DNA of 42,123 nt from positions 1 to 42,123 of the forward strand of contig NZ_LR594661.1 of assembly GCF_901827155.1 (NCBI RefSeq), in the 5' to 3' direction. The notes beneath the pieces are model-generated. The model had not been told where the DNA came from. It saw only the letters and a program-made list of their open reading frames with translations, and did not search any database. Both the position numbers and the translations under genes were made by a program. Origin of the DNA: Variovorax sp. PBL-H6. Lineage in GTDB: Bacteria; Pseudomonadota; Gammaproteobacteria; Burkholderiales; Burkholderiaceae_C. Positions within the stretch are counted from its first letter, which is position 1. Every line of letters begins with the position of its first letter. This document shows, piece after piece, positions 1 through 42,123 of the stretch.

Positions 1-795
1 ATGAAAACGCTAGTTCTTGCGAACCAGAAAGGCGGAGTCGGCAAGTCGGCCGTCGCCGTCCAGTTCGCCTACTACCTCGCCGACGTGCTGAAAAAGCGCG
101 TCCTCGTGATCGACTTCGACCACCAACGCAACACGTCGAAAGCCATCCGCACGGGCGGCCTCGCCACCGTGTCCGCCATCACCAGCAGCCGCCTTCTGAC
201 CTCGAAGACCGACGCCGCGAGCATCGAGCACGCTGATTTTGTCTTGGTGCCCGGCGATGCCGAGCTTATCAAGATGGAGAAGCAGGCCGCCGAGCACAAC
301 AAGTTCGCCACGAACCTTTACACGTTCCTGGCCGACATTGCCGACCGCTTCGATGTGTGCGTCATCGACACCAACCCGAACCCGGACATTCGCCAACTGG
401 CGAGCCTCGTCGTCGGCGACTTCGTGCTGTCTCCGCTCCAGCTCAACCAGGAAGCCATCGACGGCATCGGCGACTTGCTGAATCACGACAACATCGGGAT
501 TCGCAAGATCAAGGCGACCATCAACAAGAAGCTGGAGCTGATCGGCATCCTTCCCAACATCGTGGAGCCGACCCCCTTCCAGCGCGAGAACCTGCGCGAC
601 CTGTCGGCCGCCTTCGCCAAGCTGCTGATTCCCCTCGGTGCCGGCTTTGCCGCCATCAAGAAGACGACCGCCATTCCAGAAGCGCAAGCCGCTGGCCTGC
701 CCGTCTGGAAGCTCGGCAAGAGCAGCGCCCGCGAAGCCTGGGCGCACATCCGCCCCGTGTTCTCCAAGATCGCCACGCAAATGGGAGTTGAGTAA
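1..795 (+). CDS. parA: ParA/IncC-type partition ATPase
   Basis: This is a ParA-family deviant Walker ATPase of 264 residues. It would bind ATP and DNA non-specifically and move plasmid copies apart together with the ParB encoded next to it. The deviant Walker A motif KGGVGKS is at residues 10-16, the second motif VIDFDHQRNT at about 37-45, and Walker B VIDT at 121-124. There is no N-terminal DNA-binding extension, so it is the short form that usually leaves autoregulation to a separate protein. The window begins exactly at its ATG. If the molecule is circular, the GAAGGAG at 42108-42114 lies 9 bases before this ATG and serves as its ribosome binding site, placing parA directly behind the korA-like gene. 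The stop and the parB start overlap as TAATG. Confidence 0.95.
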   Translation: MKTLVLANQKGGVGKSAVAVQFAYYLADVLKKRVLVIDFDHQRNTSKAIRTGGLATVSAITSSRLLTSKTDAASIEHADFVLVPGDAELIKMEKQAAEHNKFATNLYTFLADIADRFDVCVIDTNPNPDIRQLASLVVGDFVLSPLQLNQEAIDGIGDLLNHDNIGIRKIKATINKKLELIGILPNIVEPTPFQRENLRDLSAAFAKLLIPLGAGFAAIKKTTAIPEAQAAGLPVWKLGKSSAREAWAHIRPVFSKIATQMGVE

Positions 796-1937
796 TGGCC
801 CTTGACCTGTCCGCACTGGAAGAAAAGCCCGTCCCGGCCGGCCCCGCTGCCGCGCAGCCGGACGGCAAGGCGATGCGCGTCAAGCTGACCGACATCGAAC
901 CCGATCCGAACCAGCCGCGCACCGAGAAGAAGCCGGAGGAAATCGAGGAAATCGGCCAGAACATCAAGGAACGGGGCGTGAAGCTGCCCATTTCCGTGAA
1001 GCCGCACCCGACGAAGCCCGGCAAGTGGATCATCAACGACGGCGAGCTGCGCTATCTCGGCTCGGAGTGGGCCAAGGTCGAAGACATCCCCGTGGTTGTC
1101 GATGAAGACTTTGACGACTTCGACCAAGTGAACGCGAACGAAAAACGCTTCGCGCTGCGCCCGATGGAACTCGCCAAGTTCATCAAGCGCAAGCTGGACG
1201 AAGGCGTGAAGAAGGGAGAAGTCGCCCGCCGCCTGGGCAAGCCGGCGAACGCCATCACCGAGCTGCTTGCACTGGTCGAAGCGCCCGCCTGCATCGAGGC
1301 CGTCTATACGTCCGGCCGCTGCACGTCGCCGAAGACTCTCTACGAGCTGCGCGCACTCGCCGAGAAGTTCCCCGAGCAGGTGCAGGAGTGGTGCGACACG
1401 GCCGAGGACATCACGCGCCGGAGCGTGGCCGACCTGGGCGACGTGCTGAAAGGCAAGAAGAAGCCAGTCGCTCCCCTGCCCTCGCCTGCCGACGCTGGCG
1501 GCACCGACACGGGCGGCGGCGCTGGAGCTGGCACCGAAGGCGGCGACGGCGACCCGGAAAAATTTCGTCATGACGAAATTTCGGGCGGCAATCAGGGCGG
1601 CACCGACAAGCAAGGCACAGAGCCGAAGGCCAAGCCGAAGGCGACCCCCGGCACCGATGGCGGCACCGATGGCGACGACACGGGCGCGGGCGGCACTGAA
1701 CCCGGCGACCTGGGCGAGTTGACCAGTTGGCCGCGTGGCAAGGCCGTATCCGACCCGGACGCCATGAAAAAGCCGCTGTTGCTGGTCGAGTACGAAGGGC
1801 GCGCGGCGGCTGTCCTGCTGAATCGTAGGCCGACCACGCCCGGCCTGATCCGCATCCGCTACGAAGATGGCGGCGGCGATGATGAAGTCGATGCCGGCCG
1901 CTGCAAGATCAACCTCTTGACGGAGAGCGACAAATGA
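795..1937 (+). CDS. parB: KorB-like ParB partition and repressor protein
   Basis: This is a ParB/KorB-family centromere-binding protein of 380 residues. The N-terminal ParB domain (about 28-110) includes DPNQPRTEKKPEE and NDGELRYLGSEW. The second is the KorB-like form of the usual ERRYRA box and lacks its arginine pair. A helix-turn-helix region follows at about 135-160 (GEVARRLGKPANAITELLAL). A Gly/Asp/Thr-rich linker spans about 225-315, and a C-terminal dimerisation domain of the KorB_C kind (about 320-380) starts near KKPLLLVEYEGRAAAVLL. It is translationally coupled to parA. A 22-bp perfect palindrome lies inside the linker-coding region at 1560-1581 and could be its own binding site. 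KorB proteins act both in partition and as global repressors, and whether this one does both is inferred from family. Confidence 0.93.
   Translation: MALDLSALEEKPVPAGPAAAQPDGKAMRVKLTDIEPDPNQPRTEKKPEEIEEIGQNIKERGVKLPISVKPHPTKPGKWIINDGELRYLGSEWAKVEDIPVVVDEDFDDFDQVNANEKRFALRPMELAKFIKRKLDEGVKKGEVARRLGKPANAITELLALVEAPACIEAVYTSGRCTSPKTLYELRALAEKFPEQVQEWCDTAEDITRRSVADLGDVLKGKKKPVAPLPSPADAGGTDTGGGAGAGTEGGDGDPEKFRHDEISGGNQGGTDKQGTEPKAKPKATPGTDGGTDGDDTGAGGTEPGDLGELTSWPRGKAVSDPDAMKKPLLLVEYEGRAAAVLLNRRPTTPGLIRIRYEDGGGDDEVDAGRCKINLLTESDK
1560..1581. promoter_or_regulatory. Perfect 22-bp palindrome inside parB, candidate parS/KorB site
   Basis: The perfect 22-bp inverted repeat is centred between 1570 and 1571, with core TTTCGTCATGACGAAA. 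The 14-bp core TTCGTCATGACGAA recurs at 2594-2607. It lies in the low-constraint linker of parB, where the DNA is freer to vary. The pairing of a coding copy with one near oriT suggests a protein binding site, most simply for ParB. Which protein binds is inference. Confidence 0.6.
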
Positions 1938-2476
1938 ACCGGCACAGCGGCGCAGCCGCCTTTCCCCACCCCGCCCGCAAGGGCGGAAGGGGGCGGCGTG
2001 CTACATCGTGGCCCGGCCGTGCCTGGGCTGTCCTGGCCGCGCTGATCGTCTGCGGGCTGGCCGTGGCGTTTGCTGTCGGCAGACAGCAAGCCCACGCAGC
2101 GCAGCCGGGGGAAGCCTGCGACCTTCACTTTTCCAACGGCACGACCCTGGCGGGCGTGCCCGTTGCGAAAACAGTCGAGCAGCAGGCGAGGGGACTTGCC
2201 AAGCGTGACGACGTAGGCCGAGGCATGTTGTTCACCTGGGCGAAGGCGGAACCGCGCGTGTTCTGGATGCGAGATACCCGCGTTCCTTTGTCCATCGGGT
2301 TCTTTGACGACACGGGGCTTTTGTTTGCCATCGAGGACATGCAGCCGGAAACCGACGACTACCATTTCTCGATCAAGCCAGCATCCGACGCGCTGGAACT
2401 TGCACGAGGGCAGTTCCAGGCGCACGGATTGAAAGAGGGTGTCCGACTGACCGGGCGAACTTGTTCACCGCTGTAG
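1934..2476 (+). CDS. Membrane-anchored DUF192 protein
   Basis: This 180-residue protein begins with a short basic segment and a single hydrophobic stretch at about 33-48 (AVLAALIVCGLAVAFAV), which should act as a signal anchor or signal peptide. The rest is a DUF192 domain (about 58-177). Recognisable landmarks are GMLFTWAKAEPRVFWMRDT, the VPLSIGFFD strand, and ALELARGQFQAHGLKEG near the end. DUF192 proteins are small exported or envelope beta-rich proteins of unknown biochemical role. The start overlaps the parB stop (ATGA), so it belongs to the partition operon, and a strong terminator follows 20 bases after its stop. The plasmid role is unknown. Confidence 0.85.
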   Translation: MNRHSGAAAFPHPARKGGRGRRATSWPGRAWAVLAALIVCGLAVAFAVGRQQAHAAQPGEACDLHFSNGTTLAGVPVAKTVEQQARGLAKRDDVGRGMLFTWAKAEPRVFWMRDTRVPLSIGFFDDTGLLFAIEDMQPETDDYHFSIKPASDALELARGQFQAHGLKEGVRLTGRTCSPL

Positions 2477-2496
2477 GCCACGTTTCGATGCCAAGC

Positions 2497-2521
2497 AAAA
2501 GCCGCCGTAAGGCGGCTTTTT
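2497..2521 (+). terminator. Rho-independent terminator of the parAB operon
   Basis: The stem AAAAGCCGCC pairs with GGCGGCTTTT across a GTAA loop and runs into five T residues. It sits just after the DUF192 stop and separates the partition operon from the oriT/mobC region. The A-run on the other side could make it work in both directions. Confidence 0.9.
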
Positions 2522-2593
2522 CGTTCCCATCACGAAATTCTTCCGTGAGTGTCGGGTGCAAGACCGCGTTTCCCGACAAAAGAGGGCCAAAAC

Positions 2594-2607
2594 TTCGTCA
2601 TGACGAA
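2594..2607. promoter_or_regulatory. 14-bp palindrome upstream of mobC, second copy of the parB palindrome core
   Basis: TTCGTCATGACGAA is a perfect 14-bp palindrome identical to the centre of the one at 1560-1581. It lies about 27 bp from the candidate nic site and 105 bp before mobC. It could let ParB/KorB repress mobilisation genes or mark a second partition site. The binding protein is not shown by sequence. Confidence 0.55.
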
Positions 2608-2628
2608 AAGAGTGTGGGGGGGTGTGGG

Positions 2629-2671
2629 CTAATGCAGGATAGGCTAACGCCGGTAGTGTGTGCTACACTAC
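2629..2671 (-). other. oriT: Candidate origin of transfer (oriT) with IncP-type nic
   Basis: On the minus strand, bases 2643-2634 read CCTATCCTGC, which matches the IncP nic core YATCCTG|Y. The predicted cut is between the bases opposite 2635 and 2634. Direct repeats GCTAA at 2629-2633 and 2643-2647 flank it. On the 5' side of the nicked strand, as in RK2, there is a 19-bp inverted repeat GTAGTGT/ACACTAC (2653-2659 and 2665-2671), a plausible accessory-protein site. The region lies immediately upstream of mobC and the MOBP relaxase. With this polarity the korA/parAB, ssb and primase side would enter the recipient first and the virB genes last. The assignment is motif-based inference. Confidence 0.65.
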
Positions 2672-2711
2672 GTTTGCACATTGACCCCCCCACCCCGATT
2701 AGGAGGCACCT

Positions 2712-3311
2712 ATGCCGCGCAAGGCCGAGATTGGGGCGACACGAGATAGCTACGTATATCGTCTTCGCGTACCCGCTCCGTTGAAGGCGCAATGGGACGA
2801 GCATTGCGCCAAGCAAGACAAGAATCCGTCCGTGGTGATGCGGGCGCTGATGCGCTACATCATCCAGGACGACATGCCTCCCGACGTTCGCCGCTGGATT
2901 GCAGAGCAAACCGAGGGCGAGCCGGACGACGGGCCGAAAGAACGCCTTGAAGTCCGTTTCACTCCGACCGAGTTCCAGGGCATCACGGCCCGTTCCGAGG
3001 CCGAGGGCTGTTCGCCGCAGCGTTGGGTTATCAACTGCGTGCGCGCGAGCCTCACGCACGAACCGCAGTTCACGATGGAGACGACGAAAGCCCTATGGGA
3101 GTCGTCCTACCAGCTTCGGGCTATCGGTCGGAATCTGAACCAGATCGCCAAGCGGTTGAACGAAGGCAAGCCGGCGAACATCAAGACCGAGCAGATAGAG
3201 AAGCTGGCGACGTACATCTACCGGCATACCGATAAGGTGGCGGCCGTACAGGACGCCAGCCTTAGCCGTTGGGGCATCCAGGTGAAAGGGGCCGGCGATG
3301 GCGAAGCGTGA
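2712..3311 (+). CDS. mobC: MobC-like relaxosome accessory protein
   Basis: This 199-residue protein carries the signature of bacterial mobilisation protein MobC in its C-terminal half, LRAIGRNLNQIAKRLNEGKP at about 137-156. In that family this helical region helps open DNA at nic and recruit the relaxase. The N-terminal part (about 10-60, YVYRLRVPAPLKAQWDEHCA and a following helix) looks like a ribbon-helix-helix DNA-binding unit, though I am less sure of that. A ribosome binding site AGGAGG lies 6 bases before the ATG. The gene overlaps the relaxase gene by 14 bases, so the two are co-translated. The upstream 190 bases contain the candidate oriT. Confidence 0.85.
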   Translation: MPRKAEIGATRDSYVYRLRVPAPLKAQWDEHCAKQDKNPSVVMRALMRYIIQDDMPPDVRRWIAEQTEGEPDDGPKERLEVRFTPTEFQGITARSEAEGCSPQRWVINCVRASLTHEPQFTMETTKALWESSYQLRAIGRNLNQIAKRLNEGKPANIKTEQIEKLATYIYRHTDKVAAVQDASLSRWGIQVKGAGDGEA

Positions 3312-4383
3312 GATTGACGGCGTTATCAAGGATTGGGGCGAACGCGCGGATTACGGCCGCGTCCAGGGCCGCAAGGGTAAGAACATCGCGGGCGGGCGCT
3401 ATGCCAAGGCCGCGCCGACCAAGAGGCCGGCCGGGCGTGAAAAGCTGGCAGCGACCGTGCGCAAGGCTCCCGAAGTCATGGTGAAGATTTCGGGCGGCGG
3501 TAAGGACATGCGCAGCATCAAGGCGCACATGGACTACATATCGCGGAACGGGGCCGTCGAGCTGGAGGACGAGCAGGGCAGGGTTCACCAGGGCAAGGAA
3601 GACGTGCGAGCTGTCCGCGACGACTGGCGCGGCGGTGGCATCCCCTACGAGGATGGCAAGAAGCGCGAGGCGTTCAACATCGTGCTGTCCATGCCGCCCG
3701 GCACCGACCGGGCTTCGGTGAAGAATGCAGCCCGCGCCTTCGCGTCCGAGCTGTTCGGCAATCACCAGTACGTTTTTGCCGCACACGACGACGAGAAGCA
3801 CCCGCACGTTCACCTAGCCGTCAAGGCTGTTGACCTGGACGGCGTGAGGCTCAACCCGCGCAAGGCCGACTTGCAGCACTGGCGCGAGACGTTCGCCGAG
3901 AAGTTGCGGGAGCAGGGCATCGAGGCCAACGCAACGCCCAGGAAGGTGCGGGGCGTGGTGCAGAAGGCCGAGAAGCAGGCCGTCCGCCACATCGACCGAG
4001 AACACGCCAAAGGCAGGCGCAAGGCACCGGCCCGCGTGTCCGCCTCGCAGCGTGAGGCGGCCGAGCTGGAGGCAAGGGCAGGGCGCAAGCACGTCAACCC
4101 GGCGCACGACAACATCATCGCGCAGCGCAAGAGCGTGCAGCACGATTTCGGCACGGTGGCGCGGGCGCTGGCAACCGGCGACCAGGACGACAAGCGCCTA
4201 GCGGTCGAGGTTGTCCAGTTCGTCAAGCAGATGCCGCCGATCAAGACGCGGCACGCCGAGCAGGTCGAGGCGTTGCAGCGGGCCACGGTGCAGCAGGGCG
4301 GGCAGGGCGTCGAGCAGACGCAGCAGCCAGGGAAGCCAAGCCCGGAGCAGGGCAGGGCAGAGGACAAGGGGCGCGGGCGTTGA
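3298..4383 (+). CDS. MOBP-type relaxase
   Basis: This conjugative relaxase of 361 residues would cut one strand at nic, stay bound to the 5' end and pilot the strand into the recipient. The active-site tyrosine is most likely Tyr80 in AHMDYISRNG (motif I). The metal-binding histidine motif is at 163-172, AAHDDEKHPHVHLAVKAV, with His168, 170 and 172 as the usual triad. The C-terminal third is a basic, Gln-rich tail with no helicase or primase domain, so it is a VirD2/TraI-like short relaxase. It overlaps mobC. One base after the stop a 42-bp palindromic element begins, and IS1071 follows 70 bases later. Confidence 0.9.
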   Translation: MAKREIDGVIKDWGERADYGRVQGRKGKNIAGGRYAKAAPTKRPAGREKLAATVRKAPEVMVKISGGGKDMRSIKAHMDYISRNGAVELEDEQGRVHQGKEDVRAVRDDWRGGGIPYEDGKKREAFNIVLSMPPGTDRASVKNAARAFASELFGNHQYVFAAHDDEKHPHVHLAVKAVDLDGVRLNPRKADLQHWRETFAEKLREQGIEANATPRKVRGVVQKAEKQAVRHIDREHAKGRRKAPARVSASQREAAELEARAGRKHVNPAHDNIIAQRKSVQHDFGTVARALATGDQDDKRLAVEVVQFVKQMPPIKTRHAEQVEALQRATVQQGGQGVEQTQQPGKPSPEQGRAEDKGRGR

Positions 4384-4425
4384 TGGTGACAGGCAGATCC
4401 ACCAGGTTGGTGGATTCTGTCACCA
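4384..4425 (+). repeat. 42-bp TGGTGAC/GTCACCA element P1
   Basis: It starts with the base after the relaxase stop codon. The outer arms pair over 9 bp (TGGTGACAG/CTGTCACCA) and an inner pair ATCCACC/GGTGGAT is also present, making this the most symmetric copy. It carries the interior motif AGATCCACCAGGTTGG shared with P2, P7 and P20. Confidence 0.85.
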
Positions 4426-4452
4426 ACGGCCTTGACACGATTTCGCTTATAA

Positions 4453-4562
4453 GGGGTCTCCTCGTTTTCAGTGCAATAAGTGACGGTACGCAAAGCTAGC
4501 ACTGGCGCGGGGGTGGTCTGGGTAGACCGTTGATTTCATTGACTTTCCTGTTCGCTTTGTAA
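4453..4562 (+). repeat. Left long inverted repeat of IS1071
   Basis: It matches the reverse complement of 7547-7656, with a handful of mismatches confined to the inner part (for example GGTCTGGGTAGACC against GGTGTTGGTAGATC). Such long repeats distinguish IS1071 from ordinary Tn3 elements, which have 38-bp ends. Confidence 0.88.
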
Positions 4563-4597
4563 ACGGGTATGGTGGCCTCCCACTTTTGAGGTTCACG

Positions 4598-7513
4598 ATG
4601 CAGGGTTGGCACACAACGTTTTTGGGGATGCGTGGGCTCCCCCGCGATATCAGCGACTTCGAGATGAAGGCATTTTTCACCTTCGATGGTGCCGAGCGCG
4701 ACGCAATCAATGCACGCCGAGGTGATTCCCACAAGCTTGGTCTGGCGCTCCATATTGGTTTCCTGCGCATGAGTGGGCGTTTGCTCGGTGCCTTTCGGGT
4801 AATTCCAGTAGCCTTGTGGCGCCACCTTGGCAACGAGCTTGGCATTGCAGCACCAGAAGTCGCCTCGCTGAGAGCCATGTATGAACGCGGGCGCACGCTA
4901 TTCGATCACCAACAAGTAGCCTGCACGGTCCTTGGATTCCAGTGGATGAGCGAGCACCAGCGCCGCTCACTGGTACGTGAACTGCGCGACGAAGTGGCGC
5001 GCTGCGCCGACCGCGATCAGCTACTCGTGCGGGCGCGTCAATGGCTGTACAAGAACAAGCTGGTGATCGTGCACGAGCGGGCAATTCGGACACTGATTGC
5101 GGCGGCACTTGCCCAGCTTGAAGTTGAAACAGGCACCGCCATCGCCGCCAGCGTTGATCCAGCAACACTTGATCGCTGGCGAGCCTCAGTTTCAGAGCTG
5201 CGCCCAGATGGACAAACCCAGCAGAGTTGGCTATGGGCTGCACCGGCGAAACACTCAACCCGCCAAATCAGCGAGGTACTGGAGCGCATCGACCTGCTTT
5301 ACACGCTGGACGTTCATAAGCACCTGGCAGACATCCCCGATCTCATCTTGCGCCGCTACGCGCGCCGACTTGTCTCCAGGCCGCCCTCAGCCGGAGCCAA
5401 GATCAAAGAGCCAGCGCGCACCGTGGAGGTCGCATGCTTTCTTCGGTATTGCCTGTTCACCACCACAGACCAGTTGATCCTTATGGTGCAGCGCCGGATC
5501 GCCGATCTGTGGCGTCAGGCTGCCGCCGATGTCCCCGCTACCGTCAATTGGGCCGCAATGTACAAAACGCTGCTCGGCGAACTTGTTGCCTTGAGCGCGC
5601 AAGGTGCGGTGCCAGATGCTGAGTTGCGTGCCCGTCTTGAAGCCTTGATCACCGAAACCCAGAAACGCAAACCACCGAGCAGGGCCTCCCTGGTCCGCGA
5701 GGGATTGATTGATGGAATTCGCCCCGTGCGGTCGTTGCTCGTCGCCATTGCAAAGCTGCCCTGGCAGGCCACCGGCGAGCATCCTGCCATCGAGTACCTT
5801 GCCAAGCTGCAAGCTTTATATCTCAAAGGATCCAGAAAGCTGCCAGTTGAAGTGGTGGCACCAAGTCTGGGAATGATCTGGCAGGTTTCGATCTCCAGCC
5901 CAGACCGGGAACGGGCGTTTCAGGCGTTGGAGGTGGCCACCCTGTTTGCCCTGCGCCGCGCGGTGCGCAATGGCTCGGTCTGGATTGAGCACAGCCTGAG
6001 CTTTCGGGGTCGTGCGCGCTTGTTCTTCACGGACGAGCGTTGGCAGGCAGAGTCCAAGAAACACTATGCCCGTCTATCGTTACCCAGCAAGGCTGCCACT
6101 TTCTTGAAGCCTTTGCTGGCCAGAGTAACTGCCGGTGTCGATGCGGTGGCCGCTGCAGCCCGCAGTGGCGTACTGCGCGTGGATGATGAACTCCATTTGT
6201 CGCCATTGCCCGCAGAGGACGAAGACCCAGAAGTGACCAAGCTGCGCGCGGCTTTGGATCACCGCATCGGTGAGGTTCAATTGCCGGAAGTGATTCTGGC
6301 CGTTGACGCCCAGGTGCGCTTTAGCTGGATCATGCTCGGACGTGAGCCGCGCTCTACCGACGAGCTGCTGATGGTCTATGCCGGCATCATGGCCCACGGC
6401 ACCAGTCTGACTGCGGTCGAATGCGCGCGCATGATTCCGCAATTGTCTGCCACCAGCATTCGCCAGGCCATGCGCTGGGCGCGGGACGAACGGCGTCTGA
6501 GCCAGGCCTGCCAGGCTGTGCTGGAATTCATGCAGCGACACCCGATTGCCGCCACCTGGGGGCGGTCCGATTTGGCATCTTCTGACATGATGACCATGGA
6601 GACCACCAAACGGGTGTGGCAAGCCCGGCTTGATCCTCGGCGCAACACACCTTCCATTGGAATCTACTCCCATGTAAAAGACCGGTGGGGCATCTTCCAT
6701 GCGCAGCCCTTTGTGCTCAATGAGCGCCAGGCGGGCGTGGCCATTGAAGGTGTCATCCGCCAAGAAAAGCTGGAGACCAGCCAGCTTGCTGTGGATACCC
6801 ATGGCTACACCGACTTTGCCATGTCACATGCCCGTTTGCTTGGTTTTGATCTTTGCCCGCGGTTGAAGGAACTCAAACAGCGCCACCTCTTTGTGCCACG
6901 CGGCACCAAAGTGCCCGCAGAAATCGCTGCGGTGTGCGAAGCCAATGTCGACGTCGCTTTGATCGAAAAGCATTGGGATAGTCTGGTGCACCTGGCAGCC
7001 TCGGTCATGAGCGGACATGCCAGTGCGGTGGCAGCTCTTGCGCGGTTCGGTTCTGCCGCCCAGGGCGATCCAATCTATGAGGCTGGCGTGCAATTGGGGC
7101 GGTTGCTGCGTACGGCGTTTTTGGCTGACTACTTTGTCAAGGACGCTTTCAGGAACGAGTTGCGCCGGGTGCTCAATCGGGGCGAGGCTGTTAACGCCCT
7201 CAAGCGCGCCATTTATACCGGCCGGATCAGCCCGGCGCAGGCCAAACGTGTCGATGAAATGCAGGCTGTGGCCGATGCGTTGAGCCTGATGGCCAACATC
7301 GTGATGGCGTGGAATACCTCACAGATGCAGGCGGTCCTGGATCGCTGGTCGAACCGCCGCCAGGTCATTCCACCGGAACTGATCGGGAAGATTGCGCCCA
7401 CCAGGCTGGAGAGCATCAACTTGCGGGGTGTGTTTCGCTTCCCGGTTGACCGCTATGCTGACCAAATCCTGCCTTCGCGGCCAAATGCATCGATAACTGG
7501 CACCAATGGATGA
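4598..7513 (+). CDS. tnpA: Tn3-family transposase of IS1071
   Basis: This 971-residue DDE transposase has an N-terminal DUF4158-like DNA-binding region and a C-terminal Tn3 transposase domain covering roughly residues 550-940. The first catalytic aspartate is most likely in EVILAVDAQVRFSWIMLG, and the second in AVDTHGYTDFAMSHARLLGF, a well-conserved stretch in Tn3-type enzymes. I take the ATG at 4598 (MQGWHTT) instead of the in-frame ATG four codons earlier because it gives the expected 971 residues. Its base composition is less GC-rich than the surrounding plasmid genes, as expected for an acquired element. It appears intact. Confidence 0.92.
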   Translation: MQGWHTTFLGMRGLPRDISDFEMKAFFTFDGAERDAINARRGDSHKLGLALHIGFLRMSGRLLGAFRVIPVALWRHLGNELGIAAPEVASLRAMYERGRTLFDHQQVACTVLGFQWMSEHQRRSLVRELRDEVARCADRDQLLVRARQWLYKNKLVIVHERAIRTLIAAALAQLEVETGTAIAASVDPATLDRWRASVSELRPDGQTQQSWLWAAPAKHSTRQISEVLERIDLLYTLDVHKHLADIPDLILRRYARRLVSRPPSAGAKIKEPARTVEVACFLRYCLFTTTDQLILMVQRRIADLWRQAAADVPATVNWAAMYKTLLGELVALSAQGAVPDAELRARLEALITETQKRKPPSRASLVREGLIDGIRPVRSLLVAIAKLPWQATGEHPAIEYLAKLQALYLKGSRKLPVEVVAPSLGMIWQVSISSPDRERAFQALEVATLFALRRAVRNGSVWIEHSLSFRGRARLFFTDERWQAESKKHYARLSLPSKAATFLKPLLARVTAGVDAVAAAARSGVLRVDDELHLSPLPAEDEDPEVTKLRAALDHRIGEVQLPEVILAVDAQVRFSWIMLGREPRSTDELLMVYAGIMAHGTSLTAVECARMIPQLSATSIRQAMRWARDERRLSQACQAVLEFMQRHPIAATWGRSDLASSDMMTMETTKRVWQARLDPRRNTPSIGIYSHVKDRWGIFHAQPFVLNERQAGVAIEGVIRQEKLETSQLAVDTHGYTDFAMSHARLLGFDLCPRLKELKQRHLFVPRGTKVPAEIAAVCEANVDVALIEKHWDSLVHLAASVMSGHASAVAALARFGSAAQGDPIYEAGVQLGRLLRTAFLADYFVKDAFRNELRRVLNRGEAVNALKRAIYTGRISPAQAKRVDEMQAVADALSLMANIVMAWNTSQMQAVLDRWSNRRQVIPPELIGKIAPTRLESINLRGVFRFPVDRYADQILPSRPNASITGTNG

Positions 7514-7546
7514 AACCGACCACGGTTTGACGCCACGAATCGCAGA

Positions 7547-7656
7547 TTTGAAAGTGAACAGGAAAGTCAATGAAATCAACGATCTACCAACACCACCTCC
7601 GCGCCAGTGCTAGCTTTTCGTACCGTCACTTATTGCACTGAAAACGAGGAGACCCC
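7547..7656 (-). repeat. Right long inverted repeat of IS1071
   Basis: This is the inverted partner of 4453-4562. Its outermost 27 bases are read in frame by the truncated trbM and supply its last residues and stop codon. Confidence 0.88.
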
Positions 7657-7866
7657 TTTCAGCGTGTCCGACAGCTTCTTGTGACTGATCGAGAAGTACC
7701 GCTTCAACGACGGAGCGCACTCGCTCGGCCGCGTGCCCGAAGACAAGCACAAGACGGCTTCGCACGCGAGGCGCACGTCGCCAGTGAAAAGGCCATCGTC
7801 GGCCTGGGCCGCCGTGGCGCTGAACATGCCCGCGAGCGCGAGCGGCAAAAGGGCGAGCTTCTTCAT
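7630..7866 (-). pseudogene. trbM: TrbM family gene truncated by IS1071
   Basis: The N-terminal part of a TrbM-family protein remains: a signal peptide (MKKLALLPLALAGMFSATAAQA) and then the family motif CEAVLCLSSGTRPSECAPSLKRYFSI. After about 70 residues the frame runs into the IS1071 terminal repeat at 7656 and ends with GVSSFSVQ. Family members are usually well over 150 residues, so more than half is gone. The missing 3' part is not found on the other side of IS1071. TrbM is a periplasmic accessory protein of conjugation. ATG 7866 has a good site GGAGG. It follows the OmpA-like lipoprotein gene in the same operon. The product is probably non-functional. Confidence 0.87.
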
Positions 7867-7879
7867 AGTCGATTCCTCC

Positions 7880-8440
7880 TTACTGGTTGAAAACCTCGAT
7901 TTCCACGCGGCGGTTCTGCGCGCGGCCAACGGCCGTGCCGCCTTCCGCTACATGGTCGCCACCCGACAGGTAGTTGACCGATACCTTCGTCGCGGGAACT
8001 CCACGGGCCACCAAGTAGTTCATGGCGGCTTGTGCGCGCTTGAGCGCGATACGCTCATCGCCAGCACTCGGGCGCTCGGCATCCGTGCGGCCCCTGACCT
8101 CGATCCGGCGAGCATTCGCCAGGAGCGGCAGAAGCTCGGCTTCCTGGGCCGCCGTGGGCTGGAAGTGTGCCGAGTTGAAAGGGAAGTGAACCGTGACCGT
8201 GTGCGAAACCGGCGCGGGCGGCGGTGCTGGATGCACGACGGCCGGCACTGCGGCCGGCCGGCGTTCCAGTTCTCGCACTCGTTGCTTCGTTTCGGCCAGA
8301 TCGGCCCGGAGGGACAGCACGGAGGCGGTTTCCGCGTCATTCACCGCCGTGCGGTTCGTGCCGTCCACGGTCGGCGGTTTAGGTGGCGTCGAGCACGCGG
8401 CAAGCATGGCGGCACAACTGATGATGACCAATCTACGCAT
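7880..8440 (-). CDS. OmpA-family outer-membrane lipoprotein
   Basis: This 186-residue lipoprotein begins MRRLVIISCAAMLAACS, a type II signal peptide with lipobox LAAC and predicted lipidated Cys16. A short coiled-coil-like segment (about 43-65, ADLAETKQRVRELE) precedes a Pro/Ala linker and a C-terminal OmpA-like peptidoglycan-binding domain, with VHFPFNSAHF, RRIEVRGRTDAE and AQNRRVEIEV as landmarks. Such proteins tie an envelope complex to the cell wall. Here it probably supports the conjugation channel. An operator-like sequence overlapping a TATAAT box lies 32-50 bases upstream (8472-8490), and the gene is followed by trbM. I reject upstream in-frame starts because they lie across that promoter. 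Confidence 0.88.
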   Translation of the reverse strand: MRRLVIISCAAMLAACSTPPKPPTVDGTNRTAVNDAETASVLSLRADLAETKQRVRELERRPAAVPAVVHPAPPPAPVSHTVTVHFPFNSAHFQPTAAQEAELLPLLANARRIEVRGRTDAERPSAGDERIALKRAQAAMNYLVARGVPATKVSVNYLSGGDHVAEGGTAVGRAQNRRVEIEVFNQ

Positions 8441-8471
8441 TTTGAACCCCTTAGTTGGTGACTTTTGCGAA

Positions 8472-8490
8472 CCAAAATTATACATCTTGG
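8472..8490 (-). promoter_or_regulatory. 19-bp operator (CCAA-TTGG type) over the promoter of the OmpA-like lipoprotein gene
   Basis: CCAAAATTATACATCTTGG on the plus strand. Read on the minus strand it contains TATAAT, a consensus -10 box, so a bound protein would block RNA polymerase directly. It belongs to the family also found at 18242, 23900, 27096, 27543, 30224 and 37414 and is one of the less symmetric members. Confidence 0.62.
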
Positions 8491-8572
8491 TAGCGTTTGA
8501 GGATAGGCGCGGCGCTGAAATTGTCTTGCCCGACATGCGTCGAGCTGTCCAGGTCGGCCGACGTGCCGGCAT

Positions 8573-8614
8573 TGGTGACAAACAGATCCACCAGGTTGGA
8601 TGCGTTTGTCACCA
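8573..8614 (+). repeat. 42-bp element P2
   Basis: It has an 11-bp outer stem TGGTGACAAAC/GTTTGTCACCA and the interior AGATCCACCAGGTTGGATGC. It is identical to P7 except at positions 8 and 35, where both bases changed in a way that keeps the pair. Confidence 0.85.
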
Positions 8615-8640
8615 CACACGGGAGCTGCGCAGCGTGCCGA

Positions 8641-8682
8641 TGGTGACGGCCGCCGCGCCTGGCTGGGCTGGCCGTGTCACCA
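8641..8682 (+). repeat. 42-bp element P3
   Basis: Arms TGGTGACGGCC and GGCCGTGTCACCA; GC-rich interior. Second of four copies packed into 8573-8800. Confidence 0.8.
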
Positions 8683-8694
8683 CGTCCGGGCGAT

Positions 8695-8736
8695 TGGTGA
8701 CGGATCTCGCCGGCGCCGGCGGCGGAACTGTCACCA
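8695..8736 (+). repeat. 42-bp element P4
   Basis: The interior holds the palindrome CGCCGGCGCCGGCG, which also occurs in P18. Starts 13 bases after P3 ends. Confidence 0.82.
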
Positions 8737-8758
8737 ACGAAAGAGGCGGGCAAAAAAA

Positions 8759-8800
8759 TGGTGACATCGAGCGCGCATCGAGGCGGCCGCGGCGTCACCA
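8759..8800 (+). repeat. 42-bp element P5
   Basis: Arms TGGTGAC and GTCACCA with interior ATCGAGCGCGCATCGAGG, whose ATCGAG units recur in P14, P16, P17 and P21. Last of the 8573-8800 cluster. Confidence 0.8.
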
Positions 8801-8832
8801 TCAATAGACTGGCGCTATCATAATCCGCCGGT

Positions 8833-8912
8833 CATTTTACATAATCTATATTATATGTAGTAGGCTAAAGCCTTGTCGCGCAAGGCTTTTTGCCGTTTCC
8901 AAGACAGTTTCA
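8833..8912 (-). other. Origin-like fragment: iteron, hairpin and AT-rich stretch
   Basis: Read on the minus strand this has an exact copy of the oriV iteron, TGAAACTGTCTTG (8912-8900), then a hairpin built on AAAGCCTTG/CAAGGCTTT (8889-8867), then an AT-rich stretch (8860-8833). The same order of iteron, AAAGCCTT hairpin and AT-rich DNA occurs at oriV (40801-40930), so this may be a relic or accessory copy of the origin. The hairpin also ends in TTTTT on the plus strand and could terminate transcription there. The rest of 8441-8931 is the promoter/operator and elements P2-P5, with no gene. Confidence 0.45.
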
Positions 8913-8931
8913 GCGTGTCGTGAGGCTGCAT

Positions 8932-9156
8932 TCAGGCACTGCGCGAGTACGCGCCGGCCGGCATCGACTGATCCAGTCGTGCGGCCAGTGTGGCGACCAC
9001 CGACGCCCGCGTGTTGTCGCTGGCCGGCAGTGCATCGCCAGCCAGCGCCGCGACCGCCTCGGGCGAGGCGGTGCGGATGTAGTGCAGCACCAGGGCCGGC
9101 GCGTTGTCCAGCAGAGCCTTTTCGAGCTGGTCGGCCTGTTCGTTCCAGAAGTCCAT
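8932..9156 (-). CDS. Small protein of unknown function
   Basis: This 74-residue acidic, alanine-rich, probably all-helical protein begins MDFWNEQADQLEKALLDNAP. It has no signal peptide, membrane segment or motif that I recognise. It starts 21 bases after the LPD7 gene stop with a site GGAG 9 bases before the ATG, so it is the last gene of the long virB7-to-LPD7 transcription unit. Its position suggests a role linked to transfer, but nothing in the sequence shows what. Confidence 0.7.
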   Translation of the reverse strand: MDFWNEQADQLEKALLDNAPALVLHYIRTASPEAVAALAGDALPASDNTRASVVATLAARLDQSMPAGAYSRSA

Positions 9157-9177
9157 AGTCGTGTCTCCAAGAGTGAA

Positions 9178-10575
9178 TTAACGGGTGCGCTCGGCGTTGC
9201 GCTCGACCTGCGGCCGGCTGCGCTCGGGCTGCTGCTGCGTGGTCGGAGCGGCTTTGTCGTACACCGGCACCGAGGGCACCTTGCCGGCCTTCTCGCGCTG
9301 TTCCAGCCGCTCGTTGATGGCCTTCATGATCGCGTCCCGCTGCTTCGGGTCTTTGACCTTCTCGGCCAGCACTTCGGCGGCGACGGCGGCCACCACCTTG
9401 GCCTTGTCCGACCGCTCAGGCGCTTTTTCAGGCTGCGGCGCGGCCTGGGTCTTGCCGGTGTCCTGCTGCGTGCCCTGGCGGCCTTTCTGCGCGTCCTGGC
9501 GCGTCTGCGTGGCCTCATGCTCGACTACGTTCTTCGAGCGCAGATCGCGGCGGGCTTCCAGCTCCTTCAAGTCCTTCTCCTGCGGCTTGAACCCGCGAAC
9601 CTCTATGCCGCGAAGGTTCGCTTCCATCCAGACCTCGCGCTGGAAGTCAGGATGACCGGAAACGCGAATGGTCTTCCAGCCCTTCGCCTCGGCCATCGTC
9701 GCCATCGCGTGCGCGACACGCTCATCGTTCGACGCGGACACCATGCGCGGGCCTTTGTCCTTGAAGGCCACGCGCTGCGGCTGATCCTTGAAATGGAACT
9801 TCGCGCCGGAGACGCGGAACTGCTGGTGAACCTGCTGCATGAGTTCCACTTGCCGGTTCTTCTCGCGCTCGGTCGATACCTGTTCGGGGTAGGCGGTATC
9901 CGCACCCGTGCGCTCGGCGATGCGATTCGCGTCGTCTTGTTCCTGGGCTTTCTCCGACAGGTTTTCAACCTTGATGCGCTTGCCCTCGGCCTGCTGCCCG
10001 AGCTGGTTTTGCTCGGCCGCAAGACGCTGCTGACGCTCGGCCTCTCGCATGCGCGCCACGCGGGCCAGTGCCTCGTCCACGTCGATTTCTTCGAGCTTTT
10101 CCGGCTCGTGCGACACGACGTTTTTCTCGGTCGGATCGTCCGGTTGCATGCGGTCAAACTCGGCCTGCTTGCGATCCTCCTTTTCGGCTATGCGACGGGC
10201 GTTTTCCTCGGGAGAAAGGCCGTACTCATTCGCCAACGCCGCGCCTTTCAGCGTGCCCTTCTCGGCCTCAGCTTCACGAATTGCCTTCGCATTTTTTTCG
10301 CCGACTGCGTTCTCCAGGTCGATGTCATCAAGACCCTTGAGCTTCGCCACGGTCTTGTTGTCCATCGTGAACGACACGTTGTAGGCGGGCTGGCCGTCCT
10401 TCTCGCCGCGTTCGTACTTCACCGCCGTGGCCGGCTTGCCGTCAATCTCGATGATGCCGACAGCAGGGCTGCGCATCGAGGCGTTCAGCTCGGTTGTCAC
10501 TTGCTTGAGTCCGTCGATTTGCTCCTTCAAGTTCGCATCGACTTCGGGCGCGTTGCCCTTGTTGATTTCAGCCAT
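9178..10575 (-). CDS. LPD7-domain plasmid protein
   Basis: This long, highly charged protein has 465 residues. The middle part (about 255-335) looks like the large polyvalent protein-associated domain 7. It includes FHFKDQPQRVAFKDKGPRMV, then HAMATMAEAKGWKTIRVSGH, then a strand-rich end FQREVWMEANLRGIEVRGF. LPD7 often occurs at the C-terminus of relaxases and in big plasmid proteins, so here it may be a separate piece of that apparatus. The N-terminal region (about 25-110) has KPATAVKYERGEKDGQPAYNV and may be a small beta domain. The segments around 130-245 and 350-440 are probably coiled coil or disordered, rich in Glu, Gln, Lys and Ala. It follows the KfrB-like gene by 11 bases, so the two are co-transcribed. 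Confidence 0.78.
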   Translation of the reverse strand: MAEINKGNAPEVDANLKEQIDGLKQVTTELNASMRSPAVGIIEIDGKPATAVKYERGEKDGQPAYNVSFTMDNKTVAKLKGLDDIDLENAVGEKNAKAIREAEAEKGTLKGAALANEYGLSPEENARRIAEKEDRKQAEFDRMQPDDPTEKNVVSHEPEKLEEIDVDEALARVARMREAERQQRLAAEQNQLGQQAEGKRIKVENLSEKAQEQDDANRIAERTGADTAYPEQVSTEREKNRQVELMQQVHQQFRVSGAKFHFKDQPQRVAFKDKGPRMVSASNDERVAHAMATMAEAKGWKTIRVSGHPDFQREVWMEANLRGIEVRGFKPQEKDLKELEARRDLRSKNVVEHEATQTRQDAQKGRQGTQQDTGKTQAAPQPEKAPERSDKAKVVAAVAAEVLAEKVKDPKQRDAIMKAINERLEQREKAGKVPSVPVYDKAAPTTQQQPERSRPQVERNAERTR

Positions 10576-10586
10576 GTTCGCGCCCC

Positions 10587-11306
10587 TTAACGTTCGATGC
10601 CCTTGTCAGCCTGCTTCGCAGGCTGCGCCTTGGTCGGTGCCGGCTTCGCGGCCTGCTGCGCCGCTTGCTCGCGCGGCTCGAAAGCCTGCTTCGTCACGGC
10701 TTCCATGTGCTTCAAGAACGCGGCCCGCTGGTTCGCGTTCTTGATGTTGCCGGCCGCGTATTCCTGCGCCTGGGCAAGCAACGCTTCGGGCTTCATCGTC
10801 TCCTTCGCTTCCTTGGCCTTCGGCGCTTGGTCGCGCTGCTGGCCCTGCGCCTGATCGGCCGTCGCTTCCTTCGGCTTGAACGGGTACGCCTTCGCCTTGT
10901 CGCCCGTGTAGTGAATCTGGACGTTGAAGCCGTTGAGCTGCTTCTTCGCGTCCAGCATCGCCAGCGTGGAGCCTTGCAGCTCCACCTTGTCCTTCGGATG
11001 CACTACCGCGTAGCTGCGATCCTTGCCCACGGCCTGCACGATGAACTTGTCGTTGTTCAGGACAACGGGGCCGTAGTAGCTGCCGTTCTCCTTCGCAGCG
11101 GCAATACCGGCGCGAACTTCCTTGCCGGCGTCGTCTTTCAGCCGGTTGCCGTCAGCGTCTTTCGGGGAAAGTTTGTTGATCGCGTAGTCCCGAACTTCCT
11201 TCGGAACTTCCTCGATCTTCATCAGGTAGTCGCCCACCTGGGGGCGCTGCTTCGCGGGTTGCTTGGCCGGTGCGTTGTCGCCGGCAGGGATGGTGCGGTC
11301 ATTCAT
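10587..11306 (-). CDS. KfrB-domain protein
   Basis: This 239-residue protein appears to contain a KfrB-type domain at about 75-145: SYYGPVVLNNDKFIVQAVGK, then AVVHPKDKVELQGS, then NGFNVQIHY. In IncP plasmids KfrB works with KfrA in plasmid maintenance. The C-terminal half is Gln/Lys/Ala-rich and likely disordered, with one helical segment (PEALLAQAQEYAAGNIKNANQ). I place the start at MNDRTIP because GGAG lies 9 bases before that ATG; the longer frame would start with TTG. It sits 110 bases after virD4 and just ahead of the LPD7 gene. The KfrB identification rests on a short motif region and is moderate. Confidence 0.65.
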   Translation of the reverse strand: MNDRTIPAGDNAPAKQPAKQRPQVGDYLMKIEEVPKEVRDYAINKLSPKDADGNRLKDDAGKEVRAGIAAAKENGSYYGPVVLNNDKFIVQAVGKDRSYAVVHPKDKVELQGSTLAMLDAKKQLNGFNVQIHYTGDKAKAYPFKPKEATADQAQGQQRDQAPKAKEAKETMKPEALLAQAQEYAAGNIKNANQRAAFLKHMEAVTKQAFEPREQAAQQAAKPAPTKAQPAKQADKGIER

Positions 11307-11416
11307 GGTGAAGGCTCCTATGGAGTTCAAAAAATGCGACTTGCGGTGAAGTCGCCCTTGGGCTGCGCCCGTTTTGGTAGTTGCCGACGTTCATCGACAC
11401 ATACCAAATTCATGCC

Positions 11417-14011
11417 TTAACCAGCATTCTTCGTTGAAGGCAGGGGCTTGTCAAGCACGCCTAAATCCAGTAAAGGCGCGCGAGACTCGGTTTCCGGTGC
11501 CGGCTCATCGTCCAGCATCGGCGGTTCTTCCATCGCATCGAGGGCGGCCAGCATGTCCGCCTCGTCCGGCATCCCGTCGTCGCCGGGCATGGCCGCGTCC
11601 ATCATTGCGGCCAGCTCGTCGTCGCTCGGCAGATCGTCCAGGCCGTCCGGCAAGACAGTTTCATCGTCCGCCGTGTCGTCGGCTTCGGCCACCGTCGCCG
11701 GCAGCGCCTGGGGCGCTTCCTGGGCGTCCTGGGCGGCATTCGCGTCGTCGTCGGTGTCCACGTCCACCGCGATGGCGTTCTGCGCTGTATCCGCGTCCAG
11801 GGCCGTGTCCAGCACGTTGTCCAGCTCGGCCGCGTCGTCTGCCTCGGCCTGGGCGGCTGCATCGACGCCGGCATCCGGTTCGGCATCGAGCGCGGCCAGC
11901 TCGTCGTCGCTCGGCCGCTCGCCGATGCCGTCGTCGCCGATTTCCTCGTCGTCGTACTCGTTCACGGCGTCCAGGGCGTCGAAGAATCCGTTCACGAAGT
12001 CTTCGACCTGTTCGGGCGCGATGCCTTCGCTACCGCTCGCCACCTTGAGCGCCGAAGTGTCCAGGGCCAGCTTGCGGAGGTCGATGCCCTTCTCGACATC
12101 GGCCGTCGTCAGCTCGCGGATACGCGACTGAACGACAGCTTCGTGCAAGTCCAGATCGAGCGACGGCACAGGCGAAGCCAGCTCGCCGGAACCCCACACA
12201 TCTTCAAGCTGCTTCTTCGACGGCAGCTTGCGGCCGAGCTTCGCCAGCGTAGGCGACACCGACTTGAGCCGATCCATGAAAGCGTGATCGGCGTAGTAGG
12301 CGATCTTCTCGCAGCGAATCGGCTTCGTGTTTTCCAGACTGATGATTTGCTCGCGCTGGCTCATTTCCTTGAGTTCCTGCGGCAGCATCAAAGCCCGGCG
12401 CTGGCCGGCACCCTCGCCGATGGACTCGGAAAGGCTGGTGCCGCCCCGGCCGTTGCTCTTGTTCTTCGAGTGAACCGTCATGTAGCCCAGGGCTTCCGAA
12501 TACTCGTTCGCGTCCCGTTGCTCCCGTGGCGTGTAGAAAATCTGGCACGCATGGTTCGTCACGAAGGTGCGCGCGTTCTCGCGGCCGTAGCCCTTCGGCG
12601 GCTCGGCTTCGAGCTGGCCCGGCGACTGGATAATCGTCAGCAGGCGCAGGCCATAGCCGGCCATGTAGCTGTTGGCCTTGTCGATGATGCCGATCCGGCC
12701 GGGCGCGGTGAACTCGTCGGCCAGGATCAAGCATTGGTATTTCAGCTCGGGCGTGGCGTGCAGAAGCTGGTTCGTGTTCAGGTTCACCAGTTGGGTGTAG
12801 AACAGGTTGATGAGCAGCTTCGCCTCGGCCAGCTTGTTGGCCGGAATGCCAAGGTAGATCGACATGCGCCGCTTGCGCACGTCGCGCAAGTCGAAGTCGT
12901 TCGCCGACGTGGCCGCGTCCACGATGGGGCTGGCCCACATCGTCAACGGCACGTTGAACGTCGCCATGATGGACGACAGCGTGTTGTCCGAGGTGGACGT
13001 GAAGCGGTTGATCGCATCGACGCATTCACTCGACAGCGGCGGCAAGCCTTCGCCGTCCCACTCGGTCACGGGAACGAGCGTCTTCGCAATCTCGCCCGTT
13101 TCCTCGTCCACTTCCTCAACCTCGCGGTAGTTCCGCTGGTTGATGATGCCTTGCAAGTGATCCTTGATCGGCTGGCCCTTGCCCGACGACTGGCGCAGCA
13201 GCTCCCCGATGGTTCGCGGCAGCGTGGGCGTCTCGCACAGGTACAGCGTCAGGCCCAGGAACAGGTTTCGCGCCGCATCATCGAAAAACGCATCGCGGCC
13301 TTCGCCCGGATAGAGCGAGTAGCCAATCGCCAGGATGTCCGTCACGCGCATGCGCGGATCGTCGCTGATGTACCCCAGGGGGTTGTATCGGTGCGTCTTG
13401 CCGTTCAGCGGGTTGCCCTCGGCGTCCTCGGCAATCGAGAACGGGTTGAACAGATAGACCTCTTGCCCCCACTTCCTGCGGAACTTGGACGTGATGAGGA
13501 AGTTTTCCAGCTTCACGTCCATTGCCACGACCGACTCGGCCCAATTGAGCAGGTTCGGGATGACGATGCCGACGCCCTTACCCGAGCGAGTCGGCGCGGC
13601 CAGCAGCACGAATTGCATGCCGGCGAACATCAGGAAGCGGTTCTTCCACTTCCCGATGATGATGCCGGTCTTGTCGAACAGCCCGGCCTTGGCAATCTCC
13701 GGCGTCTTGGCGAAGCGGGCTTCGCCGTGCAGCGTCCGCACGTCGCGCAGCGCCGCAATCGTCAGCACGATGGGCACGCCGTAGCCCACGGCCGCCGCCA
13801 CGATCATGGACACCGTGAGGCGCTTCGCCACGACCGGATCGTTTTGGTAGAACTGCCAGTACGTCCACCACGTCGAAAAGTCGGTCTTGCCGAACGGGTT
13901 CGCCTTGCTGAACAGGAAGAAGACAAACCCCGACAGCCACACGATGCCCACCGTCGCGGCGATGAACACGGCCAACCCGAATAGCCACTTCACCCACTTA
14001 GGCATTTCCAT
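11417..14011 (-). CDS. virD4: Type IV coupling protein VirD4/TraG
   Basis: This is the inner-membrane coupling ATPase that delivers the relaxase-DNA complex to the VirB channel. Membrane segments lie at about 8-34 and 66-88. Walker A is APTRSGKG at 139-146 and Walker B lies in QCLILADEFTA near residue 430. The protein is 864 residues, longer than the roughly 600-700 usual for VirD4. The extra length is an Asp/Glu/Ala-rich C-terminal tail from about residue 650, with PSDDELAA twice and many DD and DE pairs, which is probably a disordered acidic tail. The tail-coding DNA contains an exact copy of the oriV iteron at 11651-11663. The site GGGG is 6 bases before the ATG. Elements P6-P8 separate it from virB11. 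Confidence 0.95.
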   Translation of the reverse strand: MEMPKWVKWLFGLAVFIAATVGIVWLSGFVFFLFSKANPFGKTDFSTWWTYWQFYQNDPVVAKRLTVSMIVAAAVGYGVPIVLTIAALRDVRTLHGEARFAKTPEIAKAGLFDKTGIIIGKWKNRFLMFAGMQFVLLAAPTRSGKGVGIVIPNLLNWAESVVAMDVKLENFLITSKFRRKWGQEVYLFNPFSIAEDAEGNPLNGKTHRYNPLGYISDDPRMRVTDILAIGYSLYPGEGRDAFFDDAARNLFLGLTLYLCETPTLPRTIGELLRQSSGKGQPIKDHLQGIINQRNYREVEEVDEETGEIAKTLVPVTEWDGEGLPPLSSECVDAINRFTSTSDNTLSSIMATFNVPLTMWASPIVDAATSANDFDLRDVRKRRMSIYLGIPANKLAEAKLLINLFYTQLVNLNTNQLLHATPELKYQCLILADEFTAPGRIGIIDKANSYMAGYGLRLLTIIQSPGQLEAEPPKGYGRENARTFVTNHACQIFYTPREQRDANEYSEALGYMTVHSKNKSNGRGGTSLSESIGEGAGQRRALMLPQELKEMSQREQIISLENTKPIRCEKIAYYADHAFMDRLKSVSPTLAKLGRKLPSKKQLEDVWGSGELASPVPSLDLDLHEAVVQSRIRELTTADVEKGIDLRKLALDTSALKVASGSEGIAPEQVEDFVNGFFDALDAVNEYDDEEIGDDGIGERPSDDELAALDAEPDAGVDAAAQAEADDAAELDNVLDTALDADTAQNAIAVDVDTDDDANAAQDAQEAPQALPATVAEADDTADDETVLPDGLDDLPSDDELAAMMDAAMPGDDGMPDEADMLAALDAMEEPPMLDDEPAPETESRAPLLDLGVLDKPLPSTKNAG
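11651..11663 (-). repeat. Exact oriV iteron copy inside virD4
   Basis: CAAGACAGTTTCA, the reverse complement of the oriV iteron TGAAACTGTCTTG, matching 13 of 13 bases. It lies in the variable acidic-tail region of virD4. It could be a distant RepA binding site or a chance match, and I cannot tell which. Confidence 0.45.
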
Positions 14012-14023
14012 ATCAATCCCCTT

Positions 14024-14065
14024 TGGTGACAGGCCGACGACCTGGCCAGCTCGCCGGCGTCACCA
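14024..14065 (+). repeat. 42-bp element P6
   Basis: It begins 13 bases beyond the virD4 start codon, so it is in the 5' leader of virD4. The interior CTGGCCAGCTCGCCGGC is shared with P21 and, in part, P12 and P17. Confidence 0.85.
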
Positions 14066-14080
14066 TCCAGAAAAACAAAA

Positions 14081-14122
14081 TGGTGACGAACAGATCCACC
14101 AGGTTGGATGCGTTCGTCACCA
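14081..14122 (+). repeat. 42-bp element P7
   Basis: 11-bp outer stem TGGTGACGAAC/GTTCGTCACCA. Matches P2 in 40 of 42 positions, and the two differences are a compensating pair. Confidence 0.85.
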
Positions 14123-14185
14123 CCGCAGCGGCTTTGCCGCCTTTCCCCACCCCGGCCAGGGGCCGGAGGGGGCGGCGTGCATGAT

Positions 14186-14227
14186 TGGCGACAGGCGCAG
14201 CTCCTCGATCGCGCGGGCCTGTCACCA
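14186..14227 (+). repeat. 42-bp element P8
   Basis: The left arm is the TGGCGAC variant and the right arm CCTGTCACCA. It ends six bases before the virB11 stop codon region at 14233. Confidence 0.82.
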
Positions 14228-14232
14228 TCGCC

Positions 14233-15303
14233 CTACGCATCAGCCGGAGCCGGTGCGCGTTTCAGCTTCGGCTCGTACCACAGCTCGGTGATGTGGCGGC
14301 CGAAGTCGCCGTACACGTCGTTATGCACATGCACCACGACATCCACCACCATGTAGAGCAGGCGACGGATGACCGCATAGGGAAGCGTCCGGCCCTGGCG
14401 GTTCTGGAGCACCATCAAGCCCAGGCGCTCGAACGTCAGTTCGGCGGAACCGGCGTGGCAGCTCGTGATGCTGCCGCCGTGGCCCGAGGCGGCCACGTTG
14501 ATGAAGTCGAACGTCTCGCCGCTGCGCAGCTCGGCCAGCAGGATGCGAGTCGGCTTCATGCGCAAGCAGCTCTTGAGCAGCGCCGCCGCCGTCACGGGCG
14601 CGTTTTCTTCTTCCTTCGCCTCGGACGGGTAGAACAGATGGACGTGGTTCGGATGGTTCGGCAAGAACAGCTCGGGCACGTCTTCAATCGTGATGATGCG
14701 TTGATCCTGGGGAATCTCCTGCATCAGCGCCTTCATGAAGGTGGTCTTACCCGAGCCGGTTTCGCCGGCCACCACGATGACCTTTTCGAGCTGGACGGCC
14801 CGACGCAGGAAGCCGACGTAATCGTGCTTTTCCTTGAGCTGCAAAAGCTCCAGCTCGTCGGGACTCAGTTCGGCGCTGATCGGCCGAATGTGAGCGAAGA
14901 AGTCTTGCTTCGCGTAGTCATCCAGCGTGCGAACCGTGAAGGACGGCTTTCGGATCGTGACCGAAATCGTTCCTTGCTCGCACGCGGGCGGCATCACGAT
15001 TTGCACGCGCTCGCCTTGCGGCAGGATGGCCGAGAGGATCGGCCGCACGTCCGACACGTCGTTGGATGAGAACTTGGCGACGGCCGTCGCCAGCGAACGC
15101 AGATGCTCGTAAGTGAGAGCCGGCGCTTCGTGCCGTTCCCACTTGCAAGCCCTTTCGCACCACACTTCACCCGGCCGGTTCACGCAGACTTCCGTGATGG
15201 CCGGATCGCTCATCCAGGTGGCGAGCGGTTGAAGGTGGAAATCGACCGAAGTCGCGCGGTTCAGCGAGGCCGCGAGGTATTCACTGGTTGGTTGCTGCGA
15301 CAT
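14233..15303 (-). CDS. virB11: VirB11 traffic ATPase
   Basis: This hexameric secretion ATPase of the conjugation channel has 356 residues. The N-terminal domain covers about 1-140. Walker A is GETGSGKTT at 180-188, followed by an Asp box near TIEDVPELFLP. Walker B is in RILLAELRSGE (about 253-263) and the His box in GSITSCHAGS. I choose the start MSQQPTSEYL at 15303. It overlaps the virB10 stop by 23 bases, a normal arrangement for coupled virB genes. It is the last virB gene of the second transfer operon and is followed by elements P8-P6 and then virD4. Confidence 0.95.
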   Translation of the reverse strand: MSQQPTSEYLAASLNRATSVDFHLQPLATWMSDPAITEVCVNRPGEVWCERACKWERHEAPALTYEHLRSLATAVAKFSSNDVSDVRPILSAILPQGERVQIVMPPACEQGTISVTIRKPSFTVRTLDDYAKQDFFAHIRPISAELSPDELELLQLKEKHDYVGFLRRAVQLEKVIVVAGETGSGKTTFMKALMQEIPQDQRIITIEDVPELFLPNHPNHVHLFYPSEAKEEENAPVTAAALLKSCLRMKPTRILLAELRSGETFDFINVAASGHGGSITSCHAGSAELTFERLGLMVLQNRQGRTLPYAVIRRLLYMVVDVVVHVHNDVYGDFGRHITELWYEPKLKRAPAPADA

Positions 15304-16417
15304 CGTACACGCTCGAAAAGTCCAGATCGCGGGCGATGTAGACACCGACTTGCTCGCCCTGATTCTTGTAGAGGGTTGGCGGAATGTTGATGGTGTTCTT
15401 CAACGCTTCCGCCGCCATGTTTTGGGTGGCCTCGCCCGTGCTGCTGAAATTGATTTGGCCGCTGTTGTTGTTCGTGCCCTGGGTGGCATACCGTGCAACG
15501 TCATCGACCAGACTCAGCATCAGCGCGCCGCCGAACCGCTGCCAGAAGTGGTTATCAATGTAGCCCGGCAGGCCCGCGCCGCCGAGCGGATCGGTGCCTG
15601 GGGAATCCAGGTTGATGACCACGCCGTTCGGCGTCTTGATGCGCGACCACAGCACGAAGATGCGAGCCATGCCCTGACGCATGTTCGATTGGTACTCGCC
15701 CGAAATGGTCGAGCCGCGTTCGACCAGCAGCACCTTGCCGTTGTCGCTGTAGATGTTGCGCGTCACGACGCAGGCCGTCATGCCGGGCACCGTGCTATCG
15801 AGCTTCGTTTGCAGCGCGCAGTCGATGAAGCTGCCTTTCGCCAGGATGAAGTTGCGATTGCCCAAGTGCCCGGCCTTGCGCGACGGCGTGCGCGTCGAAG
15901 ACAGCAGGGCCGAGAGGCCGCCACCTTCGGGCGGCGGTGCAGCGCGGCCCGGCTGGCCGCCCGCATCCGCGCCCGTGTCGCCCTTCTGCGCGACAGCCAT
16001 CAGGCCCGAGCCTGACTTGTCCAGCGAAGGCGCGGGCCGTTGCTGGCCGCTGCCGCCCGCATCGCCCGGCAGAGGCGGTGCGCTCGCCTGCCCTGCCCCA
16101 CTCGGCGCAGGAACGACCGGCACCGGAGCCGCAGGGGCCGGCGCAGCTCCAGGCAGCTCGGGCGGATCGGTGAAGGTGCGCGCCGGCACGGCGCTGGTGA
16201 GTTGCATCGCCTTGGCTTGCTGCGCGTCCGCCTCGCGGTCGGCGCGCTGCTTGTGCTTCCAGTAGGCCGCACCGCCGCCCAGGCCAACGACCAGGAGCAG
16301 CACCACGACGATGAGGCCACGCTTCGCAGTCGATGGCCCGTGATCGTTCACGCTCGGCATGCCGCGCTCGCCGTCAAACGTCTCCAGCTCGGCCTGCTGA
16401 TTGGTTTGGTTGCTCAT
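15281..16417 (-). CDS. virB10: VirB10 channel protein
   Basis: VirB10/TrbI proteins span from inner to outer membrane and transmit ATP energy to open the channel. In this 378-residue protein a cytoplasmic N-terminus is followed by one membrane helix (RGLIVVVLLLVVGLGGGAAYW, within about 33-53). A Pro/Ala/Gly-rich periplasmic linker covers about 80-170. The conserved C-terminal barrel domain starts near FILAKGSFIDCALQTKLDST and contains VLLVERGSTISGEY and NGVVINLDSPGTDPLGGAGL. Its start overlaps the virB9 stop as ATGA. Confidence 0.95.
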   Translation of the reverse strand: MSNQTNQQAELETFDGERGMPSVNDHGPSTAKRGLIVVVLLLVVGLGGGAAYWKHKQRADREADAQQAKAMQLTSAVPARTFTDPPELPGAAPAPAAPVPVVPAPSGAGQASAPPLPGDAGGSGQQRPAPSLDKSGSGLMAVAQKGDTGADAGGQPGRAAPPPEGGGLSALLSSTRTPSRKAGHLGNRNFILAKGSFIDCALQTKLDSTVPGMTACVVTRNIYSDNGKVLLVERGSTISGEYQSNMRQGMARIFVLWSRIKTPNGVVINLDSPGTDPLGGAGLPGYIDNHFWQRFGGALMLSLVDDVARYATQGTNNNSGQINFSSTGEATQNMAAEALKNTINIPPTLYKNQGEQVGVYIARDLDFSSVYDVAATNQ

Positions 16418-17292
16418 TCTTCATCCCCTCCAACGATTACGCGCTTCACGCCGGGAACCGTCGTGCCATCAGTGGGCGGCAGGCCGTCCACGTCGTACTT
16501 GTCGTTGTAAACGCCAACGACAGCGTTCCCCAGGCGCAAGACCAGCTCGCGGGCCACGCGATGGACGACCAGCACATCCTTGTCCACATGCGTGTTCACG
16601 AGGCTTTCCGACTTGTCGGCAGCCACGATGAACACGGCCGGGAAATCCCGGTTGTTCGGGAATTTCAGGTAGGTAAAACGGCCGTCGTCGTAGGCCATCG
16701 TCGGCGCGATGCCATCGGAGGCATCGCCGACCTGCATCGAGTAGGCCCAATTGCGCGGCGCGGGCTTCTCATCGAGCTTCGCTTGCGCCTTTGCCTTGTC
16801 GGCCGCCCTCGCCCGCGCTGCCGCTTCGTCCTCGGGGTACTTGAACTCGACGCGATAGGCCACGCGCTGGTTCTGCGGTGCCTTGCCGCTGTTGCCACCA
16901 CCCGGCAGCAGCTTCAAGTCGAAGTCGTACATGCGGCGGTTCGTCGTCACCATCAAGTTGGTGTCCCACTTCCCCGCCTCGGGAGCCATCACGATGGCTT
17001 CCTGGCCGCTGCCGGTCTTGATCGACTTCGGCTTGACGTACAGGATGTTGCGCCGGTCGGAGAACTCCCATCCCTGGGTGAAGCCCGACGCGACATCAAG
17101 GATTTCTTCGTCGGCAGCGAAGACGATGCGGGCACCGAGGCCCGGCAAGGCGCGGACGATGACGACATCGCCCGCGTTGTAGTTGACGTACTGAATGCGG
17201 CCGTCGTAGCGCGACCCCACCGGCACGTCGGCCGCCTGCGCGGCCGTGGCCGCGCCGAGTGCCAGCAGCACGGCGAATGCGATCTTCTTCAT
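16414..17292 (-). CDS. virB9: VirB9 outer-membrane complex protein
   Basis: This 292-residue periplasmic and outer-membrane core subunit binds VirB7 and VirB10. It has a Sec signal peptide, MKKIAFAVLLALGAATAAQA, a VirB9 N-terminal beta domain (DSRIQYV-like GRIQYVNYNAGDVVIVRA), and the C-terminal VirB7-binding domain at about 195-285 (NWAYSMQVG, then FTYLKFPNNRDFPAVFIV). A charged Ala/Arg/Lys-rich stretch at about 155-185 links the halves. Both ends overlap the neighbouring genes by four bases, so virB8-9-10 are tightly coupled. Confidence 0.95.
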   Translation of the reverse strand: MKKIAFAVLLALGAATAAQAADVPVGSRYDGRIQYVNYNAGDVVIVRALPGLGARIVFAADEEILDVASGFTQGWEFSDRRNILYVKPKSIKTGSGQEAIVMAPEAGKWDTNLMVTTNRRMYDFDLKLLPGGGNSGKAPQNQRVAYRVEFKYPEDEAAARARAADKAKAQAKLDEKPAPRNWAYSMQVGDASDGIAPTMAYDDGRFTYLKFPNNRDFPAVFIVAADKSESLVNTHVDKDVLVVHRVARELVLRLGNAVVGVYNDKYDVDGLPPTDGTTVPGVKRVIVGGDEE

Positions 17293-18020
17293 TGTGCGAC
17301 CCCCATTTCAGGATCGACGCGGTAGCTCAGTACCTGGAAGCCGAAGGGGTTCACCAGTCGGGCGCTTTCGCGGATCAGCGACGGATTGCGGTACTCGTAG
17401 GCGACTGTTGCCACCCACTTGGTGACAGTGCCCGGCGAGTTGGGATCATCAACGCGCTTCGTCGTCTTGATGAACCGCACGGTGCCGATGCCCTTGCCAT
17501 TCGGCACGACGCTGACAATCTCGACCGACACGCGCACCGAGTTGCCGTATTTTTTATCGAGGGCGTCTTTACCCTCGAACAGCGCGGCGTATTCCTGGCC
17601 CACGCGAGCCGAGGACAGCAGGCCCACGGTGTCGTAGTCCTTCTGGAGCGTGTACCAGTCATAGGTTTCATGCGAGCGGACGTATTGGGCCAGCCAATAC
17701 TTGTCCATGACCTCATCGAAGCGAACGCCCTTCGTGTCCATCGCCGTCACGATGTCCGGGACGCCCGTCGTGTTGTCCACGCGGATGACGTAGGGCGTGT
17801 TTTCCTTGAGCGGCAGCATCAAGGCGATGGCGACTACCAGCAGCACCACGCACACCACGGCGAACGTCGCAATCGTCCAGGCGCGGCGCTCCGACTTCTC
17901 GACCAGGAGCACGCGCGATGCTTCCCAATTCAAAGCCGCCTCGTGCAGCTTCTCGCCCTTGCTCTTTTCCGGCTCCGCACTCGGTGCCGGTTCAGTCGCG
18001 CGGTTCTTGCGTCCGAACAT
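17289..18020 (-). CDS. virB8: VirB8 inner-membrane assembly protein
   Basis: VirB8 is a bitopic assembly factor of the inner membrane complex. This 243-residue protein has a cytoplasmic N-terminus, a membrane helix at about 48-69 (IATFAVVCVVLLVVAIALML) and a periplasmic NTF2-like domain to the end, with TPYVIRVDNTTG and YRNPSLIRESARLVNPFGFQV as landmarks. It starts two bases after the virB7 stop with its site GGGGAG inside the virB7 end. The TTGGTGACAGTG inside it at 17421 has no partner arm and is not one of the 42-bp elements. Confidence 0.94.
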   Translation of the reverse strand: MFGRKNRATEPAPSAEPEKSKGEKLHEAALNWEASRVLLVEKSERRAWTIATFAVVCVVLLVVAIALMLPLKENTPYVIRVDNTTGVPDIVTAMDTKGVRFDEVMDKYWLAQYVRSHETYDWYTLQKDYDTVGLLSSARVGQEYAALFEGKDALDKKYGNSVRVSVEIVSVVPNGKGIGTVRFIKTTKRVDDPNSPGTVTKWVATVAYEYRNPSLIRESARLVNPFGFQVLSYRVDPEMGVAQ

Positions 18021-18022
18021 GA

Positions 18023-18187
18023 TTACTCCCCTTCTCGTTGATTGACTGGAGCCGCTGCGGGCGGCACCTGCTTGTTGATCTGGACTCGCGGCTTGCCTTC
18101 GAGCGAAGGCACGACCGGAGGACGCGCGTTCGTGGCGCAGCCCGCGAGGGCGGCGGCGAACAGAAGAACGACAGATACCCGTTTCAT
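18023..18187 (-). CDS. virB7: VirB7-like lipoprotein
   Basis: This 54-residue lipoprotein is read MKRVSVVLLFAAALAGCATN and so on, with lipobox LAGC and lipidated Cys17. The mature part is short and Pro-rich (VPPAAAPVNQREGE). VirB7 lipoproteins are small, hold VirB9 in the outer membrane and stand before virB8, exactly as here. It is the first gene of the second transfer operon; two operator-like sites lie upstream at 18223-18260. Confidence 0.88.
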   Translation of the reverse strand: MKRVSVVLLFAAALAGCATNARPPVVPSLEGKPRVQINKQVPPAAAPVNQREGE

Positions 18188-18222
18188 GTTGGTGTCCCTA
18201 AGTGAAATGAATCGGCACGCCA

Positions 18223-18237
18223 GAATATACCATATTC
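18223..18237 (-). promoter_or_regulatory. Operator-core palindrome over the virB7 promoter
   Basis: GAATATACCATATTC is a 15-bp palindrome with a 3-bp centre. Its ATATACCATATT core is identical to the operator at 27096-27114, but the outer CCAA/TTGG arms are absent. On the minus strand TATATT forms a likely -10 box for virB7. Confidence 0.55.
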
Positions 18238-18241
18238 ACAA

Positions 18242-18260
18242 CCAAAGTGCCCTATTTTGG
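18242..18260 (-). promoter_or_regulatory. 19-bp operator upstream of virB7
   Basis: CCAAAGTGCCCTATTTTGG, with CCAAA/TTTGG arms as in the rest of the family. It lies four bases beyond the palindrome at 18223-18237, so the virB7 promoter would have two adjoining sites. Confidence 0.65.
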
Positions 18261-18273
18261 TTGCGCGAAGACG

Positions 18274-18310
18274 AAAAAAAGCCGCCCTGTTTCGGTGAAA
18301 ACAGGGCGGC
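18274..18310 (-). terminator. Terminator of the virB1-virB6 operon
   Basis: A 12-bp stem GCCGCCCTGTTT/AAACAGGGCGGC with a 6-base loop is followed on the minus strand by seven T residues. It lies 23 bases after the virB6 stop and cleanly separates the two transfer operons. Confidence 0.92.
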
Positions 18311-18332
18311 CGTTGGTGGCCGCCGTGGCCTC

Positions 18333-19418
18333 TTACTGCTTCACCGTGCCGCCCGAGGCGCGGCCCCAGTTCTTGCCCATGTTCTGCATCACATGCTGGC
18401 GATAGGCCGGGTTCCACATCGTGTTGCCGGCCACCAGATGGTTGGCCCGGCGAGCCGTGACCATCATCCCGGACTGCATATCGCGGCGCGTCGTCATCGG
18501 GTTCACCATGTTGCCGACGCCCTTCGCACCACGCAGACCACCCGTGACGGGCATCGCCAAATGGCGAATGCCCATCGCTGCCATCGAGACGCCACCGGCA
18601 AGGCCGGAGGCTATGCCGCCTGCCTGCAAGATGATCCACACCAGGACGCCCGTCAGCGCGCCGATTTGCAGCGCCGCGAACATCGGGTTCGAGTCGCCGC
18701 TACCGGAGAAGTCCGCGCCCGCGATGAAGGCGTCGTATGCCCGCATGGCAAACGTCATGATGATTGCCATGATGACGATGGTCAGGATGTAGTTCATCGC
18801 CTGCCCAAACCAGGAATCGAAGAACTTCGCCGTGGCCGGGAACATCAAGGCCAGGATGAACAGCGGCCCCAGGGCGAACACAATCGCCAGCGAGAACTTG
18901 GCGACGATGACCACCGCGCCGCCGAGCATCGACACCAGGACGGTGCCGAGCGCCACGACCACGCCGGCAATGGCCCAGCCGAGCACAGCGCCGAAGTTCC
19001 AGCCGGCCTCGTCGGCCTTCTGGAAGCACTGCGCGACGATTTCCAGCCCTTTGCCCAGGGACTGGTCGAGCACCTGATAGATGTTCGCGGCGGGCGGCCC
19101 GCCCGACGTGTTCATCGCGTCAGCCAAGCCCGTTTCCAGGCCGTTGAGCGCGCCCATCACCCCGTTGGCGTATCCGTCCACCGTGAGCGCAAAGGCCGCG
19201 ATGATGACGATCTTCACGCACTGCTTGACGAACGTCCAAAACGGCGACTCAATCGCGCCCGTGCTGATGGCGTAGCCGGTCAGCACGATGTAGAGCGTCA
19301 CGCCAGTGATGGCGATCATTTGCAGCGCGTACATCAAGTTCGTGGCGGCCGGTGTCACGAACGCATTGGTAGCGTTCTGCACTGTCTCGCCGATGAACTG
19401 AAAAACCATCGGGTCCAT
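18333..19418 (-). CDS. virB6: VirB6 polytopic inner-membrane protein
   Basis: This 361-residue protein has several hydrophobic segments, for example at about 30-50, 70-90, 145-165, 170-215 and 235-260, as expected for the TrbL/VirB6 family that forms the inner-membrane part of the DNA path. Landmarks include GAVLGWAIAGVVVALGTVLV and FFDSWFGQAMNYILTIVIM. The C-terminal end is basic and cytoplasmic (MTTRRDMQSGMMVTARRANH). It starts 11 bases after the eexN stop, with AGGACGG before the ATG, and a strong terminator follows. Confidence 0.93.
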   Translation of the reverse strand: MDPMVFQFIGETVQNATNAFVTPAATNLMYALQMIAITGVTLYIVLTGYAISTGAIESPFWTFVKQCVKIVIIAAFALTVDGYANGVMGALNGLETGLADAMNTSGGPPAANIYQVLDQSLGKGLEIVAQCFQKADEAGWNFGAVLGWAIAGVVVALGTVLVSMLGGAVVIVAKFSLAIVFALGPLFILALMFPATAKFFDSWFGQAMNYILTIVIMAIIMTFAMRAYDAFIAGADFSGSGDSNPMFAALQIGALTGVLVWIILQAGGIASGLAGGVSMAAMGIRHLAMPVTGGLRGAKGVGNMVNPMTTRRDMQSGMMVTARRANHLVAGNTMWNPAYRQHVMQNMGKNWGRASGGTVKQ

Positions 19419-19429
19419 AAGTCACCGTC

Positions 19430-19738
19430 CTATTTGTTGTTGCCCTCGGTCTTGGCCGGAGCGGCCGAAGACGGAGCGGAAAGAGGCGCTACCTTGATCG
19501 CCCCGCCGCGTGCGCTCCAGGTCGAAGACGAATCGGCGCGGCTGGCGTTGACGCAGTTGGGCGTTGCGGCCAGCTCGCCAGGGTTCGACTTGCACTTGGC
19601 GAGCTGCGCTTCGCGCTCGGCCTTGTGCTCCTTGAACCACTCGACCGTTTGCACGACCTCCTGCGGCTTGTCTTCCTTGCAGCCGGCCAGGGCCAGGGCC
19701 GCGACTGCTGCAAGCATCATCACTACGTTTTTCTTCAT
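19430..19738 (-). CDS. eexN: EexN-family entry-exclusion lipoprotein
   Basis: This 102-residue lipoprotein starts MKKNVVMMLAAVAALALAGC, with lipobox LAGC. The mature part has the EexN-type motif VEWFKEHKAEREAQLAKCKS followed by NPGELAATPNCVNAS. EexN proteins reduce entry of a related plasmid into cells that already carry one. The position between virB5 and virB6 is typical. The tail after about residue 70 is Ser/Ala-rich and probably unstructured. Elements P9 and P10 lie in the 113 bases between it and virB5. Confidence 0.88.
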   Translation of the reverse strand: MKKNVVMMLAAVAALALAGCKEDKPQEVVQTVEWFKEHKAEREAQLAKCKSNPGELAATPNCVNASRADSSSTWSARGGAIKVAPLSAPSSAAPAKTEGNNK

Positions 19739-19756
19739 CGGTCACTCTCCTATCGT

Positions 19757-19798
19757 TGGTGACGGGGCCGAGCTGGCCAGGTCGAAAAGTTGTCACCA
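19757..19798 (+). repeat. 42-bp element P9
   Basis: Lies between virB5 and eexN. Interior CCGAGCTGGCCAGGTCG; arms TGGTGAC and TTGTCACCA. Confidence 0.82.
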
Positions 19799-19803
19799 AA
19801 GGA

Positions 19804-19845
19804 TGGTGACGCAAGACGCCGGCGAGATCCTCGCCGGCGTCACCA
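19804..19845 (+). repeat. 42-bp element P10
   Basis: Starts five bases after P9 and ends six bases before the virB5 stop. Includes CGCCGGCGAG..CTCGCCGGCG, a strong inner palindrome around GATC. Confidence 0.84.
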
Positions 19846-19851
19846 TTGCCA

Positions 19852-20571
19852 TTACGGCGTGCCGAACGTGATCGGCGTTGCCTGAATGCCCTTGCGGGCC
19901 GCCCAGGTGCGGGCCTGCAATTCACGCTGCTGCTGCTGCTGAATCTTGTCCTCGGCCTGGGCCACCATCGCGTAAAGCTGGAGCTTCGTTTGCTCGTTCT
20001 GGATCATTGCCTGTTCGGCGGCGATCCGGCCTTGCAGCTCGGCGATGGCCTTCGGGTCGGGCGTGTCGTTGATCTTCGCCATGAGGCTGTCAATCTGGTT
20101 GAGCCGCGACTTCGCCTTGTCGTAGGCATCCAGGGCGAAAGCCTGATCCTGGGCCGACTTCACGGCCCGCGCCTCGCACAGCTTCTTCTGGTCGCTGACC
20201 GTGATGTGCGCGCACGAGTCGAAAATCTTCGACTGCGAGTAGATCGAGGCCGCCCGGCCGCTCAGGCCGGCATAGCCGCCCGTTTTCACCGAGTCATAGA
20301 CGCCTTGCCAGTCACTCGGCAGGTAATCGCGCAGCGCCGGGTTGTTCAGGATATTGCCCAGGCCGCGAGAGCCAGTCAGGGACTGGTACTGCTGTTTCAT
20401 CTGGTCGATTTGGCTAACCATTTGGTCATATTGCATCTTCCACTTCGCCATCGTCTCGATTTGTTGCTGGATGCTGTTGGCGATGGAAGCGCCATCCGTT
20501 ACCGGGATTTGCGCGCTGGCCGCGCCCGCCATCGTGATGGCGAGCGCAGCGACAAGAGCCTTCATCTTCAT
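19852..20571 (-). CDS. virB5: VirB5 minor pilus protein
   Basis: This 239-residue exported protein has a signal peptide MKMKALVAALAITMAGAASA. It is rich in Gln and Ala and predicted to be largely helical (IANSIQQQIETMAKWKMQYD, then QIDQMKQQYQSLTGSRGLGN). These features fit VirB5/TrbJ proteins, which sit at the pilus tip. A cysteine pair (SCAHITVSDQKKLCEAR) could form a disulfide. The start MKMKAL at 20571 follows the virB4 stop by four bases. Longer in-frame starts would lie deep inside virB4 and lack a signal peptide. Confidence 0.9.
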   Translation of the reverse strand: MKMKALVAALAITMAGAASAQIPVTDGASIANSIQQQIETMAKWKMQYDQMVSQIDQMKQQYQSLTGSRGLGNILNNPALRDYLPSDWQGVYDSVKTGGYAGLSGRAASIYSQSKIFDSCAHITVSDQKKLCEARAVKSAQDQAFALDAYDKAKSRLNQIDSLMAKINDTPDPKAIAELQGRIAAEQAMIQNEQTKLQLYAMVAQAEDKIQQQQQRELQARTWAARKGIQATPITFGTP

Positions 20572-20575
20572 GATT

Positions 20576-23110
20576 TCACCTTTCTTGCTGCTTAGAGGAC
20601 GCCACCCGTGCCTTGCGGCGCTGGTGGAACACGGGAACCCACACTTCCGGGTCATCGCCGACTTCGGCGAGAATTTCATCGAGCAGTTCGACGTTATCGG
20701 AGCTGCCCGACAAAATGGCGAGTTCATCGCCGAAGCTAATTACCGTGTTCCCGTCAGCGTCCTTAACGTCGCTCAGATCGAAGCGGCCGATCATCGACTG
20801 ATGGCCTTGCTTCACCAGGAACATGCGGCTTTCTTCACCCATCGTCTTGATGATTTCAAACTCCGAGGGCGTGCATTTGAAGCCCTCGGTGTATTCGGTG
20901 AAGTCCGCCTTCGGGTTAGGCAGGTAGATTTCCGTCGCCACCTGTTGCACCAGGGACGCGGCAATCTTCGACTTCAACATGCTGCTAGGCATTTGCGTAG
21001 CGAACACGCCGAGGCCGTTTTGCTTGCGAATGGTCAATTGCTTGTCGCCCGCGAAGTCCGCGAACGCCTCGGCATCGACCCACTTCCAAGCCTCGTCCAT
21101 GAAATAGACGAAGCGGCGGCCGTCGATGACCGAATCCATGCGATGCAGCAGGTACATGGAAATCGGCGTCCGCACGTCGTTGTTGTCCAGGAAGTGCGTG
21201 CCGTCGAAGCCATAGTTCGCGTGCGTGGTGAAGTCGATGAGGTCGGTCGCGTTGTCCAGCACCCACCAGAACGGGCCACGCTTGCCGTGGCCGTCATCGA
21301 CGCACCACCGCGCGAGGCGCTTCGCCACGCTGTTTTCGCGGTCTTCCTTGTCGGTGCCCTCGGTGATGTTCTGCAACACCACCGACAGCCGGCGAATCTC
21401 CTTCGGCATCTTCATGACGGTTCGCACCGCATGACTGATGCGCGCATCGTCCGCCGTGGTGACGCGCTCGCCACCGGCCGACACCAGGACGCGAATCAGC
21501 TTCTCCAGGAACAGGATGTTCGTCTCGTTGGCTTCCATCTGGAACGGATTGAAGCCGGTCGGCTGGCCGTTCCTGACGGCCAGATACTTGCCGCCGATGG
21601 CGCGAATCAGCAGCTCCGCGCCGCGATCCTTGTCGAAGAACACCGTCGTGAAGCCGACAGGCGAGCGCGGCTTGTATTTCTGCGACTGGCACAGAAGCAT
21701 GTTCAGCAGCACCGTCTTACCCGCACCGGACTGGCCGATGACGCGGGTATTGCCGAGCACCTTCTTGTCGAAGGCGTCTTCGTCGCCCTTCGAGTAGTGG
21801 AAGTTGAAATACAGCGGCTGGCCCGAAGGCGTCTTGAACAGCGTCACGGCCTGCCCCCACGGGTTGCCGTCGCGCTTGCCCGCGCGGAAGTTGTGGAAGC
21901 TGCACAGGCCCGCAAAGTTCTTGCTGGTCAGGCCGGCCACGCGCGGCCGGTACGACCAATTGCAAGGCAATTGCGCGTAGAAAGCCGAGTCGGTCGCCGT
22001 GGCGATCAAGGCGGACAGAAAACCCCTGTCCTGAATGATCGTCATGGCCGACGTGGTGTTGCGGCGCACCTTCTCGACCGTCTCGCCGAAGACCAGCAGC
22101 GAGTAGTGGTACTCGCCCATGACGAACTGACCTTGAATCAGCTCGTCAATGGCCTGCGTCATTTCCGCGATTTGCGTCGCGCTGCCGTCCTCGGCGTTCA
22201 TCAACTGGCGTTGCTGCCGCTCCAGAAAGTCCTTGCCGTCGCGCTTGCTCATGAAGCTGAACGACTGCGTGATGACGTACTCGTAATCCTCGTACAGCAG
22301 ACCGTTCAAGATGCCCGGCTCGGTGTGCGCCGAGTAGTCCTTGAAGTCGATGCCCATCGCGTAGCGCGTCTTCGTCGGCGAGCGGATTTCGATAGTCTCC
22401 GCGCCCACGAACACCCAGGCCGTGCCCAGGTAAGCGTTCAGCGGCCCGGCCGGCACGCGCACCTTCTGCCACTCGCCGGACACCAGGAAGTTCAAGAACT
22501 CCAGCGCCTGCGAGCACACGATGCCGTTCTCGTCCTCATAGGTGCGCAGTTCCTCGATGCCGGTTTTCTCGTCGGTGCCGTAGCGGCGCATGCTGGCCTC
22601 GACCTGATAGGCGATGTCGTCCAGCTTGCGGATGGCCGCCTTCTGATCCTTGAGGATTTCATCGACGGTGCGCCGCGCCGACTTCGCCATCGCCTTGCCG
22701 ATCCGCGAGGGATTCGGCCGGTAGATGACCGTCAGATACAGCTCGTTCGCCATCATGCGATAGCCCACGAAGCTGTCGTAATACTTGCGATCCAGCTCGC
22801 GGCAAAAGTCGTTGTCGTACACGCCCTTGAGCCTGTCCGACGTGCGGCGGCGGACGTTGTGCGTCCACAGCGCCACGTTGCTGGTAGCGATGGAGCGCAG
22901 CAGCGTGTTGAGCTGTTCCTTGCGCCGCAGAATCTCGTCCGGCTCTGCCGTCTCGAAGCTGATGCCGGCCACGCGCCACACGCGCAGGAAATCGCCCTGC
23001 GTCGTGACGATGGTGTTCGGCGACACATGGCTGCTGTAAGGAATGAAGGGCGCAACCGCCCTTTCATTGTTCACTTGGTCGAAGTATTTAGGTTTTGGCA
23101 GGGCAGACAT
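20576..23110 (-). CDS. virB4: VirB4 conjugation ATPase
   Basis: This is the largest ATPase of the channel and is needed for pilus assembly and substrate transfer. It has 844 residues. The N-terminal VirB4/CagE domain covers about 20-420. Walker A is GQSGAGKT at 459-466, and Walker B VYFMDEAWKW at about 668-677. The C-terminal RecA-like domain includes VFATQMPSSMLKSKIAASLV. It starts nine bases after virB3 with GAGGGA before the ATG. It appears full length with no defects. Confidence 0.96.
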   Translation of the reverse strand: MSALPKPKYFDQVNNERAVAPFIPYSSHVSPNTIVTTQGDFLRVWRVAGISFETAEPDEILRRKEQLNTLLRSIATSNVALWTHNVRRRTSDRLKGVYDNDFCRELDRKYYDSFVGYRMMANELYLTVIYRPNPSRIGKAMAKSARRTVDEILKDQKAAIRKLDDIAYQVEASMRRYGTDEKTGIEELRTYEDENGIVCSQALEFLNFLVSGEWQKVRVPAGPLNAYLGTAWVFVGAETIEIRSPTKTRYAMGIDFKDYSAHTEPGILNGLLYEDYEYVITQSFSFMSKRDGKDFLERQQRQLMNAEDGSATQIAEMTQAIDELIQGQFVMGEYHYSLLVFGETVEKVRRNTTSAMTIIQDRGFLSALIATATDSAFYAQLPCNWSYRPRVAGLTSKNFAGLCSFHNFRAGKRDGNPWGQAVTLFKTPSGQPLYFNFHYSKGDEDAFDKKVLGNTRVIGQSGAGKTVLLNMLLCQSQKYKPRSPVGFTTVFFDKDRGAELLIRAIGGKYLAVRNGQPTGFNPFQMEANETNILFLEKLIRVLVSAGGERVTTADDARISHAVRTVMKMPKEIRRLSVVLQNITEGTDKEDRENSVAKRLARWCVDDGHGKRGPFWWVLDNATDLIDFTTHANYGFDGTHFLDNNDVRTPISMYLLHRMDSVIDGRRFVYFMDEAWKWVDAEAFADFAGDKQLTIRKQNGLGVFATQMPSSMLKSKIAASLVQQVATEIYLPNPKADFTEYTEGFKCTPSEFEIIKTMGEESRMFLVKQGHQSMIGRFDLSDVKDADGNTVISFGDELAILSGSSDNVELLDEILAEVGDDPEVWVPVFHQRRKARVASSKQQER

Positions 23111-23119
23111 AAGTCCCTC

Positions 23120-23443
23120 TCACTTGCGTTTCGTGAAGGCAATCGGGCTGTAGGCCGATGCCTTCCAGAAGCGCCCGTTCTTGTTGCGGTTGATGACCCG
23201 GAACACGAATTTCAGGCCCAAGAGCCTGAATTGTTGATCGTCCGATTTGGCGATGATCCGCATCGTTATCACGATGGGAATCAGCGTGAAGGCGAACAGG
23301 ATCGTCGTCCACACGCTGATGAGAACCACCACCCCGCCGACCACTGCGAGCGGCACCAACGGGACGCCGAACAGCATGGCCGGCCGGGTGCAACCCTTGA
23401 ACAGCGGATCGCGCGGATCGAAGTCATCCATTGGTGCCGACAT
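23120..23443 (-). CDS. virB3: VirB3 inner-membrane protein
   Basis: This 107-residue protein has the VirB3 start DPLFKGCTRPAMLFGVPLVP followed by two close hydrophobic segments (about 27-60). The C-terminal part has FVFRVINRNKNGRFWKASAY. VirB3 works with VirB4 in pilus assembly, and the genes are adjacent here. The site GGGAGG is 9 bases before the ATG. Confidence 0.92.
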   Translation of the reverse strand: MSAPMDDFDPRDPLFKGCTRPAMLFGVPLVPLAVVGGVVVLISVWTTILFAFTLIPIVITMRIIAKSDDQQFRLLGLKFVFRVINRNKNGRFWKASAYSPIAFTKRK

Positions 23444-23458
23444 CGCGTGACCTCCCGC

Positions 23459-23764
23459 TTAGGACAGGAGGTAGCGGGCCAGCTCGGCCGCGCCGCCGAT
23501 GAGCAGACCACCGGCCAGAATCTTGCCGACCTCGGCGATGTCGGCATGCTTGAACAGGAACTTGTAGCCCGCCCACATGATGGCGATGGTCACGGTCGTG
23601 ATGGACACGCCGCGCAGCACGGCCAGCACGTTGTCCATGAAGGTGTTCACCTTGTCCAGCCCGCCAGTCTGCGCGAGCGCCGGCTCGGCCGCGAACAGCG
23701 CGGCCATCACCAGGAAGCCGAGCATCACGGCCATGCGGTTGTTGGAAGTGGTAGCAGTCGTCAT
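23459..23764 (-). CDS. virB2: VirB2 major pilin
   Basis: This 101-residue pilin precursor has a long signal sequence, probably cleaved after AEPALA. The mature part begins QTGGLDKVNTF and has two hydrophobic helices (SITTVTIAIMWAGYKFLF and VGKILAGGLLIGGAAELARY), the usual VirB2/TrbC pattern. I choose the ATG at 23764 over an upstream one because it gives a proper signal peptide. It opens the virB2-virB6 unit; a promoter with TATAAT and a symmetric operator lies 118-155 bases upstream. Confidence 0.92.
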   Translation of the reverse strand: MTTATTSNNRMAVMLGFLVMAALFAAEPALAQTGGLDKVNTFMDNVLAVLRGVSITTVTIAIMWAGYKFLFKHADIAEVGKILAGGLLIGGAAELARYLLS

Positions 23765-23881
23765 TTCATTTGCTCCTGAAGTGAAAGAAAAAGGTAGCCG
23801 GTAGGCCGGCCGGCAAGCCGGTTGAAAAGCGTCCAATCTAGTTCATGCTGCAATGTTCTCCCCGTTATCCGTGCCTGCCGG

Positions 23882-23918
23882 ATTATACAACAGGCCGCGC
23901 CAAAATAGTATATTTTGG
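23882..23918 (-). promoter_or_regulatory. virB2 promoter with the most symmetric 19-bp operator
   Basis: On the minus strand a consensus -10 TATAAT lies at 23887-23882. The operator CCAAAATAGTATATTTTGG at 23900-23918 has perfect 8-bp arms around a 3-bp centre and would cover the -35 region. The site sits between topA and virB2, so it gives virB2-virB6 a second, regulated promoter inside the virB1-virB6 unit. Confidence 0.72.
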
Positions 23919-23929
23919 CGAGCGTTTTT

Positions 23930-26287
23930 CTACTTTTTTGGCGTCTTGAGAACAAGCCGCGTAGGTGCCGCCGCGCGCTTCACCGTCGCCTTGGCTGCGG
24001 GCTTTGCGCCCTTCGCCTGCTTCGGTACAGGCTTGCCGGCCTGATCGTCCATGATGACCTTGCAGCCGTCTTTGAAGCCGCTGCAACCCCACCAGTAGCC
24101 GTACTGGCCCTTGCGGCGATACATCGGCTTGCCGCAGGACGGGCAAGGGGCCGTCTTGATCGCCACCGGCTGGCCCTTCTCGTCGTCCAGGAAGGTCTTG
24201 CACTCATCGTTCGTGCAGAACCACGCGAACGCGCCCTTGATGGGCTTGCCGCTTTCCTTGTCCTTCTTCTGGAAGCGCCGCAGCGGCGAGCTGCATTTCG
24301 GGCACGGGTGAACCTTCGGTTCCACCGGCCGCCCCTTGTCGTCGTCCATGAACGTCTTGCAGTCGTCGGTCGGGCAGAACCACCCCAGGCCGCCCGCCTT
24401 CTTCTTGTACCGCCGCAGGGGCGTGGAGCACTTCGGGCACGGGTGTTCCTTGCGTTCCACCGGCTTGCCGTCCACGTCGTCCAGGAAGGTCTTGCACTCG
24501 TCGTTCGTGCAGTACCAGATCGGCAGCTTGCCGGGCTTCTGGTACTTGCGCAGCCCGGCGCTGCACTTCGGGCACGCGAAGCGCGGCTTGAAGTCGCCGC
24601 CCTGGGCGATGGCGTCCAGCTCGGCCTTCAACTGATCGTAGGCCGGGGCCACCACGTCCAGGTACTCGCGCTCGCCTTCGGCGATGCGGTCGAGCTGCGA
24701 TTCCAGCTCGCGCGTGAAAGCCAGCTCCATGAACTCGAAGCCGGCCTTCACCAGATGTTCCACCAGGATGGTGCCTGTCTCGGTCGGCACCAGATAACGC
24801 TTGTCTTCGACAAGGTAGCCGCGCGCCATGATGTTGCCCATGATCGCGGGATAGGTCGCCGGGCGGCCGATGCCTTCGTCTTCCAGCTTCTTGATGAGAC
24901 TCGCTTTCGTGAAGCGCGGCGGTGCCTTCGTCACCTTGCGCAGCAGCTCGCCGCTGTCGGCCTGCTTCGCGCTGCCGACATCGAGCACCGGCACCTTGCC
25001 GGCGCTGTCCTCGGCCTCGTCGTCCGTCTTGTCTTCCACCGCGTCCTTCGCCGTCAGCACTCGCCATCCCTGTTCAATCAGGGTACGGCCCTTGGCCTTG
25101 AACTGGAACGGCTTCGCGCCATCGGTCGCTTCCAAGGTGACGCTGTTCACCTTGTAGCGGGCATCGGCCAGTTGCGAGGCAACCGTCCGCTTCCAGATGA
25201 GCGCATAGAGCTTGCGCTGATGCTCGTCCTCGCCGGCTTCCAGCACGTCGATATGGGCCGGCCTGATGGCCTCGTGCGCCTCTTGCGCGCCCGCCTTCGT
25301 CTTGAACTTGCGCGGCGCGTCCGGCAGCTTCCAGCCCTGCCCTTCGGCGTAGGCGCGCACCTCGGCGATGGCCTCGTCGCTGATGTTCACGCTGTCGGTG
25401 CGGATGTAGGTGATCGCGCCTTGCTCGAACAGCTTTTGCGCATCCTTCGCCGTCAGCTCGGGATCGCGCTTTAGCGTGACGCTCGCGGCTTGCAGCATGA
25501 GCGAGGTCGAGAAGCACGACGGCGGCGCTTCGCGCGCCGTGTCGGTGCCGGAGTCCAGCACCTTGAACTGGCGGCAGCCTGCGGCCTGCTTCGCCAGGGC
25601 TTCATCGAGGACATAGGGCACGTCCTCGGTGATGAATGGCTTCGTGTCCCACTCCGCTTTCCACACGCCGCCGTCGAACTTCACCACCGCGCCGAAGTGG
25701 TTCGTCTTCTTGAACGCCACGATGCGGCGCTCCAGGTCAACGACCAGTCGCACGGCCACGCTTTGCACGCGGCCGGCCGACAGGTTTTGCCCGAGCATGT
25801 TCGACAGCAGCGGCGACACCAGATAGCCGACGATGCGATCCAGTGCCCGCCGCGCTTCCTGGGCCTGCACAAGATCGGCGTCGATCTTGCGCGCCTGCGA
25901 CAGTGCCGCCCGAATCGCCTTCTCGGTGATTTCATCGAACGTCACCCGTTCGTAGTCGCCTTCGTCCAGGCCGAGAGCGTCTTTCAGGTGCCACGCGATG
26001 GCTTCGCCCTCGCGGTCGGGATCGGTCGCCAGAAAGATCATGTCCGCCCTGCCGGACAGGGCGCGGATGCGGGCGACTCGTTCCTCGCCGCCTGGGAACG
26101 TCCGGCCCTGTACCTGGGCCGGAGGGATGTATTCGTACTGCAAGGCGAAGTCGGGCGCTTCCAGGCCGATGTCGTGCTTCGGCAGGTCGCGGACATGGCC
26201 CACGCTGGCGACGACTTTCCAGCCGTCGCCGAGGATGGATTCGATCTTCTTCACCTTGTTGGGGCTTTCCACGACCATGAGCTTCAT
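23930..26287 (-). CDS. topA: Type IA DNA topoisomerase
   Basis: This plasmid-encoded topoisomerase I of 785 residues would relax negative supercoils or process single strands during transfer or replication. The TOPRIM domain has VVESPNK (Glu7) and ATDPDREGEA (Asp89, Asp91, Glu93). The catalytic tyrosine is Tyr294 in ITYIRTDSVN. The C-terminus carries four zinc-ribbon-like units, three with CPKC...C...C spacing (for example YCTNDECKTF) and one CPSC...GCSGFKDGC, ending in a basic tail. It sits between virB1 and virB2, as in several VirB-type plasmids, which links it to the transfer operon. Confidence 0.95.
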   Translation of the reverse strand: MKLMVVESPNKVKKIESILGDGWKVVASVGHVRDLPKHDIGLEAPDFALQYEYIPPAQVQGRTFPGGEERVARIRALSGRADMIFLATDPDREGEAIAWHLKDALGLDEGDYERVTFDEITEKAIRAALSQARKIDADLVQAQEARRALDRIVGYLVSPLLSNMLGQNLSAGRVQSVAVRLVVDLERRIVAFKKTNHFGAVVKFDGGVWKAEWDTKPFITEDVPYVLDEALAKQAAGCRQFKVLDSGTDTAREAPPSCFSTSLMLQAASVTLKRDPELTAKDAQKLFEQGAITYIRTDSVNISDEAIAEVRAYAEGQGWKLPDAPRKFKTKAGAQEAHEAIRPAHIDVLEAGEDEHQRKLYALIWKRTVASQLADARYKVNSVTLEATDGAKPFQFKAKGRTLIEQGWRVLTAKDAVEDKTDDEAEDSAGKVPVLDVGSAKQADSGELLRKVTKAPPRFTKASLIKKLEDEGIGRPATYPAIMGNIMARGYLVEDKRYLVPTETGTILVEHLVKAGFEFMELAFTRELESQLDRIAEGEREYLDVVAPAYDQLKAELDAIAQGGDFKPRFACPKCSAGLRKYQKPGKLPIWYCTNDECKTFLDDVDGKPVERKEHPCPKCSTPLRRYKKKAGGLGWFCPTDDCKTFMDDDKGRPVEPKVHPCPKCSSPLRRFQKKDKESGKPIKGAFAWFCTNDECKTFLDDEKGQPVAIKTAPCPSCGKPMYRRKGQYGYWWGCSGFKDGCKVIMDDQAGKPVPKQAKGAKPAAKATVKRAAAPTRLVLKTPKK

Positions 26288-26298
26288 CGTGTACCCCC

Positions 26299-27063
26299 TC
26301 AGAAGACGATGGCCGAGCGCGCCGGCTGCGCCGGTTGCTCGCCCTGGCTGGCCTTCGCGTCATCCTTGGCGACAGTCAGATCCGCCGCGGCGGATGCGCC
26401 TGTCACCACGGGCTTGAGCTGCGCGGGCGCTTCGCTCGCCCGGCGCAGCAGCACCGGGGCATGATCGGCAGGCGGCCCATCGCTCGCGCCCTGGGCCGTC
26501 ACCTTGACCGGCCCGGAGCCGGCCGCCGTCACGCGCTGCGGGCGTGCTGCACCCGGCGCGATCGACGGAACGACCGGGATCGGCTTTGCCTCGACGTTGG
26601 CTTGCGCCAAGACCTTTTGCACATACGACGGCTCGCCGGCCTTGTCAGGCCGGAAGCCGCGCGTGAAGTTGCCCGAGTAGTAGCAGGAGAAGGCCGAGTG
26701 CAGCGCCCGTTGCCGGTCGCCCTCGGTGCGGGGCAAAGCCCGCGTGTAGCAGTCTTCGAGAATCTTCGAGCCGACGCGGATGTTCGCGCACGGCTCGAAG
26801 GCTTCTTCGTAGGTTAGGGAGTATTTCGGCAGGTTGTAGCGGTTGACCTGGGCAACCCCTACCGAGAAGTTCCAGCCAGCGGCTTCAAGAGCCTTGGCCG
26901 TCGCAACAGCTTCCGCTTGCGACTTGGGTTGACGTTGGAGCCTTCCGCCCACCACGCCGATGGCGTAGGGGTTGAAGCTCGATTCGACTTGCACGACGGC
27001 CGCCATCGTCTGCGGGGCCACCGTAGGGGCGCATTGCTGCGCCAAGACCATGAAATCCAGCAT
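26299..27063 (-). CDS. virB1: VirB1 lytic transglycosylase
   Basis: This 254-residue peptidoglycan-cutting enzyme opens the wall for the transfer channel. The SLT domain is N-terminal, with catalytic Glu27 in VVQVESSFNPYAIGVVGG and later SVGVAQVNRYNLPKY. There is no clear signal peptide; the first residues MLDFMVLAQQCAPTVAP may still direct export. The tail after about residue 160 is Pro/Ala-rich. Element P11 lies inside the coding end (26367-26408) and supplies residues around VVTGASAAADLTVAKDD. The start has GGGAG 8 bases upstream, and an operator lies at 27096-27114, so this is the first gene of the virB operon. Confidence 0.9.
   Translation of the reverse strand: MLDFMVLAQQCAPTVAPQTMAAVVQVESSFNPYAIGVVGGRLQRQPKSQAEAVATAKALEAAGWNFSVGVAQVNRYNLPKYSLTYEEAFEPCANIRVGSKILEDCYTRALPRTEGDRQRALHSAFSCYYSGNFTRGFRPDKAGEPSYVQKVLAQANVEAKPIPVVPSIAPGAARPQRVTAAGSGPVKVTAQGASDGPPADHAPVLLRRASEAPAQLKPVVTGASAAADLTVAKDDAKASQGEQPAQPARSAIVF
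26367..26408 (+). repeat. 42-bp element P11, inside the virB1 coding end
   Basis: TGGCGAC left arm, CTGTCACCA right arm, and an inner palindrome ATCCGCCGCGGCGGAT. One of two copies that are translated; here it reads antisense to virB1 without a stop. Confidence 0.84.
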
Positions 27064-27095
27064 GTAACCGACTCCCTTTAGCGAGGAAACGGCTA

Positions 27096-27114
27096 CCAAT
27101 ATACCATATTTTGG
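27096..27114 (-). promoter_or_regulatory. 19-bp operator at the virB1 promoter
   Basis: CCAATATACCATATTTTGG. On the minus strand it contains GGTATATTGG, whose TATATT is a likely -10 box 40 bases before the virB1 ATG. It would govern virB1-topA and the transcript reaching virB6. Confidence 0.7.
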
Positions 27115-27516
27115 TCAGTGTTCACCCCCTTTTTTGGTCTTGCGCGCGGTGCGTGCCGGCTTCGCCTTCGAGCTTTGCGCCGGCTTGGCCGACTTCGGTC
27201 GCGGCGGCAGTTCCTGGTTGCGAAACAGCTCGAAGCTATCGGTCGGATAAGCCTCGCGCAGATGATCGTTCATACGTTTCAAGTCCTTGAAAACCTTCGG
27301 CATGTTCCGGTCGCGTCGGGTTGTCAAATACCACTCTTTTCCCTCAGCCCACTTCAAGAGAACGACGACATAGAAGCCCACTGGCGTTTCCATCACCTTG
27401 AGCTTGTCAAGGGTTTTTTGAAGTACGGCCAGCTCTAGATCGCCCTCCAGAATGCTGTTCTCGGGACTACATGGAGGAAGTTTCATGCTCGTCCTGTTTT
27501 CGTTCGGGTCGGTCAT
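27115..27516 (-). CDS. Protein of unknown function with a basic C-terminal tail
   Basis: This 133-residue protein (from MTDPNENRTS) is not recognised. The middle part is compact, with helices LELAVLQKTLDKLKVM and VFKDLKRMNDHLREAYPTDS around strands VGFYVVVLLKW and EWYLTTRRD. The last 30 residues are a Lys/Ala/Pro-rich basic tail that may bind nucleic acid. Another possible start is MKLPPCS, ten codons later. An operator of the 19-bp family lies at 27543-27561, just upstream, so it is regulated like the transfer genes. Its stop abuts the virB1 operator. A small regulator of transfer is possible but not shown. Confidence 0.72.
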   Translation of the reverse strand: MTDPNENRTSMKLPPCSPENSILEGDLELAVLQKTLDKLKVMETPVGFYVVVLLKWAEGKEWYLTTRRDRNMPKVFKDLKRMNDHLREAYPTDSFELFRNQELPPRPKSAKPAQSSKAKPARTARKTKKGGEH

Positions 27517-27542
27517 AGTCAAAAACGACTCACATTGTATCG

Positions 27543-27561
27543 CCAAAACACTATATTTTGG
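27543..27561 (-). promoter_or_regulatory. 19-bp operator upstream of the 27115-27516 gene
   Basis: CCAAAACACTATATTTTGG. On the minus strand it is followed by GATACAAT, a possible -10 region (TACAAT), 20 or so bases before the chosen start codon. Confidence 0.65.
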
Positions 27562-27602
27562 TAGTGGTTTCGGCTAATTACGGCTTAAAAAATGCTCCCT
27601 GC

Positions 27603-27701
27603 CCATGCTCGCCCGGCTACGCCGGGACGGGCTTTCGTGCTCCGCATCGAGCCTGCGGCCACGGCCTTGTCTCGCCCCATTCGGGCGTCAATCCCTCTCG
27701 G
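27603..27701 (+). ncRNA. Leader RNA-like element, orphan copy
   Basis: A hairpin CCCGGC-TAC-GCCGGG is followed by GGGCTTTCGTGCTCCGCATC, then GAGCCTGCGGCC, CTTGTCTCG, and a TTCGGGCGTCAATCCCT segment. The same order and most bases recur at 34422-34514 in front of the RadC/JAB gene. It resembles my recollection of the radC RNA motif, a conserved proteobacterial leader found before anti-restriction and RadC-like genes. No reading frame of note follows it here. Confidence 0.5.
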
Positions 27702-27764
27702 CAGCGCCTCCGGCGCTGGACGGCCCAACTGGTGACAACTGGCATCACCAGGTGAGCGTCCACA

Positions 27765-27824
27765 GTCGCCAAATTGTAGCAAGTTGGCGACAGTTTGAGT
27801 AGCAAAGACCCGTTCGCGTCACCA
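27765..27824 (+). repeat. Inverted repeat and a degenerate 40-bp relative of the 42-bp elements
   Basis: GTCGCCAA (27765-27772) faces TTGGCGAC (27784-27791). The latter also starts a 40-bp stretch ending GTCACCA at 27824, which looks like a family member two bases short. A 21-bp mini-version TGGTGAC...ATCACCA occurs at 27730-27750. The remainder of 27702-27893 is GC-rich hairpin-forming DNA with no gene. Confidence 0.4.
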
Positions 27825-27893
27825 ATCATTGCCTGCCTTTACATGGGGATAAACCCCCGTTCGGCCGGCTGCGCCGACATGGTGCCGCGCCCT

Positions 27894-28518
27894 GGCGTCG
27901 AAGACGCCCTTTCCCCCACCCTGCCCAGGGCAGGAAGGGGGCGGTGTGTAGGCCCGCGCAGCGGGCAACCAGTCCATGCACACCGCGACACGTCGCCGTG
28001 CTGCACACAAGCCCGCAGACTGCCGCCACGTCGGCAGACTGCACACAGCCGGGCCGGCTGGTTCATGCACGCTGCCCCCGCCGCTGGCGGTGGAGAAAGG
28101 CGGCTTTGCCGCTACGCAGCCGGCGCGGCCGTCTGGTTGTGCCGCCTGCGTCGGCCGTAGGGCGCTCGCGTTCCGCGCCCGCCCTTGGTGGCATGTCGTC
28201 ATCGTCCGGTGGCGTTGCTCCACTGCGCACCTTTCGCCTGCCCTAGACGGTAGTCCAGCCATGCCGTCGCTCCAAGGGCCGGGCAAGCCCTGAAATCCTC
28301 ACCCGTTCGCACTCGCTGCGCTCGCTTGCGCTGCGGCTTCCGGTTTCTCCCTTTCCGCGCCGTCCTGTCCGGCCCACCTACGGGCAATCACGGCGAAAGG
28401 CACTCAGCGGAGCAAGGTTCAACACCACAGGAGAAATGCGACATGACTCACCAACAAGTTCAGTTTGAAAAGCCGGCTCAAGCATCTAGCAGAGCAGAGG
28501 TTGAACAGCAGAAAACCG
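27894..28518 (+). repeat. 625-bp direct repeat, copy A
   Basis: It is identical to 35679-36301 except for two single-base length differences, an extra A near 27935 and an extra C in a C-run near 28078. It begins with the palindrome GGCGTCGAAGACGCC, runs through about 550 bases of non-coding, hairpin-rich DNA with repeated CTGCACACA and GCAGACTG motifs, and ends inside the coding region after 25 codons of the downstream gene. Divergence downstream is abrupt. Confidence 0.93.
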
Positions 28519-28871
28519 TCCTGTTTCACATCGAAGTCGTGAACACGAAGACGGGCCGCCGCGAGCGTCAAACAGCCTACCCGATGACCGAGAAGGAATG
28601 CAGCGTGATGGTCAGCAAGATGACCGCCTACCCCTGGCGCACCGTCGAGCTGGTGCCAGCCGAAGCGCCGACCTTCGAGGGCGAGCAGCGCGAAGCCGCA
28701 TTCAAGACCGTTTGGCGCGACACGCATCGGGACTACCGGGGCCGGCTGGCCGACGGCTCGCTGTCGCTGATGAGCTGGGCGAAGTTCGGCGGCGGACTGG
28801 TGACGGCCGCGAGCATCACCGACGCCGAGCTGGCCGAGCGACTGGACGACGCGAAGCGCCGCGCACGCTGA
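28443..28871 (+). CDS. Unknown protein with shared N-terminal tag (first copy)
   Basis: This 142-residue protein is not recognised. Its first 25 residues (MTHQQVQFEKPAQASSRAEV plus EQQKT) are encoded in the 625-bp direct repeat and are identical to those of the gene at 36226. From residue 26 it reads VLFHIEVVNTKTGRRERQTA, a compact alpha/beta-looking domain with CSVMVSKMTAYPWRTVELVP, then a helical end. AGGAG lies 10 bases before the ATG. It heads a run of four unknown genes to 30119 that have no operator-type promoter; the long leader is presumably their regulatory region. Confidence 0.75.
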   Translation: MTHQQVQFEKPAQASSRAEVEQQKTVLFHIEVVNTKTGRRERQTAYPMTEKECSVMVSKMTAYPWRTVELVPAEAPTFEGEQREAAFKTVWRDTHRDYRGRLADGSLSLMSWAKFGGGLVTAASITDAELAERLDDAKRRAR

Positions 28872-28899
28872 TTTTGTATTGCACTGGAGAGCCAACACC

Positions 28900-29103
28900 A
28901 TGACCCGCACCGAATACCGCCAAGCCCGCCGATTGATCCGCGACAACGGCCGCGCCGCCATCAAGTGGATGGCCCCGCACGTCGCCGCCGCGATGGACGT
29001 TCTCACCTTCGGCCAGGGCAAAGACCGCCTCGCCGAGCGCGCGGACATCGTGGCCTATTGCCGCCGCGAGGGCATCGCCTGCAACCCCCGCCAAACCGCC
29101 TAA
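28900..29103 (+). CDS. Small basic protein of unknown function
   Basis: This 67-residue protein, MTRTEYRQARRLIRDNGRAA and so on, is basic at its start with an amphipathic helix and a short hydrophobic middle (IKWMAPHVAAAMDVLTFG). No motif recognised. It lies 28 bases after the previous gene, with GGAGAG before the start, in the same run of small plasmid genes. Confidence 0.65.
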   Translation: MTRTEYRQARRLIRDNGRAAIKWMAPHVAAAMDVLTFGQGKDRLAERADIVAYCRREGIACNPRQTA

Positions 29104-29126
29104 CAGCACGACCAGGAGCGCACACC

Positions 29127-29534
29127 ATGAACGAACTTTTCCAGGCATCCGACGTGATCCACACGCACACCCGCGCGCAGCTCATCGAGGACGGCGACCT
29201 GATCGACGTGAGCGAGACAGCCCGCGAGGCCGGCTTTACGGTGCCCGTCGCCATCACCCGCGCGGCCTGGGCCGATTGCGTCGAGTGGACGGCCGAAACC
29301 GACAAGCGCAAGACCACGATCCAGGACGAAGCCGGCCGCCTTTGGGACGTGATTTATATGGCCCGACTCGCCGCCCGCGTGCGTGGCGATCAACCCCGCC
29401 GCGTGTTCGAGCTGTACCGCGTGCCGGTGCAGGGCCGAGGCATCCGGCCGCGCCGCGTGGCGCTGGCGATGCACATCGGCCCCGGCGATGCCGGCGAGCC
29501 GGTTATCACCATCGGCCTGCCGAACGAAGACTAA
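29127..29534 (+). CDS. DUF6573-like plasmid protein
   Basis: This 135-residue protein has the conserved stretch DVIHTHTRAQLIEDGDLIDV followed by SETAREAGFTVPVAITRAAW. I recognise this from many plasmid and mobile-element proteins of the DUF6573 type. The later part has WDVIYMARLAARVRGDQ, a strand VFELYRVPV, and a C-terminal EPVITIGLPNED. No function is established for this family. It occurs frequently with anti-restriction and plasmid establishment genes. It starts 23 bases after the previous gene with AGGAG. Confidence 0.75.
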   Translation: MNELFQASDVIHTHTRAQLIEDGDLIDVSETAREAGFTVPVAITRAAWADCVEWTAETDKRKTTIQDEAGRLWDVIYMARLAARVRGDQPRRVFELYRVPVQGRGIRPRRVALAMHIGPGDAGEPVITIGLPNED

Positions 29535-29591
29535 GCCCGCAGGGTGCCCGACGAGGGCACCCGCTACCCGACACGACCAGGAGCGCACAAC

Positions 29592-30119
29592 ATGGCCCGA
29601 TTCATCCCCGAGAACGCCGAAACCCGCGAATTTCCCGCCGCCGCCGTGGTGGCCTACTGCTACGAGAGCAAGCGCGGCCCCGCGCTGCTGGCCTACAAGG
29701 GCCGCCAGTCGAAGCCGGCGCGCTTCCTGGCGTTCGGCAGCGCCGAGGCCCGCGACCGTTCGCTGGCGTCGTTCGTGGAGTACGAGGAAGGCATCGAGAC
29801 GCGCAAGCGCGAACGGCAGCAGGCCGGCCACGGGCTGGCCGTGGGCGACATCGTTTATTCCGTGTGGGGCTACGAACAGACGAACGTCACGTTCTACGAA
29901 GTGGTGCGCGTGCCGTCCGGCCGCTCGGCGACGGTGCGCGAGCTGGAAGCCGACCGGATCGAGAGCGCGCCGGGCAGCATGACCGGCAAGAGCACACCGA
30001 AGCCCGGCCAGTACGTCCAGGGCGCGAAGGAAAAGACCCGCCGCGCGACCGGCTGGCACACCCTGGGCGAGCTGTCGAAGTGGGACGGCACGCCGCGCCC
30101 CGTGACGTGGTACGCCTGA
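29592..30119 (+). CDS. Unknown protein, KOW/SH3-like middle
   Basis: This 175-residue protein begins MARFIPENAETREFPAAAVV. The N-terminal part (about 15-70) has strands and GPALLAYKGRQSKPARFLAF. A middle portion GHGLAVGDIVYSVWGYEQTN followed by VTFYEVVRVPSGRSATVREL looks like a small beta-barrel of the type that binds nucleic acid or protein. The end HTLGELSKWDGTPRPVTWYA is compact. I do not recognise a named family. It is the last gene before element P12 and the operator at 30224. Confidence 0.7.
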   Translation: MARFIPENAETREFPAAAVVAYCYESKRGPALLAYKGRQSKPARFLAFGSAEARDRSLASFVEYEEGIETRKRERQQAGHGLAVGDIVYSVWGYEQTNVTFYEVVRVPSGRSATVRELEADRIESAPGSMTGKSTPKPGQYVQGAKEKTRRATGWHTLGELSKWDGTPRPVTWYA

Positions 30120-30127
30120 CCGCGACA

Positions 30128-30169
30128 TGGTGACGGCCGCAGCTCCTGGCCAGCTCGGCCGCGTCACCA
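30128..30169 (+). repeat. 42-bp element P12
   Basis: Nine bases after the stop of the preceding gene. Interior CTCCTGGCCAGCTCGGCCGC; followed by an A-run (CAAAAAAATTTTG) before the operator at 30224. Confidence 0.84.
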
Positions 30170-30223
30170 AGACAGGGCAAAAAAATTTTGCCCTTTCGTC
30201 CCACGTTTCCACCTTTTTATTTG

Positions 30224-30242
30224 CCAATATGGTATAGTTTGG
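30224..30242 (+). promoter_or_regulatory. 19-bp operator and promoter of the repA operon
   Basis: CCAATATGGTATAGTTTGG, with TATAGT as a likely -10 box on the plus strand. From here to 34404 genes run in one direction with little spacing, so this site probably controls repA together with the small genes before it. Confidence 0.66.
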
Positions 30243-30294
30243 ACATCGAGAACGGTTAAACGTGATCGCCAAATCAGCCGATAAGGAGCTACCC

Positions 30295-30513
30295 ATGCGA
30301 ACCATCGACATGACCCCGACTGGGGCGAGTGGGCAACATTTACGCCGTTCGCCGAGTCGGGCGAGGCCAAGGCCGTGCGCGAGCTACGCGCGACTTCGCA
30401 AGGCGATGGCCGCAGCGCAGGCGCTGCAAGCCATCACTGGCACGCTGTCCGACGAGCAGGCCGGCATCGTCGCCAAGACGATGACCGCCGAGCTGACGAA
30501 GCAGGGCTTCTAA
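30295..30513 (+). CDS. Small unknown protein, possibly carrying two compensating frameshifts
   Basis: Starting at ATG 30295 (AAGGAG 6 bases upstream) the frame reads MRTIDMTPTG, then an odd Arg/Pro/Ser-rich stretch, then KAMAAAQALQAITGTLSDEQ and AGIVAKTMTAELTKQGF. The middle stretch looks wrong. From 30323 the next frame gives WGEWATFTPFAESGEAKAV, which is far more protein-like and directly extends MTPT. So a single base may be missing near 30322 and an extra one present near 30385-30390. The product is 72 residues if read as it stands. Function unknown. Confidence 0.6.
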   Translation: MRTIDMTPTGASGQHLRRSPSRARPRPCASYARLRKAMAAAQALQAITGTLSDEQAGIVAKTMTAELTKQGF

Positions 30514-30523
30514 GGTGGCGACC

Positions 30524-30726
30524 ATGAGCAAGCACAACGGCCGCCCTTCCTTGTCCTGGCCGACCGCGACCTGGGCCGCGAAGCCTGGGCGCAGTACGAC
30601 GCCGAGGCCGAGATTTTCACCCTCGCCGCGTCCGAGGACATGGACGACCCCATCGGCGAAGCCGAGAGCGTGAGCGAGTGCCAGCGCGTGGCATCCGGCT
30701 GGTTTGACGAGCTGCGGGCCGAATGA
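30524..30726 (+). pseudogene. Frameshifted small gene
   Basis: The ATG at 30524 gives MSKHNGRP and then an unlikely sequence ending at 30673. One base later in frame the DNA encodes LVLADRDLGREAWAQYDAEA and ends SECQRVASGWFDELRAE with a stop at 30724-30726 that overlaps the next ATG. A 1-base loss after 30546 (in CGCCCTTCC) would explain both. The intact protein would be about 67 residues, MSKHNGRPFLVLADRD and onward. It is either a real mutation or a sequencing error. Function unknown. Confidence 0.62.
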
Positions 30727-31154
30727 TGCGGGCCGCGTCCACCACGACCAGGAAGCCGGCCGGCTTGTGGCGCTACTCGCTGCGCTGGAGCCTGCCGCAC
30801 AAGCCCTGCCCTGGCCCGCTGGAACTGGCGGCGGTCGAGGTTCCGGCCGGCGACCAGTGCCCGCCCGTGGTGGCCGATCTTTGGAAGCCCGGCACCGGCT
30901 ATGCCGTGTGCGTTGACTTCCCGCAGCCGGCCGAAATCCGCCGCTGGAGCGACGAGCGCAAGGCGCAGGCACGCCGCCGCAATCTCGCGCGCCGCGTCGA
31001 GAAGGCCGCGCCCTTGTTCGCCGACGAGCTGATCGCCCGCGAGCTGGAGGCGCGGCCCGACTACTTCGCGGGCAAGAACCCGCATCGAGGCTTGGCGACA
31101 GACACGCCGCCAGGCCTCGATGCTTCCGTCACCAACGAAAGGGCAACGCAATGA
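30723..31154 (+). CDS. Unknown plasmid protein whose C-terminus is read from a 42-bp element
   Basis: This 143-residue basic protein is not recognised by function. Landmarks are GLWRYSLRWSLPHKPCPGPL, then ELAAVEVPAGDQCPPVVADL, then a helix SDERKAQARRRNLARRVEKA. I recall similar proteins from other plasmids, with no established role. Its start overlaps the preceding stop (ATGA). The last 20 or so residues (GLATDTPPGLDASVTNERAT) are encoded largely by element P13, so the element has extended or replaced the natural end. The stop overlaps the next ATG. Confidence 0.72.
   Translation: MMRAASTTTRKPAGLWRYSLRWSLPHKPCPGPLELAAVEVPAGDQCPPVVADLWKPGTGYAVCVDFPQPAEIRRWSDERKAQARRRNLARRVEKAAPLFADELIARELEARPDYFAGKNPHRGLATDTPPGLDASVTNERATQ
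31093..31134 (+). repeat. 42-bp element P13, inside a coding end
   Basis: TGGCGAC left arm, GTCACCA right arm, interior CGCCGCCAGGCCTCGATGC. Translated as part of the 30723-31154 gene. Confidence 0.8.
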
Positions 31155-31288
31155 AGGAATGGAACGTGTACGCGGACGGCCGCTATCTCGGCACCGTCCA
31201 TGAAACGACCGAGGAAGCCGCCCGCGCGGCGGCCTTCTCGAAGTTCGACATCCCCGAGGACGCGGACGTGTCCGTGTCCCGTCGCTAA
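31151..31288 (+). CDS. Small protein of 45 residues, unknown
   Basis: MKEWNVYADGRYLGTVHETT then EEAARAAAFSKFDIPEDADV. It reads like a tiny beta-alpha-beta unit with no signal or membrane part. The ATG overlaps the previous stop (ATGA), which argues it is translated. No function recognised. Confidence 0.62.
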   Translation: MKEWNVYADGRYLGTVHETTEEAARAAAFSKFDIPEDADVSVSRR

Positions 31289-31306
31289 CCACCAGGAGGA
31301 ACACCG

Positions 31307-31573
31307 ATGGACACCTATCAGCAAATCCACGACTTCACGCCGGCAGGCGCTGGCAAGTTCGCCGACTTCATCGCCGAGCACGCCAAGCCGGAGCTGGACG
31401 CCGGCATGCACAAGCTGGAATGCCTGGGCGTGATCGAGGACAACTTGAACAGCCCGAGCGCCGGCCCGCTGGCCTGGGAGCTGGCAGCGGCGAGCGCGGC
31501 CGATGGCCGCGCGCACACCTTCGCCGCCGAGCTGGACGACCTCATCATCGAGCACGTCACCCCGGACGAGTGA
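31307..31573 (+). CDS. Small unknown protein
   Basis: This 88-residue acidic, mostly helical protein begins MDTYQQIHDFTPAGAGKFAD and has DAGMHKLECLGVIEDNLNSP and a C-terminal AELDDLIIEHVTPDE. It has no recognised motif. A strong AGGAGG lies 9 bases before the ATG. It is part of the repA transcription unit. Confidence 0.68.
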   Translation: MDTYQQIHDFTPAGAGKFADFIAEHAKPELDAGMHKLECLGVIEDNLNSPSAGPLAWELAAASAADGRAHTFAAELDDLIIEHVTPDE

Positions 31574-31583
31574 GGGCCACGCG

Positions 31584-31859
31584 ATGAACATGCACAGCAT
31601 GACCCTTGAACAGCTCCGCGCCACGCACGAGACGGGCGGCCTTGCCGCCGTCACGCTCGAAGCGCACGGGAAAGGCTTCTACCTCGTGGCCGATTCCCGC
31701 TCGGGCGGGCGCGTGGTGCTGGTGCGCTACTCCGACCGCAAGCCGCGCCTGTTCGTTGAGCCGGGCACGGCCTTGAAGCTGCTGCGCGAAATCGGCTTCG
31801 GCACGGCCAAGGTGAACATGGCCGGCTGGCAACCCGACCAACAACAGGCCGACGTGTAG
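31584..31859 (+). CDS. Small unknown protein, ParC-like by appearance
   Basis: This 91-residue protein reads MNMHSMTLEQLRATHETGGL, then AAVTLEAHGKGFYLVADSRS, then LLREIGFGTAKVNMAGWQPD. The layout, a helix, a glycine-rich beta sheet and a closing helix, reminds me of small plasmid proteins sometimes annotated as ParC or partition-associated. I could not verify this. A GAG-containing weak site precedes the ATG. It lies 10 bases after its neighbour. Confidence 0.66.
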   Translation: MNMHSMTLEQLRATHETGGLAAVTLEAHGKGFYLVADSRSGGRVVLVRYSDRKPRLFVEPGTALKLLREIGFGTAKVNMAGWQPDQQQADV

Positions 31860-31876
31860 CGGCCGAGGGGGTACAG

Positions 31877-32092
31877 ATGAAAACGCTTCGCCTCGCCATC
31901 CTGCCGCTGCTGCTGGCCGCCCTGGGCGGCTGCGCGAGCGGCCCCTACTACTACGGCGGCACGAGCTACCGCATGCACAACATCGGCGGCCTGCCGGTGT
32001 CCGGCTCGCTTGGTGTTCACGTCACGCCGGGCGGCCTGATGGTGTCGCCGAACATCGTCGTAAGCCCTACCTTCGTGGACTGGAAGAAATGA
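31877..32092 (+). CDS. Small lipoprotein
   Basis: This 71-residue lipoprotein begins MKTLRLAILPLLLAALGGCA, with lipobox LGGC. The mature part is Gly/Tyr-rich at first (PYYYGGTSY) and then beta-rich (VHVTPGGLMVSPNIVVSPTF). Its location in the envelope is predicted; the role is unknown. It is not the VirB7 homologue, which is at 18023. The stop overlaps the following ATG. Confidence 0.75.
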   Translation: MKTLRLAILPLLLAALGGCASGPYYYGGTSYRMHNIGGLPVSGSLGVHVTPGGLMVSPNIVVSPTFVDWKK

Positions 32093-32160
32093 ACCTCAAA
32101 ACCTCGGAACAGCTCGCGGTCGGCCTAGCCAATTCGTACATGGGAGGCACCGAGCAATGA
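32089..32160 (+). CDS. Tiny coupled ORF of 23 codons
   Basis: MNLKTSEQLAVGLANSYMGG then TEQ and a stop. Both ends use ATGA overlaps with the genes on either side, so translation would run straight through. It may be a real small protein or simply a translational bridge. Its coding quality is ordinary and nothing is recognised. Confidence 0.45.
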   Translation: MNLKTSEQLAVGLANSYMGGTEQ

Positions 32161-32495
32161 AGACCTTCGCACGCTGGCTGCGCCGCAACATGCTGGTGCC
32201 CCTGCTGCTTGTCCTGGGGGCCGGCGCAGCCGCCACGATCTACCAGTCGATGGAAATCGACGCCCTGGGCTATCGCCAGTTGCAGAACGCCTACAAGACC
32301 GGCTCCAGCGCCTTCCAGGCGCGTGTCGCCGAGGCGATGCAGAACGGCACCGTGAGCCGTTGGGAACGCACCGCCCTGCTGCGGCAGTATTGGAGCGAGA
32401 GCCACGCCCTTGCGGTTGAGCTTGAAGTCGGAGAAATCGCCGCCGAGCGGCAGGCGCTGGCCGCACTGGTCGGCGGACAGGAGGGGCATTCATGA
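32157..32495 (+). CDS. Small membrane-anchored protein before repA
   Basis: This 112-residue protein has a basic start and a hydrophobic segment (NMLVPLLLVLGAGAAATIYQ, about 11-30). It is then a helical, Ala/Glu/Gln-rich soluble part to the end (LRQYWSESHALAVELEVGEI). Its topology is probably N-in with a cytoplasmic-to-periplasmic crossing. It overlaps repA by ATGA, so its translation may set repA expression. I do not recognise its family. Confidence 0.7.
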   Translation: MKTFARWLRRNMLVPLLLVLGAGAAATIYQSMEIDALGYRQLQNAYKTGSSAFQARVAEAMQNGTVSRWERTALLRQYWSESHALAVELEVGEIAAERQALAALVGGQEGHS

Positions 32496-33703
32496 GCAGA
32501 AAACCGACAACGACAGGGCGAACACGCGCCGCGCCGCCGTTCAATGAAACGGACTACCGCGATGCGCTCATGCGCGCAGGCATGAGCGAAGAAGACGCGG
32601 CCAGCCTCGCCCGACGCACGGCCGAGGCCCGCAAGGCATCGGCCGACGCTGCCGCGCCGGCCTCGGAACTCCTGGGCCTACCGTCCCCGGCCGACGAAGC
32701 GGCCTTCGAGTCCAGCGCGGCGGCCGGCACGCCGGCCAGCAACGCACCCGCGAAGAAGCTCGCGCGCACAGCGAAGGAGAAGCCGATTCGCGCCGTCTTC
32801 GACTACCGCAACGGCAAGATTCCCGAGCGCGTGCGCGACCTGATCGAAGCCCACCTTGCCATCGAGCGCGAGGACGCCAAGAGCGCCGGCACGCTAGGCT
32901 TCATGACTCGCGCGCTCGCCATCGCTACGCTGCCGCACAGGCGGCAGGACGAATACCGCTTCGTTCGCAAGAACGGCGACTTCGTGCTCACGATGATGAC
33001 GGCCCACCCCGAAGGGCTTCCCTTCGGGACGGTGCCGCGCATGCTGCTGACCTGGGTTTGCACGGAAGCCGTGCAAACCGGCGAGCGCGTCTTGCACCTG
33101 GGCAATTCGCTGGCCGAGTATCTGGACGAGCTGGGCATGCACAGCTCGGGCGGCAAGCGCGGAGACATCACGCGCCTGAAACACGCCATGACGACGCTTT
33201 TCAGCGCCGTCATTTCGTGCCACTACGAGGGGGCCGATTCGTGGGCCTTGTCCAACGTCCTGCTGGCTGATCGCGTCGAGTGGTGGCAACCGCAGAACCC
33301 CGAGCAGGCCGGGCAATGGCAATCGAATCTCCAGCTTTCCGAACCGTTCTTCAAGGAGTGCATCGAGCACCCCTTGCCGGTTGACGTTCGCGCGATGCGC
33401 TCGCTCGGAAAGTCGCCCCTGGCGCTGGACATCTATGTGTGGCTGTCGCACCGCATGAGCTACTTGTCGCGCCGCACGACCATTCCCTGGGTGTCGCTCG
33501 CCGGCCAGTTCGGTGCCGGCTACGCGATGGACGAACAGGGCTTGCGCGACTTCAAGCGCGCCTTCCTGCGCGAGTTGAAGCATGTGATGGTGGTCTATCC
33601 CGAGGCGAAAGTCGCCGATTCGCCGAACGGGCTTGTGCTGTACCCAAGCCCTCCGCATGTGCCGTTCAGCAGCGCGCCTAAGCAGCGCCGGCTTCCGCTA
33701 TGA
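32492..33703 (+). CDS. repA: RepA replication initiator (RepA_C type)
   Basis: This 403-residue initiator belongs to the plasmid-encoded RepA family. The Ala-rich N-terminal 90 residues look disordered. The conserved part begins at about 105, and includes FVLTMMTAHPEGLPFGTVPR followed by LLTWVCTEAVQTGERVLHLG, then DIYVWLSHRMSYLSRRTTIP, which is typical of this family. It should bind the iterons at oriV (40687-40813) and recruit host proteins. The start ATG overlaps the upstream gene, and the stop overlaps the nuclease gene ATG. It lies about 7 kb from the origin, so it acts in trans. The 32-kb separation from transfer genes keeps it in a different module. Confidence 0.9.
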   Translation: MSRKPTTTGRTRAAPPFNETDYRDALMRAGMSEEDAASLARRTAEARKASADAAAPASELLGLPSPADEAAFESSAAAGTPASNAPAKKLARTAKEKPIRAVFDYRNGKIPERVRDLIEAHLAIEREDAKSAGTLGFMTRALAIATLPHRRQDEYRFVRKNGDFVLTMMTAHPEGLPFGTVPRMLLTWVCTEAVQTGERVLHLGNSLAEYLDELGMHSSGGKRGDITRLKHAMTTLFSAVISCHYEGADSWALSNVLLADRVEWWQPQNPEQAGQWQSNLQLSEPFFKECIEHPLPVDVRAMRSLGKSPLALDIYVWLSHRMSYLSRRTTIPWVSLAGQFGAGYAMDEQGLRDFKRAFLRELKHVMVVYPEAKVADSPNGLVLYPSPPHVPFSSAPKQRRLPL

Positions 33704-34179
33704 ACCGCCGCCAGTTCCTGGCCGCGCTGGCCTGCGCCTGCACGCTCGGCTTCGCCTCGGCCGCGCGGGCCGACTTCGCCGGCCCGGTGATCGCCATCCT
33801 TGACGGCGACACCATCGACGTGCTGATTGACCGCCAGCCCGTGCGCGTGCGCCTCGCGCAGATCGACGCGGCCGAGAAGCGGCAAGCCTTCGGCACCCGC
33901 TCCCGTCAGGCGCTTTCCTCGCTGGTCTTCCGCCAGTCCGTCACCGTCGCCGATGCCGGCCGCGACCGCTACGGCCGCGCGCTCGGCACCGTCTATGTCT
34001 CCGGCGTCAACGTCAACGCCGAAATGGTTCGCCAGGGCATGGCCTGGGTGTATCGCCAATACGCGACCGACCGAAGCCTGTTCGCGCTGGAGGACGAAGC
34101 ACGCGCCGGCCGGCGCGGCTTGTGGGCCGACCCGTCGTCGGTTCCGCCGTGGCAGTTTCGGCATCGTCAACACGAATAA
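33700..34179 (+). CDS. Exported staphylococcal-nuclease-like protein
   Basis: This 159-residue thermonuclease (SNase) family protein has an N-terminal signal sequence MNRRQFLAALACACTLGFAS. It is possibly Tat-type because of the RR followed by a Phe. The nuclease core has AILDGDTIDVLI, then RVRLAQIDAAEKRQAFGTRS, then DRYGRALGTVYVSGVNVNAE, and the closing MVRQGMAWVYRQYATD. Similar exported nucleases occur near par or rep genes on other broad-host-range plasmids and may trim DNA. Its start overlaps repA by ATGA. Confidence 0.9.
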   Translation: MNRRQFLAALACACTLGFASAARADFAGPVIAILDGDTIDVLIDRQPVRVRLAQIDAAEKRQAFGTRSRQALSSLVFRQSVTVADAGRDRYGRALGTVYVSGVNVNAEMVRQGMAWVYRQYATDRSLFALEDEARAGRRGLWADPSSVPPWQFRHRQHE

Positions 34180-34188
34180 GGTATCGGT

Positions 34189-34404
34189 ATGTCAGAGCGC
34201 ATCAATCCAGATTTTTACACCGTCAAACATGCTCCGCTCGGTGAGCTTATGAGCATGGAAAAGACGGACATCGTTCAGATGGAGCTAAAGCGCCGAGCGG
34301 CCGAGGCGCTGCAACAGGCTTACGCACTTTATCTGAATGCCTTCGGCGATGCTGCGGCCGGGCAGTTTTCCGACGATGCCGGGCGGCTGGTTCGTCACGA
34401 ATAG
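34189..34404 (+). CDS. Small unknown protein
   Basis: This 71-residue protein, MSERINPDFYTVKHAPLGEL and onward, is helical with EMKRRAAEALQQAYALYLNAF-like stretches (MELKRRAAEALQQAYALYLN). It starts nine bases after the nuclease stop with a weak purine-rich site. No motif is recognised. It ends the repA transcription unit; the next hairpin at 34422 starts the RadC leader. Confidence 0.65.
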   Translation: MSERINPDFYTVKHAPLGELMSMEKTDIVQMELKRRAAEALQQAYALYLNAFGDAAAGQFSDDAGRLVRHE

Positions 34405-34421
34405 AACCAGGACATTACTCA

Positions 34422-34514
34422 CCCCGGCATAGCCGGGGCCGGGCTTTCGTGCTTCGCATCGAGCCTGCGCACTTCGCGCTTGTCTCGACCCCTTCGGGCG
34501 TCAATCCCTTTCGG
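34422..34514 (+). ncRNA. Leader RNA-like element before the RadC/JAB gene
   Basis: The hairpin CCCCGGC-ATA-GCCGGGG leads into GGGCTTTCGTGCTTCGCATC, GAGCCTGCG, CTTGTCTCG and TTCGGGCGTCAATCCCTTTC. It matches the orphan copy at 27603-27701 base for base over most of its length. The distance to the RadC/JAB start (34699) is about 185 bases, all non-coding and GC-rich. It fits a 5' regulatory RNA such as the radC motif as I recall it; not tested against a covariance model. Confidence 0.55.
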
Positions 34515-34698
34515 ACGCGCTTTGCGGTTCGGGTTTGGATTGCTTGCTCTCTTTCAGGTTATCACGCCGTTCTCGGCGTCAAGGGCTGCGCGTTCCGCTT
34601 GCGGCCTGCCGGCCGTTCCACCCCTGACGCCTGCGCTGCGGCGTGCTGCCTTCGGTCGCAAAGGGCAATCCCGCCCTACGTTCAACCGGAGGTTTCAC

Positions 34699-35220
34699 AT
34701 GGTTCAGATGAAGCTGTCTTTCGACAACATCAACAGCGACGAGTCGCTGTATGTCCGAGACGCTGACGGCGTATATCAGGTTGCCACCGCCGCCCAGGTT
34801 CTGGCCGGCGCTCGCAAGGCCGCCGACTCGCTGGCCCTTCCGGGCCAACAATTCAGCAGCCCGCAGGCAGTCAAAGACTTCCTGGTCGCCAAGCTGGCGG
34901 GCATCGAACACGAAGTGTTCGGCGTCATTTTCACCGACAGCCAACATCGGCTGATCGCCTACAAAGAGATGTTCAGCGGCACCATTGATGCCGCGTCCGT
35001 GTATCCACGGGAAATCGTGAAAACCGCCTTGCGGCTGAACGCTTCCGCGCTCATTTTCACTCACAACCACCCAAGTGGCATCGCTTCACCTAGCGAAGCT
35101 GATAAGCGCCTAACGGCCCGGCTCAAAGAGGCGTTGAGCCTTATAGACGCGCGCGTGCTCGACCACATCATTGTGGCCGGCTCCAGCACGCTATCGTTCG
35201 CCGAACACGGCCTTCTATGA
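34699..35220 (+). CDS. radC: RadC-like JAB/MPN domain protein
   Basis: This 173-residue member of the RadC family has a JAMM metal-binding motif. HNHPSG starts at about 122 in [20 protein letters not shown] (His122, His124, Asp135), and a preceding acidic residue lies in [11 protein letters not shown]. The N-terminal 50 residues are plasmid-specific ([20 protein letters not shown]). Plasmid and prophage RadC-like proteins are common in the anti-restriction or establishment region; their reaction is not known. The ATG at 34699 has CGGAGG 7 bases upstream. An RNA-like leader precedes it, and a hairpin follows its stop. Confidence 0.9.
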
Positions 35221-35221
35221 A

Positions 35222-35242
35222 GAATGGGGCTTTGCCCCATTC
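35222..35242 (+). terminator. Hairpin after the RadC/JAB gene
   Basis: A 9-bp stem GAATGGGGC/GCCCCATTC with a TTT loop begins right after the stop codon. The T-run is poor (CTTC), so it may be a weak terminator or stabiliser. The rest of 35243-35678 contains elements P14-P18 and no gene. Confidence 0.6.
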
Positions 35243-35265
35243 CTTCAACGTGCGGTAATGCCCAA

Positions 35266-35307
35266 TGGCGACAGGCCCGCGCGATCGAGGCGCTGCGGCT
35301 GTCACCA
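35266..35307 (+). repeat. 42-bp element P14
   Basis: TGGCGACAGGC left end, GGCTGTCACCA right end, interior CGCGCGATCGAGGCGCTG. First of five copies within 400 bases. Confidence 0.82.
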
Positions 35308-35457
35308 AACCCGTGCAATTCCGCCGCCAGTGATCCACGTCGGCCAGCCGTCCGACCACTGGCGGGTTCCTGCCCACATACCCACCGGCCTGCTACGGGA
35401 GTAGTAGGCACCCTTCGCGGCCCGTGGATATGTGGACAGCATTCAAAGGCCGGCCAC

Positions 35458-35499
35458 TGGTGACACCGCGGCCGACCAGGTGCGCGGCCGATGTCACCA
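35458..35499 (+). repeat. 42-bp element P15
   Basis: Arms TGGTGAC and GTCACCA; interior CGCGGCCGACCAGGTGCGCG with a CGCGGCC/GGCCGCG-like symmetry. Confidence 0.82.
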
Positions 35500-35509
35500 T
35501 CGGCCAGTC

Positions 35510-35551
35510 TGGTGACAGGCAGATCCATCGAGCTGGATTCGCCCGTCACCA
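35510..35551 (+). repeat. 42-bp element P16
   Basis: Interior AGATCCATCGAGCTGGAT combines the AGATCC motif of P1, P2, P7 and P20 with the ATCGAGCTGG motif of P17 and P21, as if it were a hybrid of two subfamilies. Confidence 0.85.
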
Positions 35552-35560
35552 TCCCCAAGA

Positions 35561-35602
35561 TGGCGACACGCCATCGAGCTGGCCAGCTCGGCCGCGTCAC
35601 CA
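35561..35602 (+). repeat. 42-bp element P17
   Basis: TGGCGAC left arm; interior ATCGAGCTGGCCAGCTCGGC nearly the same as in P21. Confidence 0.85.
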
Positions 35603-35618
35603 ACGATTCCCCTTCATG

Positions 35619-35660
35619 TGGTGACAGATCCCGCCGGCGCCGGCGGGATGTTCGTCACCA
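35619..35660 (+). repeat. 42-bp element P18
   Basis: Inner palindrome ATCCCGCCGGCGCCGGCGGG is the strongest in the family. Ends 18 bases before the 625-bp repeat copy B. Confidence 0.84.
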
Positions 35661-35678
35661 ACAAGCCCGACCGCCTTC

Positions 35679-36301
35679 GGCGTCGAAGACGCCCTTTCCC
35701 CCACCCTGCCCAGGGCAGGAGGGGGCGGTGTGTAGGCCCGCGCAGCGGGCAACCAGTCCATGCACACCGCGACACGTCGCCGTGCTGCACACAAGCCCGC
35801 AGACTGCCGCCACGTCGGCAGACTGCACACAGCCGGGCCGGCTGGTTCATGCACGCTGCCCCGCCGCTGGCGGTGGAGAAAGGCGGCTTTGCCGCTACGC
35901 AGCCGGCGCGGCCGTCTGGTTGTGCCGCCTGCGTCGGCCGTAGGGCGCTCGCGTTCCGCGCCCGCCCTTGGTGGCATGTCGTCATCGTCCGGTGGCGTTG
36001 CTCCACTGCGCACCTTTCGCCTGCCCTAGACGGTAGTCCAGCCATGCCGTCGCTCCAAGGGCCGGGCAAGCCCTGAAATCCTCACCCGTTCGCACTCGCT
36101 GCGCTCGCTTGCGCTGCGGCTTCCGGTTTCTCCCTTTCCGCGCCGTCCTGTCCGGCCCACCTACGGGCAATCACGGCGAAAGGCACTCAGCGGAGCAAGG
36201 TTCAACACCACAGGAGAAATGCGACATGACTCACCAACAAGTTCAGTTTGAAAAGCCGGCTCAAGCATCTAGCAGAGCAGAGGTTGAACAGCAGAAAACC
36301 G
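35679..36301 (+). repeat. 625-bp direct repeat, copy B (623 bp)
   Basis: The partner of 27894-28518 lies 7.2 kb away in the same orientation. It carries the same hairpin-rich leader, the same AGGAG start region and the same first 25 codons, and then breaks into a different coding sequence at 36302. Recombination between the copies would delete or loop out 7.8 kb including repA. Confidence 0.93.
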
Positions 36302-36543
36302 GGGGAATGAAGCCGATGAAAAACAAGGTAATGGCGTGGGTGGACGTGCTGCCGGGCGTGGAAGCGACGGGGCTTCAGGCCAAGCGTGACGACATCGCCG
36401 AGCTGATGGCCGAGGCGGCCGAGCTGACCCGCAAAGCCGAGGAACTGCGCAGCCGGGCCTATTTCGCCGCGTGCAGCCTCGAAGGCGAAGCCCGCAGCCG
36501 CTGGACGCTGGAGCAGATCGACGCAGCCAAGCGCAACGCCTGA
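36226..36543 (+). CDS. Unknown protein with shared N-terminal tag (second copy)
   Basis: The 105-residue frame begins with the same 25 residues as the gene at 28443 and then reads GGMKPMKNKVMAWVDVLPGV, followed by a helical domain (AELMAEAAELTRKAEELRSR). An internal start at 36316 (MKNKVMAW) has GGGGGA 9 bases upstream and would give a 75-residue protein without the tag. The original gene may have begun there, with the tag acquired when the leader was duplicated. No function recognised. The gene at 36604 follows in the same unit. Confidence 0.72.
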   Translation: MTHQQVQFEKPAQASSRAEVEQQKTGGMKPMKNKVMAWVDVLPGVEATGLQAKRDDIAELMAEAAELTRKAEELRSRAYFAACSLEGEARSRWTLEQIDAAKRNA

Positions 36544-36603
36544 CAACTTCCCGGAGTGCCCCAGGCGGGGCGCTCCCCTTCTCAACTACCAGGAGCAAAG
36601 ACC

Positions 36604-37410
36604 ATGAACGCATACGAACAGAAGCAAGCCGCCCGCAAGGCCCGTTACGAGGAACGCGCCGAGCAGGCCAGCGCCGAGAGCGCGAGCACCTACAACCGCG
36701 CCCGAGACATGGCCCAGGCGATCCCCTTCGGCCAGCCGATCCTTGTCGGCCATCACAGCGAGACGCGCGACCGCAACTATCGTGACCGCATCCATACCAC
36801 CTATGGCAAAGCCTTCGCCCTGCAAGACAAGGCCAAGCACTACGAGCAGAAAGCGGCGAGCGTGGGCACTGGCGGCATTTCGAGTGACGACCCGGACGCC
36901 ATCGAGAAGCTGCGCGCCGAGCTGGCGAACGTCGAGCAGGCCCAGGAGCGCATGAAGGCCGCGAACAAGGCCATTCGCACCCACAAGACCGAGGAAACAC
37001 GCATTGCCGCACTGGTGGCCCAGGGTTTGACCGAGGCCCAGGCGGCCGAGCTGCTGAAACCGGACTTCGCGGGCCGCGTCGGCTTCCCGTCCTACGCCTT
37101 GAGCAACAACAACGCGAACGCCCGCCGCATCGCTGGCCGCATCGCCGAGCTGGAGAAGCGCCGCCAGCGTGTCGATGTAGAGCAGGAGGCCGAGGGCTAC
37201 ACCTACCGCGAGGACACCGAGGAAAACCGCGTCATGTTCGTGTTCCCCGGCAAGCCCGACGAGGCCACGCGCGCCCTGTTGAAGCGCCACGCCTTCAAGT
37301 GGTCGCCGTCCCGTGGTGCCTGGGTTCGCCAACTGAACAACGCCGGCATTTGGGCCGGCCAGGAAGTGAAAAAAGCCCTGAATGCGCTTACCAAAGTTGG
37401 TGACGTGTAA
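36604..37410 (+). CDS. DUF3560 domain protein
   Basis: This 268-residue protein has a DUF3560-like layout. The N-terminal helical part is ERAEQASAESASTYNRARDM, then IPFGQPILVGHHSETRDRNY, then a coiled-coil region, and a C-terminal beta domain, EENRVMFVFPGKPDEATRAL, then LLKRHAFKWSPSRGAWVRQL. DUF3560 proteins are common on plasmids of Proteobacteria; the function is not known. The ATG has AGGAG 11 bases upstream. It is the second gene behind copy B of the leader. The stop is three bases before the next operator. Confidence 0.85.
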   Translation: MNAYEQKQAARKARYEERAEQASAESASTYNRARDMAQAIPFGQPILVGHHSETRDRNYRDRIHTTYGKAFALQDKAKHYEQKAASVGTGGISSDDPDAIEKLRAELANVEQAQERMKAANKAIRTHKTEETRIAALVAQGLTEAQAAELLKPDFAGRVGFPSYALSNNNANARRIAGRIAELEKRRQRVDVEQEAEGYTYREDTEENRVMFVFPGKPDEATRALLKRHAFKWSPSRGAWVRQLNNAGIWAGQEVKKALNALTKVGDV

Positions 37411-37413
37411 TAG

Positions 37414-37432
37414 CCAATCTGGTATATTTTGG
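37414..37432 (+). promoter_or_regulatory. 19-bp operator and promoter for the 37497-38396 genes
   Basis: CCAATCTGGTATATTTTGG, with TATATT as a likely -10 box and TGACGT at 37401-37406 a possible -35 with 16-base spacing. It starts three bases after the stop of the DUF3560 gene. Confidence 0.68.
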
Positions 37433-37452
37433 ACTAGGCGCAGTGTCCAATA

Positions 37453-37476
37453 GGAAGGCCGGGAGCCCGGCCTTCC
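37453..37476 (+). other. Strong hairpin in the 5' leader of the 37497 gene
   Basis: GGAAGGCCGGG pairs with CCCGGCCTTCC across a 2-4-base loop, 20 bases before the start codon and ahead of the AAAGGAGG site. There is no T-run, so it is not a plain terminator. It could stabilise the message or restrict translation. Confidence 0.55.
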
Positions 37477-37496
37477 CATCCTGAAAGGAGGATGAC

Positions 37497-37679
37497 ATGC
37501 GAATCATCGACGACCTGATCGTGAAGACTGCAACCGCAATCCTGCGCGGCGTCATGGCGGTTGGAGCTGGCCTTGTCTATGTCCAGTTTTTCGCCCTGAC
37601 CGTCGCCGTTTCGATGGTCGGCACCACCGCCCTGGCGGTGATTCTCGCCGCTGCCAAGGCGGCCATTTTCGGAGGTTGA
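37497..37679 (+). CDS. Small inner-membrane protein of unknown function
   Basis: This 60-residue protein, MRIIDDLIVKTATAILRGVM and onward, has one or two hydrophobic helices (VMAVGAGLVYVQFFALTVAV, and GTTALAVILAAAKAAIFGG). It has an excellent ribosome binding site, AAAGGAGG, six bases before the ATG. It is the first gene behind the operator at 37414. Small hydrophobic proteins in this position might be part of a toxin or an exclusion system, but no motif supports that. Confidence 0.72.
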   Translation: MRIIDDLIVKTATAILRGVMAVGAGLVYVQFFALTVAVSMVGTTALAVILAAAKAAIFGG

Positions 37680-37682
37680 ACA

Positions 37683-38078
37683 ATGGCAACGAAGAAGGCG
37701 CACACCGCCGAGCTGATGAAGCTGGCCGGAGAGCTGCCCGCACTTATCGAGGGATTGGAAGCGGACATTGCCGCCGTGTCCGCTCGCATGGCCGAGCTGA
37801 AAAAAGCCGGCCTTGTGTACGCAAGCGAGCACTGGCGCAAGGACGCGAACGACGAGCCGAAATACTTCTATCTGCTGTATCCGCAGAAGCACGGAGAGCC
37901 GCGCCGCCGCGACTACATCGGATGCGATGCGGCCAAGATTGCCGAAGCCCGCGCCGGCATCGCTCGGGCCAAGGAGTACGACGAGCTGGCCGCCCGCCTG
38001 TCCAGCCTGTCGGGCCGCGTCCACCACGTCGCCGGCACGCTGCAAGACGCCCGCCGCTACCTCACCAGCAAACGCTAA
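37683..38078 (+). CDS. Unknown protein with coiled-coil halves
   Basis: This 131-residue protein has two helical regions (LPALIEGLEADIAAVSARMA and IAEARAGIARAKEYDELAAR) around a short aromatic-rich centre (KYFYLLYPQKHGEPRRRDYI). No family recognised. It starts three bases after the membrane-protein stop, with GGAGG before the ATG, so it is translated with it. Confidence 0.7.
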   Translation: MATKKAHTAELMKLAGELPALIEGLEADIAAVSARMAELKKAGLVYASEHWRKDANDEPKYFYLLYPQKHGEPRRRDYIGCDAAKIAEARAGIARAKEYDELAARLSSLSGRVHHVAGTLQDARRYLTSKR

Positions 38079-38102
38079 CCCCCGCCACGGAGGCAACGAC
38101 CC

Positions 38103-38396
38103 ATGACCACCACCATGACCCTGCCCGATGGATTCACCGCCAAGGCGCTGGACGCCGCCGCGTCCGCGCTCGATGCCGTCGCGGCCGGCCTGCCCTTCCA
38201 GGTCGATGACCTGATCGCCGGAGCGATGGCGCTCGAATGGATGACGACCAACACCACGCAGGCGGCACAGACCTATGACCTGCTGCACCGTGTCCGCGTC
38301 CTCGTGAACGGCCGAGGCTTCGCCCGGACGACCGAGGGGCGCGCAGAAGCTGGCCGGCTGGTGTCGATGGTGCGCGCCCTGCGGGCCGAGCACTGA
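38103..38396 (+). CDS. Small helical protein of unknown function
   Basis: This 97-residue protein is Ala-rich and probably helical throughout, MTTTMTLPDGFTAKALDAAA, then AMALEWMTTNTTQAAQTYDL. No motif recognised. It starts 24 bases after the previous stop with GGAGG. A terminator follows within 10 bases, so it closes this three-gene unit. Confidence 0.68.
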   Translation: MTTTMTLPDGFTAKALDAAASALDAVAAGLPFQVDDLIAGAMALEWMTTNTTQAAQTYDLLHRVRVLVNGRGFARTTEGRAEAGRLVSMVRALRAEH

Positions 38397-38405
38397 CCCC
38401 CCACC

Positions 38406-38430
38406 GGCCGGGCAACCCCCGGCCATTTTT
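38406..38430 (+). terminator. Terminator before kfrA
   Basis: Stem GGCCGGG/CCCGGCC with a five-base loop and a following ATTTTT run, directly after the 38103-38396 gene. Confidence 0.85.
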
Positions 38431-38443
38431 ACCCCTTGCGCGG

Positions 38444-38466
38444 TAATAATAGTAATAGTATTATTA
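38444..38466 (+). promoter_or_regulatory. Palindromic operator upstream of kfrA
   Basis: TAATAATA and TATTATTA are 8-bp inverted arms separated by 7 bases, in an AT-rich island in an otherwise GC-rich plasmid. It lies 30 bases before kfrA. KfrA proteins repress their own gene in IncP and IncU plasmids, so autoregulation here is the simplest reading. Confidence 0.65.
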
Positions 38467-38496
38467 CGACTACAACGACGAAAGGAGCGCCGAGTC

Positions 38497-39468
38497 ATGG
38501 CACTGAACCAGGAAATCAAAGAACGCATCTTTGCCGCCGCCGATGAACTGCACGCGGCCAGCCCGAACGGCGAGTTCCCGAACGTCGAAGCCGTTCGCCA
38601 ACTCAGCCGCGCCGGCATGAACAACGTGGTCGAGGCCATGAAGGAATGGCGCGCCAAGCAGCGCAAGCAAGTGCAGGCCGTCCGCGAGCCGCTGCCGGCA
38701 GAGCTGCACGGCGTCTTGCAGACAGCCGGGCAAAGCCTTTGGGAGACGGCGCAGCAACTGGCGAACGAATCGCTAGAGGCCGCGCGGGCCGCCTTCGAGG
38801 CCGAGAAAACCGACCTCACCGAGCTATCGGCGCAGCAGTCGGCCGCCTTCGAGGCGCAGACGGGAGAGCTGGAAGCCGCCCAGGCCCGCATTGTCGAGCT
38901 GGAAGCCCAGGCCGCCGCCGCCATCGAGCAGCAGCATAAGCAAGCCGGCGAGCTGGCCGAGCTGCGCACGCAGCACGAAGACAGCCAGCGCCGCGCCACC
39001 CTGGCCGAGCAGAAGGCCCAGGAGACGGAGCACCGGGCGGCCGAGCTACGCGCCGAGCTGGATCGAGCGCACCAGGACGCCGACCGCTTGCGCCAAGAAC
39101 GCGACGAGGCCAAGGCCCGCCGCGATCAAGCCGACGTGCGCGCCGAGGAAGCCGAAGGCGAGCGCGACGACGCCCTGCGCCAACTGGCGGCCGGCAATGC
39201 CGAGCTGGCCGGCCTGCGCGCGAAGATGACCGCCGAGGCCGAGCAACACGCCGAGCAACGCAAGCGCGCGGCCGAAGAAGTTCACCGCAGCGCCGAACGC
39301 ATGACCAAGGCCGAGAGCGAGCGCGACAAAGCCCGCGATGCCGCCGCCACGGCCCGCGAGGACGCGGCGAAGCTGCGCGGCGAGCTGGAGGCCGTCAAGA
39401 CGCAGAACGCCGCCCTGCTGGCCGCCTTGAAGCCCGCAGCGCAGTCGAAGCGCCCGCCGAAGGCTTGA
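38497..39468 (+). CDS. kfrA: KfrA-type coiled-coil DNA-binding protein
   Basis: This 323-residue protein has an N-terminal KfrA DNA-binding domain (about 1-60: IKERIFAAADELHAASPNGE, then FPNVEAVRQLSRAGMNNVVE). A continuous coiled coil of about 240 residues follows, rich in Ala, Glu, Gln and Arg. KfrA is a repressor and a filament-forming partition aid in related plasmids. It is controlled by the palindrome at 38444-38466 and has GAAAGGAG before its ATG. Elements P19-P21 lie between it and the primase gene. Confidence 0.92.
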   Translation: MALNQEIKERIFAAADELHAASPNGEFPNVEAVRQLSRAGMNNVVEAMKEWRAKQRKQVQAVREPLPAELHGVLQTAGQSLWETAQQLANESLEAARAAFEAEKTDLTELSAQQSAAFEAQTGELEAAQARIVELEAQAAAAIEQQHKQAGELAELRTQHEDSQRRATLAEQKAQETEHRAAELRAELDRAHQDADRLRQERDEAKARRDQADVRAEEAEGERDDALRQLAAGNAELAGLRAKMTAEAEQHAEQRKRAAEEVHRSAERMTKAESERDKARDAAATAREDAAKLRGELEAVKTQNAALLAALKPAAQSKRPPKA

Positions 39469-39478
39469 CCTTCGCCAT

Positions 39479-39520
39479 TGGTGACGCGATCGCGGCCAGG
39501 CCCGGGCGGCCGCGTCACCA
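39479..39520 (+). repeat. 42-bp element P19
   Basis: Ten bases after the kfrA stop. Arms TGGTGACGCG and CGCGTCACCA give a 10-bp stem. Confidence 0.84.
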
Positions 39521-39536
39521 ATCGAACCCGGCCGCG

Positions 39537-39578
39537 TGGTGACAGGAAGATCCACCAGGTTGGCCAACTTTGTCACCA
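39537..39578 (+). repeat. 42-bp element P20
   Basis: Interior AGATCCACCAGGTTGG as in P1, P2 and P7; right arm CTTTGTCACCA. Confidence 0.85.
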
Positions 39579-39593
39579 ATGGCCCCGCCGTAG

Positions 39594-39635
39594 TGGTGAC
39601 AGCGCATCGAGCTGGCCAGCTCGCCGGCGTCACCA
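39594..39635 (+). repeat. 42-bp element P21
   Basis: Interior ATCGAGCTGGCCAGCTCGCC. Ends 15 bases before the primase start codon, just ahead of its AAGGAG site. Confidence 0.85.
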
Positions 39636-39650
39636 ACGAAGGAGAACAGC

Positions 39651-40637
39651 ATGCAGCACGACCGAACCCGCGCCGCCGTATCCCGCCAGCTCAAGGGCAT
39701 GGGTGCGAGCCTGTACGAAGTCGGCATTCGCCACGCAGAGCGCGGCATGCTCAATCGGGAGTGGAGCGAGGCCGACATCATGAAGTCGCTGGACTGGCTC
39801 AAGCGCGAGAACTTCAAGGGCTGCGACATCTACGTTCGCCCGGCGCGCTCCGCGCCGAGCCGGCTCATTCTGGTGGACGACTTGAGCATGGGCACGCTGG
39901 CCCGGCTCCAGGCCGGCCCCTACCCTGCCGCCGTCACCGTGCAGACCAGTCCGGGCAACTATCAGGCGTGGATCAAGCTGGACGACGACATGCCGGCCGA
40001 CGTGCGGCGCGAGGTGGCCCGCCATCTTGCGCGCGAGTACGGCGGCGACCCGAATAGCGCCGACTCGGCGCACTACGGCCGGCTGGCCGGCTTCACCAAC
40101 CGCAAGCCCGAACACATCGACGCGGCGGGCCGTTCGCCGTTCGTACTGCTGGACAGCTACAACGGCCGCCCGGCCAGTGGCGCGGCCGAGCTGGTGCAGA
40201 TCGCGCGAGGCGTGATCGAGCGCGAGCGCGAGCAAGCCCGCAGCATGGCCGCGCACGTCCAGCGGGAGGCCCGCAACATGCCCCAGGCCGCGACCAGGAC
40301 GCCGCAGACGGCCCAAGAGCTGGCCGAGTGGTATCGCAGCCTATGGCACAGCCTGAAAACGCAGTTCGGCGGCGACTTCGACGCCAGCCGGGCCGACTGG
40401 ATGGCCGCCGTCGCCATGTTCCGCAAGGGCTACGCCTTCCAGGACGTGGCCGACGCCATCGCGCAGCACAGCCCAGGAATCGACGGCCGCAAGGGCGCGG
40501 CCGTGGCCGACTACGTGACCAGGACGGCCGGCAAGGCCGAAATCTGGCACGAGCTGAAAGCCCAGGGCGCAGACTATGCCGACGTGGCCGACGCGCTGCT
40601 GTCACTCGCCCAGGATCGCGCGCAGAACCGGCCCTAG
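39651..40637 (+). CDS. RepB-like plasmid DNA primase
   Basis: This 328-residue protein has the RSF1010 RepB-type primase pattern in its N-terminal half: FKGCDIYVRPARSAPSRLIL, then VDDLSMGTLARL, then VTVQTSPGNYQAWIKLDDDM, and SAHYGRLAGFTNRKPEH. The second half is helical (EWYRSLWHSLKTQFGGDFDA and later) and resembles the primase C-terminal helix bundle. It would lay down primers at oriV or on the strand that enters during conjugation. The ATG has GGAGAA upstream, and the iteron origin begins right after its stop. Being next to ssb and oriV supports the role. Confidence 0.88.
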   Translation: MQHDRTRAAVSRQLKGMGASLYEVGIRHAERGMLNREWSEADIMKSLDWLKRENFKGCDIYVRPARSAPSRLILVDDLSMGTLARLQAGPYPAAVTVQTSPGNYQAWIKLDDDMPADVRREVARHLAREYGGDPNSADSAHYGRLAGFTNRKPEHIDAAGRSPFVLLDSYNGRPASGAAELVQIARGVIEREREQARSMAAHVQREARNMPQAATRTPQTAQELAEWYRSLWHSLKTQFGGDFDASRADWMAAVAMFRKGYAFQDVADAIAQHSPGIDGRKGAAVADYVTRTAGKAEIWHELKAQGADYADVADALLSLAQDRAQNRP

Positions 40638-40649
40638 CCTCGGCTGGCT

Positions 40650-40937
40650 TGTGGATAAGCCTGTTGATGGCCGAAGTTATCCACGATGAACTTGTCTTGC
40701 CTAAGAAGGCCAGCCGAATCAAGGGCTTGCGTATCCAATCCACAGAACGGCGCGATGAATCTATCTTGCGCCCTGCGCTGAAACTGTCTTGCCGCTACGC
40801 TGAAACTGTCTTGAGACGGCGCGGCCAGGATGGCCGGAAAGCCTTACAGGACAAGGCTTTGCGAGCGTTCGCGCACCCATCCCCCTATAGCTTTTGCCTG
40901 TAGGTTTTTCTTTCCTATAAATATTTATTGCCTGTAG
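40650..40937 (+). other. oriV: Iteron-type origin of replication (oriV)
   Basis: Two DnaA boxes are visible: TGTGGATAA at 40650-40658 (perfect on the minus strand) and TTATCCACG at 40677-40685. Iterons TGAANNTRTCTTG occur at 40687, 40756, 40779 and 40801 with 23- and 22-bp steps (the first gap is 69, three steps). A hairpin AAAGCCTT/AAGGCTTT follows at 40838-40860, then an AT-rich stretch with two direct repeats TTGCCTGTAG at 40894 and 40928. This is the standard layout of a RepA/DnaA-driven origin. The initiator gene is at 32492-33703. The region 40938-41297 holds GC-rich hairpins and no gene. Confidence 0.8.
40687..40813 (+). repeat. Four 13-bp iterons
   Basis: TGAACTTGTCTTG (40687-40699), TGAATCTATCTTG (40756-40768), TGAAACTGTCTTG (40779-40791) and TGAAACTGTCTTG (40801-40813). 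The last two are identical, and the last three are spaced by about two helical turns. Exact copies occur on the other strand at 8900-8912 and 11651-11663. Confidence 0.82.
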
Positions 40938-41297
40938 TGGGAGCGCCCGGAATTGTGGACATTCCGGCCGAGCTGCGGGCCGAGCGGATCACACACCTCC
41001 CCTCGCGCGGGCCTGCGGCCCTTCGGGGAGAAAGGCGTCTTCGACGCTTGAACCCCCTACCCTACCCTTCCCCCTTTGAACCATCGCCTGCGCGCGCAGA
41101 CGGGCCGCCTACGCACGTTCTCGCCCTGGGTGGCCCTACCCCACACGCCCGCGCCTTCGGCCTTCTGGCGGCCTTTTACGGCCTTTTGCGCTGCGCTCGT
41201 TTTCTGGCTTTCGTCAGAGTGCATGAAACCGCTGTTTTTCCTAGTGCGATGGCGTGCCGCTCGCGTTTCTTGTTGTTTTCTTGTTGTTTTCTACCTG

Positions 41298-41326
41298 TTG
41301 CATTTCCTGTTTTCTCGGTGTTATAC
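41298..41326 (+). promoter_or_regulatory. Promoter of ssb-korA-parA-parB
   Basis: TTGCAT and TTATAC boxes are separated by 17 bases, a near-consensus sigma-70 promoter. It lies 45 bases before ssb. No 19-bp operator is present here, so this unit may be under different control, for example KorA or ParB. Confidence 0.8.
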
Positions 41327-41370
41327 TTCGAGCACGGCCACCTTCGGCCGTTCAACCAGGAGAAACCGAC

Positions 41371-41727
41371 ATGCAGAAGAACGTCTTCGTGGGCAATCTC
41401 GCCAAGGCCGTTGTCGTCAGCGGCAACGGTGATCGCGCCGTCGCACGCTTCACCCTCATTTCCAACGAATACGCCGGCAAGGACAAGGAAACCGGCGAGG
41501 CGCGCGAACGCTCGGTGTCGATCCAGTTCACCGCCTTCCGGGCCAAGGCCGAGGCCATCGCCAAGAACGCGATGAAGGGCGATCAACTGATCGTTGACTA
41601 CCGCATCGAGAACAACAACTTCCAGAAGGATGGCGAGGACGTGTACGGCTACAACTTCGTGGTGGAGGACTTCACTTTCGGCGCTCCGGGCAAGGAGAAG
41701 CGCGAACAGTTCCGGGCGGGCCAATGA
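41371..41727 (+). CDS. ssb: Plasmid single-stranded DNA-binding protein
   Basis: This 118-residue SSB of OB-fold type has MQKNVFVGNLAKAVVVSGNG, RAVARFTLISNEYAGKDKET, and a conserved VSIQFTAFRAKAEAIAKNAM. It is shorter than chromosomal SSB (about 170) and lacks the usual acidic C-terminal tip DDDIPF; it ends in KREQFRAGQ. The divergent tail suggests it does not recruit the normal partners. AGGAG precedes the ATG. It is the first gene after the strong promoter at 41298 and lies next to the origin. It would coat incoming single strands during establishment. Confidence 0.9.
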   Translation: MQKNVFVGNLAKAVVVSGNGDRAVARFTLISNEYAGKDKETGEARERSVSIQFTAFRAKAEAIAKNAMKGDQLIVDYRIENNNFQKDGEDVYGYNFVVEDFTFGAPGKEKREQFRAGQ

Positions 41728-42117
41728 ATGACGGCCGCCACCCCAAGGATGAGCGAAGCGGAGTTCGCCCGCGTCGCTGCGACGTGTAGCAAGTGGTCGG
41801 AGCGTTCCTTGGGTGTAGCGCGTGCCCTACTGGTCGAAGGTGTGCCGCTGTCCGATGCGGCAGCGGCGCACGAAATGTCCAGGCAGCAGGCGAACGTCGT
41901 TCGCAACCGCTTCATGGCGAAGGCCGAGAAGCAGCGCGTCGATGCGTTCATGGCACGCGAGAAGCCCAAGCTGGCCGCCACCGTCTTGGAGCCGTTCGAC
42001 CAGGACATGCGAACCCTACGGGACAAGGGCTACACGATCCGCCAGATCGTCGCATTCCTGCGCGAACAAGGCATTGAAACCTCAGTGACAACCGTCCGCA
42101 ATTTCTTGAAGGAGTAA
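41728..42117 (+). CDS. korA: KorA/TrfB-family repressor
   Basis: This 129-residue protein has the TrfB/KorA helix-turn-helix in its first 60 residues: MSEAEFARVAATCSKWSERS, then LGVARALLVEGVPLSDAAAA, then HEMSRQQANVVRNRFMAKAE. In IncP plasmids KorA represses rep, kil and korA promoters. A second region (about 90-129: TLRDKGYTIRQIVAFLREQG then IETSVTTVRNFLKE) looks like another small DNA-binding helix unit, not present in RK2 KorA. It starts directly at the ssb stop. Its end carries the parA ribosome site, so on a circle it forms ssb-korA-parA-parB. It is a candidate for the protein that binds the 19-bp operators. Confidence 0.85.
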   Translation: MTAATPRMSEAEFARVAATCSKWSERSLGVARALLVEGVPLSDAAAAHEMSRQQANVVRNRFMAKAEKQRVDAFMAREKPKLAATVLEPFDQDMRTLRDKGYTIRQIVAFLREQGIETSVTTVRNFLKE

Positions 42118-42123
42118 CCGGGC

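What the first reader, a model, noticed from the sequence alone, without database searches (positions are those of the whole stretch)
4384..39635. Family of 21 dispersed elements, each exactly 42 bp, with conserved ends and variable middles
Copies start at 4384, 8573, 8641, 8695, 8759, 14024, 14081, 14186, 19757, 19804, 26367, 30128, 31093, 35266, 35458, 35510, 35561, 35619, 39479, 39537 and 39594. Each starts TGGYGAC, ends GTCACCA and is 42 bases from first to last. The right arm is invariant in all 21, and the left arm differs only at its fourth base. The middles vary but share modules such as AGATCCACCAGG, ATCGAGCTGGCCAGCTCG and CGCCGGCG. A fixed length of four helical turns with a constant end pair suggests a protein that contacts both ends on one face of DNA, or a tiny mobilised unit, and not a chance hairpin. 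Nearly all are between genes, in clusters of up to five. I know of no named family like this, though I could not search.
Basis: seen in the sequence. Interest (0 to 1): 0.92.

Follow-up and report, generated by a model that had tools for sequence, protein, structure and literature searches.

The report
Fixed-length 42-bp plasmid DNA sites
A large family of short DNA sites, each 42 letters long with the same two ends and a conserved middle, is scattered through a group of bacterial plasmids but was not found in the host chromosome, and looks like a protein-recognised site at which plasmid pieces have been exchanged.

Summary
Observation confirmed: all 21 copies are where stated; a 22nd (27730) and a 40-bp relative (27785) were missed. 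The window is a whole 42,123-bp PromA-gamma-type plasmid contig; all 22 copies in the 6.87-Mb genome lie on it. Over the window and 16 plasmid loci, box pairs occur 249 times at 42 bp, 12 at 40, 2 at 41, at most twice at other spacings from 14 to 69; simulations give none at 42. An ortholog test shows a tripartite site: both boxes (less base 4) and a central core resist change. Mismatch patterns argue against an mRNA hairpin. Half-sites recur at unrelated loci; one site (41 of 42 bases) ends two unrelated recombinase genes; 13 of 16 backbone recombinase genes end at a site, against 32 of 379 genes. In 11 PromA-type loci the 40-bp pair lies 6 bases before a -10-like hexamer at tra. Best reading: a protein-bound exchange (recombination-type) site, perhaps of the ParA-type serine recombinase; main rival: dispersed operator. 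No DNA-binding family searched for is in all 22 carriers; the partner is unidentified.

The parts
4384..4425 (.). 42-bp element, directly after the relaxase ORF
   Evidence: relaxase ORF 3298-4383
8573..8614 (.). 42-bp element, cluster of four
8641..8682 (.). 42-bp element, cluster of four
8695..8736 (.). 42-bp element, cluster of four
8759..8800 (.). 42-bp element, cluster of four
14024..14065 (.). 42-bp element between coupling-protein and virB11-type genes
14081..14122 (.). 42-bp element between coupling-protein and virB11-type genes
14186..14227 (.). 42-bp element; its first 26 bases (reverse strand) are identical to those of pXap41 26505
19757..19798 (.). 42-bp element between virB5- and eex-type genes (place by the pSN1104-11 annotation)
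19804..19845 (.). 42-bp element between virB5- and eex-type genes (place by the pSN1104-11 annotation)
26367..26408 (.). 42-bp element inside the 3' part of the lytic transglycosylase gene
27730..27771 (.). 22nd 42-bp element (right box GTCGCCA), just downstream of the -10-like hexamer of the tra operon
27785..27824 (.). 40-bp box pair just upstream of that hexamer; no conserved core
30128..30169 (.). 42-bp element
31093..31134 (.). 42-bp element inside a small gene (by the pSN1104-11 annotation)
35266..35307 (.). 42-bp element, group of five
35458..35499 (.). 42-bp element, group of five
35510..35551 (.). 42-bp element, group of five
35561..35602 (.). 42-bp element, group of five
35619..35660 (.). 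42-bp element, group of five; matches 82 plasmid records at E<=1
39479..39520 (.). 42-bp element just after kfrA (ORF 38497-39468)
39537..39578 (.). 42-bp element between kfrA and RepB-type primase gene
39594..39635 (.). 42-bp element; in a search with 191 bases only these 42 (or 43) bases matched pXap41 plasmids (90.5%) and a 21-kb Pseudomonas plasmid (93%)

Best explanation
The elements are tripartite DNA sites of fixed length: two inverted boxes (TGGYGACR ... YGTCRCCA) and a central core of about seven bases that comes in a few types (TGGCCA, ACCAGG, ATCGAG, GCCGGC, CTGCAG), read as double-stranded DNA by a protein assembly. SHOWN: fixed length; constraint on boxes and core; no copy in the own chromosome; reuse of halves at loci without flank homology; clean presence or absence of a whole element at one locus; frequent position at the ends of backbone serine-recombinase genes. 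INFERRED: they are junctions for recombination with exchange at or beside the core, so that a gene module can end inside or against an element and be replaced (comparable in use to XerCD pdif sites or integron attC sites). The likeliest enzyme is the ParA/resolvase-type small serine recombinase of these plasmids, acting in trans or lost in lineages such as this window. In PromA plasmids the same boxes at 40-bp spacing stand at the presumed tra promoter, so the box-binding protein may also affect tra transcription.
For: Length. Constraint: 161 ortholog alignments from 20 overlapping ordered plasmid pairs; box bases 1-4% changed (base 4 25%, base 39 9%), core bases 18-24 4-16%, other inner bases 11-38%, flanks 17-40%. 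Half reuse: of 479 distinct pairs with no flank homology and a shared prefix of at least 15 (bases 4 and 8 ignored), the prefix ends at 15-17 in 291, 18-22 in 39, 23-25 in 84, 26 or more in 65. 95 chimera-like pairs against 7, 4, 3, 2 and 1 in five shuffles. A 367-bp exact repeat of pTer331 starts and ends inside elements, as does the 368-bp one of pSFA231. pXap41 and MRSN 12121: element 41 of 42 identical at the stop codon of recombinases that are 30% identical, ungapped flanks 21/60 and 18/60. Recombinase link: 13 of 16 backbone recombinase genes end at an element (11 exact, 2 with one mismatch); 32 of 379 genes of 8 plasmids do. Clean absence next to a RelE-type gene in two relatives.
Against: No recombination was observed. 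A recombinase family member was found in 18 of 22 element-bearing replicons; pairwise search found none in the window, pSN0729-62 or pSN1104-11, and the own genome's three PF00239 genes lie on C1 and C2. The recombinases of L024, L014 and RA3 lack an adjacent element, and 8 further recombinases, which I judged transposon-borne or other with the result in view, have none (0 of 8). In one search, of 142 distinct pairs with one homologous flank, 16 share the near half but not the far half, 10 share both, 2 share only the far half and 47 share neither; 12 of the 16 are comparisons of one long repeat of PromA-beta plasmids, so there are about five independent cases. The corresponding repeats of pIPO2T and pYKBG020 have only one end inside an element. 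A deletion in pYKBG020 runs between outer boxes, not cores (by eye). Many co-resident copies would risk deletion if fully active, and palindromic cores such as TCGA give no direction. Selection for a few preferred halves could mimic shuffling.
Confidence: 0.38

Rival explanations
1. Dispersed operator or architectural sites: a regulator or nucleoid-type protein (plasmid- or host-encoded) bridges both boxes of each site, acts on tra and organises the plasmid, in the manner of the many KorB/KorA operators of IncP plasmids.
For: In all 11 PromA-type loci inspected (11 of the 12 that carry the 40-bp pair) GTCRCCA lies exactly 6 bases before a -10-like hexamer (TATAAT, TACAAT, TAGAAT or TACAGT) upstream of tra, and in 7 of 11 a 42-bp element starts right after it. 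Boxes and core are conserved like protein contacts. 110 of 137 copies are wholly intergenic.
Against: No DNA-binding family among those profiled is common to all 22 element-bearing replicons; the widest is the Walker-type ParA ATPase, 21 of 22. A consensus promoter scan did not list this place, so the promoter is an alignment-based inference. Most copies lie within operons. Half reuse and an element with both flanks exchanged are not predicted. RA3, whose transfer module is shared with PromA plasmids (PMC9455977, passage), has no exact copy and only two unlike stretches at two mismatches.
Confidence: 0.33
2. REP-like or MITE-like non-autonomous mobile repeats: 42-bp units inserted after stop codons and terminators by an enzyme acting in trans.
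For: Intergenic with 3'-end bias: 31 of 137 within 20 bp of or across a stop, 10 of a start; clean presence/absence at one locus; an isolated 41/42 match between unrelated flanks.
Against: Copies differ in the middle yet keep length, unlike ordinary MITEs; no target duplication seen by eye in the one clean case; the only Y1-type (RAYT-like) transposase of the genome is on C1; no copies in the own chromosome.
Confidence: 0.15
3. mRNA or ssDNA hairpins (processing, stability or priming signals).
For: Boxes are inverted and interiors contain nested palindromes: 6-bp palindromes 1.29 per interior, shuffled 0.60, other DNA of five replicons 0.20 per same length; inner-shuffle folding z mean -0.95, median -0.67, -0.78 with dinucleotide shuffles.
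Against: Bases 4/39 and 8/35 vary independently; on the sense strand the C-A mismatch (23) outnumbers the T-G wobble (10), and of 81 copies 49 fold worse in sense than antisense and 30 better; no Rfam family matches the window.
Confidence: 0.06

Closest known systems
pdif modules (XerC/XerD sites of Acinetobacter plasmids; recalled, not searched)
   Same: Short plasmid sites bounding exchangeable modules, with two outer boxes and a core.
   Different: About 28 bp with Xer boxes and an A+T-rich spacer; here 42 bp, G+C-rich, boxes at the very ends.
Integron attC sites (recalled)
   Same: Two conserved 7-bp end boxes, variable imperfectly palindromic middle, position at gene 3' ends.
   Different: attC ends are RYYYAAC/GTTRRRY and lengths vary; no tyrosine recombinase was found on this plasmid.
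REP/BIME repeats (recalled)
   Same: Extragenic, clustered, often after stop codons.
   Different: REPs are chromosomal, not of one fixed length and tied to RAYT; here no chromosomal copy in the own genome and one length.
KorB/KorA operators of IncP plasmids (recalled)
   Same: Many dispersed sites on a broad-host-range plasmid, some at promoters.
   Different: Much shorter operators; the KorB family was detected in 15 of 22 carriers.
Long direct repeats of PromA-like plasmids (PMC4290620, passage seen)
   Same: Some long repeats of PromA plasmids contain or end in the elements.
   [quoted passage not shown] no 42-bp unit.
Resolvase site I of Tn3/gamma-delta (recalled)
   Same: Outer contacts plus a conserved centre, cognate gene alongside.
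   Different: 28 bp and usually upstream of the gene; here 42 bp, at the 3' end, many copies.

Membership tests
pdif / XerCD sites | about 28 bp with XerC and XerD boxes round an A+T-rich spacer | tested here: not met
   249 box pairs are 42 bp and cores are G+C-rich; the Xer definition is recalled
pdif / XerCD sites | module borders coincide with sites | tested here: inconclusive
   17 of 126 long-repeat ends lie in elements in both copies, a figure inflated by similarity among elements
integron attC | RYYYAAC/GTTRRRY ends | tested here: not met
   ends are TGGYGAC/GTCRCCA
integron attC | tyrosine integrase on the same replicon | tested here: not met
   10 PF00589 matches, all on C1 and C2
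REP/BIME | Y1 RAYT transposase on the same replicon | tested here: not met
   one PF01797 match, on C1
serine-recombinase crossover site | cognate recombinase gene adjacent | tested here: inconclusive
   13 of 16 backbone genes in relatives, 0 of 8 others; none on this plasmid
serine-recombinase crossover site | binding and strand exchange | not testable with these tools
   needs biochemistry
KorB/KfrA operator | cognate protein in every carrier | tested here: not met
   KorB family in 15 of 22, KfrA family in 12 of 22 by pairwise search
structured RNA | covarying stem | tested here: not met
   no Rfam match

The most novel reading that the evidence does not exclude
A module-exchange system not found in the papers I could search: a fixed 42-bp tripartite site with interchangeable halves and several core types, worked by plasmid serine recombinases, lets unrelated proteobacterial plasmids swap genes at their 3' ends and also sets tra promoter activity.
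Probability: 0.3. Interest if true: 0.88.

Novelty: new variant of a known kind. Interest (0 to 1): 0.72.

Why it matters
[quoted passage not shown] A widespread, strictly constrained site in their intergenic DNA implies an unrecognised protein that acts across plasmid families. If it is an exchange site, it would help explain how these backbones acquire, lose and replace genes; if an operator, it would reveal a regulator of their transfer operon. Both are directly testable with small constructs.

Tried and rejected
Small ~90-aa MTLEQLR protein (window 31584-31859) as partner: present in 16 of 16 replicons with three or more elements then in hand and not detected in RA3, but of 9 further plasmids picked because they carry it (about 170 records do) 5 have no element and 4 have 1, 2, 5 and 8, and genomes G194 (9 elements) and G283 (7) have no match to it. 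Dropped.

Helical phasing of cluster spacings: none (88 spacings, R 0.01-0.05). RNA families: no match. Viral contigs: two type-specific patterns, 0 hits each. Anti-restriction idea from the palindrome excess: noted, not pursued; palindromes may simply reflect dyad cores.

Literature: nine searches listed no paper that I recognised as describing a 42-bp element. (both box sequences) counted 608 papers, of which 20 were listed and none opened. Only an open-licence library is held; Schneiker 2001 (PMC97592) is not held, and Brown 2013, Van der Auwera 2009, Mela 2008 and Tauch 2002 were not looked up by id and did not appear in the listings, so mention there cannot be excluded. I recall that the Mela 2008 abstract speaks of short and long direct repeats in pTer331; that is recall. 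Seen as passages only: PMC7039861, PMC4290620, PMC7783346, PMC4175270, PMC9455977, PMC4619425, PMC6232296, PMC9499019.
Full report
CONTEXT. The window equals contig C3 (42,123 bp) of a 6.87-Mb, three-contig genome. It aligns at 99.1-99.6% to most of the PromA-gamma plasmid pSN1104-11, and the queried part 18000-42123 is 100% identical to a Variovorax PBS-H4 record. Pfam finds ParA, KorB, relaxase, coupling protein, a VirB-type set, topoisomerase, RepA, SNase, RadC, KleA, KfrA and RepB primase.

OBSERVATION. All 21 copies are present as described, with a 22nd at 27730 and a 40-bp pair at 27785. Neither the window nor the window plus 16 loci gives any 42-bp pair in Markov controls. Over these 17 sequences the spacing spectrum is 249 at 42 bp, 12 at 40, 2 at 41, otherwise at most 2 from 14 to 69. 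With L025 added and one mismatch allowed, 35 more fall at 42 bp and at most 8 at any other length from 36 to 48; the reversed-sequence control gives single cases only. The own chromosome has none.

DISTRIBUTION. Elements occur in pSB102, pIPO2T, pTer331, pMRAD02, pSFA231, pXap41 and in plasmids of Pseudomonas, Agrobacterium, Xanthomonas, Acidovorax, Enterobacter and Comamonas. One element matches 82 of 72,556 plasmid records at E<=1, 56 of them over at least 80% of its length; some weaker matches are surely chance. RA3 (IncU) has no exact copy. Of 299 genomes of the host family, the own one included, 105 have at least one pattern match, mostly one to four; counts of 7 or more occur in six (22, 22, 21, 18, 9, 7), and the matches listed for each of these lie on one contig, though for two of the six only the first matches were listed. 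A type-specific pattern scanned over 84,980 species genomes gave 25 stretches on 17 contigs, the longest 49,607 bases, all proteobacterial by title; many of these assemblies are fragmented, so this alone does not prove plasmid location. Two patterns gave nothing in viral contigs.

ANATOMY. The ortholog test took elements of one plasmid and read the aligned place in another, whether or not it still fitted the pattern: 161 alignments from 20 overlapping ordered pairs. Box bases changed in 1-4%, base 4 in 25%, base 39 in 9%, core bases 18-24 in 4-16%, the other inner bases in 11-38%, flanks in 17-40%. Gapped alignment may favour boxes somewhat. Several alignments show compensating insertions and deletions that leave 42 bp. 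Most copies also have R at 8 and Y at 35 (252 copies). Bases 4/39 and 8/35 vary independently, and sense-strand folding is slightly worse than antisense, so the boxes are best read as DNA. Interiors hold 6-bp palindromes at 1.29 per copy against 0.60 in shuffles and 0.20 elsewhere on five replicons.

POSITION. In eight annotated plasmids 110 of 137 copies are wholly intergenic, 19 inside annotated genes, 7 across a 3' end, 1 across a 5' end; 31 touch or lie within 20 bp of a stop and 10 of a start. Some directly follow terminator-like T-runs (by eye). In 11 of the 12 loci that carry the 40-bp pair, which were aligned by eye, the right box precedes a -10-like hexamer by exactly 6 bases, and in 7 of the 11 a 42-bp element begins right behind it. 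A consensus scan lists no promoter there.

EXCHANGE. Distinct elements at places with no flank homology share prefixes that stop before the core (291 of 479 pairs) or after it (149), seldom inside it (39). The trough is partly expected because the core is constrained, and the pairs are not independent, but agreement over 24 bases or more (bases 4 and 8 ignored) in 128 pairs, against 0.001 under base independence, points to reuse of halves. A 24-26-base half is identical in pXap41, the gamma plasmids and an Acidovorax plasmid. In pTer331 a 367-bp exact repeat starts and ends inside elements (positions 14 and 25), likewise in pSFA231 (17 and 29), but in pIPO2T and pYKBG020 only one end does; over all long repeats 17 of 126 ends lie in elements in both copies, a figure inflated by similarity among elements. 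pXap41 and MRSN 12121 carry the same element, 41 of 42 bases, at the stop codon of recombinases with 30% identity, with unlike 60-bp flanks on both sides (21/60 and 18/60 ungapped). Two relatives lack a whole element cleanly at a RelE-gene locus; 227 of 315 mapped flank pairs are exactly 42 bp apart there. Of 24 recombinase genes examined, 13 end at an element: 13 of 16 that I class as plasmid backbone, 0 of 8 others; the division is mine and was made with the result in view. Background is 32 of 379 genes. Cases within a clade are related by descent (two main clades, about 30% identical to each other), so the numbers are not independent.

PARTNER. Profiles built from 123 genes of four carriers found no DNA-binding family in all 22 carriers: ParA-type ATPase 21, small serine recombinase 18, RepA 17. 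Some carriers are draft contigs, so absences there are weak, and families outside those 123 genes were not tested. A host factor or a trans-acting recombinase is therefore possible.

CONCLUSION. A real, strictly constrained, plasmid-associated site family for which I found no description in the papers I could search. The exchange-site reading explains half reuse, discrete borders and recombinase linkage; the operator reading explains the tra arrangement best. Both may hold. Mechanism remains inferred.

Noticed in passing
window 4453-7656: A Tn3-family insertion (DDE_Tnp_Tn3 ORF 4586-7513, inverted ends 4451-4558/7551-7658; the name IS1071 rests on PMC7039861 passages and recall) replaces about 1.8 kb of the pSN1104-11 backbone, including an addiction module, one 42-bp element and part of traR.
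   Followed up: partly
window 27894-28518 and 35679-36301: A 625-bp direct repeat, 99.7% identical, near but not containing elements.
   Followed up: no
window 31584-31859: Small MTLEQLR protein; in several plasmids the same domain is fused to a RelB-type antitoxin part beside RelE/ParE toxin genes.
   Followed up: partly
five replicons outside elements: 6-bp palindromes occur at 0.20 per 21 positions, which may reflect restriction avoidance; the expectation was not computed.
   Followed up: no
L017 (RA3), 3' end of recombinase 32316-32885: A short TGGCGAGATTGTCGCCA palindrome stands where relatives carry an element; perhaps a collapsed copy.
   Followed up: no
L002 2200-2230: A 31-bp pair that looks like a 42-bp element shortened by 11 bp, about one helical turn.
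   Followed up: no
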